DNA of 64,000 nucleotides from Zasmidium citrigriseum (taxonomy: Eukaryota > Ascomycota > Dothideomycetes > Mycosphaerellales > Mycosphaerellaceae). Positions 1 to 64,000 of the stretch are shown piece after piece. The DNA is taken from assembly GCA_002786025.1 (NCBI GenBank), contig NHNW01000028.1, positions 434,001 to 498,000 on the forward strand, written 5' to 3'. A model generated the notes under the pieces. It searched no databases, was not told the DNA's origin, and saw only the letters and a program-made list of their open reading frames with translations. Positions within the stretch are counted from its first letter, which is position 1. Every line of letters starts with the position of its first letter. The position numbers and the translations under genes were made by a program.

Positions 1-122
1 TAATATCGCGCCCTAGGCGGAATACTATAAAGCTTTCGTTATATATTATTGAACCCCGTAGCTAGTAATTCTACACTTCTAATACGATGTTCTAAACCAC
101 ATTTTTCGTCGGCATATTAAAG

Positions 123-1866
123 TACTATAAGAACCTTATATCCGTAATCAAAGTAGCCTTTCTTAAGAAGGTATATATAGTAGTATATAATGTTAGGTAG
201 ATATATTCTAAAGCGATTAAATCGTACGAATCTAACCGAGATATAGTATTAAGCCGAGAACACGCGGCGTTGTCTTACATTTAAGGGCCTTAACTATATC
301 CGTAACGCCTAGCGGACCTTAGATAATCGCTAGATAATATCCTATACTCTTGCCTACTTCTATTCGACTAAGCTATATAAAGTATAATAGTATCGAATCT
401 CCTCGTCTAACCTACTAATCCTCTACTATAGCTCCTTAACTAGGTTCTAAAAGAAGTCGCGTATTACTTCTATTTTTCGAGCCCGCGTGATTCGGAAGAT
501 CCTATCTAACAACTAGCGTATTTATAAACTTTAAGTTAATTACGATCGATAATTATCTATAGGAGCTATTCCGTAAAAGTATATTACTATATAGGATAGG
601 TTATTGTCTCGCTATACGCGTGTAAGGACTTCTGTCTCGACTTCTTTAGCTTCGACTAAGCTAGCGTCTAGCGTATTATAAAGAACAACTACTACGTTAG
701 ACGACCGCCCGCTAACCTCCTAGAATACGTTCGGATCGAAACTTGTACTAAGAATAGAGATCTAGAAGAGCTAGGCATTTAATTTAGATAGATATAGTAG
801 TAGAGTGCTATAGAACTGTCGCGAATATAAGTATAGCGTTCGCGATTAGCTAGGCTATAGAAGCTTACGAGTATATTAAAACGGGGCCACAAGGCCGATA
901 AGTTAACTACGTGAATTCGGCTTATATCGTACTACTCTTAGGAAGTAGAAACGACTATATTCCTAGATTTATATAAGAGAACCTAGTTCTTTAACTCGGA
1001 CTACGAATAGATCCGTAGACTTAGGGCATAGTAGCTAAACTTAAGTTACGCGCTAGTGAACTCTACTCGATAAATCCCTAGCTATAAGCTCCTTATAGGA
1101 TTGTTAGGGATAGGCCGACCTACACCGCGTCGATCGAATTCGATCTATATATTATTACCGTCTAGTATTTAGGAGATCTAAATAGATATAGTTTACTTTT
1201 AGTCTTTTACTATAGATACGATACCTCTACTAATTAACTACTCGTACTCTTGCTCGTCTCGTAACAACTTTAATACTATTATAATTAATACTATAACACT
1301 TACGGCTCTCTATGCTACGGATCGAAGTAAGGCTAACGATAGTCGACGATTTATTCACGATATTAAGTCCGCTATACGCCGTTAGAACTATTACGAGAAG
1401 TCTTTTATAGTTAATATAACTATTTATATTAACAAAGAAACCCTCGACGGCTCTGCTAACTTCTAGAAGGGAGTCGCGGAGGTTATTAACACATATATAG
1501 TTCTTATAGAGGGGAAATTTACTTAGAAAGTTAAGGGTATAGCGAGAGAGAAGTTTGTCTATACCTAAAGCTAACGGACGCTAGATTAGCTTAACGCGTC
1601 GTTAAATCGATACTATAGATTCATAGTCTATATAAGTATAGACGTAGAGACATAGAATATAGTAGTAAGGGAGATATAGCGCACTTCTTATCGAGGCAAG
1701 ATAGAGATTCTTAACTTAACTTCCCTAGATATTAGGGACAAACGAAGGGGTCGCAAGAGATTTCTCTAGGGTCTATTCGAAACGGATAGCTTGAAACAAG
1801 ATAAGACGTGCAATAAATAGGATATTGTCTCTACGAACCTCTACATAGATTACGAAGATTAATAAA
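123..1866 (+). pseudogene. Unidentified protein relic, about 580 codons
   Basis: One frame (codons starting at multiples of 3) can be read from about 123 to 1866. The breaks are almost all TAG or TAA, with one TGA near 912. The text is protein-like throughout: a helical N-terminal half with charged residues and Trp or Gln at stop positions, then a basic segment near 1,730-1,760 reading DIRDKRRGRKRFL. I do not recognise the family. The true start may lie left of the window or near 120. The next relic, the nuclease-like gene, follows on the same strand after about 400 bases. I saw no nucleotide-binding loop that would make it an NLR. Confidence 0.45.
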
Positions 1867-2279
1867 GGGATTTAAATATAGAGTTAATTTAGCATACGGG
1901 GAACGCTATACTATTGTATTAACCTCTTCTTACTTTTCTTAGGCGTTCTTCTAGAAAACACAACGTAGTCTTTATAATCCGATTAGAGCGAGTATATTTC
2001 AACTCTACTAGAGGCCGTGCGATAGAGAAACAGAAGGCACTATCGAAAGCGCGGCGTTCCCTATATACTAAATTAACTCTATAGGTAGCTAGGTAATCTC
2101 TGTATTTACTAACTTTACGTTTTATTTAGAGTACCTAGCTAGAAGGTAATTCTATACCCTTAGCTTACTTAGTTAGTTATTCGGTGTCTACGATAGATAC
2201 GCTAGGGTTACGTTTAATATTTAGTAATTAATACAATATTAGGCGTACGTCTGTTACAGGCGCTGTTAAATCTCTCCTC
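1867..2279. other. Gap between relics, nothing recognised
   Basis: RIP-mutated sequence between two plus-strand relics. I see no convincing reading frame or repeat; it is probably intergenic. Confidence 0.3.
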
Positions 2280-3240
2280 TTAACCTCTCCCTCCTTAATC
2301 TCTCGTTTCAACTTCGCTCTTCTTAAGCCTTTATACCTCTTATCTCTAGTAGCAATAGTGCAGCTTTCTCTAGATAGATACCTTTAAGTACTAATCCTAA
2401 TACCGAGAATAATAATTAGTTAGAATCCGACTACAAGTAGGAAGAAATAGGCTAGAAACTTTTCTCTTACTAACTAGAACTTTATCCTTACTACCTATAC
2501 AAACCTTACGGCTAGATTCGGAAATATAGACGCTAAGGATCGTGTTCGACTATAGTCTTAAATTTCGCCGGAATCTTTTAGCTTTTACCTCGTAATAGAA
2601 GCAGATATAACCTCGCATTTCGACGAGAATATCTTAGTTCCTCTTAGGAAAGCTTTTAGCTCGTTCCCTTTCTTATAGTTCTAGGCCTAGTATCCGCCCT
2701 AGTTAGAGACTAATAATCTAAGTATGTTTATCGACTAGCTAACTTTATACCGTGCTCCTAATAGTACTATACACTATACGATAATAGGCGAGATTAAAAG
2801 ACCTAGAGTTATTAGAAGTAGAGAATAGTAGAAGTTAGAAAGTATCTTAAGCTCTACTTTTAAGCTAGGTAAAGAACTTCTTAGGTATTTTACTAAACTT
2901 AAGTTATATTCCTACGAAAAGCTAACTCGAGCATAGATACGTATTCTACTATAGATCGTAGTAGGTCTTCTATTATAATAGAGCTACGCTACTAATTTTA
3001 AGGTAGACGTGTAACGAACTAAAGGATATTAACTAATCCACCCCTAACTGTTTCGTAATCCCGACTAACGCTAGAAACTAGATAGAAGCTAGCGTCTAGT
3101 AGGCAATGTACCTTGTCGCTAGAGAGGCTTTTTATAGAGTCTATAGGAAGCGTAGTATAGTAGGGCAATCTGTTAGAAGTGCGAGACTCTATTTCGAAGG
3201 ATATTCGGGTAGGCCTGTTTAGCTAATAGGAGAAAAGTAT
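2280..3240 (+). pseudogene. Hypothetical protein with PD-(D/E)XK-nuclease-like motif
   Basis: A single frame (codons at multiples of 3) runs from about 2,280 to 3,240 with only TAA/TAG breaks in the parts I read. The middle reads SFYLVIEADITSHFDEN, and near 2,780 comes IIGEIKRPRVI followed by a Trp/Gln stop position and KLES. A hydrophobic strand ending in E-x-K preceded by an acidic segment is the core of the PD-(D/E)XK nuclease fold, and fungal hypothetical proteins with a similar GE-x-K-R-x-x-x-I-R segment exist. A CxxC pair (CxKC, about 3,170-3,185) follows. The nuclease assignment is an inference from one motif. It could also be a non-catalytic effector domain with the same fold. Confidence 0.4.
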
Positions 3241-4089
3241 ACGTACCCGTATCCCTAAAACTTTAAGAGACAACTTAATATTAAGGGAAGACGATAGTAG
3301 TAGGTTTATTTAAGTTCTAGTATTAGGATAAATAAGTATAGCTTTTAGAGCGATTAGTAACAGTTTACTCTAGCCCTTACCTACTATATAGAGTATTAAA
3401 GTCGTTTATAACATTACGAGTATCCGTAAGATTAATACTCTAATAAGCCTTAATATCGAGGTAGAACTAGGTATGTAAGAAGTTAATAATAATAGCCTCG
3501 TATATTAAAGGAAGGTCCGATCGCGCCTAGGGCGGTAGGAGAAGCCCTTAAGAGAGACTAAGGCGGCTAAGAAGTACGCTAATAACTAAAAAAATTAGTT
3601 TAGGGCTAAGGTATTCTAGAATATCGTATAGGCTAGTCTTCGCAAGATTGTCTAAGTGTCGAGCCTAGCCTATCCTCGCGGCCGCGTATAGGTATCGCTA
3701 TCTAGATATCTTATTAATTATAATGTTCCTATAACTAATATTAGAGGGACTAATAGAATGTTCCGCGATTATATAAAAGTAGTATAGAACGGCTTACCGA
3801 AGGCTTAGTACTAGCTTATATTTAACTTCGTGCGCTATTTTAGCTAAGTCTCTTCCTCCTATATCCTAAATTATAATACTAACACGTCTCTTGTCTAGTG
3901 TATGTACTAATCCATAGTACCTAGGGATTACGTATCCCTAGAGAGACGCTATTCTTTTATATACTCTAATTTCCGTGCCGTAAAGATCGTTAAAGTATAG
4001 CTTAACACAAAAACTTAAAGGTAACCCTATAATACTGTTTCTAATAATATGTCGAGTTAGAAGCGTTAGGGACGTTAACTAGATTCGGA
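3241..4089. other. Gap between relics, nothing recognised
   Basis: RIP-mutated sequence. Short coherent stretches occur, but I could not follow one frame for more than about 100 codons. Confidence 0.25.
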
Positions 4090-4960
4090 ATACTACCGAG
4101 TTTTCTATATATCGTATAGGAGCCTTCGAAATCTAGAGGTAATACTCCTACGAGCTAATAGTAACTCGAAGGTTCTACAAATATTAGAGTAGTATATTAC
4201 TAGAGAGATAGGATAGAGTACTAACCGCTATAGATATACTCTCGTAGGTAAAATCTATAATAGAGCAAGCGCCCTAGCTTACCTAGACTAAAGGCGGGCG
4301 AGTACTCCTTAAGTAAGAGGATAACGCCTAGACGTAGCGGCTCCCCGAGTTTTTATAGGGTTCCCGCGCACCTCGCTTAGTTTTGCGAGACTTATAAGAA
4401 TAACATTCTTCTATAGCGAGAGCTAATACTCGCCCCTCGCTGCCCGAGAGGGTTTTAGATTATACTACGCGAAGAAGCTATCTTCTCCGCTACTACTAAG
4501 TACCTTTGCCGCAATCTTGTATATTCTTCTTATCGCGATGAAACGATATATCTCTAATATATCTAGGTGCACAATTATAGTAGATAGTAACTGTCCTTAT
4601 ACTAAATACTAGCTATTACGTAGAGGACTATACGTATACGAACCCTTCACGGTACGAAGTAAGGTATTTAATTATATAATACTAAGAGACTAGCTTATTA
4701 GACTAAGGCTAGGGCTACTAGCTACTACTAACGCTCGAGACTTTATCTCGTAAGACTACGGTATTCCCGCGATATTATCTATAGGACCGCGTTCCTTAGC
4801 ACTAGAGGTAAAAGCAGCTTTAAAGTTTAATAATACATAGTAGTAATACTTTAACGTACGACTCTAAGTAGGGAAACGTAAGCACTCGCTAATCTTAACA
4901 GGATATTATAAGAACCCTTCTCCTTTACCTCGTCGACTAGCTAGGACTTAGCGAAGCTAG
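4090..4960 (+). pseudogene. Unidentified protein relic in two frames
   Basis: Two plus-strand segments look coding. One (about 4,098-4,490, codons at multiples of 3) is rich in Gln positions now read as TAG, with runs such as SIIEQAP and RVLLK. The second (about 4,490-4,960, a different frame) contains MKRYISNISRCTII, with an ATG at 4,538. The frame change may be an intron or an indel. I recognise no family. The boundaries are uncertain. Confidence 0.3.
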
Positions 4961-7680
4961 CGACTCTCGATTTATAGTATAATACGGCACGAACCTAGGC
5001 GAAACAAGTTTCTAATAAAGAGTAGGAGGAATACGAGTAGATAGTACTACAAGTTAAACATAGTTATAGCGGACTAATAGAGTCTTAGAAAGCTATTATA
5101 CTAAAAGAATCTAAGAACGTACTAGCTATTATAAACAGCTAGCTCGAGCGCGAGGGTATATCCGCTATTTCCTATACTATCTTACGATAGCGAATACTAT
5201 AAGCAGCTCGCTATAAAAAGAAGCGTAAATACTAGGAGGGTATATAATCTTGTCCTATAGAATTACACTCGCTAAAATAGAGTAGGAATAGCGAAGGGTA
5301 GGGGGCCTACCGAGTAAGAGTAGAGACTACTATTAATAGCTATACTCTTAGATCTAGAGTAGGACGGTAGTTAGAGTAAGGCTAATTCGTCCTTATCCTC
5401 TATATCTGCTAGAGGCTAAGAGTAGTTAGTAAGTAAGGAGTGTAGAGTAAGCGACTAGTAGCGAGATATTTAGAAGTAGTATAGTATACTAGACTATTAG
5501 CGAGCTTTCTCTACTTCGGATTATTAGCGCTTATTATCTAGGAGTAGACTATCTTATTAAGTCTACGCGATTCGGAAGCTAACAATTTTTATACGTAGCT
5601 AGTACTTACGTACGCTTAGTAAGCGGTTGGCCGTATACATAGGTAGAAGAAGTAATAACAAAGCTAGGAATCCGTCTTTCCGAATCGTAGGCTTAACTAT
5701 ATTACGTTCTAATACGTTATGCCGTTAATAGTAACGGAACGTGTCTATAACATTTCTAAGCCTACCTAAAAGTTATCCTATATAAGGTCTATAACCTCCT
5801 AGTTACTAGACGTTAGTAGCACCTTATTATATTCGACTAACTATATACTTACTTTATGGGATCTCTCGTCCTTATAAGCCTCCTCTAGCTATTTACGTGT
5901 CCTAGTTAGCTATAACGATAACAGACTATCTAGTACTAACTCGTACACTATCTACTCTTAAAGATATCGAATGCAATCTAGGTACTACTCTAGCTTAAGT
6001 GTTCTAGCCTCCCGCTAGAATTAATCCCTAGAGGAACGAGTATACGAGCAAGTCGCCTTTTTGCAACTATAGTAGCGGAAAGCTAGCGCTTTAACTGCCT
6101 CGACTACGTGCTCGAGGGCTTACTAAAAACAATTATCGATTATTCGCTAAAGCTTAATAATATTAGGACGGATACTATCCTAGCCTCCTATAGGATTACA
6201 AATTTCGTAATATAAGGTTACTTCGTAGATAGCGTATATCGTCGCCGCGGTATATAGGTATAAGCCGTCTCGGAATTAGAGAAGTTACTAATATTTATCT
6301 ACTAGAGACCTCTAAGCCGAAACCGTAAACTTAGGAAAGGTATAAAATCTAGAGTTTTAATACTACGCTAAAGCTAAGCCTTAGAGGTGAAACTCCTAAA
6401 AGGTAGAGTCGAAACATACGAGTATACTATATCTAAGCGACTCTATATCTTAGTACTAGATACTTTCGTAACGAGGCGGTTAGTAATTAATAGTATTGCT
6501 AGTAACCCTTTCGAGTTTACGAACGTAGTTATCGAGGTCCGTAGAGGTTACTTAGTATCTACTTTTCTAGTAGTCGCGATTATCCTAAATTTCTTATAGT
6601 TCCTCGTCCTTGCGAGTAATTAAGGCGAGCGAAGCCTTAGCTCCTTCGCGTAACCTCTAAGAGGAAGCTTTTGTAACCTTAAGTTGTTCCTAGAGCTTTT
6701 TTATCTTAATACAATGTCTTTTTACTATAGATTCTTAAGCGACTTAATGTATCTTAGTCTACTCCTTTTACAATCTAATAAAATCTTCTTCTCGCTCTTA
6801 TTCTATAGCTATTGTATAGTTAGTATACGAGATAACGCACCTTAGGTCCCGTCGTAGGGCCTTTAGGCAAGACTCCTAGCTTAAAGTCTTAGTATTAACT
6901 AGCCGTTTTAATATAGTTAGTAATAATATTATAGCGAGAGGGTAGAGGAAAATCGACGTATTAATAGATAAGTCCTCGAGCAATCTACTACTTCTCTTTA
7001 TCGAAGGCTATACCCCTTAAGAAGTAGCTGTCTACTTAGAGTAAGCTACGAGAATAGTAGACTTTTGTGGGACATGTCGTATATCGGCCTAAATAGACAA
7101 ATATAGTTAAGTAACTAAGTAGCTACATCCCCTACGCTAACGTAGTCTTATTACACATATACTAGATAGGCGCTTACCTATTAGCTATAACGCTACCTTC
7201 TACTTTTAGACCCGCGCCTCGCGAAGCGTTAACCTTGTTTTTATAATCGACTTTAGGCTTACTAGAGCTAGAAATAGAGAAGAATTAACTTTCGTAGGGA
7301 TATATTCCCTATAGTATAGCCGTAATTCTACGAAAGACGGTTCTAGCACTAACTATAGGATAGTACTATATTAAGTAGGATAAGCTGCTACTAAGCCTAA
7401 TCCTAATAGCATGTGTGCACAATCCTTACGGCCGTCTTAGTGTAACAATATAATAACAAGAATAAATAGTCCTATAACGGGCGAATTATTGTCTTCTAAC
7501 TTATTACTCGCGTATTTGCCGCGTTGCCTCTTAACGCTAATCTTTCCCGCTAGAGGCTTACGCGAGAACCTAACGTTTTTGCGTAGTAATGCCCCTTAAG
7601 GTAGTTAGAGGGGAATACTTCGCTTGCTCCTAGGTCTTACTACTTAGGGACTTTACCTTCTTATAAATATAGGACACTCT
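4961..7680. other. 2.7 kb with no gene recognised
   Basis: Strongly RIP-mutated. A 70-codon stretch open on the plus strand at 6,387-6,599 starts with GTG and shows no family resemblance, so I do not call it. The region probably holds further gene relics, but I could not place a frame with confidence. Confidence 0.25.
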
Positions 7681-9330
7681 ATGAAGACAATAGACGAGTT
7701 ACTAGAAGAGCTCTTGTATCGACTATGTAGCTAGTTCGTTCGACGAGAAGACCTTATAACGTTAGTATACGTATCTAAGACTCTATACTATATCGCTACT
7801 AATAAGCTATATAGGTTATTATACTTAGTACTATAGCGTATATAAGAAAATTCTGTCTACACGCGTAGCTATGTATCCGCCTACTTTGCGATACTCTCTC
7901 TATATCTATAGCGAACACTTCGAGTAAAGAAGTTACGGCTAGGATACTCCTAGTTTAAACGAGTACGATAGTAGGCTAGGACAGATCTCTAGACTTAAGC
8001 ACTTCTCTATATCTATAGTAAGGCTTAAGGTCTCCTAAACGTATATAAATATCTAAGCGGATACTATATAGAGGAGCTAGAAACATTCGTTCTACTAATA
8101 TCTTTACTACGTTTAGAGTCTCTTACGCTCGATTTTAGAGGACTCCCTAGAGCAAAAGCATTTCTAGAGAATGCCTATTAAGAAACACTATACTAATAGT
8201 CTATAGTATCGTAAAGACTAGAGTCTAATATCTCTAAGCGGAGAGTCGAAGACGACCTTACTCTCTAGATCTACTAATGTCTAAGCCCTAGAAGATTCTA
8301 TTATCTTATATTTATAAGACTATGTAGACCTTAGTTACTTCGGGGCAAATTTAAAGAGATTAGAAAGGGTCCTAATAACCGCTATACACTAATACTCTTA
8401 TCGTTAATACTAACATTACTAACGATAAAGACGCTAATTCTAGTAAAATAGGATCTTCGCCTACGCGGAGATTATACCTAGCTAAATCTTACTCGTTATA
8501 TCTAGAGGGAGTATAGATATTAGCCTTAGCCTCTTCGAAGGAGCAATATAATAAACTTTATCTCCGAGAAGGCTAAAAGGGACATTAAACAAGTCGTACG
8601 AGATTACTAGAAGTACGAGAGTCGATAATCGCGTATTTATAGGCTCGATTTAATAGATTATATACTTACCCCGCTAGATTATATTCGACTACTAGACTAT
8701 TTCGAGGGACTCGAAGAACTATATAATACCTCAGATACGCGCAATTACTACGTTACCTAGATAGCTAAGATTAATAATTAGCGCTTAATATTATAGTTAT
8801 TACGACATTACCTTCCTATACTAAAGCACTTAACTTCGAATATAGAACACTTAATACAAGCTATAGCCTCGGAATAGTCGCTAACGAAATGTTTCGTTAT
8901 AGCTAATCGCCTAGAATCGCTCCGCTTAACGAGCTTTCTAGGTTCTATTCTCGAAACGTAGGTCGAGCTACTAAAATCTATCTCGACGGTTAGGGTAGGT
9001 AAGTTAGCGACTAAACATTTAGTCTAGTACAAATTGCTAGTTAGGTTCAAGTTTACGAATAAGTATAGAAATAGAGATTATATCTTTCGGAGGAGCTAAG
9101 TAGCTTAACTAGGAAATTAAAGGAAGAGTAACGCTACTACTCCGTAAGCTAGTAACTAATACTTCTACTATACGAACGCCGTTAATTTACGTATTAACGA
9201 TTATCTTAGTTCCTTCGTTGTTCCTAATACGTCTTCGGTAAGCGCCCTACGTCTAAAGCGTCGAATTATTAGAGCCGGAAAGAGCGTATATATTTGTATG
9301 TTCGTCCTAAGGGCGCTTCGCTACCTATAG
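7681..9330 (+). pseudogene. F-box-like protein relic
   Basis: The frame starts at an ATG at 7,681 and can be followed to about 9,330 with only TAG/TAA breaks. The N-terminus reads MKTIDELLEELLYRL, then a segment ending LVYVSKTLYYIATNKLYR. If Leu (CTA) at the E-L-L position was Pro, this is the L-P-x-E-L-L start of an F-box, followed by the usual V-S-K-x-L segment about 30 residues later. F-box proteins recruit substrates to SCF ubiquitin ligases. The rest (about 500 codons) has Leu-rich stretches such as LRLESLTLDFRGLP, compatible with a repeat-type substrate domain. The next relic starts just downstream in another frame. Confidence 0.6.
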
Positions 9331-9361
9331 CCTATAAAGGGATAGGCTACTATAGATAGGG

Positions 9362-12300
9362 TCGATCTCGAAAACTATTCTCTAAAGTTTTTATATACGA
9401 ACTATTATATACCTTTTACTAACGAAGCGCTTTAAGCTATATAGTCGTATTTAAGATTTACTAACTAAGATAAGTAGGTAGCCTATAGGATACCTAATAG
9501 CTAATCTAAGCGATAGCGCTATTCCTAACGAAGACGTGTATATAACTTCTATAGGGCTATATTAAGGCAATATAGAGTTTAATCTAGAAATAAGAATTGT
9601 TTAGTTATAGCTCGACATAATCCGTCTTTAGTAGGATATTAGCTAATTACGAGAGCTAATCTAGTATTCTATAACACCGCTTACTTCGTATAACCTTTAT
9701 GTCGGCGCTAGTAATACTAATTAATAACTCGAATTAGAAGAATTTATAGACAAGTTTGTTAGTAGGGAGTTCTACTAATAATAGGTATATACTTGCTTCT
9801 TAAGTACGTATGAAATTTCTATTACTTTTAGGCTAGATATCTTTCGACTATTTACCGCCTATCTATAATCGTAGCTAAACCGTAGAGACATTAAGCGGAT
9901 CAATTACGACACCCGTAGTAGCTAAGCGTTTAAGAAGGAATAGTTAATAGCTATCTGTCCTATACTAACTAAGCTCTAAGCTTAATCCTCTCGACAATAG
10001 ACGACTATACAAGTCCTAGAGCTATACCTAATAGTATTACTTAGGGACCTACTTAGGCCCGTTATAGGAAGTATATATCTAGACTCTAGTTATATTGTCG
10101 GACCTAGGATATTAGGAGCTAATAGTAGTAGTAGTAGACGGGGCTTATATATTATCGGTACAGAAGGTCTCGATAGCGTAGGAGATATCGTAGTCTAGAC
10201 AGATTAACGTAGTTTATTAGGGACAATCTACTAATAAAGTCGTAGCTTAAGACTAGATCGTAAGGAGGACAATAAGAAAATTTATTATATTAGATACTTT
10301 CTCTTTAATAGTGCCTGTCTCTACTTATTTAACTAGAATACTAGAAGCGAGGCGTCGCTTAGCCTAAAATACATCTTTAACGATCGGCGTAGTTCTAGTC
10401 TAGGTGTACCTTTACTTAGAATATAGTACGGACTATTCCGTAAAAGCTTACGACTAGAATAGCTCTTTAGTACTATTTAGGCTTATAGCGTGTAGTCTAA
10501 AGAGGATACGAACAATAAGCTTTGTAAGGGTGCTAAGTAGAGCAGCTATAAGTCTATCTTTATTCCCCTAAGACTAATAGCTAGTTTCGTATTATTAGTT
10601 CGTTTCGCGTGTACTATAGCGACCTACGTATCTAGACGATCTGTAACAAAGTTCCTTAATTGGTTGTCTAACTAAACAGACGAAGTCTTTCTCTAAGATC
10701 CCTCGGATCAGCTTAAATAGGCCTCCGTATTACTACAAATCGCGTATATTAAGCTTAAAGACGTAATACTGTACCTAGTAGCTTACTTACTAAGTACTAC
10801 AATTCTCGAATAGGATCGTACCTATAAACTAGCTATTACGATTAAAAGATTAGCGCACTTAGTTAATTTCGAAATACTAAGGAGCTAGAATCTAGACGAG
10901 CGGGTGCTTAAGGAACTTGTTCGAGAGGTCTTTTATATCTAGGTCTTAACTAAAGCCGTAGACGAGCGTCGTGCTAGGTTAAGGACGGTTAGTAGAGTAT
11001 TATATAGGTTCTTTAAAGAACACGACATAGAGATAAGAGACATGAATAAAATCCGACGACCGATCTAGTTAGCCTATAGGATACTAAAGGAAGATATAAT
11101 TAATACCTTACTAGACCTATATAGAGTTATAGGAGGCTAAGACGTAGGCGTATACCTATCGTTTCGATAGGGAGTCGTACGAGTTTAACAGCTATTCCTC
11201 GATCCTAACATAAGCGCTCTATCGTCGAATTATAAATTAACATAGCTACTTACTCTAGTTAATAACTTTGCGAGTTTCGACTACAAGTAGCGCCGACTAT
11301 ATATAGCTCGTTATAAGCGTACGGTGCCGTCGCAAATTTAGATATTAGGCAGGTCTACAATTAATAATCTAGCTAATATAGTAAGGTAAACAAGATACGG
11401 AGTTTATTATTAGGCTTAGCTATTATAGACTACGCAAATCTATCTTATGCTTCGCTTAAGTAGAATTATTACTATACTATAGTCTTACTCTAGTAATTAT
11501 AGAACAAAGTCGCGATACTAAGCGACTCTTTACGCGAAGCCCTTTCTACTACTCCTCTACCTTAGATATAGCCCGAATAGCGTTCACGAAGTCTTTACGT
11601 ATCCGTTAATTATAAGTAATGCTCCGAAACTTATAATCCGAAATAATTATATAGTTACGTCCCGGAGCCTCGTACTAGCCCCAACTACTATACTAGACTT
11701 TATAGTTAACTAATAGATCTGCTCTAATCTTTAGCTTTAGAATCTAGAAGTATCGTTTAAGTAGCGGCTTTGTGCTTTCTATTAAGAGCGTTCGGCGGTC
11801 GTATGCTACCTTAAAATACCTTTTACGAGTATTATCTATGTACTAGTAGCTACGGGTTATATCGAAGTTGTCTATAAAGACCTTAGGTATAGGATACGAT
11901 ACGTCGACTGTAATTACTACTCTCGGCTCGAGCACGTACTAGTTAAATATAACTAGTTACTTAGTATAGCTACTATCTTTACAAGTAATACTCTAGGGCT
12001 TAATAGCTAGGATATACACGCGTATTGCTACTTTATAAAGAGTTATACCCTTAGGAGTAAAGAGATAGAAGTTTGTACTCCGTAGCTAGTCTAGTACAGG
12101 AGAGATAAATATCTCTTTATATTCGCTATATAAACTCTTACTAGCCTAGTAGACCTCTAAGCTTAACTCTTTACTAGAGTATTATAGGTATATAGTACCC
12201 CTACTATAGCTAATTGTAACGACTAATCTAGTTATAACGATCGTCTCGAGGACATAATTAAGACGCTCGACAACTAATAGTAGGAGACGAACAATTTAGT

Positions 12301-13160
12301 AAGAGCCTCCTATTAGGCTTATTATAATATTAAGTCGATAGTAGGCTATTGTACAGATCTATAAGGTCTTTATAATAGATTGAGCCCTTTATTAAATTAT
12401 ATAAGCAATATGCACGTAATAAGTAACGATCTAAGTATATATATTACTATAAACGAAGACACTTTTAGCTTAAGTACGGTAACATTACTAGAACGGCCTA
12501 TAGCCCTAACGAAATAGGTCGTAATAGGCTAGTACGGTGTTCCGTAAGCAGCCGATTTCCTAAACGAACTACCCTCGCACCGGGAGCTTAGTCTACGTAT
12601 TAAGACAAAATAAATCGATAGAATCCCGCTAATATATAATGTCCTCGTGCCTTATATTTAGACGAAATCTAGGACTAAAAATATAGATACTACGTTTATA
12701 TCCCCTAGCGTAAACAAACTCGTAAGGCTATAGATCTCTTATAGTATATCGCGTAACTTTCTTAATCTAATAACTAATGTCGTCGAAGCCGTCGATAAGT
12801 ATAGTAGAATTATAGGCGAGTTCGAGAAGTGTTATATTAGGACGAGATAAGACAAAGTTAAGAGTCGTGCTAATAGGTGCTTATAAAACGCTAGGTTAGA
12901 ATATTAAATTTAGGGGATCCACGACGATAGTTAGACTATACGTCGATAAGGATACGCTCCTTATAGCAAGAAAAACGAGTAGCAATAACAATAATATCCT
13001 TAGTAGATCGTATGTCTCGTAAGCTCGGAATACCTATCGATCTTTATATTTAGACGGCGGATATAGACGACCGACTTAGGGCTTACAATACATTCAAATT
13101 TAGGAGCAGTTTCGACGAACGTTCTAGACTAAACAGTCCTAGTAAGGCTTGTTCCGAACT
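9362..13160 (+). pseudogene. Very long unidentified ORF relic, about 1,250 codons
   Basis: One frame (codon starts leaving remainder 2 on division by 3) can be followed line by line from about 9,362 to 13,160. Its stops are TAG or TAA only in every part I read. The start is uncertain; clear protein text begins about 9,480. The early part is helical with a likely coiled coil near 9,590-9,660. The middle contains GLYIIGTEGLDS (about 10,140) and FLNWLSN (about 10,650). Later parts include RKEDNKKI, DIHAYCYFIKSY and, near 12,800, EFEKCYIRTR, then a Gln-rich tail near 12,970. I cannot name the family and saw no P-loop, transmembrane segment or transposase motif. It lies in the Starship-like cargo and follows the F-box-like relic on the same strand. 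Confidence 0.55.
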
Positions 13161-14099
13161 TGTAAATAAGTGCTATTATACGTCTACGACTAGTCTAAAT
13201 AGAAGCTAAGTAATCGGCACTGTCGTTATAATAATTATTAACAGACAGCTTATCTATACTAAAAAGAATATCGTCTTTATCTATACTAACGCTGTTATTG
13301 TATGTGGGACTAAAGTTTAGGTCGGCTATTCTAAACAATATGTCTCCTAGATACTCTATAAACGTATCTAGCCGTCGCGAGTAAGAACTTAAAGGCTCGC
13401 GGCAGAATAGGTATAAGTGTGTCTAGGCCTACTATTGTTATAGACGTACGAAATTATCCTTATATATTACATGTCTATTACTATAGTATAGTAATATTAT
13501 CGAACTTAAGAGGAAGTCCTTATAGTATATACTATACGTAACTATCTTAGGTTATCTATCGATAATGTTAGGATACCCGTATTAATTATTCGAAAAGACT
13601 TACTAATTCGGTCCTATAAATCCTACATTATCCTCTATAATCTATCTATCGTAGCTATAAGGTTATCTCTATACTATCTACGATCTAGTATATTTCTTGC
13701 AGATTGTCTAGGCGTAGGCTATTATAGCCTAGGTATAGCCTACGGCTAAGGCCTTACCTAGTTATCTAGTTAGTTAGGTATAGGCTATAGCTAGGGGTAG
13801 CCTTGCGGCTAGGGGTAGCCTTACTACTATTATAGCTATTACTATCCTTATTAAGCTCCTCTAGGCGGCTAAGGCCTTTGTTAACGCTACGCGCCCGTAG
13901 GGAAGTTTAAATACTCTAGATAGTAACGATAATACCTACTAGATACGACTAGCTCTAGAATCTACGATACGTTAAAAAACTCCTAGATCTCTCGTAAACC
14001 TTTACTCCTACCCCGCGCTACGAGATACGTACTACGAGATAGATAGTAGAATCGCTACAAACCTCTATAGTCGAGATAAGAGATAATAATATACTATAT
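13161..14099. other. Gap with no gene recognised
   Basis: RIP-mutated sequence between the convergent relics on either side. Around 13,700-13,860 short GC-richer segments recur (variants of taggtatagcctacggcta and ggctaggggtagcctt), but I see no regular array. Confidence 0.3.
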
Positions 14100-16080
14100 T
14101 AGAGCTTTAGAATATAGTATGTCTATATAGTAAATAATTATCCCGTAGATACTAGTAACTAGGCGGGCTATAAATTCGCTAAGAGGTGTAGATTCGAATT
14201 CTCTTTTCCCTTCCTCTAATACTCCTATTTTAAACTACTCGACTACTCGTCTTAGAGCCCCGAAAAAGCTAGCGGAAACCTAGATATTTCGCCGAAACCT
14301 AGATCCTAGGCGAAAGTCTTCGGCTTCCTATAACTAGAACTAATAGCTAGTACCTTATCGTCTAAAGCGTTATATAAACTATTAGCTACCGTTAAATATA
14401 ACCTTACTACTAACAAAGTCCTCGTTATATATAGGGATACGTCTATAATAATAATGCTAATTATTAAGGCCGCTAGGATTGTCCCGGCCGTTATAATTGC
14501 TATATATACTATATCCTCCCCCTCTATTATTACCTCCGTTCCCGCCGCCGCTATTGTTTCTAATACTACCGCTACTTACTCTAGGGCTTCTGTCCCTACC
14601 GTTATTTATACTTCCTAACCCTAGAGGCCTTAATCCTTTACTACCTCTATAGTTAGGATTATATACTCCGTAGCCTCCTCCGCCGTTATTTGTACTTCCT
14701 AATTCTTAAGGGCCTAGTCCTTTACTAGTCTGTCCACCCCCGTCGTTAGGATTGTATACTCCCTAGCCGCCTCCTCCGCCGTTATTTATACTTCCTAATC
14801 CTTAAGGCGCTAATCCGTTACTAGCCTGTCTACCCCTACCGTTAGGATTGTATACTCCCTAGCCTACTCTACCGTTATTTGTACTTCCTAATCCTAAAGA
14901 CCCTAGTCTTTTACTAGTCTCTCTACCTCTGTTATTAGGATTATATACTCCCTAGCCTACTCTACTATTGTTTATACTTCCTAATCCTAAAGTCCCTAGT
15001 CTTTTACTAGTCTCTCCACCTCTATTATTAGGATTATGTGCTCCCTAGCCGCGTCCTCCGCCGTTATTCGTACTTCCGGATCCTTAAGGCGCTAGTCTAT
15101 TACTAGTCTCTCCTTCTCCTTAGTTAGGATTGCGATTACGTCGTCTATTATCGTCGATAGTATTACTATATATAGACGGCGGTATATCTACACTTGGACC
15201 GTTTAGTTAGTTTTAATTGTTATAAGTACTATCGGTTAGTTATACGCCGCGCCTATTTAAATTCTCCAAATATATATATACTTGTCCTTACCGCTAATTA
15301 TTATTGTTCGTACTACCTGTTAGCGGCGCCTATAGATCGTCCGAACGGTCTTCTCTATTACTAGTGCGGCTATAACGACCCTAAGACGGTTTCCCGTATT
15401 TAACTACTATATTATCCTAGCTAGCGTAGAAATTATTCGTAACTTGTAATAATCCTATTAACTAGGGTGCGGTTAATAGCGATAGTAGCACTCGCGGCTA
15501 GATTGGGGGCTACTATTAAGTATTGCCGCTAGGGCTAACATAATAGACTCTACCGTTCGTGTCTATAAGCTATTACTAGCCTAGTAGTAGTAGGATCGAA
15601 GGGGAGTATAGAGAGTATACTATTAGTATAGGAGGGGGAGGCGGATAGATACTATTCCTATACGAAGTGCTTTATAAGCCTGTTAGTAATATCGTACCCT
15701 ACCGATATTAAGTAACTTGTATCGCGGGTAATAATCCTAGTAAGTGTTCGGGTTACGGTATCGTAGGACGGGGGAGGAATTTACTAAGAAGAGCAGTTCG
15801 GACGGGGGAGTTAATAGGAGTTTCGGAGACTTCTAGATCTTGCCTACTTTAGTTTAGGAATTCTTTTTAATAAGATTCCTCTAACGAGGCTAAATAATTA
15901 GGTTTAATACTACTAAGTATAGACGAAGAAGTACGAGTCTTAGAGAGCTATAGCTCGCCTTACTTAGTAAACTCTTTACGATAGGAGCGCTCCGCCTCGT
16001 TTAGATCCTTAGTGCTAATACTACTAAGATCCGACGAGTTGCTTAAGAAAGTCGCCCTAGTATAGGTATCTAGAACGTAA
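14100..16080 (-). pseudogene. Low-complexity Pro/Gln/Asn/Gly-rich protein with 31-residue repeats
   Basis: A minus-strand frame (first codon base at positions leaving remainder 2 on division by 3) stays coherent from at least 16,079 down to about 14,100. Order on the protein: a mixed N-terminal part, a Pro run near 15,640 (IYPPPPP), an Asn/Gln/Ser-rich linker, five to six tandem repeats of about 31 residues (variants of GVYNPN, TSKGLGP, LGSTNNG), a Gly/Asn-rich stretch with NNSGGGNGGNN, and a C-terminal charged domain containing EDFRLGSRFRRN. Repeat lengths of 84-96 bases, all multiples of 3, support coding. The function is unknown; such proteins are often scaffold or RNA-associated, but that is a guess. 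The start is not fixed and may lie above 16,080. Confidence 0.5.
14600..15150. repeat. Coding minisatellite, unit 84-96 bp
   Basis: The sequence cttcct begins at 14,611, 14,695, 14,791, 14,884 and 14,977, with a variant (cttccg) at 15,073. The spacings are 84, 96, 93, 93 and 96 bases. All are divisible by 3, so copy-number change would not shift the minus-strand reading frame. Copies differ by RIP-type and other changes. Confidence 0.85.
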
Positions 16081-16920
16081 CCCGCCGCTCTTAAGATTGT
16101 ACTAGTAATCCCCGCGTTCTATTATTGTTAAGACTCTAGTTCGTACCGAGACATAGAATAAGAGAGTATAGTTCTTAATTGTAGGACTTTGCAAAGTAGC
16201 TAGCTACTTAGATCCTTAAATTCTTATAATTCTACGTAGCCTAGGGATATATTAACCTAGCTATATATATAATAAGTATGTACGTAAATATTTGTCGTCT
16301 ACTAGAAAGGCGTAGAAGCCCGTTCAGCTTAAGTAACCTATTGCAAAACTATCTCGTTTTAGATAGATTAGGTGTCCTATTAGGTATATAGAAAGACAAT
16401 GCTATACTTTAAGCTAGAACGGCTATCTACCTTATAAAGCCGGGGCTTTACTTAAAGAACTACTAGGTATACCTAACAATGTATTATACACCTTATCTTT
16501 TAGCTATATCGCTAGCGATTATACGTACGGTCTTACACTTATTTATGTAGGAGGTGCGACTTACTCGAGGAGGTATCTATATAGGGTAGCCTAGCTATAG
16601 GAGGGGATACGGTATAATATTCAACCTTTTAACAAGTTGTAACTACTTACGTCTAAAGTAAGCCCTACTACGCTAACATTTAATAGTAAGATAACAAATT
16701 TGCTCCTATCTCTTTCTAGTTTAACACTAAGAGAGGGAGACAAAATTTGCAAAATAAGTTAGGTAAGAGGGAACTAAACAAACATATACCTAGTACTATA
16801 GGCTCTAGTAGGTGCCGTTATATCTTTACGATATCGTAAGAATAGGCACATTACGAAACTAATACCTTAAAAGCTAAGTCCTAGTACTATATTAGTTTAC
16901 GGCACGAATGCCTCTAGAGA
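16081..16920. other. Gap with no gene recognised
   Basis: RIP-mutated. It may include the 5' part of the low-complexity gene, but I did not establish a frame here. Confidence 0.25.
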
Positions 16921-17830
16921 AACGGACAAATTAGCTAGTATTTACAATATTTAGGATATACGTAACTTAGGTAGCGACCGAAGGGGACGGCTATTAAGAA
17001 GAGCGAATTTTGACGATAGCTCTTGTTTCGAAGCTAATAGAGCACCTCTAGCGTTAATAAGGGGCGAAAACGCCTAATAGTAATATATTAAGCTAGACGG
17101 ATCGGTTATGTACCGAGTAGACGTTAGCCTTCCCGCTAGTCTTCCTAGGGGTTTAATATACACTCTCTATTAGGTATAGGATTAGCTATTAGCAGGTCGG
17201 CCTTCCGGTGCGATAATATATAGTATCGTAAAGTAAGAGTTATATACTACCTATATAGATATATATATAGTCTAAGATATATCGTAGTACACATTAAAGA
17301 AGAGTTTGTAACCTTAGGCGTCTATTATGTCGGACCCCTTAATATCCTATCGAAACTTCCTAGTTACAAACTAATTAAGGAATGTCTTCTATTTAGTTAA
17401 GTCGTAGTCTTTAGTTACGAGTGTTTCGTCTATACCCTATAAGAATAGACCTAGATTAAACGTTAGGTCGTTACTAAATTCGTACGGCGGCGAAAGACTA
17501 AGCTCCTACTCTAAGAGGCTAATTCGTCGTTTTAAGAGGGAGAGCTCTAGCTAGAGAAACGCGAGGTAATCCCTAGCTAAGGCTTCGGGGTCGAGGTAGT
17601 ATAGTAATATAAGAGCTATTTTATCTAGAGTACTCGGGAAAGACAGGCTTAGGAGCGGTGCGGTTAGTATAGAGGTTTTAGGGGAGAAGGCTATAACGAT
17701 CGTAGAGATTAGATCGGGATTAAGCTTAGAAGTACTATTAGCAAGCACTAGATATAGACTCCTCTCTATTTCAAATAGAGCGGGAACTATTAGCTCGCGG
17801 TTAGGTTACCCTAGACTATCTTAAGTGTAA
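16921..17830 (-). pseudogene. Unidentified protein relic with a short coiled coil
   Basis: The minus-strand frame with first codon bases at multiples of 3 is readable from about 17,820 down to 16,921. It includes an uninterrupted 65-codon stretch (17,551-17,748) reading LSLSFPSTLDKIALILLYYL and ending ARDYLAFL, then LLKRRISLLE, a probable short coiled coil, and GLFLxGIDETLVTKDY. Breaks are TAG or TAA. I recognise no family. It lies upstream of no obvious partner; the cupredoxin-like gene on the same strand is at higher coordinates. Confidence 0.4.
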
Positions 17831-18639
17831 CCTTAGCCGTATATATAGGTATATAGAACCGAGCCTATTTTGCTTAGGCCCGACCTAAAGCGTATTACGT
17901 ACAAGTTCTAAAACTAGCTCGTCTAAAGATACCTATTCGGTCCTACTAATCTATAAGCCTATTCTAGCTTATATAGCTACGGTAAGTAGGAAAGCGCTCC
18001 TACTAGCTAGTTATATCTACCGCTCGTATAACCTAGATTCTTAAAGTTATACTCGCCTAACAATTATACGATTAAGGCCTTTCTTTCCAAACATAGCCTT
18101 CGTGCTAGTAGTTAACTATATATTCTACTACTACCTACGATACTAGAACGCTGTCGTTATAACCTCGAACCCTATTCTTAGCTAGCCGTTTCCGCTAGGC
18201 ACTTAGATTACCTCGAATTTCCACGTAGTCTTATATTATACGTGTTCTCGCAAGGGCTAGGATACTATCTATAGACAACTAGTAGATATATCTTTATTCG
18301 AATTACTTCTCTTGTATCTCGCGTCTACTAGTAACTCGACGCCGCACGTTTAGAAGCGCAATAGAGAGATAGTATATAGCAATTTGCGCTATATTATAGG
18401 GACGATTCCTATATGTAACGACATTGCTTAGGCTTATATACTAGCGAAACACGGGGGGTTATCGGAATTCGTAGGGCTAAACATTAATGCTTTAGTTGTT
18501 GTAGAAGGTACAAGCCGACGCTAAACCCTTATCTCTACTACTTTATAGCTATCTTAGCGTACGATAGTATATATCGTACCTTCTATAAGCCGGTATAACG
18601 AGGGGGACACAAAAGAGAATCTACGAGTTCTCGATTAAC
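17831..18639. other. Gap with no gene recognised
   Basis: Between two minus-strand relics. Partly coherent minus-strand text occurs near 18,300-18,420, but I could not place a frame with confidence. Confidence 0.25.
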
Positions 18640-19659
18640 TAGCCTAGAGTAGATCTATATATAGGACGCTATAATAGTAATAATTAGGAGCTATATACTA
18701 GATATAAACTTCGCTCCCTCGTTAGACTAAGTAGTATTCGAGGGCCTCGAAATAGTTAAATCCGCTCTCGACGGCCGCAAAGCTATCGAGTAAGTATAAG
18801 ATATAGCTTCCGCTCTTCTATAGATATTGAATTAAGAATCTGTAGGCTCCGTAGACGTCGTTATCGTCGTCGAAGATAGTGTGCTCTCCTAGATCGAAGT
18901 TATAGTAACTACCCTATTACCTATCGTGCTTAATCCGTAAGCTAATAGTAATTCTTTCCCTTTGCTACTAAGAAAAGTCGACGGCGTTAGATTATAGGAA
19001 TATTATAGGGAACTAGCGAAAAACGGTAACGCCGTAGGGAAGATCTAATTACTTCTACTAGTCGCTAATCTATAATAGCTATTATACTAAACTCTAGAGC
19101 TAATAGAAGTTATAGGTAATATAGCGAAAGATTTAGAGGGAGTAACTTCCTCTCCTTTAAGATTAGCTTAGTAGGTGAAATCGTCCTAATATCTCCCGGG
19201 GTTAATTACAAAGACTATCCTAGCTTCGTAGTACGATATTGCTTGTTACTATTAACAAAAGAACTATTAAGAGTCCGTTAATGTAACTATTAAGTCTATA
19301 ATTTCGGCTTACTCGTTATCTAGAAGCTCGGTATCGAATCTACCGCTAGCTTAATACGGTGTAGCGAACGATAATTCCGTTATACTATAACCTAATAACA
19401 TGAATTGAAAGCGAATAATGTTACTAATATTAGCGTTAACGAAAGGAGGTATAAACTCCTTATAATTATTGTTCCTAACGTAGACATAATAGGTCTTCGG
19501 GGGCGTAGCTATTAGTATGTTCTAGCTATTAACGTTAACTTTAACATCGATACTTATAGACAGACTCTCGCTAGAGGTTAAGGCAAAGGATAGGGGGAAA
19601 ATGCTACTAGTAGCTATAAGCGAGTATAGGCGTATAACGCCTAAGCTTGCATAAGACAT
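18640..19659 (-). pseudogene. Extracellular cupredoxin-like, Ser/Thr-rich protein relic
   Basis: The frame starts at an ATG at 19,659-19,657 and continues on the minus strand to about 18,640, broken only by TAA/TAG. The first about 30 residues read MSYASLGVIRLYSLIATSSI then FPLSFA, a plausible signal peptide. The next part matches the plan of fungal extracellular serine-rich cupredoxins: ISNIIRFQF, then GYSITELSFATPY (family: HS then a Ser/Phe-x-N/x-PC segment), GRFDTEL, then a WFFC-like segment and YEARIVFVINPG (family C-x-x-GM-V-x-x-I-N-P). Tyr at the expected His and Cys positions fits RIP. A Ser/Thr-rich tail follows (SSTTITTSTEPTDS). Such proteins are secreted or wall-bound and may bind copper; that role is from the family, not shown here. 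Confidence 0.7.
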
Positions 19660-21049
19660 CTTGTTTATATACCGTAGTATTATAAATAGGTAGGTAGTCT
19701 TTTTATACGTCTTGAGACTAACGTTAGCTAGAACTAGCTTATAGAGTATCGAGGAGCACATTGAAATTCTTAATTTATAAGAGCCTAAATAGCTATCTAA
19801 CAAATCCGTCTCTAATAGCTGAAACGAGATTAGTTAACTAAATAGCCTTCTCTTAGGGTATATATCCTATCCTATAGCTAGTAACTTACTATTCGAGCTT
19901 TCTTAATAACGAAGTTATAGAGTTAAAGAGGCCTATATCGCTGCTTTTTAGTAGTTACTACTAGACCTAGAGCCGTATAGCGCGCGATATTGCGCTTGTT
20001 AACAGCCTATTTCTATTTCCGACCTCCGTTATTATCTGCGAGAATTATGCGTATCTAATAGAAACGAAATTCTCCTTACCTATAGTAGAACCCTTCTAAC
20101 TAAGAATAAGGACTACTAGAGATATATAACTATGCGAGAGTAACGAGGAAGTAGCTATTAAAGTTTAGGCTATTCTCGACGAAAGGGTAACTAAAGAGGG
20201 TAGAGAGGTCTATATTTATTAGAAACATCGATAGATGCTATAGAACTCGCTTGTAGAAAGGCTAGACGGGACGCTATTTTACCTAATCTAAATAAGAAAT
20301 AGTATAAAACCTTGCGATGTCCTTAAAGGGGTCCGTTGTTAAGCTAGTTTTAGCTATGCGTTCTATATATAAGCCTAGACATAGCTAGCCTCTTACTCTT
20401 ACCTCCCGACGACCTTCTAATTACTAAATCCTATCTATATTTATTTATTATATAGCTATCTCCCTTACCCTATTCTTGCGGGCTATATAATATTCGATTA
20501 GGGGCTACGTAGCTTATAGAACTAGATCCCCTTACGTTTAAACGAGCTCTTAAGACGCTACTAGTAGCCGCTAAACAACAAGTAAAGCTACTTAGGGGCT
20601 TTTCTAAGCTTAACCTAAATATAACTTAGGTTACCTATAGCGGAGTAGTTCGATCGTTAACTTAGGATATTAAAGGGCAGGGAGTCGCTATAGCGGCTTA
20701 GCGTAAAAGCAACTTGTATTATATAGTACGCCTGTGTACGTCTTACTCTAACAAACGTAAAGAAATAGTCCTTTAAGGGGTCTAGAATAGTTAGTAAGTC
20801 GTGGATTAGTAGCAAATTATCTTACTAGAATCTGTATAACGAGCTATAGATACGATCTAATATAGTAAGAAGATAGCCGTTAGGGATATTGTTAGTATAA
20901 TTAGAGTATAGCTAATTTAGGAACCTTATTAGATAGAACAGTCGTATAGCTTAGGTATTCGATTTTAAATTCTTGAAAATGCCTATATAGAGACTTAAGC
21001 TATATACAAAGGATTACATGTATAATAGTAATTCGAGTTAACTATAGAA
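19660..21049. other. 1.4 kb with no gene recognised
   Basis: Minus-strand text continues open for about 140 bases upstream of the cupredoxin-like start (to 19,803), which may be coincidence. No other frame, repeat or element end was recognised. Confidence 0.25.
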
Positions 21050-21540
21050 TATATATATATAGAACAGTTTAACTAAACTCGCCTTACCCTTCTACGATTG
21101 CCTCGCCGTCGTTAGCTATATTTAAGACTATAGCTCTAGCGTACGTAGGATTAAGTAGCGACTTAATAGCTATTAAGATCCGTAGGCGTTTAGGTAGTAA
21201 CACTTTATCGCTAGAGGAGGCTTAAACTAACTCTTCGAACGACTTATCGTTATTGTCCTCTTAGTCCGAGAATAGGTTCCGCTAATTAGAGTCGTCGTTA
21301 GCAATAGAATCTATACTTTATACTTTACTATCCTTTTAAGTAGTTCGGAGGTCGCTCGAGGTTAGCTATATAGGAAGCGGGTAGCTTTCGTCCTATATAC
21401 TTAATTAGAGACGTAAAAATTCTACGTCGATGTCCTTACGATGTCTTAAGAGCTTAGCGGCTATAAGGGCACGTCGAGAGACTTATAGGTGTAGTAACGA
21501 CTACTATATCGAATAAGTATATAGACGTAGGCATCGTATT
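21050..21540 (-). pseudogene. C-terminal part of an unidentified acidic protein relic
   Basis: A minus-strand frame is readable from about 21,539 to 21,050. It has a basic start (LIAAKLLRHRKDIDVEFL), an acidic Asp/Asn/Glu-rich middle (SFEELV preceded by DNND) and then KVLLPKRLRILIAIKSLL and AIVLNIANDGEAIVEG. Only TAA/TAG breaks were seen. Neither the family nor the upstream part could be identified. Confidence 0.3.
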
Positions 21541-23178
21541 TAGTAGCGAGCTTATGTGCTTTGTTAATAAGGGTAACTCGTCGTTTACGCCTCTTATTAA
21601 GGAGAAGCCGCTACTTCTATTAAGTAATAAGGTTCCTATTCTATATACGAGCGATTAGTAATAGTATTATAAACAGTATTAAACTCGGGGGACTAGTAGA
21701 AACACTATAGGCTTAAATGCGTTAACACGAAGTTTATAAAGGGCTAAATTAGCTATCCTACATAGAAACAGATATCTAAAATCTAAAACTAGCTTATCTG
21801 TTAAGGCGGCTATTAGGTAGTCCTAGTAGGCTATTAGGGTCTAATCTATTTAGCGCTAGGCGGCTTAACGACGGCTTACACGGTATAATAGACTTTACAA
21901 TCGTAGGCTAACTACCTAATTCAATACTCTCGACTATATAACGTAGTAATTTGTAGAAGAAGCGAGATTAAGCTCGAAGATACAAAGGTCCTAATATCCC
22001 TAGACGGCTTCGCTTCTACTTATATAGTTCCGCTAGCTCTTTTACTCGACCTCTTAGAGAGCTACTCTCCGTACTACACGAGTCTAGGTTAAGATATATT
22101 TAAGAAGCGTCGCGCTTTATAGATCCGGAATAGATTATGCTCTAAGTAGGTAGAGTAGCCGTCGTTACCTATAAGTAGAGCGATAATAGCTAGTAAAGAG
22201 CCGACGCGTTCGTTACGCTTATACCTTCCTTACTCTAATACGGTAAGGGGGCTCGCGGTAGTTAGTAGGAGTCTTAAAGCAATAGGCTAGAAGATATATT
22301 ATCGCTAAGAGGCTAAAAGTATATAGACGACTACTAGAAAAAGGAGTTATCGAAAGGCGTAGGGTCCTATAGCTTATTCTTATCCTTAGTCTCGCCGAAT
22401 AGCTACTCTAACTTGAAAAATTAGGGTGATTCGTTATCTCTAGTAAGATTAAGGATCTAACTTAAGACTATAGGGTGCTTCGCTAACAATAGTACTAACT
22501 ATACTAGAAGCAAGCTCTTCGTATCGTTAGAATTATCTTTAGAACTGCTCTTATTACTAGTATTAGTCTACGATTGTTAGCCTTTTAGCCCTCGCTAGCG
22601 TCGACGCCTTTCGCGATCGCGATATATATCCTCGGCTGTTATAGACTTTAGGTTTCCTAGTGCCTATCTATCGTTAGTAATAAGAACCCTCTCGCTTTTA
22701 GGGTCGAATTTATATAGTTGTTTAGGTCGGGGGGCTAGTCGGGCTAATAAGGATAAGAGTTCTAGTAGTAGAGCACGTTCTTATCGGTTCGCTCGATAAG
22801 GATAAAGCAACGGACCCTATCTTACTTATCCTTCTTAATTAAGGTATAAGCTTTACTAAAAACCGTCTTGTAACGTTTACGGAAGTAAGCTTACTATACG
22901 ATGTCTAATTGAGCCGCTATAAAGACTAAAGTAGGTTAAGCTAGCCGAAAGGTATTAGGCGAGTTTTATTATAACCTACAAAAGCTAGGGCATATAAGTA
23001 CTAGTCCTAATACTATCGCGCTTATTAAAGCTAGATTCAAGATTATCGTAGCTACAATAGGACGGGGAACCTCTTCTATATATATTAGGCGAGGTATAAG
23101 ACCTACTAAGGGCCTAGAATCCTAGCGCTTACGTCTAGCGTCTTTCCCTAATATCGTAATATATATCCTTCTAAGGTA
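21541..23178. other. 1.6 kb with no gene recognised
   Basis: It contains the likely 5' region of the ferric reductase at its right edge. The rest has coherent fragments on both strands that I could not assign. Confidence 0.25.
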
Positions 23179-24600
23179 TATACTCTAGCTACTTACGGCT
23201 TAGTAGTAGTATTAGTCTTCGCACGGCTTTTTACGTTATTAAAACGTATCTTTCTAGCTACCGCACGCAAATCCCGCCTACTACGCCTATTACTATATCT
23301 AGTTAGAAGACATAGATTCTTTAGTCTATTTACGTGTACCGTGTTCGCTACTTTCGTAGTATTCCTCGGCTATACTATCTTTACAAATATCTACTATATC
23401 TAGGATATAGGTAACGCTAGTCGTTATATAGGTACTATTACGATAGTCTGCCTTTTAGGCTATTTCTTTAGCGACCGTATCTTATTTCTCGCTAACCTTC
23501 TTAGGCTCCCCTATACGTATGTAGTTTATATAGCCCTAAGCTTTATACTCGTTACGTAGATAGTCGTACACGTAGGACTACGACTTTCGCTTAATTAGAT
23601 AAACATAAATAAGCTAGTAGACGTCTTTAGTATTATAGTAGAGACTCTTAACAACTACGAAAGTAATCTTATAGTAGCTAATATTCTATAGGCTACTTCT
23701 AGAATAGTTAGTATTTATGTACTAAGTCTTATTAGGAAGTCTATATACGAGGTTATTTAAAAACTATATTATATGTTAGCTATATTCGTCCTACTTAGTC
23801 TATAGATACACATAAAGAGCTACTAGTGTCGCGTAATACTACTAGGCACATTATACGCTATACTAGTATCTACTATACTACGATTAAGTCGAGCACTTTA
23901 GTTAAATTACGGAATACGGGGTTAAAGAGCGACAGCTGCTGTCTTCCGCTAGAGTATTAGTAATTAAACCTTAATTAAGGCGATTTATCTTCGTATCCCT
24001 CTTAACCGTAGATAGAATATCTAGCCTAGTTAGTATATACGCTTATATCTTCCTAGCGTACGTCTTTTCTCTTTACTACAAATATATCTATTTATAATTA
24101 CTTAGTAGGAGGAGGGAAAATTATCGAGCGAGGTTACGATTAGCCTATTAATTAAGCCTTAGCGCGGCATAACGAGAGCACTATTATATAAACTAGAAAG
24201 CTACGACTTCGGAAAGCCCGAGATTAGCCTCTAGGATAGAGGAAAGCGGCTCTCCTAGTAGCTAACGACTAACGAGGCTTTTATAAAGGAAAGATATAAT
24301 AGTCCGCCCTTTATAAAAGTCTTTATAGATAGCCCCTATAGCTCTTCGTTACTAGAGCTCGCTTCGTATAGGATAGTCGTTATAATTGCAACGGGAATCG
24401 GAATCGTAAGTATCTTACCTTATATTAAAAGTAGTATCGACTCTTCTTCCTACTTCGTATTATATATACGGAGGTTACGTGTAGTATAGGAGGTAGAGTA
24501 CGAACGTACGTATCCGTAGCTTATACTATATAGTTAGAAGAGCTAATACTACTTAGACTACTTTAATTAGGGTTGGGAGTAGATGTCGAAAGCTATTTTA
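23179..24600 (+). pseudogene. Ferric reductase-like flavocytochrome (FRE)
   Basis: A single plus frame runs from about 23,179 to beyond 24,480. Ferric reductases pass electrons from NADPH via FAD and two haems across the plasma membrane to Fe(III) or Cu(II). Visible parts, in order: hydrophobic helices (LATYGLVVVLVFARLF; FATFVVFLGYTIF), then the segment GNASRYIGTITIVCLLGYF and VVHVGLRL typical of the ferric-reductase transmembrane domain. Next comes the FAD-binding part, with a W/PxQY-like segment at about 24,015-24,050 and IYLFIIT where the family has I-H-P-F-T-I. The NAD-binding part reads VFIDSPYSSSLLELASY (family DGPYG) and ATGIGIVSILPYIK (family GxGIxxxxP). Tyr for His and Leu for Pro fit RIP. 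The C-terminal end is uncertain. FRE genes are frequent Starship cargo. Confidence 0.88.
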
Positions 24601-25830
24601 AACGATAGTAGAAACGGGAAGGTAGGGAGTCGAGGTTATATAGTAAGGACGTAACTAATCGAGTATATAGATATTAAATATTATAGTTTTCTGTGCTAGT
24701 ACTATAAATTAGCTCACGCCTAGTAAAAAAGGCAAAGGGAACCGAGTGTCTATCTTAGACTAGCCGCTATGCCCTTCTTCTAAGTTAGAATAAGAGCTTA
24801 AGCGGCGAAAGGGTAAGGTTATAGTCTACGGTAAGTTAAGGTAGAAATCTAGGCAAATAACTATCTAAGTGCTTTTAGTAGCTACGAGATCAAGTGTCCG
24901 CGATAAGGTTCGAGAAGTTGTTATAAAGAAACAGGACCCTAATATACGTCTTATCGACTTAGCGTTCTAGCCTTTTAAGCGGGTCTAGGTACGAACATAC
25001 AACGCCTTGTACCCTTTAGTATATATCTATATATAGAAGTCTATGTAGATCGACTAGGCCCTAATAATAGTATCTAGCCTACTCTTAACGTATATAGTAT
25101 AGCTCTACTATACTCTTTAATTTATCGACTTTATATTGTAATCTCTTATACTTGGATTACTATTCTAAGACTTCTTTATTTCTTTCCGTAAGCTCTAGCT
25201 CTACTCTAGTAAGACGTTAATTAGAAGTAAGGTCGACGTTAACATCGTCTTCGTCCTATTAAAAGTCTTTAAGCGTTCTCTATTTGTTTACGAGTTCGAT
25301 CTGCAGCTATACGGTACTTTACTCTAGGACTATATACTTAGGACAATTCGGTAGTAAAGGTAAGAGCGGCTGTTCGTTCGTTATGCAATATATAAGGCGA
25401 CTTAGTAGTAATAAACGTACCTTTACGGCGATAACTTTAATATAGGATCCTAAATTAGTAAGGATCTTATCGTAATCGTCTACCGTTAGGTAATTAAAAC
25501 TTATGTCGAAAAAATAAGCTAGGCTATAGTAGTAGCTCCACTAGTATTTGTCGTAAACATAGGTCCTTAACCGAACGCTCGTAGGCGTTATTTAAAGATT
25601 AATTAACTTCTCTAAGACGTATTAGTAGCTAGATAAGATTTGTATAGAGTCTTGCCTTACCTATGTGTTTTAATAGCTTACGTCGAAGGTGTTATCGCCT
25701 TGTAGCGATTAAGCGTTATAAAGGTATAAGAATAGTCGACTCGAGTAATCGAGGATAGGGAGCTAATTTAGGCTTTTAAGTACCGTTAACTCGGTCGAAT
25801 ACATCTAGGGTAGGGATTGTCCCGTAAGGG
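24601..25830. other. 1.2 kb, ferric reductase 3' end and unassigned sequence
   Basis: The FRE frame stays partly open after 24,600, with no recognisable motif. No other gene was recognised before the tandem repeats at 25.84 kb. Confidence 0.25.
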
Positions 25831-25839
25831 CTAGAGAAT

Positions 25840-26290
25840 AGTCGTTACGCTCGTACGGGACGTACTTTGCGTTTAAAAGTATACGTCCCCGCGAGTATAG
25901 ACTTTTAGCCTATAGAATAGCTAATAGGTCGAGTATCGTATATAGATAGTAGCGTACGGGCTAGCCGCGGATCGTTTTAGAACACGGCCTTTAAGCCCTT
26001 ACGGGATATACTATAGGTTCGAGAGTATACGTCCGTATAAGTACGGACTACTAGCCCTTACGGAACAACGTATAGGTTAGAGGCTATACGTACAATTTAG
26101 ACACGGGCTAGCCGCGGGTTATTACGCCCTTACGGGATATGTTATACGTTTAAGAGTATACGTCTATACGGGTACGGACTTCTAGCCCTTACGGAATAGC
26201 TCGTAGGTTAATAGCCGTACGTGCGTATTAGGTACGACCTAGCTAATATTCGTTATAGGCTACGATCGTAACGCCCTTACGGGATATCTT
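25840..26290. repeat. Tandem repeat array with alternating half-units
   Basis: The core agcccttacgg or cgcccttacgg recurs at about 25,994, 26,053, 26,125, 26,183 and 26,272. Spacings alternate near 58-59 and 72-89 bases, so the full unit is about 130-147 bases. Each core is followed by gata/ggata and a segment like tataggtt..gagtatacgt, and gggctagccgcgg occurs twice, near 25,960 and 26,107. An inverted form of the core (cccgtaagggct) occurs near 25,823. No reading frame is evident. The function is unknown; it may be structural. Confidence 0.8.
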
Positions 26291-27429
26291 AAGCCGAGCG
26301 GGGTTATAGTAGTCTTTACATCGATCTTAACCTCTAACTTTTCTTAAGATCGCTCTAAGAATATATCTATTATAGTCTTACGTACAATTATAACGAGTAA
26401 AGGTACTTTTCTATCTGTTTAGCTTCTAATGCTCTACTCTCTCTACTTAGCTTTATTCCTAGCCTTCTGTAAGCCGTTGCTAGCTATCGACTGTCCGTAG
26501 ACTAACCGAGTAATAGATACCCTTTAAGTTAATACCTACAAGTGCGATAACTACAATATAATATGCGCGATAGGTATCTTCTACTCTTAGACCGACGGCC
26601 TTCTAGTACCCTTAGAGCTTTCAAGCACACTATTTACCTATAGCGAGACGCCTATTCATGTCTTAATTTAGTCGTCGTGTAAGCCTAAGGAATAGATTCT
26701 AACGGAATTCTACTTTTCACAATTTTTCGAAGTTTGCGAGAATATAGTATTAGGGCCGTTTAGAATTAGGTACTATAGCATTAACGACTATTAACAGTTT
26801 ATAATTAAGAGCTAGAGTGCGTAAGCAAATACATAGGATATCTTAATACTTATCTTTAGTATTATATATATATTTAAATAAGATAATTTCGCACTACTAT
26901 TCCTACGCGGTGTATATTCTTTTTAGAGCACTTACTCTAAAAATTCGCTCGCGTGGGCGGACTAAAAACGCAATGTTCGTTATGTAACGTACTACAAAAT
27001 TACCTAATATGTCCTATAATAGGTTATTCTTCACGGTATTTTAGCTTCTTAGAATTACATAGCGATAACGGCTAGCTACTTAACAGCGTAACGGGCAAAG
27101 TAAAGTGCGATTATAACATCGTAGGGGTATAGCAAGTCGTTAATTTAAGGCTATCTAGACGAGGCACGTATAGTATAACGTATATACTTACCTAGCGCTA
27201 GCTAACTCGACTACGCCTATTGTAGATGTCCCGCGCTAGAAAAGACACTAATAGCCTAACAGAGCTCGGCCTACTATACCGCTACTAGCCTCGATCGCTA
27301 GACTTTATAATAGACCCCTTATTTGCTACCTACTTTAGGCTTTAGTAGAGGTATAGTTTGTCTAGAATAGCCCTAAAGCCCTCGTACTTCTAGATTTACT
27401 ACCTAAAACGAGAGCAATTGCGTATAGAG
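26291..27429. other. 1.1 kb with no gene recognised
   Basis: RIP-mutated with AT-rich runs (for example 26,820-26,880). I recognised no frame or repeat. Confidence 0.25.
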
Positions 27430-28420
27430 ACTAAGAAAGTTTTACTAGACTAATAGACTCTATAGAGATTACTAAAAGCTACTAATACAAAGATCGCTAA
27501 AAGTTACCTTACACGTATTATACCTCGCCTAGTCTACTATATTCCTTACTACGAAGCTTATAGACTACGCGGTAGCTCTCCTAGGTATCCGCGGCCTCTC
27601 GATCGCTCTCCTCTTCTACGATAACTAGTAGAGCAACGAATTCGTCTTCCTTTGTCTTTAGCGTTAAAGTAGTATACATCGAGACGGAGCTTTAGTTATT
27701 ATCCTTGCTCCCGTAATCCCTTTAAAGCTACTTAATAGTAGCTTATAGCGAGGCTATATAACTTTCGAGATAATTGTTACGTATTATTAGGTCTATAACG
27801 CTAATAGCGCCCTTAAAGCTCTCGGCTACTATGTCGTTAGTATTAATGAAAGTTAAGACGAGATTACTAAGTTACCGAGCTATAGTCTAAGCCGTATCTA
27901 GCTTAGTAGCCTAAGCCTAAAAGTCTAAGGCATAACGATCTAAGGCTACTTTACTCGTATCGATAATTTAAGATAGTTCGCTATATTTCTACTCTACGAT
28001 AGCGTATTACTCCTAGGTGTGTTCTAGCTAGTTAAAGAGTTTCTAATACTTAGAATAAGAATTATTAAGCTAGGCTTGTAGCTAGTACCTTTAATCCTTA
28101 AGCCGAGTAATGTATTCTTTACGTTACGAATAATGCGCTTAAGACGAATAGTAGCTTAGCTAAAGAGCTATAAACGACTCCTATAGTTACTAATACTCTT
28201 ATACGTAGCGTGCTTATATAATGTCCTTCTCCCCCTATAAGACCTACTCGCGGATATAGAAGTCTTTTAGAAATTCCTAATTAGAATAGCGTTAGTAAGC
28301 TCGATAGTTCTCGTAATAGTAGGTCTATCTCCGTTAGTATTAATTCGTAAATATATAGTGCCCTATTTACTATAGTTTAACTTATTTTGTTCTAAGTAAT
28401 TACTATGTAAGGCTTTCTAA
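27430..28420 (-). pseudogene. Coiled-coil protein relic
   Basis: A minus-strand frame is readable from about 28,350 down to 27,430. In it, TAG/TAA replace what must have been many Gln codons, as expected for a coiled coil hit by RIP. Segments include DFYIREx at about 28,260, LFNxLEHTxE (about 28,030), KVALDRYALDF, NLVLTFINTNDIVAESFKG and, near the end, EFVALLVIVEEESDREAAD. Heptad-like hydrophobic spacing is visible over about 250 codons. No family is recognised. It lies between the ferric reductase and DUF3723 and has the same strand as DUF3723. Confidence 0.5.
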
Positions 28421-29779
28421 TATATTAGACTAAGAGATTCGCGTTGCTTTAAATCTGTTGTAAGGAGCCTCTAGACATGTCTATAATTAGAAACACCTGT
28501 TTCGCCTAGTTAGCGATACTACCCTTTTACGAGACTGTTTAACTACGGTATCGTAACTATTAACGAAAATGTTCAATACGACGTAGTTTTCTATATCTCT
28601 TGTCTAAAGTAATTTAGCTATTAAGTATACGAGCTATATTACTCCTTAGGTCTTCGTCCGTATAATATATATTTATACGAAGTCGTAACGGATCTACGTA
28701 GGAATCGGAAGCTTTCCGTAGCGTGTAACTAACCTTACTAGCGCGCTTGTTAGTAAGCCTTCGAACGTACGTAGCCGCTATAGCGAACGATAATTCCTAC
28801 AGGAATACAGCTAGTAAACTTAATTCGGCTACCGAGCCGCTCTATTACTGCTATTATTACAAGCGTATCTAAAGAGCCGCTAGCGAGTATCCGTCGACCG
28901 TAGAACTAAAAAGGCTTCTATCGCCTTAAATTATTCTCGATATTTACAACGAACATTTAAAACTTTTTGAAACAAGAATTAATATCGACTATAGAAGCCT
29001 ATACTAACATAATAACGAACTCGAACGCTCCTCGACCTAATGCCCCGTCTTTCTATCCGCGAGCTTCCTAAACTAGCTAATATTACTATAAGAATAGTAT
29101 ATCGAATTAAGAAATAGTGTAGACAAATAGTATATCTTATATATAGAATAATACTTACGGGATAGATCTTAGACAAGGCTTTCTATTAGCAAACCTAACG
29201 TACCTAGCTCTAGTAGCCCTAATATAGTATAATTCTAGTACATTTCGCGATGCTACTAGTAATACTAGGGAAATAACGTATACATAGGGTTAATAGGGTA
29301 GTAGTAGATCGGCTATGTCGACTCTAGCTCCTATAACACGTCCTCCGTATTAAACTAACTCTACCTTAAAAGTAGGGAGTCTATAGTAGTAGAATTTAAC
29401 CGTCCTAACGATACCTTAATTAGTAACGCTCCGGATAGACGACCCTATTATTACGTAAGTCTTTAACCTTATAAGGTCTTAGACTACTACGTACGTTATA
29501 GCTTAAACGAGGCTTCCTAGATAACTAACACCTATATAGATACGATTACTTAAACGAAAGGATATCTAATATAGAAAGACTCCTATAAGAGAGCGTAGAC
29601 GTTATATAGAACATATTAGCTAATATATTAGGCACGAATATATTCTTACCTCGTCTAAACTACAAAGGTATATTAATAAGAGACGAAATCGAGATTGAAG
29701 CTAATAATAGTAGGACCGTTAATACTCTTATAGGGTACTACGAGTAGCTGTAAGAGTAGACATAGAGAGAGTACGTAAC
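28421..29779. other. 1.4 kb with no gene confirmed
   Basis: A 65-codon minus-strand stretch at 28,979-29,176 is rich in Ile, Tyr and Arg and looks like a chance opening. DUF3723 may end within 29.7-29.8 kb. Nothing else was recognised. Confidence 0.25.
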
Positions 29780-32400
29780 ACCGTTCTAGTCTGTAGTAAA
29801 GGGCTAGTATCTTCGCTACTTATTACTCGAAGCTAGATATAATACTTTTATTAGAAGAGTAATATCTAGGACTATACGCTTGTAACATTTAGTAGTTCCT
29901 TTAGGTCCTATTAAGCGTAATAGAGTATCCGGCTCTGTTTCGAAGATATCCGGTTAACCTTAAAAGATTGTTTCTTTAAAGACTATTACGAAGTCTTTGT
30001 TAAGTACGTCGCGGAGAAATCCGTAGTAGGTAGGATTTGTTTCTATAAACACATACATTACGGCTACTTGTATATCGTAGAATACTATTAGTTTCTTATT
30101 GTTTTGTCCACTTAGGGCTCTTAAAATTTCTTCGCTACTCTCGTTCCCTACCGTAAAAGCATAAGGAGTAATACCTTCCCTTTAAAGCTAAGCCTAAGGT
30201 GTTAGCACGTTAGACTCTAGACGAATACTTCGCGGAGAATGTGGAAAGTTTATCGAGTAGAAAGAAGTTATCCGAAACTTCTAAGTTCCTTAACTTTAAG
30301 GACTTGTAGGGCTAGGCGAGTCTAGATAATATATAGAGGAGGAAATTAAGTACAACCGATTTAGGAGTTCGTCCTAGTACTCCGAGTTCACCCTAGGAAA
30401 TCCTAAGGTGCTTAGTTTAGGTGTTCTAGCGTTATTAATAGTAGTATCCCTATTGCTAACCTCCACCTCTAGAGGTCTAGTTAATAGCCTACTACCTAAC
30501 TAAGTTAAGTTTCTAGGCTAAGCCTTAGGCTTAGCCCGATACTAGATATCCGTATCGAGTGCCGACTCTAAAGTCTTAGTAACTAGACGTTTATTAGCGG
30601 GCGTTATATATACAGAATCTGAACTTTCTTCTTTAAGGTCTAAACGTCCGAAAAAGGACAAGAAAATGTCTTATTTAATTCTAAAGGAACTAACGTGCCT
30701 ACTAGAATCGACGAATATAAAATCCTTATAGATATTCTATAGAAATAGATACTTTCGATCTACGAGATACGATAACTTAAATAGCCTACTATATTAGTAT
30801 CTATTTAATCGTACTCCTTCGTTATTAGTATTAAGGTAAGGTAGTATAGGTAGAGACGACTAAGGCAAAATATTATAGAGGAACTAACATATACGGTTAA
30901 CTTCGGTCTATATCTTATCGTAAACGGCCTTAGTAACATAGTATTGCTCTAGGCGCAGGTGATTAATAAAAGAGCGAACGGTACTTTCTAAAGGATTAAA
31001 ACTTCGTAGCTTATTAATTTCAAGCGATTAGAAGCCTAGCTAGTAGGCTAGCTCTCCGAGATTATACTATATACTTAGATTACTTTCATATTACGGCTTT
31101 AGCCTTCTAATATCCTTCCGAGGATTAATAGGGTGTATAAATAGAAAGTTTCGTATAGTAAACAGCTAAAGCTATAGATATACTACTCTTTACTAAGGTT
31201 AGAAATTCAGGACTATCTACTATGTTTCGTGCGTCTATACTTCCCCCTTATTAGGTCGCCCGTCCGTATAGCGGGAGAGGAAGGCTTACGATATAGAAGC
31301 TCTAACTTTAGCTAGTAGTAAGCGCTTAACGATGTCTGTACAAGGCTCTAGGTATTTAGTATCCTCGAAAAAAGTGTATAGAGACGGGATTCTACCTTCG
31401 ACAAGTAAGAGCCTTAATCTAATCCTTTCTCTTTTATCGTTATCTTTAATATTAGGGAAGAGCTCTCTTAAAGCTATTCTAGCGTTAACGATAGTACGAT
31501 CTACGCTTAAGAGCTAGGGAGAGAGTAGTTTAAGCGTAGCTACCGTTTAGGTATCGAGAAGGGTATACTAGTTATTTTGTAGCAAAATACTCGACCATAC
31601 TTAATAAATATAGCGAAGATAATACACTAACTCCTAGGTAATATTAGCGGTGAAATTAACTCGAATACTAGTTTCTAACCTCTTCGCAATTTATAGTAAG
31701 AATGCGATAAAATGTCCCTAGTTGTAAGGACGCCTATAGACCTACGAAAGGTAGTAGAGTATTAAATATAGCCGTTAGGTCTTCGTACTTGCTTAGTAGT
31801 GTTTTTACGTCTTTAAGTTTGCTACGAGACAGCCTAGATTCCTACTTTTGCACTTATTCTAAGTCGTATACTAGGTTGTAATGTCGAATATAGCGGAAGA
31901 CATTACTATTACTAAAGCCCCTTCTATTTAAGTACTCTATACGCAAGTCTAGTAGGATATCTACGGAAAGGTTAGTAGAATAGATTTTAGCAATCTACTA
32001 CTATTCTACTACGTTAAGGAAGCGTCTACTAGCGGCTATACGGTGTTTGCTATATAATGTCTATAAGCGTTAGGTATTTCGCAATACAAGCTTAGGCGGC
32101 GGGCGGCTAATATCGAGAAGTTACGCGCGTATAATACTTGATTCAGATATACTAATCGCTAGAATTTCGTTACTTATAAGTACTAGTATATAGTTATCTA
32201 GCTCGAGGCGGTAGTATCTATAGGTACTAAAGACACGATATAAACAGTCTACGTTTTTGCGATCTAGCGAGCGACCGCTAGGTATATCCTCTAGCTCGAA
32301 CTCCAAGTTAACGATATCGATTTTCGTACGCCTACGATAGTATCGTTGCCTTCTAAGGTACTTTTCTTCTATAGCGTATAATCTTAGGAAAACTATTAGG
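29780..32400 (-). pseudogene. DUF3723 protein relic
   Basis: Minus-strand text matches the DUF3723 family from end to end. N-terminal part: KIDIVNLEFELEDIPSGRSL, then the family segment RLELDNYILVLISNEILAIS. Middle: LYSKHRIAASRRFL (family L-x-G-x-HR-I-x-A-A-R), LRIEYLN..NVFRYIRHY, SRSKLKDVKTLL, LQLGTFYRILTINCEE. Then EGRIPSLYTFFEDTKYLEPC (about 31,350-31,410), the most diagnostic stretch. C-terminal: KKLIVFYDIQVAVMYVF and YGFLRDVLNKDFVIVF (about 29,960-30,090). There is at least one frame change near 31.5-31.7 kb, probably an intron. The biochemical function of DUF3723 is unknown, but it is one of the commonest Starship accessory genes. Length is about 870 codons, within the usual range. The start codon is not certain; it lies near 32.3-32.4 kb. 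Confidence 0.9.
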
Positions 32401-33049
32401 GTGCTAGCGATAGTAAGTAAAGAAATAGGCTAGCGTCGATCTTAAAGCGGACAAATATTACGGTTTAGGTATTAGGGAAGCTGAAACAGGATATTAGACG
32501 GAGTAATATAGAGGCGGTATATAAGTATATAGAGACTATATACATTATTAGTCTACGAGCCTCCGTACGTAAACATAGCCGTTCGTAATTACACCTAGCT
32601 AAGAATACTTAGTAGCAAAAACTCACCTATAAATAACACTTAAGCGCTATCGATATTAATAGCCTAATTGCCTAATCTACAAAAACAGTTTCTATCCCTA
32701 CTTCTCTTCCTAGGAAACAAGTTAAAAGATATAGCTATTCGATAGTTGTTTCCTTATAACAATATAGGGAAGTCTAGCTATAGTAGTATTACTCGACTCT
32801 AAGTCGATAACTCTATAGTAGAACGTCCTTATCCTACATTTTTTACGGACGCATAACTAAGCCTCGATAGCTTAGGTTACGATATAACCGTTATAAAGGT
32901 TAATTACATACTTTGTCGTATTATGTTTACTACGTCTTAGATAGTAGTACTTTTCGCTAATAACTTTCTATCTGTTAATAACGTAGTAAAGAAATTGTTA
33001 ATATAGATCGCTATTAGAACTAGGTGCGACACACCTACTTAGATTAAAC
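32401..33049. other. Divergent spacer between DUF3723 and patatin-like gene
   Basis: About 650 bases separate the presumed start of DUF3723 (minus) and that of the patatin-like gene (plus). It probably holds both promoters. I see no preserved element, but RIP would hide one. Confidence 0.4.
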
Positions 33050-35600
33050 CTAGGCTTCTCGTAGTAGTAAAGCAGCGAAGCGGAGCTCGAGAGGATATAA
33101 GGGCCCTCTATAGTCGAATCGAATTCTCTACTCGCGGGTAACTTAAAGACTTGTTCTTATTAGTATTAACTATATACCTTAAAGAGGGCGAGCTATCTCT
33201 AGGAGCGCTCTTTCGACCTCTTCGCGAGACGATCTTTTAGTAGCTAGATAACTATAGGTAGATTCTAATTAACGAGAGGTAGAATCTTTGCGCTACTTAC
33301 TTCTAGGCTCTCTTTAAGTACCGCCTACGTTACGCGACTCTACATATAGAGCCTTACAATATTATAGAAATTACAAGACCCTATTATAAGAATATTACGG
33401 ACTTTTCTAGTTATATAGTAAAGGTCTTCGAATTTAGGCTATAGAACTCTACGCTATACGAGACTAGCACTTCCCTCGTAGGGTCTTATTTACTAGTAGA
33501 TACGTATCTAGACAATTTATATCGTAAGTTCGAGGCTAATCTAGCTAGTTAAGTAGTACTAACTCCTCTAATAGTTTTTAACCCGAGCTAGGTCTTTAAT
33601 ACACTATACATAAGTGTCTATAGTATAGTAATATATATAATTTTCACGAATAAGGAGCTTGTAGCTTTCTTAATAGGCGAGATTAAGAAGTATTTCGAGC
33701 GGAACTTCTTATATCTTCTAGTAGGTAAATCGTTAGCTTTTAAGCTATATATAAGTAATTTACGCTTAAAAGGCTCCCCTTAGGGACGGCTCTATACTAA
33801 TGCGACCTACCTTTACTACTTAAAACGATTGCCTTAATATGCGATACTATGTTAGTATTCTATGTGCAATATATGTGTCTCTATATATAGCTATATCTCC
33901 GAAAACTAGGAGTATTAGTTTTATTTAATAGAGTACCCCTTTTGTGCTAAAGAAACTAATACTATAGTACGGTTAAAACTAACTATAAGCGGACTACGGA
34001 TTCTTAGTATAGATAGGGGCGGTATAAGAGGAATTATTCCTACTAAGTATCTTGCGATTATATAGGGGATACTTAGTAGCGAGTGTCCGATTTAAGAATA
34101 TTTTGACTATACGATTAGAACGAGCTTAGGTATATATCGATAGGTCTAGCCTAAGACGTACTAATCGTATTATAGGTGGTCTTCTAGTTTTAGCAATGTT
34201 TGCTTACGGATAGTCTACCGCGAAGTATAGCGAGAAATTCGAAGAGCTTACGAACCGCCTCTTTAAAACACGGCTCGCTCTAAATAACCGATAGCTAGTT
34301 TACAAATTGTAGAAGTATCTACAAATATACTTTATAACTAAGTACGACTAGGCGACTAGTAACCCTATCTACTAAGAGGTCTTTAGAGCGGCTTAGTCTC
34401 TATTTAGCTCTAACTACTAGCGTATTTTAGCGACTAAGGTCGCTGTTACAACTACGTTAGCTACGGATACTTTATATTGCTTGTTTACTAATTATAACCC
34501 TTTAATATAGAGACTAGAGGGGATAGGTGCGTTATATACGTAAGAGGAAGGGCTAGATTCTAACTATTGTTAGGTTATTAAGCCCTAAGCTATAATTATC
34601 CCTATAAAGAAGTCTCTCTCTAGTAAACGTACGTTCGATAATTTTATTGTGGAGAAAGATACTAATTAGTTATTAATAGTACGCGTGCTATATCTACGGC
34701 ACTAGGGTATCTATTAGCTGCCTTCTATCTCGAAAGAAATATTAATGTAAGGTTAGATTCTTCCTATTAGTCGAGATCGACTAGTACGGTAGCTATTAAG
34801 ACGGCGCTCTAGTCTTTAATAACCCCTATAAGCTATCCCTCTAGGATAGCTAGTATCTCTAGCCTACTAGCTATCTATACGATTTCGTACTATCGTTAGG
34901 AACGGGTACTACGTCTAGAGAATCGAAACCTTCGCTAGCTAGACAGGTCTTTAGTACTCTAATTACACGAACTTGCGAGGCATTTTGCGCTTAACTCGAT
35001 AGATAGAGAGCCTAGGACTGTCTTATAAATAGTCTAGATAAGACTTCGAAATCTCGATTTACGCGATTAAACGTAGCGCTCGATAACTATATATCTATCG
35101 ACGATGTAAGCTATATAAGCAGACTTAAGAGTAAAGTACATTTCTAAGGCGAGGATATATTCTCTTCTAGCCGAATATTTGCTCTAACTATTAGCCTTCG
35201 TATTCGCCTTATAGCCGAGCTACTATCGAAGTCCTTATTCTTTAAACTTAACGAGCTGCCGCGTTTCGAAGACGGTAGTTATTACTATAAGGGAACGGTA
35301 TACTACTATAATAAGAGTCGTATAACCCTCGAAATATTGTCTCGAGTATATAGAACTTACCTAGAATTCGTTAACGACGACGGATTCGTTACGGATTTTA
35401 GGGGTTCTAGTTCGGTATACTTTAATTATTATCGTTATCGGAAGAAGATTACCTTTACGACCCGTAGCTTACACGAAGATATAAACATATATTTAAAATC
35501 CGTAGATTAAGGGGCTATTTATATCTCTAGGTTTCTAAGGTCTATACAATAGTTTATTAAGTAATAGAGACTTAACGCTCCTTTTAGAGCTCCTAGAAGA
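33050..35600 (+). pseudogene. Patatin-like phospholipase (PLP)
   Basis: The frame is readable from about 33,080 to 35,600 with one intron. Patatins are Ser-Asp dyad lipid acyl hydrolases. A helical N-terminal extension of about 300 codons (ELSLGALFRPLRE near 33,190; NKELVAFLIGEIKKYFE near 33,655) precedes the domain. The oxyanion loop reads ILSIDRGGIRGIIPTKYL at about 33,995 (family DGGGxRGxxP). The nucleophile elbow is R-T-S-L then, across the intron, G-G-L-L-V-L (family GTSSGG; Ser now Leu). The Asp motif reads DGALVFNNP at about 34,800 (family DGGxxxNNP), followed by YDFVLSL near 34,880. The C-terminal part has EFVNDDGF and YRYRKKITF, as in long fungal patatin-like proteins. PLP genes are common Starship cargo. 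A kinase-like gene follows on the same strand about 200 bases on. Confidence 0.9.
34130..34175 (+). other. Intron inside the patatin nucleophile motif
   Basis: The intron begins GTATAT at 34,130 and ends TATAG at 34,175, with a branch-like TACTAATC at about 34,157. Removing these 46 bases joins codon TTA plus G to GT, GGT and CTT and restores S/L-G-G-L in frame, matching GTSSGGL of the family. The length is short but within the fungal range. Confidence 0.8.
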
Positions 35601-35805
35601 GTAGTTACTAAAGTGTCGGACTGTTATACTTATAGATAGATAACACCTAAAAGGAAAATTCGGGATATTGTTTTAGCTATCGAGCTAAAACGGCGGCGAA
35701 AGTAGTAAGCGCTATATTATAGTAGATGTCTTAAAACGCTCTTCCCTCCTTAATTAAATCTATTAAAGTACTACCGTATCTATATCCTAATACTTACAAT
35801 CTACT

Positions 35806-36790
35806 ATGTCTTCTCTAAGTCGAGCTACCTCTATAATAACACTCTTCCTATATATTAATAACTATAAGTTTAATATAGTCTCCCGCAAACGAGAACACTC
35901 TAGCGATACGATCGAGGACGAGTAGCAAGTATATTCGTATTGTTAGCGCCTAAATACTACCGAAAGTAACGTAAGACTATCCCTTAGCTACCGTCTAATC
36001 CTCGAGGAGGATTAAGCGAGTCCTTACACTGTCGCGTACAAGAGGAGCGCATCGCTACTATTAGTAGCGCTCAAGACGATATAAAGCGTAAAGGGGACTA
36101 GCCGCGTAGTAAAAACATACTATATAAATCTAGTTAACGTAGAGGACTTCTTCGATTACGGAGGAGAAGTTATCGTAGCCTATAAGTATACTAGTATATT
36201 CTTATCTAATCTACGAGCTTATCTAAGCTCGCTCTTCTAGGAGGTAGAGCTAGTAATAGTATATAAGGAGGTACGTCTAGTAGGAGTAGGACCGCGATTA
36301 TTTCCTCCCTAATATTTATAGATTCTTAAAGGTCTCGATTATATACATAGATAGCTACATATTAGATATAGTGTTTACGCGAAATCTATTATGCTTAATT
36401 AGTTCGGTATAATTAAGATTAGTAAGTGTACTACGGCCCCGCGAGAAGGCTAAAGATTTATCTAGATCTATAGTAAACGTTAGCGAAAGTATACTATACG
36501 GGAGCTCGCTATCCTAAGAAGACGTCGAGTCTATCGGGCGCTTACTAGGCGACCTAATTGAACCCTTTTAAGATAGAGGCGCGTAGCCTACGAAGTTTAA
36601 AGGGTTTAGCGAAACGCTTTAGGAATTTGCCTATTTTATAGGAAAGGTTTAGGCTCGAGAGCTTCTATAGGTAAGCATAATCTACGCTACCCCCGAATCT
36701 AGGGTTAAAATAAGACTTATTTAGTAGCATAAATTTCTTCTTGGATCTCTAGAGCTAAACTATCTTATGCCCTATATCTAAGTAGCCTAA
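35806..36790 (+). pseudogene. Degenerate protein-kinase-like domain protein
   Basis: An ATG at 35,806 opens a frame that runs to about 36,440. It reads MSSLSRATSIITLFLYI at the start, VEDFFDYGGEVIVAYKYTSI at about 36,140 (hinge-like: family F-x-D-x-x-x-x-x-E-x-x-x-V-x-E-Y), then ILKGLDYIHR (family L-x-Y-I-H), KSIMLNxFGIIKIS (family N-I-L-L-x-x-x-G-x-I-K-I). After a frame change near 36,450-36,517 (intron or indel) the text continues EDVESIGRLLGDLIEPF (family D-V-x-S-x-G). The HRD and DFG positions do not read as catalytic, so it may be a pseudokinase like other fungal accessory kinase-like proteins, though RIP prevents certainty. It follows the patatin-like gene and precedes a coiled-coil gene on the same strand. 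Confidence 0.65.
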
Positions 36791-36818
36791 AAGACTTTAC
36801 TTAAACCTTATTAGCTGC

Positions 36819-36967
36819 TTTCGTAAGCCCGTTATAGCTCGGCTAGTAGATAATACTTTAGTAAGCCCGTTATAGTTTAGCTAGTAGATTGTACTTTAGT
36901 AGCCTATTATAGCTTAGCTAGTAGATAGTACTTTCGCAAGCCTGTTATAGCTTAGCTAGTAGATATA
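36819..36967. repeat. Four tandem copies of a 38-bp repeat
   Basis: The unit runs from tttcgtaagcccgttatag to ctagtagataatac. Four copies lie end to end with about 80-90% identity, and one copy is a base shorter. The array sits in the spacer between the kinase-like and coiled-coil relics. The differences are of mixed type and include CpA/TpA changes. Confidence 0.85.
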
Positions 36968-37039
36968 TGTAATAGAGTTTAAGGCTTCGCGGCGGCGCTT
37001 CCTAGGCTAAACTTTGTTTTCCTTTTATATGTAGTTTAA

Positions 37040-38078
37040 TATATACTCGTATACTTACTCCTCTCCTTTATTGCCCTTAATATAGACGTTTAGGAGCTAG
37101 TAGAGCTAGTTAATTACACTCTCCTAGAGTTTTATCCCTATAACTAGCTTTACTTACAAGCACCTAATAGCGCTCGTTCGAAGGGCGATTATAACGTCCT
37201 ATAACCTAGTCTCGAGGGACGTCTTATATACTATAAGCGTATACTTACACATAAACGACAAATGTAGCTAGAGGAGCGTATCCGCTACACGACTAATATA
37301 GCGTAGTTAGAGAAGAACGTTAGGCAGATATAGGACTCTCTTACTTAAGCCTATCGCTATTCGACGAAATTAGAAGATAAGCTAAGAGAGGCCTAGTTAT
37401 ATCTTATAAGGTAGCTAGGAAGTGTTACCGTAGAGGCGTAGTAACTCTAATAAGATAAGGCTTCCTTCGAAACACGTCTTTCGTAAGTAAATTCGGAGCT
37501 CGAGGCTTAAGCTTAGTATAACGCGGAATAACGACGACGCCTAAACAATCGAATAGCTAAAAAGCAATTACAAATCAACGAACGAGATAGGTGCTTAGCC
37601 TCGCTACGAGCTACTTTAATTAAGTAACGCTCGATACGGAACTTACGAAATACGAAGATAGCTAGCGTAGAGGTATTACGAAAGATAACTCGAGCTAAGA
37701 GCTATTAACGCACACTAAGAGCTAACACTAAGGTGTCTCTCTAATCTAATACTCGAACAGTCGCTCTCGTATCGATCGAAAGTAGTAATAGTCGTTCGAC
37801 TAGGATAGGAAGATCCGTTAGCCTTCCCGCCTTTAATTAATAGAAGTTAGAAGCTACGAAACTAACGGATAATATACGTCTCCTCGACTAAACATTTCGA
37901 GACGGCGAGATTAATCTACAATTGAAAGAAATAAGCCTCTAGCTTTCTTAGATACACCCGCTACGCCTTATAACCCCTACTACTATCGATAGCGAAGATT
38001 CGAATAGGCTACTACGTACCTTTAGAAGCGAACATAGGGAGATAGAAGCTACGAGCAGTTCTACGTACAATACGTATA
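37040..38078 (+). pseudogene. Coiled-coil protein relic
   Basis: One plus frame (codon starts leaving remainder 2 on division by 3) is readable from about 37,022 to a TAG at about 38,081. The first about 80 codons include LLLSFIALNIDV and ELVELVNYTLLEFYP. From 37,268 the text is a long coiled coil with Gln codons turned to TAG/TAA: LEERIRYTTNIA, LEKNVR, STKLEDKLREA, then RRRLNNRIAKKQLQINERDR and KIASVEVLRKITRAKSY. A Ser/Arg-rich linker and a short second helix (LKEISL) follow. No family is recognised. As the third co-directional gene after the patatin-like and kinase-like relics, it may act with them; this is inference. Confidence 0.55.
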
Positions 38079-38759
38079 ATGTGTAGTGCCCTAGAGGGTA
38101 CTAGAAACCTTTTATATATTTCGTGTATAAACGTAGTAAGGATAGTAGTACGTAAACAAAGTTCTATACTAACTATCGGGCCTCTTAGCGAAAGCCTAGT
38201 AAGCGAAAGAGAGAAGACACAGGTAGTAGAGACGCTCCTATTCTACGACCTCGTTATATATAAATTATATATATTTATCTACTTTTAGCTCCACAGCCAT
38301 AATATCTTAATTAGTATATACTATCTCCTAAAGAGAAAAAGCCTAGCGAGGATAGTAGTAAGAACGAGACTCTAGTATACTATAAGAATATATTCGCTTG
38401 TTTCTTCGTCTAGTTCCTCTAGAATAATCTAGCGAGCTAACCTAAGAGTAGTAGCCTAGTAGAATAGCGTTTAACTGTACCTAATAGTACTATAGACTAT
38501 ATTAGTAAGGATCTATAGTCGATACTCTATATCTACAAAAGCGCTAGACTAGATTAGAGTGTTAAGGATAGTAGACATATTAGCCTATTCGCTAGGCTTA
38601 CACGAACTGTTTTAGGCGGTAGTATAGTTAATATATATCGCGCTCGAGAGCGAAGAATAGCTTCGAAACAGTATTAGTTAAGCCGAAACGGACCGGGTCG
38701 CTTTAAAGAGCAAAATAATAGACGCCTCGTTCACGTTGAAAGGGTATATATAGTAGTGT
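38079..38759. other. Gap with no gene recognised
   Basis: An open 69-codon stretch at 38,079-38,288 overlaps the end of the coiled-coil relic and shows no family features, so I do not call it. Nothing else was recognised. Confidence 0.3.
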
Positions 38760-41420
38760 CTCGTTCGGTATCCGTCTTTTATTAAATCCTTAATATACCT
38801 ATTCTAGCTATTCGCTTCTCGCGTCCGTTAGTAACTTCTGTATCGAGACCTATAACGGCGAGTAAGTAGCACATTTTAGATAAATTTAAGCGCTACGTAT
38901 AGATATGCGAGCGATATTAGTACCCTTACCTATAGGTAATACAATTAAAGCCTCTTTATCGAAGAGGCGCTCTACTAGCTTATAACTTATCGAGTCGAAT
39001 GTACTAAAGTTAAGGTATAGTGTACAGTATATACTATAGGCGTTTAAAGGTCGTTATTAAGGTCCCGCCCTATTTTAAGTGTAGTCGTGAACTATTAATT
39101 ACGCTTAATATACCGTATCGTCGTAAGAAGTCCTACTAAGGTCGCACTATTATATAGCGTCCTAGCTATAGTAGGTGTTAGGAAAATCAAAATAATCGTC
39201 GTGGACCTAAGCTAATCTAGAGCCTAAAGTAGAGTAAATATCTCTAAAACAGGCTACAAAGTACTCTTACGAGCTTCTCGAGGCTCTTTATATAAAAAGG
39301 GTTAGCGTAAGTATTTAAACTTTATCTTATACTATAATATAGTAGAATCGAAGCCTACTAACTGTTATAATACCGATCGAGATAGAGAGTTAGGGTCTCC
39401 GTTTAGCCCTAGACCGTCGAATAGCTATCCCTATTAGAAGTATACCTATATACCTTATACGCTAAACGTTAGTAGCTAGATTTCCGACTCCTCTAACACG
39501 GCTACCGCTACTACTTTAGAGAATCTTACACAAGAGCTAATACGCTATCGAGGTCTGCTTAAGACTTTCTAGGAATAGTTAGAAGATTAAGTATAGAAAG
39601 CTTAAGAAGCGGTCGTAGGTAACTTTAACTATACTTAGGGCGATAGTCCTAATACCTTTATAGGGATTGGCTCTAGAAAGCTATTAATTAAACGTTAGTG
39701 CACGAGTGTAGGCTAATCTTGTCTCTTTAGGATTTCGCTTGCCTCCTAGTAGCTCGCTATACTTTAGTCGTAACGTAGTTCTATTCGAACGAATTAGCAA
39801 TAGCGTATAGAGTACGGAGGCTATAGTCGAGAAGCCGTGTAGCGCTAATAGATAACCGTCCTATTCTGTCTTCTTGTAAAGTAGCGTCTAGATTTAGCTT
39901 GTAGGAATAGTATGTCGTAGCAAACTTAAAGAAAGCTAGAATAGAATAAGCTAAAGTACATAAATTAGTAAAGAATAGTATAACTTTGTACTATAGCGCA
40001 AATATTTTAGATGTATTATTTGTCTATGTCTTATCTTCGCTATCTACTACAAACACCGCTAAGCGGTATTACTAGTATAACATAGCTACTACGAATACCT
40101 AAGGAGCTTCTTCTAAGATGTCTTTTATTTTTAACTACGGTCGACCTCGCTAACGTCGCTTTCGTCTTTAGATATTCCTAAGCGCTACTAGATATTAATA
40201 ACGAGCGTAATCTATAGAGGTAATATACGATAATCGATTAAGGACTACGGCAATTCTTAGAACAACCGCTCTCGTTCGTTCGTCGTAGATACATAGACTT
40301 AGCTAAGTAGGATTAGTAGTATCTAGACTTCTAGCTAGACTAGGAGGACGCGTACGCTACACCCTATACCCTTTAGGTATAGGAAAGGCGATAGAACTCG
40401 CTCGGTCCTATACTTTAGGTAGTTATACGTAATCGTAATCTCGATATTAATATCTTTAGTAACCGTAGTCTTTACTTATTATATCCCCTCGACTTTATCC
40501 CTCGGGTAGTGTTATAGGTCCAAGATATAGCGCGAGGAGCTTAATACGATCTAGAAGCGACCTTTTTATTAGCGATTAAAGTATACGACCTAATAGGCAT
40601 TCTAGTCTCTAATAATAGTTACTATTCGTTTAAGAGGGTACTACTAGAGATAGCTTCCTAGTATCTTTCTATTTATAGCTTAGAGAGAGCGTACGATATT
40701 GTTTATATTAATATTAAGTCTTTCTATAAGACCTACGGCGAGTATCTACCCTAAAGCGATACTCGAAACTTTATAATTTAGTATTATAACAAGCTTGTAG
40801 CTACGGTTAAGTACGAAGGCAATAGCGTAGACGGTTTTCGGAGTATCCTAGCTATATATTAAAAGATTGCTTGTATTATAGGGCAACCGATTCCCGCGAG
40901 ATCCTTATAGTATATATAAAGGTAGCTTAATTAGGTAGCTTAAAACGCAACGTAAGAGAGAGCTAGCGCTTTACTTAACATTATAGCACAACTAGATATC
41001 CTAGCTTAAAACACTAGATAAAACAGGTTAGAAAGGTCTACTTTAGTGTATAGGGGTATATATTAGATTTTATACAGACCTTTATACTTTGTTAAGCCTA
41101 AGCGCAATATGTTTATTCTACGATTTAAAGTCGACCGAACTCGTCGTTCGCTTAGTGTTACCGCTCTAATATAGCCTCCGCCCTCCTAGGATATTTTCTT
41201 CCTCTCTTTTATAGATAGGAGAGCTTTCTAAGAGAAGGTCGATAAGGAGATCGAGCGCTAATATTAAACCCAACTATATAACGCGGACGAAGACCCTCCT
41301 AGCTACGAAAGCTAATATAGTAAGCTAAGTACTAATAGAATTTGCCTAAGGATTATACTAATTCTTAGCTACTAGATACGAGCTAGCTATTAAACAACGG
41401 AAAGACAAAGATATTATAGA
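38760..41420 (+). pseudogene. Unidentified long ORF relic, about 880 codons
   Basis: A plus frame with codons at multiples of 3 can be followed from about 38,760 to 41,420 with TAG/TAA stops. The left part contains VVVRSPTKVALLYSVLA and, near 39,520, LENLTQELIRYRGLLKTF, a probable short coiled coil. The middle has FLLAIKVYDLIGILVSNNSY (about 40,570) and FYKTYGEYLP. The right part is clear: FVKPKRNMFILRFKVDRTRR (about 41,090), then PPPSxDIFFLSFIDRRAF and NADEDPPSYES. I recognise no family. A Zn2Cys6 cluster was considered near 39,060-39,180 in another frame but is not convincing. The whole could be two genes. Confidence 0.4.
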
Positions 41421-42241
41421 TTATCGTTTCGTAGAACTATCGTAAGGATTCTACGTAGATAGAGATTCGCGTATAGGTATTCTTAAATAATAAACTCGAT
41501 CTTTAACCCTAATAATACTCCTAAAGACAACCGTAGTACTACTTAACATCGTATGTAAAGCTAGTCGTATTAGCTACGCTTATTGTTACTAAGAGGGTGT
41601 ATACTAATTATTAGGTCTATCGTAATAGCGATTGTACTATTAGTAAATATCGCAGGTCTCTAGACTATAGTCCTTATACTAACGGCTATCTACCTTAGGA
41701 CGAACGAGCGTTATAACTAAAGTCTATACGGCTACTCGTAGCTAGGTAGTCGTAGTCGTCTTAGTAAGCCGCTCCTATAGGGGAATTTGTAGCGTTTTAG
41801 CCGCTACTATACTAAAGTATAGTATAAAGGAACTAGTTCGCTAGATTCGTATAGTAGATAAAGGAGTAGTAAGGTAAGGCTTAGGCACGCTATAGTATTT
41901 TACGGAGTCTTAGTCGTCTTAATAGTACGAGAGCTAGCTTAAATAGTGTATATTATGCTATAGGCGGCTTCCGCTCTACGCCCGCTAATAAGCTAATTAG
42001 ACCCCAATCTAGCGGATAAAGTCTATTCTAAGCCTTAGATCCTAGATCGCTAGTTCTAGCTTATAGCCGAAATCGTCGTACGCTTAAGTCCGAAGTAGCG
42101 AGCGGATCTAAAGATAGTACGCCTAATCTGTCTTTCTATCTAGGTTCTAGCCCGCCCCGCGTAGGGGTTCGAAAGAGGCAATTCTAGACGTCCTTAAGTC
42201 GGCGAGAATCGTACGGCAGCTTCTTTTACGGTACTATTATA
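41421..42241. other. Gap with no gene recognised
   Basis: About 800 bases before the DUF7730-like relic. No frame was followed with confidence. Confidence 0.25.
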
Positions 42242-43280
42242 ATGTTTTAGTCTTACGTGCGACTTAGCTCTACGAAACGACGTTATACTAGCTAATCGAT
42301 ATCTTATATTAAGGCGCAAGATTATCTAGGACTACGCTTACTACACGAACCCTAATATAGTTCCCTATTCCTACGTCTACTAGTAGAAATCCGTAACGAC
42401 ATTTATACACTTACTATAGGATCGAGTCTTGTCTATATCGATACTAAAGGCAACGCTTCTTACTACTATCTCGCCCCTTCTAAAGACGAAGATACTATAG
42501 ATACTATTCGAGGCGGCTATCCTATTAGCGAAGTCTATACCCTATATATAGAACGATACCGACATTACGCTTAGAACAGCGCTTTAATATTGCTATTAGT
42601 AATATACGTCTGTCGCTAGCTCTATAACGAGACTAGGTTGTTAATTTTCTCGGAAAATCGCTTTGCTATACTAAATCTTAATGCCCTAGTTCGCTTTACT
42701 AGACGTCTAGCTATAGAGTAGGCGGCTACGATCTCGTCGCTTACGTTATATTACTATTTATACTCGAAATTTCAAAGTCCCTTATCGCTTTACTACGAGG
42801 ATATTAGATAAGGCTATTAGCCGTTACAGGAGACTCTAAAGCGTTTAAGTCGACTATTAGACGTCTTAATTTTCCTCGAGCTAGTTAGGCCGATAGTATT
42901 CTTTAGAGAGTATTATACTAATAAGTACAGGCCTTAGCGTAGACTAGAAGAGGAATAGCTCCTCTAACTATAACGATACTATCTTAAGAAGGCTATAGTC
43001 GTAATATACTACGCTCGTTCTCTATTCTTATACTAGGAACTTTAGCCTAAAGAGCTAGGCGATAGAGTAGTAGTCGCACGTACTAAGGAACTTAAGCATA
43101 AGTTAATAAGGCTCTTATAGGGCACTTTTGTACCTTAAGACTAAAGGGGCTCTTTCTGTTAGGAACACTTCGTAGCCTCCGTAAAAGTTAAGTTAAATAA
43201 GACCCGTTTTAGTCTAGCTTATAAAAGAGATATAAACTCTTTATCTTTCCTAGGTAGATATATAATAAGATAGTAATAGC
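42242..43280 (+). pseudogene. DUF7730/2EXR-like protein relic
   Basis: A single plus frame runs from an ATG at 42,242 to about 43,280 with only TAG/TAA breaks. Near 42,365 it reads FLRLLVEIRNDIYTLTIGSS; with Leu reverting to Pro this is the F-L-x-L-P-x-E-I-R-x-x-I-Y start of the DUF7730/2EXR domain. It continues LVYIDTKGN and, near 42,590, a C-R-x-L-Y-N-E-T-R-L segment (family VCRQIHxEA), then FSENRFAILNLNALVRFTRRL, matching the family F-x-x-N-x-F-x-F. A helical C-terminal part of about 170 codons (LKRLSRLLDVLIFLELVRP) follows. The domain is widespread in ascomycetes, often in families next to F-box-like proteins; its function is unknown. Confidence 0.7.
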
Positions 43281-43620
43281 TCTAGGGAGGCTCGAGAGCC
43301 TACCGTTAGAGCTTCGCGAGCTAATCTTTACATAATATGTATCGTATACATTTTGTTAAGTCTATAAGCGATTAAAGGGTATAGGGTAGGTCTAGTACTT
43401 ATATGCCTTAGCAGGCTTTCCCCTATTCCTAGTAAGCTAACAAATATTACGAGAGGTAACTACTGTCTTTATACGAGAAAACTATTTCATTAGAATCGCT
43501 GTCGTCGCAGAATTAGAAGACCTACTTAGACTAGATATTATATATGTTCTACTTATTTAAGAGATCTATCGATAGGAGACGGCTCGCTTTTTTTACCGTG
43601 CCCTACTAAGATTTAAGTCG

Positions 43621-45040
43621 ACGGACAATCCTTCTTTAAGTTAGATATTCGTAATTCCTCTCTAGTCCTTATAGTCTTTGCTCGTCCTCCTTTATAGTAA
43701 TAGTAGTACTTTCTTACAACTCGAAGATATTAGTAGAATAACTTCTACTTTCTATTTAGTCTTACTTGTTAAGCGTCTCCCGGATTAATTCCTATTGTCT
43801 ACTAGTAATTATCGAGGAATGTCTATCTCGTAACGGGTAAGCCTTAGATTACAGCTTTAAGTATGTTTTGGAACTCTAGGACGACGACTTGTTCTATTAC
43901 GATACGTATTTAAATTGGAACCTATATACGGACATCTTAAGGCTCTTATAAATTATAAAGAGACTTACAAAAGTCTTTTTAACCGGCTCGCGTCTGTACT
44001 AAACAACGTTTAGTAATTAGTTAAGTAATACTAGAAAGTAAACATAAGCCTATACAACGTACTTCTTAAATCCCGTATATACTTTAACTATAGAATTCTA
44101 ATACTACGCTTACGAATAGCCGACCTTATAGCTAGTTATGTATATATAGCAGCAGCTCTAGCTTTTAAAGCTTAAGGACCTAAGTCTATTTATACGGAAG
44201 GCTTCGCCTATCTAGGAGCTTGTCTATATGTATTTTAAAAGCAATAGGCGAGCCTTCTTCTAGATCTTACTAAAGGTAACAAGATTAGTATTAATCGAGG
44301 CTTTATGTAGCACTAGCTTAAGTATATTAAGCTGCTTTTCTATTAACGCTTCGTATCCGTTATCGAGTTAGATACCTTATCCTACTAACTTCGTAAGCTT
44401 AGAATAAAGACGAACGTTACGCTAAGAGACGACTTCGTTAAACATAATCTTCTACTACTCTAGGAATTTCGATATACTAAAGGACCCTTTTTCGCGGGTC
44501 GTTTAACAAAGAACTAAGCTAAATAGCTACAGAAGCGCCTAAGTTACTATATACTACTATTGCGACTCTTCGCCTAGCTAGATCCAAGACTAATAGCCTA
44601 TCTAACGCTAAATAATAGAGATATTTTACCTAGACATTGCTTTAATTTTAAACCCCTTAAGTCGGATATAGTATTATAATTATTGCTTAAGTTGCTATTC
44701 TTCCAGATCTAGTATTTATAACGTTACGCCTAGCTCCGACAAAGTTTCTAGCTAGCTTAAGATCTCCTTCTTAGATATACTACTAGCTCGTATTGCATCG
44801 ATCTATTTATACTAGTTACTATTAGATTACTATTCGAGCGACTATTTACCGTTAGCGAGTACCTAACGTCGAGCTAGATTACCCTCTTACGCTACTATCC
44901 CTAGCCGTTTTAGCCCTTTCAACGGGTTTGGAATCTATCGTACGAGATCTATTCGTATCTATTGTTTGTACTATATCCTACGCTAGAAAAAGCCCTTATA
45001 CTACTACTAATTAACATAAACTACTTAGAGATCGAATCGC
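43621..45040 (+). pseudogene. Unidentified helical protein relic
   Basis: A plus frame (codon starts leaving remainder 1 on division by 3) is clearly coherent from about 43,860 to 45,040 and perhaps from 43,621. Text includes VCFGTLGRRLVLLRYVFKLE, HLKALINYKETYKSLFNRL, LLLDLTKGNKISINRGFM, then EFRYTKGPFFAGRLTKN (about 44,464) and LFILVTIRLLFERLFTVSEY. It is mainly helical and rich in Leu. Breaks are TAG/TAA. No family is recognised. It lies 0.3 kb downstream of the DUF7730-like relic on the same strand. Confidence 0.45.
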
Positions 45041-45419
45041 CGTAAGGGCCGTTTTAGCTCTAAGGTTAAATTAGGCTTATCTTATTATAGCTTGTATGTG
45101 TAGTTTCACGCTAGGGTCTATTTTAAGTTAGTCCTAAAGTATTCTTTCGCGGGCTATAGTCTTAGTTCAAATCTAGTTATAACTACTTACATTTAGACGA
45201 TTGGACGAGTAGCTTCTCTTAAGCTTATAGGAAGGTCTAGTATATACTACTACGCCTATAAGATCTATCGATGCGGTTATAACTACTATCTTCTTAGCGA
45301 TACTATTAAGTATTGTCTAAATAGAATGCTTTCTATATACTTAGTCGAAGTGTAGACGGTAGACATATGTTTAGATTAAATTGTTATATATAGAGGTATC
45401 GGCGAAGATTTATGCGAGG

Positions 45420-47060
45420 AATATAGTAGCGAGGTTCTAGAGTATAAATAGGAGGGTAAGTAGCTTAGTAAGGTTGTATTAATGTTGTTCTAAAGGTATT
45501 ATAGAGGAATTCGATTATTATTACACGGGCGCTAGCGGTTACGAGACTAACGACTATAAGTCCTTAGAGCTTTAGCGATATAAGAGACGGTTCTAATATA
45601 GAGAGGTTAACTTAGCGACATAAGACAGCTACGAAATTATGTATCTAGTTAACGACTTATTATAGTGTCTATACGCCGATTCTACTTCGCCTATGTAGAA
45701 GCGTTTAATAAGATAATATCCCCCTCGTTTAGAAAGGCCTCTATATTCCAAGCGACATTGCACTTAATTAATTATAAGCTTTTCCGCGTAGTACCTATTA
45801 ATAGACTTCGAGAACATAGAAAGACCTATTATTAAGCACGTTTAATGTATACTATTACACTAGTCCGCCGACGAAGCGTCCTATAGACGTATATATAGTT
45901 ACGAGCGTATTAGATAAAGTAGGTACTAGATTATAAAGGTATTAGGCTAAGTTAAGAACAAAAGTATATATACCGCGCGAGCTAAAGAAAAAGTATATTA
46001 ACGACAATTAGTTCTCTAATAGGTTCGAGCGGCGCTAATAGGTCTGCTAGAATTCATTAATCGTAGTATCTATATAGCTAAATAGGTTCTTAGTAGGCTC
46101 CTATATATCCTCCTACTTTACCCGAAAAAGTTCCTTCCTATTATTAGCCTATCTTATTACGGCTACGATCTTGTCGACAAACTAAGAAGGCTGTTTGTCT
46201 ATATTGTTCGAGGTCTCGCTTTTGTCTACTACCTTAACTATACATTTGTAATAATAGCACCTAGAGTTTAGCCGCTTCTAACGTAGTATTTGTCCGCCTC
46301 TATATATTATAGTCTTACGAGGCCGCTTTTCGCGGCGACGATTAGCTTCTTACTCGAGCGCAATCTAGGATTGCTAAATATTTTCGTAGTTAGGAGGAGA
46401 TCGCTAATTCGGCTGTCTACTACTACGGCGTCCGATCCTTACTAGAGACGGACTTGTATTCTAGCGGCCGACTAGATAACGCCTTCTAACGTCGGGATCG
46501 CAGCCTATACTAGTATTTAGTGTTAGTAACGGTAGTGTATAGGACGAAGACGAATACGTCTTAACGTTATTAAGATCTTGCTATTCTATAAGGTCGTTAT
46601 CGGATACGCTAATTTCGGTAGTACCTGTTACTTGTAAGATATTCGCTTAAACCTATGTCGTGTTAGCCCTACCCTCTACTTCTAATGTAGGATACTATAT
46701 ACTTGAAACTTCTAGTTACTCTTAAGCTACGCTCCTAGTAAGCTCTAGTCGCGAAATCGGAGTAAATTAGACAAGACTAGCTATAGTATTAGAAGGCATT
46801 ATTCCTAGCTGTTATATAACGGCGAGTAGAGGGCGGAGCTTTCAACTTATACTTTTAATACCTAGCCGCCTTTACGAATCCTAGCGCTTTATTATATACG
46901 CTAATGCTCTCTTATATATCCTTAGCTATTAACTTTATTAGTAGCGGCTATTAGGCTTGTTAGTAGTGCTGTTTTAGATCGCGGGAGCAAAACTAGCTTT
47001 GCAAAGCGCGACTAAACTTCGTAAGATACTATCTAATAGGATCGTTACCCGATAAGGATC
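45420..47060 (+). pseudogene. Unidentified protein relic, possibly frameshifted
   Basis: The frame at multiples of 3 is coherent from about 45,420 to 46,520: EEFDYYYTGASGYETNDYKS, then IDFENIERPIIKHV, LVLxxVRAALIGLLEFINRS, and a hydrophobic stretch from about 46,190 (LFVYIVRGLAFVYYLNYTF). From about 46,640 to 47,060 a second coherent stretch in another frame reads LAIVLEGIIPSCYITASRG, RLYES and LxIAGAKLALxSATKLRKIL. The two may be one gene with an indel or an intron. No family is recognised. Confidence 0.4.
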
Positions 47061-47840
47061 GAGCTTATAATAGTTCTAAGCTTATCGTTATACGAGCTAG
47101 CGTAGCGCTAGCTCGTAACGCCTATTCTAGACTAAGCGATTAATTCCGTCAAAACGAGTCTTCCCGCCTAATCGCTATAGCTTATAGCTGTTAGCTTTTA
47201 TTAGAAAGCTTAGTTCTACCGATTGCGTTAGCTAGAACGACTAGTGTAACCTTATACCGTTAGTAAGGGCTTCGTACGGATTCGCTAAGCTACTTACTAC
47301 TTATATTAGTAAGAGTCTGCTAAGTAACGATTCGTTTCGTTTACGTCTTCTATAGTAATTGTATATAAAAGATTTAAGAACGCCTATCGTATATAGCGCC
47401 CTAAGTTAACGGAGTCGTAGTTTTAAAAAAGACTACGAAATACTCTCTATAGGATAAGGTATAGGGCTATCTATAGTCCGCGGTAGAGTAGTAGTAACGT
47501 AGCGATAGGAAATCTAGAGCTATTACACTATAACGAGGATTAACGATCTTTGCTATAGTAACTATACTACTTGTATAGCTTGCATTGTTATTTAATCGAT
47601 CTGCTAAGACGTAGCCCTCGTAAACGCTCGCTTATAGGAACAATTAAAACCCTCTATCTATTAGAGGATAGCTCTACCGTACGGTACACGGTATATACTA
47701 AGAGTAGGCTCTAGATTCTCGCTAGGACGTAGCTACTTCGCGGGAACCTAGCTACTACGCGAAATACATAATACTCCTAGCGTCGGCCCTATAGTCTTAG
47801 TAATTACTCTACTTAAGTACTTGTTCTACGTCGAACTATT
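47061..47840. other. Gap with no gene recognised
   Basis: RIP-mutated sequence with no frame followed. An inverted pair tacgagctagcgtagcgcta / gctcgtaacg lies near 47,090-47,120. Confidence 0.25.
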
Positions 47841-48385
47841 ATGTTTTTTGCTTACAACTCTATAGAAATTTTTAGACGCTCTTACTCTAAAATCATACCC
47901 GCTACGTTCGCTAGTATTCGCGATATTAAGTACTATCTCCGCGACATTTATAATTACGATATTACTAGTAAGCGTACCCTTACAACGTAGATATTAGGGC
48001 CCTACGCCTCTATCGTTACTAGCGGGTACGTCTGTCCGTAATCTAGATATAGTCGACTTTTCCCTAGTGTCGCTAAAGCTAAGCGCTACGTACTCGAATT
48101 TTACGAGAGTAGTTTTAAATATATACTATACGGCGATTTGTTAACTACTCTAGAGGTTATTATAAGGTATCTAAAGTATTAGTATACTATCGATCGTCGG
48201 GTTGCGGCCTACTATACCTAGGTAGAAGACGATAAAAAAGCCTAGGAGGATAGTAACGATATTAATAGAAAAGCCGCCTTTAGACATATTACGACTACTA
48301 GCTCTAGCTTTAAGTTTTTTGGAGCACGAAAACATAAAGGACACTACTTTAAGGAGAAGAGGGTAGGGTAGTAGTATATATAGAG
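47841..48385 (+). pseudogene. Small unidentified protein relic, about 180 codons
   Basis: An ATG at 47,841 begins a frame to about 48,385 with few TAG/TAA breaks. It reads MFFAYNSIEIFRRSYSKIIP, ATFASIRDIKYYLRDIYNYD, ILGPYASIVTSGYVC, KRYVLEFYESSFKYILYGDL, then a charged helix (VEDDKKA) and a basic end (FKFFGARKHKGHYFKEKR). It could be an intact-length small gene. No family is recognised. It ends about 110 bases before the MITE. Confidence 0.45.
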
Positions 48386-48486
48386 CAATAGTAGTAGATA
48401 AGTAGACTATAAAGGGGTAGTTAGACTTTGCGGTAGCATAAAGAATAGTAACTAAAATTAGCTTAGAGCAAGACTTATATATATAT

Positions 48487-48494
48487 TATTTCCA
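48487..48494. repeat. Left target-site duplication of the MITE
   Basis: The 8 bases tatttcca abut the left inverted repeat and are repeated exactly at 48,782-48,789. Confidence 0.85.
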
Positions 48495-48781
48495 CGAATT
48501 TGCTAGGGAGCGTCACCCTAATTAACTTTAAATTAGCTTTAAACTAAATTCCTATTAAGTAGGGAATTCTAACCACCCGCCCTCTACTATACCTAGAGCC
48601 TCCTAAGAGATTCTCCCTCCTAGGTAGAGATCCTCCCCCCTAGGTTTACTTCGACGATATAAAGGATTCTTAAATATTAACGCCTCGCCGGCGAGGTAGG
48701 TGTTATCTAAAGTAAAGTAGGTAAATTCAAGTTAAAGTGTTAATTAAGTAGGGGCTAAGGTAACGCTCCCTAGCAAATTCG
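48495..48781. mobile_element. 287-bp MITE with terminal inverted repeats
   Basis: The left end reads cgaatttgctagggagcgtc and the right end is its reverse complement (cgctccctagcaaattcg preceded by gtaa). About 19 terminal bases match exactly and similarity continues more loosely for about 20 more. It is flanked by perfect 8-bp direct repeats (tatttcca). No coding capacity is seen. TIRs with an 8-bp target duplication fit a non-autonomous hAT-type element, but the termini do not begin CAG. CpA is better kept here (tcac, ccacc, tcaa) than around it, perhaps because short repeats escape RIP or because it inserted later. Confidence 0.85.
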
Positions 48782-48789
48782 TATTTCCA
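48782..48789. repeat. Right target-site duplication of the MITE
   Basis: An exact copy of the 8 bases at 48,487-48,494, immediately after the right inverted repeat. Confidence 0.85.
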
Positions 48790-50189
48790 CTATCTTTAAA
48801 TCTTGTCCGTATAGACTATCTCTTTACGAAAAAGCTAGTACCGTAGAGATATAGATTTCTATTACCGTACGTCGAATGCTAAATCTCTCTATAAATAGGT
48901 ACTTGTTTTAACTTAAACAGGCGGACTTATAGTAGAGAAATATATTAGTCTAAGCCTATAGTATAATAGAACGAGTTCCTACTACTTCGAATTAATAGAA
49001 CTTAATAGTATAAATATCTTGCCCTACTCCGAGAGTAGTGTTTACTTAACTAGAAAGCTATACGAGGTAAACGACGTTATAATCCTAATTAGCTATATTG
49101 TTAGTTAATCTACCTTAATAGGTAGGTTAGTCCTTCTTCGTTTCTAGAGGAGTAAGGAACTAAGCTCGTATAGACAGATACTTGCTAGTCTATAGCCTTA
49201 TACTACGTAGGCTTTACAAAGGACTATAGTATCGGGCTCTCTTATGCTTTTAGTACTAGTACTTACTAAAGCTGTTATATTATCTAAGAAGATTTTTATA
49301 TTTAAGCGAATTATATACAGTATCCTAGGATTGTATTGTACGATAAAGGAGATTAATCTATAGAAAAGCTAGCTCTACTCTTTAAGTAAGCTCCGTTCTA
49401 CAAACTTATAGCCTAGTTAATACGACTCCGACCCTTAGGGGAATAAATAATAGAGTTAAGGAACGATTAAACTTGTAAAATAGTAAGCTCTATAAACCTC
49501 TTATCGATATTTAGAGGGAATAAGCCTCTTGCGAGCTAATCCCCTTTCGAAGTCTAAGTAATCTTTAAGCTAAAGTCGATAGGAAAGTAATATAGATAGA
49601 GATAGTATTAAGCCTAGTAATCCGGGTGGGTAACGCGCTACTCTAGGCCGTAGATAAGACGAACTTATACTAGAATAGGCGATTAGTAGAGTAGTATAGA
49701 AAATATCGATCGCTAATACTTTCGCTATATAGGTGTCCCGTAAATTCTTGCCGCGTAGTTTCGTAAGTGCTCGGTATTTTTTAGCTATTTGTCCTTACAT
49801 TTTAGATATAGACAGTAGATACGTACTAAATTGTAGTGCTATAAGTACTAGCGTTACATATATCGCCGTAAGCCGTCGCGACTATAGAAGGTTTTTGTAC
49901 GATTTAATAGCGATAGAGTCTTATCTCCTATATAAAAGATACATTAGGTAGGTAGACATATAATCGGAAATAGGTCTCTATCGACTTTTTTATCGTTAGG
50001 ACACTCGACGCTTCGTCCTTAATAAGCCCTAGTAGTCGACAACTCCTATCTATAGTAGAGTGCCGCTATTGTATTAATAGCTTCTACCCGCCTATAGGCG
50101 TTATCGAAACTCTCTAAGGTAGCAAACGTAAGTAGAGCCTTCGCTACCCGCCGCCGCTTAGGGCTTAAGATAATTTCTAGGCTCTTGTA
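48790..50189. other. 1.4 kb with no gene recognised
   Basis: A 72-codon plus-strand opening at 49,733-49,951 starts with GTG and lacks any family feature. The right edge abuts the C-terminus of the DUF3435 relic. Nothing else was recognised. Confidence 0.3.
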
Positions 50190-50686
50190 CTTTAAGTCTA
50201 GGCTATTATACTTTAAGTTGTTACTTCCGCCGTTAAGCTAGGCTAATATGTCCGCTACTAGCTACTACTCGCTATATTAGCCTTTAATAGCCTCTAGTAT
50301 TAAGGCATATAACTTTCTTAACGCGTAGCGATAGGCCCTCTAGGCCTTAATATACTACTTATGTATACTTGTTCCCTTATAGCGTAAGAGGGTCCTGTAC
50401 TAACTACGGGCCTATATAACTAGTCGATCCTAGTAACGTCGGGCTAGGATAACCTTAGGATATCGAGCGGCTTTCTTTTGCTATTTGTTAGTTAATACTC
50501 GTAGCCGCTTAGGGTTAATAGTCTAGGTTATCCCGCTTATAGCACGTATAACTCCCGTCTATAGTTCGAGGCCGCGATACGCTACTTACGTATCTTATAT
50601 AAGGTAGTACGGGAGGTAATTACGCTTAAACATAGTAGAGGAGGCGTGTCCTATAATAAGATTGCGTTAGGCGGCACTAATATAGC

Positions 50687-50735
50687 CTATACGGAGTTAG
50701 CTATATTTCTTACTATACGGCGGCTATAGACTTAC
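50687..50735 (-). other. Intron 2 of the DUF3435 gene
   Basis: On the minus strand it starts GTAAGT (50,735), contains GCTAACT and ends TATAG (50,687), 49 bases. Its removal joins A-L-D-S-S-C to Y-I-S-A-A and R-N-L-I-I-G-H in frame. Confidence 0.8.
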
Positions 50736-51106
50736 AGCTACTATCTAGCGCCTCGCCGTAACTACGATAGAAGCAATACGGCTTAACCTTAGGCTCGAAG
50801 CCTATAATCTGCTCGACTCGGCTTAGGCGCTTACGAAACTAACTAATTGTAACTAGTTTATACGAGATATTAACGCCGTTAATAGTCCGCTCTGTCTTAC
50901 GAAATACCGGGAGCTCGCTTTTGCTTAGTTTAATAGGGATTACAAGCTAGCGCCTATAGGGCAGGATCTTTAAAGAGAGCAGTTTTTCTAGCGTGAAATC
51001 TAGTACTATAAAAGCGTTATTAGCGAACATTAGAGCGAGAAGCGTCGTCTATAGGCAGAGTAAGAGACATGGTTCGCGAGGCACGTCTAGGATAGGAAAA
51101 GTATTA

Positions 51107-51159
51107 CTACGCGACCTATTAGTAATACGTAGCGCGGATAAGTGCTTATAAAGACTTAC
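51107..51159 (-). other. Intron 1 of the DUF3435 gene
   Basis: On the minus strand it starts GTAAGT (51,159), has ACTAAT branch-like sequence and ends GTAG (51,107), 53 bases. Its removal joins K-D-P to N-T-F-P-I and restores the family reading frame. Confidence 0.8.
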
Positions 51160-51910
51160 GGATCCTTATCTCTACGATATAATTTAGTGTACTTAAAGGT
51201 AAAGTCTATGTTAAGTCTCGAGCGGTTACTTCCTACGGCCTCTAGTAATAAGGTAACCTTTACGTGTTTGTAACGTAGTTAGCGGAGAGCCGCTAGGCGG
51301 TTCCTAGTAATACTAGCTAACTGCGTTATTAGTACTAGCTACGCTTAGAAACGTTTATAGCGTAGGCCTGCCTCGGGCGACTACTATAGCGTTTTTAGCA
51401 ACTCGAAGGCGTCCTCTACCCTTATTATATATTTCTCTACTAGCTCCGAGGAGAGTTTAAACTTAACGGCGAGATTTTGCCGTACTCTAGATATCTTGTC
51501 TTTTATTTCGGGCGAGACGTAGTATAACGTTTCCTATTAGCGAAGCATCGTAAGCGTATTCTAGTATATCTAGATAGTCTGTTCTTTGTAGATACTTCCG
51601 CGTTAAACTTCTAGTATCTAGTCGAAGAAATCGCGTATATTATCGACTAAGAAGGACTATAGCGTATTAATTAGCTCTTTCTCGAACTCGGCGTAGTAAC
51701 TATTTATCTAGGTCCTTTAGCTCTTGTACTAGCTAGCTCGAGGGCTCTCTTCTACTTACGATTCCTAGAGCTTTCGAACTCGTTATAGTAGGTCTATACT
51801 CGCTAGAGCGAATATTTTCTTACTACTAACGTAGTTATATTCGCCCTCCGTGCTTATATAAAGCGTCGCCCTCGCCTCTAGATAACTGTCGTAGGCTAGC
51901 TAGGACATAT

Positions 51911-52821
51911 TAGTAGATAGGACGCTATAGCCGTTTGAAATTAAGTACGGCGCGTAGAAGGGAGGAGGTAAGAGGTAGAAGTAAAGAAGGGAGGTAAAGA
52001 CGGGGGTTTCCGTATACTATCTATCTTTTATGTTCTAGGCGGCGACGTAGAGTAAAAGCGATACGCTTATATACGCGCGCGTAGTCGAGTTAAGTAGGCG
52101 CGGGGGAGGCGCGCTAAGAAAGGATAGAAAGCGCCCTAATTTATAGCTATTTCCGTCCGAATCTAGACGCAATTTTGCTGTTAATTAGTTATATTCTATA
52201 AAGTTTACGCTAGTATTAAAGTTAATATTAGCGCGACTATTGAACTAAGGATTACGGACTAGAGGATAAGCTTAGTTAGTAGAGTTATTAAAGGCGGTTA
52301 TAGTAGATAAAGATAGATAGCCTATACTAGATAGGAAGCTAGGAATATTACGATTCTAGGCCTCTAAAAGAGTCTAGCACTAGCGTAAGTCGATAATATT
52401 AGAGTTAACTAGAGCTCTATACATATTCTTAAGGAACTAGGCTAGCTACTAATTACTTATTTACGCTACTATAATAAGCTAAACTAAAGTTAGTATCTAA
52501 AGTTAAGTTCTAGAGATCTAGGTATCTAGTATACTATAGAGCGACTTACTAAAGAGTTTTCTAATAATTTAGAAGGCTTAGAGGTGTGTTAGATAATATA
52601 GATAGTAGATGTTAGTAAGAAAGTAGTATTAGATATTGTTGTTTAGTAGAAGGTTTAAACTAGAAGAAAGAGGTCCTTTTAAGCACTTCTAAATTAGGGT
52701 CTAGTTACAATAGACAGTCTTATATAATTAATAGATTATATAGACTGCTTCTAATAACTCCTATAGGTTAATAAGGGTATGTAGTAGCTAACTAAAGCTA
52801 AATATATACCTAAGGGGGAGT
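51911..52821. other. Sequence upstream of the captain, including a Copia internal remnant
   Basis: From 51,911 to about 52,200 is the presumed 5' region of the DUF3435 gene. From about 52,260 the sequence becomes poorer in CpG and richer in tag/cta. It ends in the purine tract aagggggag at 52,813-52,821, directly before an LTR-like segment, so this is probably the 3' end of a Copia-like element's internal region. No reverse-transcriptase motif was seen. Confidence 0.4.
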
Positions 52822-52957
52822 ATTATAATAGGGTAGTTACATAACTTATACTAAGGCTATATATATTAAACTCTAATTTTACACTATAGATAGAACTCCT
52901 CTAAACTATATATTTATATAGGTTAATAAATAATAGTCTCGTTTTAAGATTATAACA
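52822..52957 (+). mobile_element. LTR of a Copia-like retrotransposon (136 bp)
   Basis: It starts tattataat and ends attataaca. If the first dinucleotide was TG before RIP, the ends are perfect inverted repeats of the TG...CA type. A polypurine tract (aagggggag) immediately precedes it, which marks it as the 3' LTR of a plus-oriented element. No second LTR copy was found in the window, so the element is probably truncated. Confidence 0.65.
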
Positions 52958-53880
52958 AGTATAAAGCCTTTTTAAGCTATACTAGGGACTCCGAATACGA
53001 GTAGTATAGCGTAGTTGTTAGCGTAGTATCGAGAGGATCTTAGGCTTAAGACTATAACTACTATTTGGGTTTAGGATAAGAGCGGACTAGAGAATTAGGA
53101 TATAGGGATTTTATTAGGGATAGTAGTATATATTAGGGAGGTCGATTAGGACTAATAGGTTTAACCGTTAGATAGTACTCTAGTAGAGCGGAAGTCTAAG
53201 TGTAATATCGCTAACTAGATAATTAGATTATCTCTAGTAGCTAAGATAAGTAGGGTTTTCTTTCTTCTCGTAGACATATAATATTATTAAGACAGAGCGC
53301 GAAAGCTTCCGTAGCTTAAAACTCTTCCCCGCTTCCTTAGCTTTTAAAACATTACCTTAAATGTCGATTTCTATAGCGATTACACTACTACTAATATACC
53401 TAATAATATCTATATATACCTAACGTTAGGATATTATTTTTCTTAATTAGTATTATATGTTAGAACTTAAAATATTAGCCTCTACGCGGGTATAACTACG
53501 ATTTACTACGAGTAAACATTACAAATTCTAGGTAAATATATAACAATTTATTCTTAGGAAGATAATAACTTACTAATCCTACTTATAGTATACCCGTAGT
53601 AGTACTCGAGACTATTAGATTACGTTCTTCCTACTATACTATATCCTTTACTACCTTACTACCTTACTATCGCGCCGTCGCGCCGTCGCCGCCGCTAGCT
53701 CTACTAACGAAGCCGCCTACGCCCTACCTATAACTTAGTAGTAGTATACCTAAAGTAGACAATACTACGCCCTTCAATTAATCTTTCCGAATAGTAAGAT
53801 TAGATAGCCGAGTAGGCTACTACTAGTATACCTTATATCGTTATTCTTAACGCCTTATATTAAAGGGGTGTAATAGTCTC
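52958..53880. other. Transition zone to the second RIP block
   Basis: Up to about 53,550 some CpA/TpG remains. After that almost none is seen to the end of the window. No gene was recognised. The edge of the Starship-like element may lie here or between 51.95 and 52.26 kb. Confidence 0.4.
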
Positions 53881-53899
53881 CTACTTAACCTTTAAACGT

Positions 53900-55540
53900 A
53901 ACCTTCGAGTATAGGGTATTTAAAAGGACGACGTTCGGCCTTACTTTAAGGACTCTAAGTAGCTTTAAGGACGTATTATCTATTCCTACTACGTAATACG
54001 TACGACTAATAAAGAGACAAGTTAAGAACTTAGATAAGATAGCTTTATAATAGGCCTAACGAGGATTAGTAAGATTAGAAGAAAGTTAGGCCTATAGAAG
54101 TAACTACCTACCTACGAATACCCTTTCGACGAGTAGTAGTTAAGAATAGTAATATAGAGAGAGCTCGATATCGGTTAGATTAAGAACTTTAGTAGAAACT
54201 TTATATATACGGAACTTAGCTCTAAGTATAATATTATTAGCCGCGATCGTATATAGAAGGTATTAAAGTAGCTAAATCTAGATAGTATCCGCAAAAGGCG
54301 TAATAAAGAGAAAGAGTATAACCCTAGACCGACTCTATTACCTAGTACAAACTACTAGTAGTCTATAGACGCCTATTACAAGCTTAAATACTTTAGCTTC
54401 TAGGTATATACGGTAGTTAATATACAATTAAGGTATATTATATAGATATATATTAGGTATACTAGCTATACGTAGGTGTCGGTTTAGTACTAGTATATAT
54501 TAGTAGCTAAGACTAGAGTTATATAAGTAATACTACTATAATACTACGAGTAGATACTAATAACCGTAGACCTTAGATCCTTTAGTTAGATCGTAGTACC
54601 GAGACTCGTTACGCTACTAATACCTATATAATACTACGCTAAATACTTTATCTAGATAACGAGCTACCTTTAACCTTTATAGACTACTTCTAATATAGTA
54701 CGAGTAAGATAAATTAATAGATTAAGAGCTAGTAGCGCTAGTAGACTACTACGACTATATACTAGAGGGCCTACTTCTATAAACTTTACTCGTAGGGATA
54801 CTTTATTAAGGATAATAAGTACGACTATATTATAATAGTATATATCTATATACCTATCCTTCGCGAGGCTATTCTAAAGTTCGTTAGTATATAGAATACG
54901 CACCGTATAAGGAAGTAGAAGAATAGACCTTACGTATAGGGCGGTATACCTACTCGAATATATTACTACCCTAAACTCTATAGTAATACTAACTACGGAA
55001 TAACGGTACTACTAGAGGCTCTTAATACGATAAGGGAGGACTTAAGGGACGTTAGTAAGTACTCGTAGGTAGATCGTAGTATTCCTTATAACGCTAACCG
55101 TATAGATATCGACTAGTACCTACCTAAGGAGATAATATAATAGTACGAATCTATACTAGCTAAGTACGGCTTCGAGATACTAGTATCTAGTAGTACTATT
55201 AATAACGATAACGACCGTATCTATCCGTAAGTATATATAGTACTCCGCCGTAGCCTATATTAACGTCTTTAAGCTAGTGTTACTATTAAAGAGGTACTAC
55301 CTCTTAATAACTAGAGCGCTTAGAGACTATAGTAAGTAATAGTAGATATATTTATAGCTACTAATAAGCTATTATTTAAGGGTCCTACTACTACTACCGA
55401 ACCTAATAGGCTAGATATAAGGCCGGATTACCTACCTATTAGTAACGAATTTAATAACGACGACCTATAGTAATATAGTAGCGGCGGTACTCTAGGCGGC
55501 GTAGAGCCTTAGTTTATACTACTACTAGATAATAGTTTTA
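53900..55540 (+). pseudogene. DDE integrase-like transposase relic
   Basis: A plus frame (codon starts leaving remainder 1 on division by 3) is readable from about 54,420 to 55,540, and less surely from 53,900. Near 54,590 it reads LDRSTETRYATNTYIIL (family D-x-G-x-E-T), then FIDYFxYSTSKIN (about 54,680; family F-x-D-C-x-x-Y-G-T-S-x-x-N-Q-R-I-E) and several Trp positions now TAG. After YDYIIIVYIYIPILREAIL comes KFVSIxNTHRIRKxKNRPYV and GGIPTRIYYYP (family W-N-x-H-x-I-R). Thereafter YLPKEII, ESILAKYGFEI and IKEVLPLNN continue the usual C-terminal part. These are integrase-core (rve-like) transposases found in many fungi. Tyr for Cys fits RIP. Confidence 0.75.
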
Positions 55541-56375
55541 TAGCTTAGGTAATAGGCGGCCTATAGGTAGCTATTAATACTAGATATATTATTTAAAGCT
55601 AGTATACCCGTAGGGTAGTAGTAATACTACTCGAGCCTACTTTAAGCTCTTATCTAGGTACTAGAATTTAGAACAATAGGACTAGAGTACTTACACGCAA
55701 TCGTAATAGTAGTCGTAATAGCTAAAGCCTCGCTATTCTCTTACGAAATTATACTTTCGTCCTATAAGCTAAGACTAGAGCCTAATACTAGTAGGTATAT
55801 CGTACCCTATCGTTACTCTCTACCCGCGGGCTAATCGTAGTAGTACCCGAGCCTATTCGTAGGTAGCGTCGTATACCCTTTAAGTCTAATCGTTATACCG
55901 TAGCGCCGAGACGAGAACGGGCCTATATATATAGTAGGGGTAGCATAATTAATTATATACTTCTTATAGGTAGTAAATATATACTCGCGGTACAATTAAG
56001 GTATTATTCGTAGTATAGGCTCCTATCGTCGACACGAGAGCGCCTAATATTCTATTCCGTATTACTACTCTAGGTATACTAGTATTTCTTCGTCTTTAGC
56101 GCTAGTATAATAGTAACCCTAGCGGTATAAAATAGTAGGACCCGTAGTATAGTAGCGATAGTACTAGCGGTAAGTTAAACTAGACTAGTCTATATATAAC
56201 TTCTAATATTATACAATTATAGACGATTAAGGGCGTCTTCTCCGCCGCTACTACTATAGTAATAGATCCTTAATCGTAGTAACTCGCTACTATATTCGAA
56301 GACGTCTTAGTATAAGAGCTACCGTCTCGTTGACCTCTATCGCTATTATTAAGCCCGTCTTTATTAAATTCTTAA
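55541..56375. other. Gap with no gene recognised
   Basis: Extremely CpA/TpG-poor sequence with Ser/Thr/Arg-rich readings in several frames. No family was recognised. Confidence 0.25.
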
Positions 56376-56436
56376 GTATCTAACTAACTACCTAACTAAC
56401 TATCTAACTAACTATCTAACTAACTATCTAACTATA
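56376..56436. repeat. 12-bp tandem repeat
   Basis: Units ctaactaactac and ctaactaactat run end to end about five times, itself built from the 4-mer ctaa. Confidence 0.85.
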
Positions 56437-56449
56437 TCGTACCCTATAG

Positions 56450-57150
56450 TCTCCGCCCTAGAGCGTAACTAGCGCTAGAAGGAAGGATTATTCTACGAAG
56501 CGACTAGTACAAGTTATAGTATATACGCCGAGTACTCTTACTACGGCACTTACGGGCTATAGAATCCGAAGAATAATAATAGACTATTCTACGATTAACT
56601 ATACTAACGCGAATCGATAGTAGTACTACCTACTCGACGTAGTACTACTAGTAGCTTTATAGCCTTCTCGTCTTTATTAAATAACGCTAAGGCCGAGCGT
56701 TAGAAGGGTTTTAGACAACGTAAGGCTAATATTATTACTAAATTCTCTACCGCCGGAAAACCCTTTATAGCTCGTCTATAGCTACTACCGCTAAAAGAGC
56801 TAGGAATACTAGGCACTCTAAAGACGTAGAAGGCGCTTAAGTAGGCTACCTAGGCTAAGGAGTCGTCTTAGAAGTAGTTTATCTACTACGTTTATTCTTA
56901 GTAGATCTTAGTCTCTAAGAAAGAGTTTAAATAGAAGTATTATAAGGCACGACGCTACGTAGGATATAGAGACTTCTAGAGCCTAGATACCTTCGACAAG
57001 TTTAATAGTTAGAGGCCTTATATAGAACGGCTACTATTTATCGACTAGCTATTACGCTTCCGGATTAAGAAGCCTAAGTTTAAGATCCCTAAAGCACTAG
57101 ACGACTACTAGACTTACTTCTTTATTAGTAGGTTTACTAATAAATAATAG
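56450..57150 (+). pseudogene. Unidentified protein relic
   Basis: Coherent plus-strand text is readable from about 56,460 to 57,150. Segments include KEGLFYEATSTSYSIYAEYS, KANIITKFSTAGKPFIARL, SKKEFK, ARRYVGYRDF, LDTFDKFNS and RPYIERLLFID, then LLRFRIKKPKFKIPKALDDY and TYFFISRFTNK before a stop near 57,147. Breaks are TAG/TAA. The basic, Lys/Tyr-rich composition is unlike the transposases nearby. No family is recognised; it may be an accessory gene of one of the transposons. Confidence 0.4.
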
Positions 57151-57318
57151 CCTCTCGAAGTTACTTAAGGAGCCCTCGAATCGGGCTCGTTAGGTAACGT
57201 ACTTAGTACTTTCGATATTAAGAAGGTCTTAGGTTAGCTAGCTAGAATTAAGATTAAGATTATTATCTAACGGATAAATACCTAGTTACGCCGAGTCCTC
57301 GAAATTAGACCTTACTAA

Positions 57319-57354
57319 GGGAAGGGAAGGTTCCCTTCCCTATAGGGAAGGGAA
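57319..57354. repeat. Triple-arm G/A-rich inverted repeat
   Basis: GGGAAGGGAA (57,319-57,328), TTCCCTTCCC (57,331-57,340) and GGGAAGGGAA (57,345-57,354) alternate, separated by GG and TATA. The middle arm can pair perfectly with either outer arm. Further degenerate gaagg/cccttcc tracts follow to about 57,480. Confidence 0.9.
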
Positions 57355-57584
57355 GTAATATAGTATCCTATAGGAAGGGTAGGAAGGTAGGAAGTAACGG
57401 AAATCCCTTCTATCCCTTCCCTTTCTATAGGAAAGGCTAGAAGTATAGAAAGGCTAGAAAGGCTAGAAGCTATACTAGTCGCTATACTAGTTAAAGGCTA
57501 TAAGAAACGACGTAAATAGAACGATTAACGATCTTAAACGATTAACGATCTTAAACGATTTAAGTACTACTATTTACTATATAT

Positions 57585-58175
57585 ATAAACCTAATAACCT
57601 CGCCTTCTACTAATAAAAGGACCTAGTAGCCTAATATAGTAGGGGGTAGAGTCTTAGAAGGGCGCGTAGCTACTCTAGTACTAGTATCGCTATATAGGTA
57701 GTAGTTCTAGGCTAAGTAAGCGTAAACCCCTATAAGCTTTACGCCTAACTATAGATAAGGGCGAGAAGGGAAAGAAAGGTCGTATCTAAAAGAAGTTCTA
57801 TAAGCACTATCTTTTTACGCTCTCTTTAGCCTTATCTATCCTTTTTAATATACTAACTAAGCTAAATATCTATTATTAAACCTAATAACCTCGCCTTCTA
57901 CTAATTAGAGCTAGCCTAACCTAGCGGTAAGGAGTCTCTAAGGGCGATATAGCTACTCTAGTACTAGTATCGCTATATAGGTAGTAGTTCTAGGCTAAGT
58001 AAGCGTAAAGCCTAACGAGTTCTAACCTAATAAGGAAGACGGCGAGACTCTAGCTTACGACGACCTTTTTTTTGCTATTCTTAGCCTTGTCTATCGTTTT
58101 AATATTCTCCTAACCTACCTAACACTTATTATTAAACCTAATTTACTCGCCTTTATCTAATAAGAGTCGCGAAGA
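57585..58175. repeat. Two to three degenerate direct repeats, spacing about 285 bp
   Basis: The segment starting taaacctaataacctcgcc at about 57,586 recurs at about 57,877 and, shortened, at about 58,133 (taaacctaatttactcgcc). Within the first two copies the segment tactctagtactagtatcgc (about 57,671 and 57,955) is followed by about 40 more identical bases. In between, the copies differ. Near 57,510-57,560, acgatcttaaacgattaacg forms a small tandem repeat. Confidence 0.8.
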
Positions 58176-58412
58176 GAAAGATACTATAGTGTCCTTTTTT
58201 TTACTACTCTTAGCCTTATGTAGTAGTTAGATATACTCTATATCTTTTTATAACGTTAATAGACTTACGTTTTATTAAGCAATAATCGTTTAGTAATTAG
58301 ATAAGTTTTCGTACTAGTTACTATACTAGTCGTCGTACTAGTCTACTATAAAGTGCTTTTTTATAGCCCGCGAGCTTCTAGTTAAGAAGACTATACTTAA
58401 AGGTAATAGAAA

Positions 58413-58605
58413 GGTCGGATCGACGTATTATAGTAATAGCCTCGCTAAAGATCTAGCGGTTAATTAAGAGGAAGGCGCCGAACTTCTCGAAATAATCTTA
58501 CTTAAATAGGGGAAGATCCCTTTAAAGGTTATATAGATAGTCGGATCGACGTATTATAGTAATAGCCTCGCTAAAGATCTAGCGGTTAATCTAGCGGTTA
58601 ATTAA
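58413..58605. repeat. Direct repeat of about 52 bp
   Basis: The segment from tcggatcgacgtattatagt to gatctagcggttaat occurs at about 58,415 and again at about 58,541. In the second copy its last part (tctagcggttaa) is itself duplicated. It lies just beyond the C-terminus of the hAT relic and may belong to the subterminal region of that element. Confidence 0.8.
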
Positions 58606-59110
58606 GAGGACTTTAAAGGATATATAGATTAGGCCGTCCGCCTAACCTACGTCTAATAGGCCGTCTAACGGGTCGCTTTTTAAGAGTCCTTAACGATAGT
58701 CTATTCGGCGGTAGATTAGACTATACCTAGGGGATTCGCTACGCTTCGTATAACTAGCTTTCGAACTCCTCCTAAGCCTTCTTTTCGTCGTCGTTAAAGA
58801 GTAGATTATTACTAAGGAGGCTTATAGACTTAGCCTCGAGCTCGCGCTAATCGTTATTAAGGGTAGTATAGGCTATTATTAACGCCGAGAGGGAGGTACT
58901 AGTATAGTTACGGTTATAACGGCATTAATATCTAGCTACGCTAAAAAGGCGCTTAATAGCTACTCTAGCTCTAGGTACCGCGAGGATATCTCGAGCTAAT
59001 TAAGCTACCCGAGGAAACTTAGGTTCGATAGCCTTCTATTGTTTAATCGGATCGCTACTATACGTTTAGATAAGGTGCTTTTAATCTATAATCGATATTA
59101 GTAAAGATAG

Positions 59111-59145
59111 ACTAGTACGCTAACTAGTACGCTAACTAGTACGTA
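59111..59145. repeat. 12-bp tandem repeat (actagtacgcta)
   Basis: Two to three copies of actagtacgcta are present. It is the reverse complement of the array at 61,274-61,319; both lie within the hAT relic. Confidence 0.75.
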
Positions 59146-59430
59146 CCTAAGCGCCTATACTTATCGAACTTATCCTCTACTAATATCTCCTTATTATAAA
59201 TAGCTTCGTCTTTATTAAATCTAAAGTTACTATCGACTTATTAAGGCTATATCGCTAGTAATAGTCTAGCGCGGGGGATAAAGTCGGAGTACTTCTTAAT
59301 AAAGAGCGTCCTTATTAATAACTAGTATTTCGGTTCCTATAACCTATCTCCCTATACGGCTAATTTAAAGAAGGTATTCTTTCGTATAGGTATAAGTAAC
59401 GTCGCGTACCTATATAAATAGCTAAGTACG

Positions 59431-60053
59431 GAGGCTATAGCGGAATAATACTTAATTAGCTTAGCCTTTATAAGCTTAACTATATTAAGTAGGGCGTGCT
59501 TCTACTAGTTCTACTTCCTACGTAGGTTTAACTCGGCTTTCTCGAGTTAAACAAAGAGGTTAGAGTAGTATAGGTATATAAGGTATAGAGTTCGGCCTAT
59601 CGACGAGCTTATTAACGACGTATAGTAAGTAAACGGCTACGCGAGGTAGAGGATTTCCTAGACTTAGAGTAACTTAGTATTATTAACGCGGAGGTAATCC
59701 TAACCTTCCTAATATAGATACTAGTCGATAAAGCGGTATAGNGAGGCTATAGCGGAATAATACTTAATTAGCTTAGCCTTTATAAGCTTAACTATATTAA
59801 GTAGGGCGTACTTCTACTAGTTCTACTTCCTACGTAGGTTTAACTCGGCTTTCTCGAGTTAAACGAAGAGGTTAGAGTAGTATAGGTATATAAGGTATAG
59901 AGTTAGGCCTATCGACGAGCTTATTAATAACGTATAGTAAGTAAACGGCTACGCGAGGTAGAGGATTTCCTAGACTTAGAGTAACTTAGTATTATTAACG
60001 CGGAGGTAATCCTAACCTTCCTAATATAGATACTAGTCGATAAAGCGGTATAG
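59431..60053. repeat. 311-bp direct duplication around a single N
   Basis: Bases 59,431-59,741 and 59,743-60,053 are near-identical, equal in length and separated only by the N at 59,742. I count four differences, for example gcgtgcttc/gcgtacttc and aaacaaag/aaacgaag. The repeat lies inside the hAT coding relic, where a duplication has no parallel in the family. The likely cause is two contig ends joined without merging their overlap. Confidence 0.9.
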
Positions 60054-61273
60054 ATTAATATACTAGATAAGTATATAGGTAGTAGAATCCTAGCGGGTTT
60101 TAATATCTTATACTAGTACTAATAGTCTTATTTATCGACGTTTCGTATTAAATACACCCTAGCCGTAATACTTATCGCTAAACGTTTCCTCTATATATAG
60201 CGTATCTTCTTAGAGTTTTAGGAACTTCTTAAGTCGCTACGTACTAGCGAGAATCTATAAAATAGAGGCTTAGAGCTAGGCGATATAAGCTTAACTAGTA
60301 CGACTAGTATAGCTTAGAATTATACTTACCTTAGCGAGAATATATAGATATCTATATTTTTCGTTAGCGGTCCTAGCGTCTTCGATAAATTACTTCTACT
60401 CCTTTTTATTATAGTTCCGTTTAAACTTATCGTTCGATAGACGAATCTTAAGGGCGGTATATAGATTACTAATAGCGAGCTAAATAACGTATATAAGGTA
60501 TAGTACTAGTTACGGCTATTTCTTTAACTCCTCTTTAGTTAGTTCTAAGCCTATAATAGTTATAGTTAAGCTCTACTTATCCGGAGTCGTAACCTATACT
60601 ACTAGTAGCGCTACCTAGCTATCCCTAGTACCTATACTACTATTTAGGTAGGTATTATTAGTATACGCCCGAAGATAAGAGAGGCTATAGTAATATTAGA
60701 TAGGAAATAGGGGTAGTAGGCTTTTCGAGCTTATATAGTAGTATAAAGCGTCTTATTATTCGAAGCGTTATTAGTCGTAAACGCCGAGATCCGCTCCTTT
60801 AGGTTAAAGTTTATTATTATCTAATCTACGTATTAATAGAGGTTTACGCTAGTATACTACCCCTTAATCTCGGCGAAGGATAGGAGCTCCTTATAGTACG
60901 TCTAGTCTTAATCGATCTAAAAGCCCTTAATACTAAGAAAGGCTAGTCGACGATTAGAGGTACTCTAGGCGTCGAGAGTAATAGCTACCTTCGAATCGAT
61001 ACTCTTAGGATAGTATAGTTTATTACGAATCTTCTTAATAATATTACTAGTAGTATCCTTAATCTAGCGGCGGACCGTTAATAGTAATAGTATCTTTACG
61101 TCCTTATATAGGTACTTAAGGCTCCTCTATATATAGATATTCTTAAAAAACGTTACTAGTACGCTAGTACTAATATAAGCGTTTACCTAATAGATTCTAA
61201 AGTCGTAAGGGCTATTAGCTTCGAATCCGTCTTTATATACCGCGTTTTCGGCTAGCTTCTACCTCTATAAATT

Positions 61274-61319
61274 GTTAGCGTACTAGTTAGCGTACTAGTT
61301 AGCGTACTAGTTAGCGTAC
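61274..61319. repeat. 12-bp tandem repeat (gttagcgtacta)
   Basis: Nearly four copies of gttagcgtacta lie end to end. It could encode a four-residue repeat on the minus strand without changing frame. Scattered single copies of actagtacgct occur elsewhere in the right block (for example 63,660-63,690 and 63,920). Confidence 0.85.
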
Positions 61320-61800
61320 CTAAACTCGAAATCCCTCGTTAAGGTCGAGCTAGCGTTTCCTTCTGCTTATAGTCGATACCTATAAGTCCTTATAAGATTT
61401 CTTCTCTAAGTACTACTTTAATCTAGAGTTCCCTATATTATTAATACTCGGGTACTTTAGTATAGTACGATAGACTTTATAGATAACCTTAGGCTCGCTA
61501 TTAGAGATCTATATACCCTCTTCGAATACTATTTATTCTATAGCCTTTTTCGTAGAGCCCTATTATATAAATCGCTTCTTCGCTTTCTCTTCTTCGACTT
61601 GTAAACGTATTAGGTTAGTATAGGGGGTATAGCTATAGAAGTCGATAAACTACTTCTTATATTCTCGATCGAAGATATAGTAGTCCTCTTTCTTCGTAAA
61701 CGTTATAGCTACTTAGGTATTATCTTTATTAGTATTATATATAGGCGTACGCTAGCTATTAAGGGAGTTAGAGACTCGTAAACGCGTCCTTAACGAAGGA

Positions 61801-62739
61801 CTATTATTCGTAGGCTCCTATAACGAAGCTACCGCTTAATATCGTAGAGAATACTATAGTATATTCGTTAGTAATATAGTAAACGATAAATTATCGTTAG
61901 GGTCGAGGTAGGTAGTAGAAAAGGCTTAGCTAGTACTACGAGTAGGTATAAGAGGGAGTATCGACTATAATATAGTATAGAAACGCGCTAGATAGTACAC
62001 GTAAATAATAGTATAGGAAGGAGGAAGGAAATAGTTATAAATTTCCTACTAGAAGTTCTAGAAGCTACGGGAACGCTCCTACTACTACTTTAATACTTAG
62101 TAGACTACCTACTAGAGCTACTCGCTACTCGCTACGCTAGCTATACTATACGAGCTCCTTATAATAAAGATTATTATACGCTTAACTATAAAAAGATAAG
62201 CGAGCGTTAATAGTAAGATAGCGTCGAAGTATAGAGTAGATACCTCGTCTAATAATCTCGAAATCGCGGCTCGTTATCGCTAAGCCTACTATATTAAGCC
62301 TAGTCTACTATAGCTAGCTTAACGCCCGACTCTTAGCCGTCTATACTATTCGTACTTCGGAAATAAAGGCGATCGTTCCTTAATTAATCTAGCGTTAGGA
62401 TTATAACTTAAGGGTTACTCGATTATAGCTTAGGGTTAATAGAAAGACGGCGACGATAAGGTAAGAAGACGATTAATAAGCTTAAGATTAAGCCGTACTA
62501 GTCTGTACTAGTTAGAGGAAATACTATTTTAATTTAAAGCGAATACCTCGGTATTTATAGCTACTATAGAGGAATATTATAAAATAGTATTTTTCTAAGG
62601 CTTAGATATTTACTAATTTTAAAGTAAATAAACGCGTCTTATATAGAACCCTCTTAACCTTCGTCCTTAAATATATACTAGAAGTTAAGAATCGAGAGAA
62701 CGAGTAAATATAGTCTAAGATATTTATTTTCGATTACTA
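61801..62739. other. Gap with no gene recognised
   Basis: Probably the 5' side of the hAT element. Near 62,540-62,590 an AT-rich palindrome-like stretch (aatactattt / aaatagtatt) occurs. No terminal repeat was confirmed. Confidence 0.3.
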
Positions 62740-63710
62740 TACTATATAGAATTAAGCCTACGATAGCTTATTAGGGTTAGTAGAGACCTCGCGCTTCTCT
62801 ACGAGCTTATCGATATCTACTTTATTATTCGCGAGGGCCTCGTAATACTTAAATAACGCCCTCGCCTATATAGGATCTAACGCTAGAATCTAGCTAAACT
62901 CCTTAAGATAGGCCTTAATATTATTAGGCTAAACCTCCGTAGGACTAGGAAGTATAATATCCTTATTATTAGCCTTAACCTACTCTCTAATATAGTAGTA
63001 GTAGTAGCTTAACTACTAAGGGTAACGAGCGTCTAGATCCTACGATACTAAGTTACTTTATAATAATATCTTAGCCTTCGTAAAGACCTTATATAGTAGA
63101 GGTATCTAGTAGTTATTATTTATCTAGTCGACGGCTATATTATATACCTCCTACGAACGCGTTAGCTTAGCTTATTAAGAAGGCGAAGGGATACTTATAA
63201 TATTCTATAGCTCCGCCTAATAAGTATCTATAAGCTTTAGAATCTTACTAAAGAACCTAATAATCTAAAGAAGACTCTTAGGGTCGACTAGTATCGCTAC
63301 GCTATAGAGATTTAGCTAGCCGAGAATATAAGGGCGGATACGCTCGTCTCGAACGACTATATTATAGAGATACTATTTCCTAAGTAAAGATTCGCGTATA
63401 CTTATCTAGTACTTACTAGGGCTACGATCTAGGCTATCCTTTATCTCGTCGCTAGCCTACTTCCTCTAGATAATACTATTAGCCTCCTAGAAAATAACGG
63501 TATAGTAGGCGCTAGTCTCGCTAAACTTATTAAGCTCTTTATTAATAGCCTCTTCTATAGGGTCTTACTATCCTTTATTATTAGTATTTTCGAAGAGCTC
63601 GTCGATATCCTTATTATCGATCGGATAGCTTTATATACTATATATTTCGTTAGCTCTAGCTTAGACTAGTATAGACTAGTACGCTACTAAGGAAGATTTT
63701 AAACTTATAT
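62740..63710 (-). pseudogene. Unidentified protein relic, about 320 codons
   Basis: A minus-strand frame is coherent from about 63,650 to 62,740, broken only by TAA/TAG. It starts with acidic text (DNKDIDELFENTNNK, EEAINKELNKFSETSA). It continues SLLRK..YLYNIVVRDERI, ILVDPKSLL, FFSKILKLIDTY, then after several TAG/TAA sites ILPSPTEV, AYLKEFS and ALFKYYEALANNKVDIDKLV. I recognise no family. It has the same strand and base composition as the hAT relic and may be a second gene of that element or of another transposon. Confidence 0.45.
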
Positions 63711-64000
63711 TATATCCCTAGCGGCTTTCTATCCTTTCTTCTTAAACACCTTCTAGAGCTTACTACGTATATAGTTAGCTATATTTAAGACTATAATAGA
63801 ATATACTACTACTAGAAATATACTCTTCCTCGCTCTCTAGCTTATTATTAATATCTATTAGGTTAGGGTAGGTAGCCTACTAGGCCGTACTATATATACT
63901 ATTAGTCTAGATCCTAACTAGTACGACTAGTACGCTACTAAAGGATTTTTAATATATAGGATCCTTTAGTTATAAACCGCTATTTTCGCGCTTAACTCGT
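63711..64000. other. Window end, nothing recognised
   Basis: CpA/TpG-poor sequence with scattered actagtacgct motifs. No gene was recognised. Confidence 0.3.

What the first reader, a model, noticed from the sequence alone, without database searches (positions are those of the whole stretch)
1..53550. Decayed Starship: DUF3435 captain plus DUF3723, ferric reductase and patatin cargo
Four hallmark Starship gene families lie together within 29 kb (23.2-51.9 kb), and the DUF3435 recombinase sits at one edge, transcribed toward the others. Each family call rests on several conserved stretches read directly through RIP stops. Starships are known giant cargo transposons of Pezizomycotina. Inferred: the captain end is near 52-53.5 kb and the other end lies left of base 1, giving an element longer than 50 kb. 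Finding a Starship inactivated by RIP with its gene order still readable is of evolutionary interest.
Basis: partly seen in the sequence, partly recalled or inferred. Interest (0 to 1): 0.95.

Follow-up and report, generated by a model that had tools for sequence, protein, structure and literature searches.

The report
Mutation-killed Starship inside a retrotransposon
A 73-thousand-base fungal "Starship" jumping element landed inside a smaller jumping element and was then riddled with mutations by the fungus's own repeat defence; both ends can still be read because an uninterrupted copy of the smaller element sits elsewhere in the same genome.

Summary
The window holds 72% of one inactivated Starship, and both ends were found: contig C70:413,290-486,203 (72,914 bp; window -20,710 to 52,203). 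It splits a Ty1/Copia retrotransposon whose copy on contig C57 lacks the insertion and serves as empty site; one TATAAAG there is present at both edges on C70. A DUF3435 captain lies just inside the right edge, reading inward. DUF3723 and patatin pieces are confirmed, ferric reductase more weakly; DUF7492, DUF7730 and a protein kinase piece are added. All nine gene stretches counted carry in-frame TAA/TAG stops. RIP is even over 73 kb and stops at the Copia's left border. In the 60% of the ship searched (43.9 of 72.9 kb) no second copy was found, which fits a partner copy present when RIP acted and later lost. The two Copia copies differ by 323 transitions but only 5 transversions in 6,638 bp, so the ship landed and died relatively recently. 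New member of a known kind: RIP-hit Starships are in print. Host, judged from one gene: a Dothideomycete near Zasmidium.

The parts
1..52203 (-). Part of the Starship inside the window; the whole is C70:413290-486203 (window -20710 to 52203), 72,914 bp; strand given as that of the captain
   Evidence: Empty-site comparison with C57
49767..51698 (-). Captain: DUF3435 tyrosine recombinase, broken by stops; matched stretches lie in two frames
   Evidence: PF11917; tblastn with P0002, residues 77-696 of 812; 38 in-frame stops in the three aligned stretches (two overlap by 15 residues), 20 of 38 facing Q or W
52197..52203 (.). Right (captain-side) copy of the 7-bp direct repeat TATAAAG; the left copy is C70:413283-413289 (window -20717 to -20711), the single copy at the empty site is C57:462341-462347
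30647..32210 (-). DUF3723 gene remnant (35 in-frame TAA/TAG in the two matched stretches)
   Evidence: PF12520 E 4.6e-54 and 5.9e-30; stops
23152..24600 (+). Ferric reductase remnant: hydrophobic stretch, FAD_binding_8 at 23983-24345, NAD-binding-like stretch about 24316-24440
   Evidence: PF08022 at threshold, tblastn and shuffles, reading of the frame
33778..34131 (+). Patatin-like gene remnant; full extent not fixed (same low-stop frame 31711-34062)
   Evidence: tblastn with patatin frames of the same genome, 53.1 bits against at most 27.7 in 20 shuffles; frame
16718..17284 (+). DUF7492 gene remnant (cargo)
   Evidence: PF24320 E 8.9e-25
42356..42850 (+). DUF7730 gene remnant (cargo)
   Evidence: PF24864 E 1.3e-8, E 1.3e-7 in a longer translation
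52204..52957 (+). 3' end of the interrupted Ty1/Copia retrotransposon with its 3' LTR; the 5' part is C70:about 406,798-413,289 (window -27202 to -20711), reverse transcriptase at C70:410290-410721
   Evidence: C70:486190-486957 is 94.3% identical to C57:462334-463100; RVT_2 PF07727 E 1.5e-13

Best explanation
This is one Starship, 72,914 bp, of the kind moved by its DUF3435 tyrosine recombinase. It integrated into the 3' part of a Ty1/Copia LTR retrotransposon at TATAAAG, leaving that 7-mer at both edges (shown). The fungus's repeat-induced point mutation then turned most CpA/TpG into TpA over the whole ship, putting stops into the captain and the cargo genes counted, so it can no longer move itself (shown for the sequence, inferred for the function). 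RIP needs a homologous partner (established knowledge). The ship is evenly hit over 73 kb while the gene-rich DNA just left of the Copia is untouched, so a second full-length copy was most likely present when RIP acted and has since been lost, for example by segregation at meiosis (inferred). The confidence below is for insertion, membership and death by RIP; the lost-partner step alone is about 0.8.
For: C57 holds the Copia uninterrupted; its bases 462,334-462,347 match both edges on C70, and the exact junctions share TATAAAG. The captain is the first recognised gene at the right edge and reads inward. DUF3723, patatin and, more weakly, ferric reductase lie inside. Nine gene stretches counted hold 3 to 26 in-frame TAA/TAG each. 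Residual RIP substrate is 0.232 +/- 0.025 in 24 windows of 3 kb, and no 500-bp window exceeds 0.5; no trend with distance from the nearest edge (Spearman 0.07, p 0.57, 72 windows of 1 kb). The 1.5-kb flanks of the C57 Copia are unmutated (1.11 and 1.07), as is the C70 left flank up to the Copia. Five 9-kb queries, 7.2 kb of one inside the ship, plus 711 bp of a sixth (43.9 of 72.9 kb of the ship) show no second copy. The genome has three loci with C5 DNA methyltransferase domains, compatible with a RIP machinery.
Against: The empty site is another copy of the retrotransposon, not the same locus in another strain. No terminal inverted repeat stood out. The ferric reductase call is near threshold and two of its tests failed. 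The absence of TGA from the nine stretches is no independent evidence, since TGA is rare in all six frames of the window (10-24 per frame); 18 of the 38 captain stops face a residue other than Q or W, or a gap. The other 40% of the ship was not searched for a second copy, and one 20-kb query could not be scored. The missing partner is inferred. C70 ends 20.5 kb beyond the ship inside repeats, and the Copia's right target duplication is missing there, so the right flank has been rearranged.
Confidence: 0.93

Rival explanations
1. A graveyard of unrelated repeats and decayed genes next to a DUF3435 gene, not one insertion.
For: The block runs to the contig end and is AT-rich throughout; beyond 53 kb it is other repeats.
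Against: The two halves of one Copia meet exactly at a shared 7-mer across 72.9 kb. RIP level is uniform inside and different beyond 54 kb. Four of five 9-kb interior queries match C70 alone, and the fifth has, within its ship part, only a short repeat (up to 292 bp) elsewhere.
Confidence: 0.03
2. The ship was never duplicated; RIP entered it as the unpaired linker between the two Copia halves, which pair with the C57 copy.
For: No second copy in the 60% searched. RIP of a single-copy 729-bp linker between repeats, dependent on DIM-2, is reported in Neurospora (PMC11969663, passages seen). Residual RIP level in the left Copia part on C70 (0.247) is close to that in the ship (0.231).
Against: No decay with distance from the edges over 73 kb; RIP does not spread into the flanks of the C57 Copia or into the C70 left flank.
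Confidence: 0.06
3. The ship was already mutated when it arrived and was moved in trans by another captain.
For: No other DUF3435 match over the cut-off remains in the genome (the weak hit L004 has no Pfam family and no match of note to P0002), so a helper could have been lost.
Against: Needs an extra helper; the similar residual RIP level in ship and split Copia is simpler if both were hit after insertion.
Confidence: 0.05

Closest known systems
Starship superfamily (founding papers recalled, not held; used here through passages of PMC12153272, PMC12506042 and PMC12134995)
   Same: DUF3435 captain at the 5' edge reading inward, short direct repeats (2-12 bp in 19 of 20 A. fumigatus Starships, PMC12153272; 6 bp in Sanctuary, PMC12506042), DUF3723, FRE and PLP accessory genes (PMC12506042), size within about 20-700 kb (PMC12153272)
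   Different: Fully inactivated; the empty site is a paralogous retrotransposon copy; no terminal inverted repeat seen
Element-wide RIP-hit Starship of Gaeumannomyces tritici type A (PMC11905480, passages seen)
   Same: Single Starship under 100 kb with RIP along its whole length
   Different: There mean CRI is 0.2-0.3 and the element is gene-poor; here CRI is 1.4-2.1 in the 2-kb bins of the window part of the ship and accessory gene families can still be named
Ty1/Copia LTR retrotransposon (the target)
   Same: RVT_2 domain, LTR-like direct repeats aligning over 123 bp, 5-bp CGGAG target duplication at the C57 copy
   Different: The C70 copy is split by the Starship and lacks its right target duplication

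Membership tests
Starship | DUF3435 tyrosine recombinase as first gene at one edge, transcribed into the element | tested here: met
   PF11917 over cut-off; the first captain base recovered, 51,698, is 505 bp from the edge at 52,203, with 76 N-terminal residues of the guide protein unplaced
Starship | Discrete insertion with an empty site | tested here: met
   C57 paralogous empty site; no orthologous locus of another strain could be tested
Starship | Short direct repeats at both edges | tested here: met
   TATAAAG, 7 bp, once at the empty site and twice around the ship; the same 7-mer occurs 37 times inside the ship, so it is the position, not the word, that counts
Starship | Large size with accessory cargo (DUF3723, FRE, PLP) | tested here: met
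   72,914 bp; FRE near threshold
Starship | Terminal inverted repeats (common, not universal) | tested here: inconclusive
   None stood out between the end 400-bp pieces; 18 of 20 A. fumigatus Starships have them (PMC12153272); RIP may hide them
Starship | Same element at different sites in different strains (mobility) | not testable with these tools
   One genome held
Starship | Working captain | tested here: not met
   38 in-frame stops in the aligned captain stretches: a dead member; not a condition of membership
Starship | Captain family (Prometheus, Hephaestus, Enterprise and so on) | not tested
   No reference captain set at hand; nearest protein found is P0002 of Recurvomyces mirabilis, 59% over 84% of a 147-aa region
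Ty1/Copia (target element) | RVT_2 reverse transcriptase between direct LTRs | tested here: met

The most novel reading that the evidence does not exclude
RIP can erase a single-copy giant transposon without any second copy of it: landing inside a repeat makes the 73-kb ship the unpaired linker between two paired repeat halves, and RIP runs evenly through all of it. Insertion into retrotransposons would then be a death trap for Starships.
Probability: 0.06. Interest if true: 0.75.

Novelty: new member of a known kind. Interest (0 to 1): 0.45.

Why it matters
It gives a complete, base-exact Starship corpse in a group of fungi for which one search (Starship, Mycosphaerellaceae, transposon) listed only two papers, neither of them about a Starship of that family as far as the starts of their abstracts, and passages of one, show. 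It also makes a question testable: how fast does a RIP-competent genome kill a Starship? The Copia that it entered has only 5 transversions against its sister copy in 6,638 aligned bp, so arrival, mutation and (if the main reading holds) gain and loss of a partner copy fit into the time those allow. A single copy with even, heavy RIP could serve as a footprint of past duplication, a way to count Starship bursts that no longer show in copy number.

Tried and rejected
Rejected: a left end inside the window (RIP and GC do not change there; the left end is outside). The idea that the 6.6-kb repeat on C57 is a shrunken Starship holding both ends (RVT_2, LTRs and target duplication show a Copia). 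A second captain at C116 (L004: no Pfam family, no match of note to P0002). TGA-free runs as a coding signal (TGA is rare in all frames). A profile of 60 of the 120 listed homologues of one own reductase (nothing significant). Pfam scans of low-stop frames: 10, none matched; 10, four families' worth of matches in four frames (PF08022, DUF3723 in two, DUF7730); 10, DUF7492 in two overlapping frames; 10 left of the window, one kinase. Six frames of 12.0-16.5 kb: nothing. Six frames of 36.0-50.0 kb: DUF7730 only. Three plus frames each of 33.0-36.3 and 21.5-26.3 kb: PF08022 only. The rest of the window was not scanned in all six frames. The captain searches found one protein each. Papers: passages of PMC12289983, PMC12134995, PMC11905480, PMC12506042 (and its section 9 in full), PMC12153272, PMC11969663 and PMC13041039; other papers as search listings only. 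PMC12289983 reports that most TEs in Verticillium Starship regions show no RIP, a contrast to this case. Three founding Starship papers are not held.
Full report
What was claimed.

Setting. The window is C70:434,001-498,000 of a 44.4-Mb genome in 148 contigs; C70 is 506,663 bp long. For one intact ferric reductase of this genome the nearest named relative is from Zasmidium cellare (88%), then Dothistroma septosporum (68%) and Pseudocercospora fuligena (69%). From this single gene the host is taken as a Dothideomycete near Zasmidium. A RIP-hit block runs from about C70:407,000 to the contig end; the 73 kb examined to its left have GC about 0.48-0.58 and normal dinucleotides. The genome has three loci with C5 DNA methyltransferase domains.

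Genes. The captain matches PF11917 in three stretches (two frames, minus strand) over profile positions 1-417 of 418. A tblastn with R. mirabilis protein P0002 covers its residues 77-696 of 812 in window 51,698-49,767. The aligned stretches hold 38 in-frame stops, 20 of them facing Q or W, 17 facing other residues and one a gap; Q and W codons are what C-to-T change turns into TAA/TAG. DUF3723 is strong and matches nowhere else in the genome. Patatin is missed by Pfam but found by 2 of 8 patatin frames of the same genome at up to 53.1 bits (20 shuffles at most 27.7). Ferric reductase is the weakest: PF08022 just over its cut-off in one translation and just under in two, tblastn pieces of 29.3 and 30.0 bits against at most 26.9 in 20 shuffles, and a long plus frame with hydrophobic stretches and an ATGIGI-like motif (motif recalled); PF08030 and a profile of homologues of one own reductase did not find it. 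Further cargo: DUF7492, DUF7730 and, left of the window, a protein kinase piece at C70:426,072-426,407, E 1.7e-8. The nine stretches counted hold TAA and TAG stops and no TGA, but TGA is rare in every frame of the window, so its absence adds little.

Ends. A DNA search with window 45,000-54,000 found C57:462,334-463,100 at 94%. A search with the left border of the block found C57:456,453-460,421 and 460,411-462,347 at 95%. C57 therefore carries, without interruption, what on C70 lies on both sides of a 72.9-kb gap. The junctions read: C57 ...ATATATAGTATAAAG-TTTACGTTAG...; C70 left ...GTATAAAG-GTATGAACGG...; C70 right ...TTCTATAAAG-TTTACGCTAG.... The shared direct repeat is TATAAAG, 7 bp. The element, counted with its right repeat, is C70:413,290-486,203. 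No terminal inverted repeat stood out.

Target. The split element has a Ty1/Copia reverse transcriptase (PF07727, E 1.5e-13) and direct terminal repeats that align over 123 bp at 84% in the C57 copy, which is flanked by CGGAG on both sides. On C70 CGGAG is seen on the left only, so the right border was probably rearranged later. The C57 copy lacks about 600 bp that C70 has.

RIP. The residual substrate index is 0.231 for the ship as a whole and 0.232 +/- 0.025 over 24 windows of 3 kb, with no 500-bp window above 0.5 and no trend with distance from the edges. It is 0.247 in the left Copia part on C70 and 0.032 in the block 488-506.7 kb. The 1.5-kb flanks of the C57 Copia are normal (1.11 and 1.07), so RIP there keeps to the repeat. 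Yet in the 43.9 of 72.9 kb searched the ship has no second copy; a stretch near window 48.5-48.8 kb has relatives of at most 292 bp elsewhere. An even, full-length RIP pattern in a ship without a second copy is best read as the footprint of a lost full-length partner; this step is inference.

Relative date. The two Copia copies differ at 328 of 6,638 aligned positions; 323 are transitions, of the RIP type in one direction or the other, and 5 are transversions. The ship entered the C70 copy after that copy was made, so it is younger than those 5 transversions allow. No absolute date is claimed, since no rate was measured.

Comparison. Captain at the edge, direct repeats of 2-12 bp, size and accessory families fit Starships as described in PMC12153272 and PMC12506042 (passages seen; section 9 of the latter). 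[quoted passage not shown] PMC11905480 reports element-wide RIP in Gaeumannomyces (passage), and PMC12153272 says that RIP can degrade multi-copy Starships (passage). Thus neither the kind nor its fate is new. What this case adds: exact ends by an in-genome empty site, very strong RIP with gene families still readable, and a relative upper limit on its age. Papers were searched.

Verdict.

Noticed in passing
window 54,000-64,000 and L023: Different repeats up to the contig end with RIP nearly complete (index 0.032). Window 53,290-54,000 has matches of 71-93% on five other contigs over about 700 bp; 59,431-60,042 is a 300-bp direct repeat (98%, spacing 312 bp). No telomere-like repeat in the last 8.7 kb of the contig.
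   Followed up: partly
window 14,599-15,132: Tandem repeat of about 93 bp inside the ship; on the minus strand it reads as N/G-rich units of about 31 residues (GVYNPNNRGRETSKRLGSLGLGSTNNGRVG-like). No Pfam family.
   Followed up: partly
window about 48,495-48,778: Short stretch inside the ship with relatives of up to 292 bp at 68-82% on eight other contigs: a small dispersed repeat or a gene-family exon.
   Followed up: no
C57:456,440-463,130 and C70:406,780-406,830: Both Copia copies sit right after GGACGGAG, which hints at a target preference; about the first 55 bp of the 5' LTR look unmutated in both copies although the rest is heavily RIP-hit.
   Followed up: no
C57:456,453-463,100 against C70: The C57 Copia is more heavily mutated than the C70 copy and has also lost CpG, CpC and CpT cytosines (87, 43 and 30 sites kept only by C70), so RIP here is not confined to CpA.
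   Followed up: partly
G000:C71, C57, C66: Three loci with C5 DNA methyltransferase domains, candidates for RIP and methylation enzymes; not assigned.
   Followed up: no
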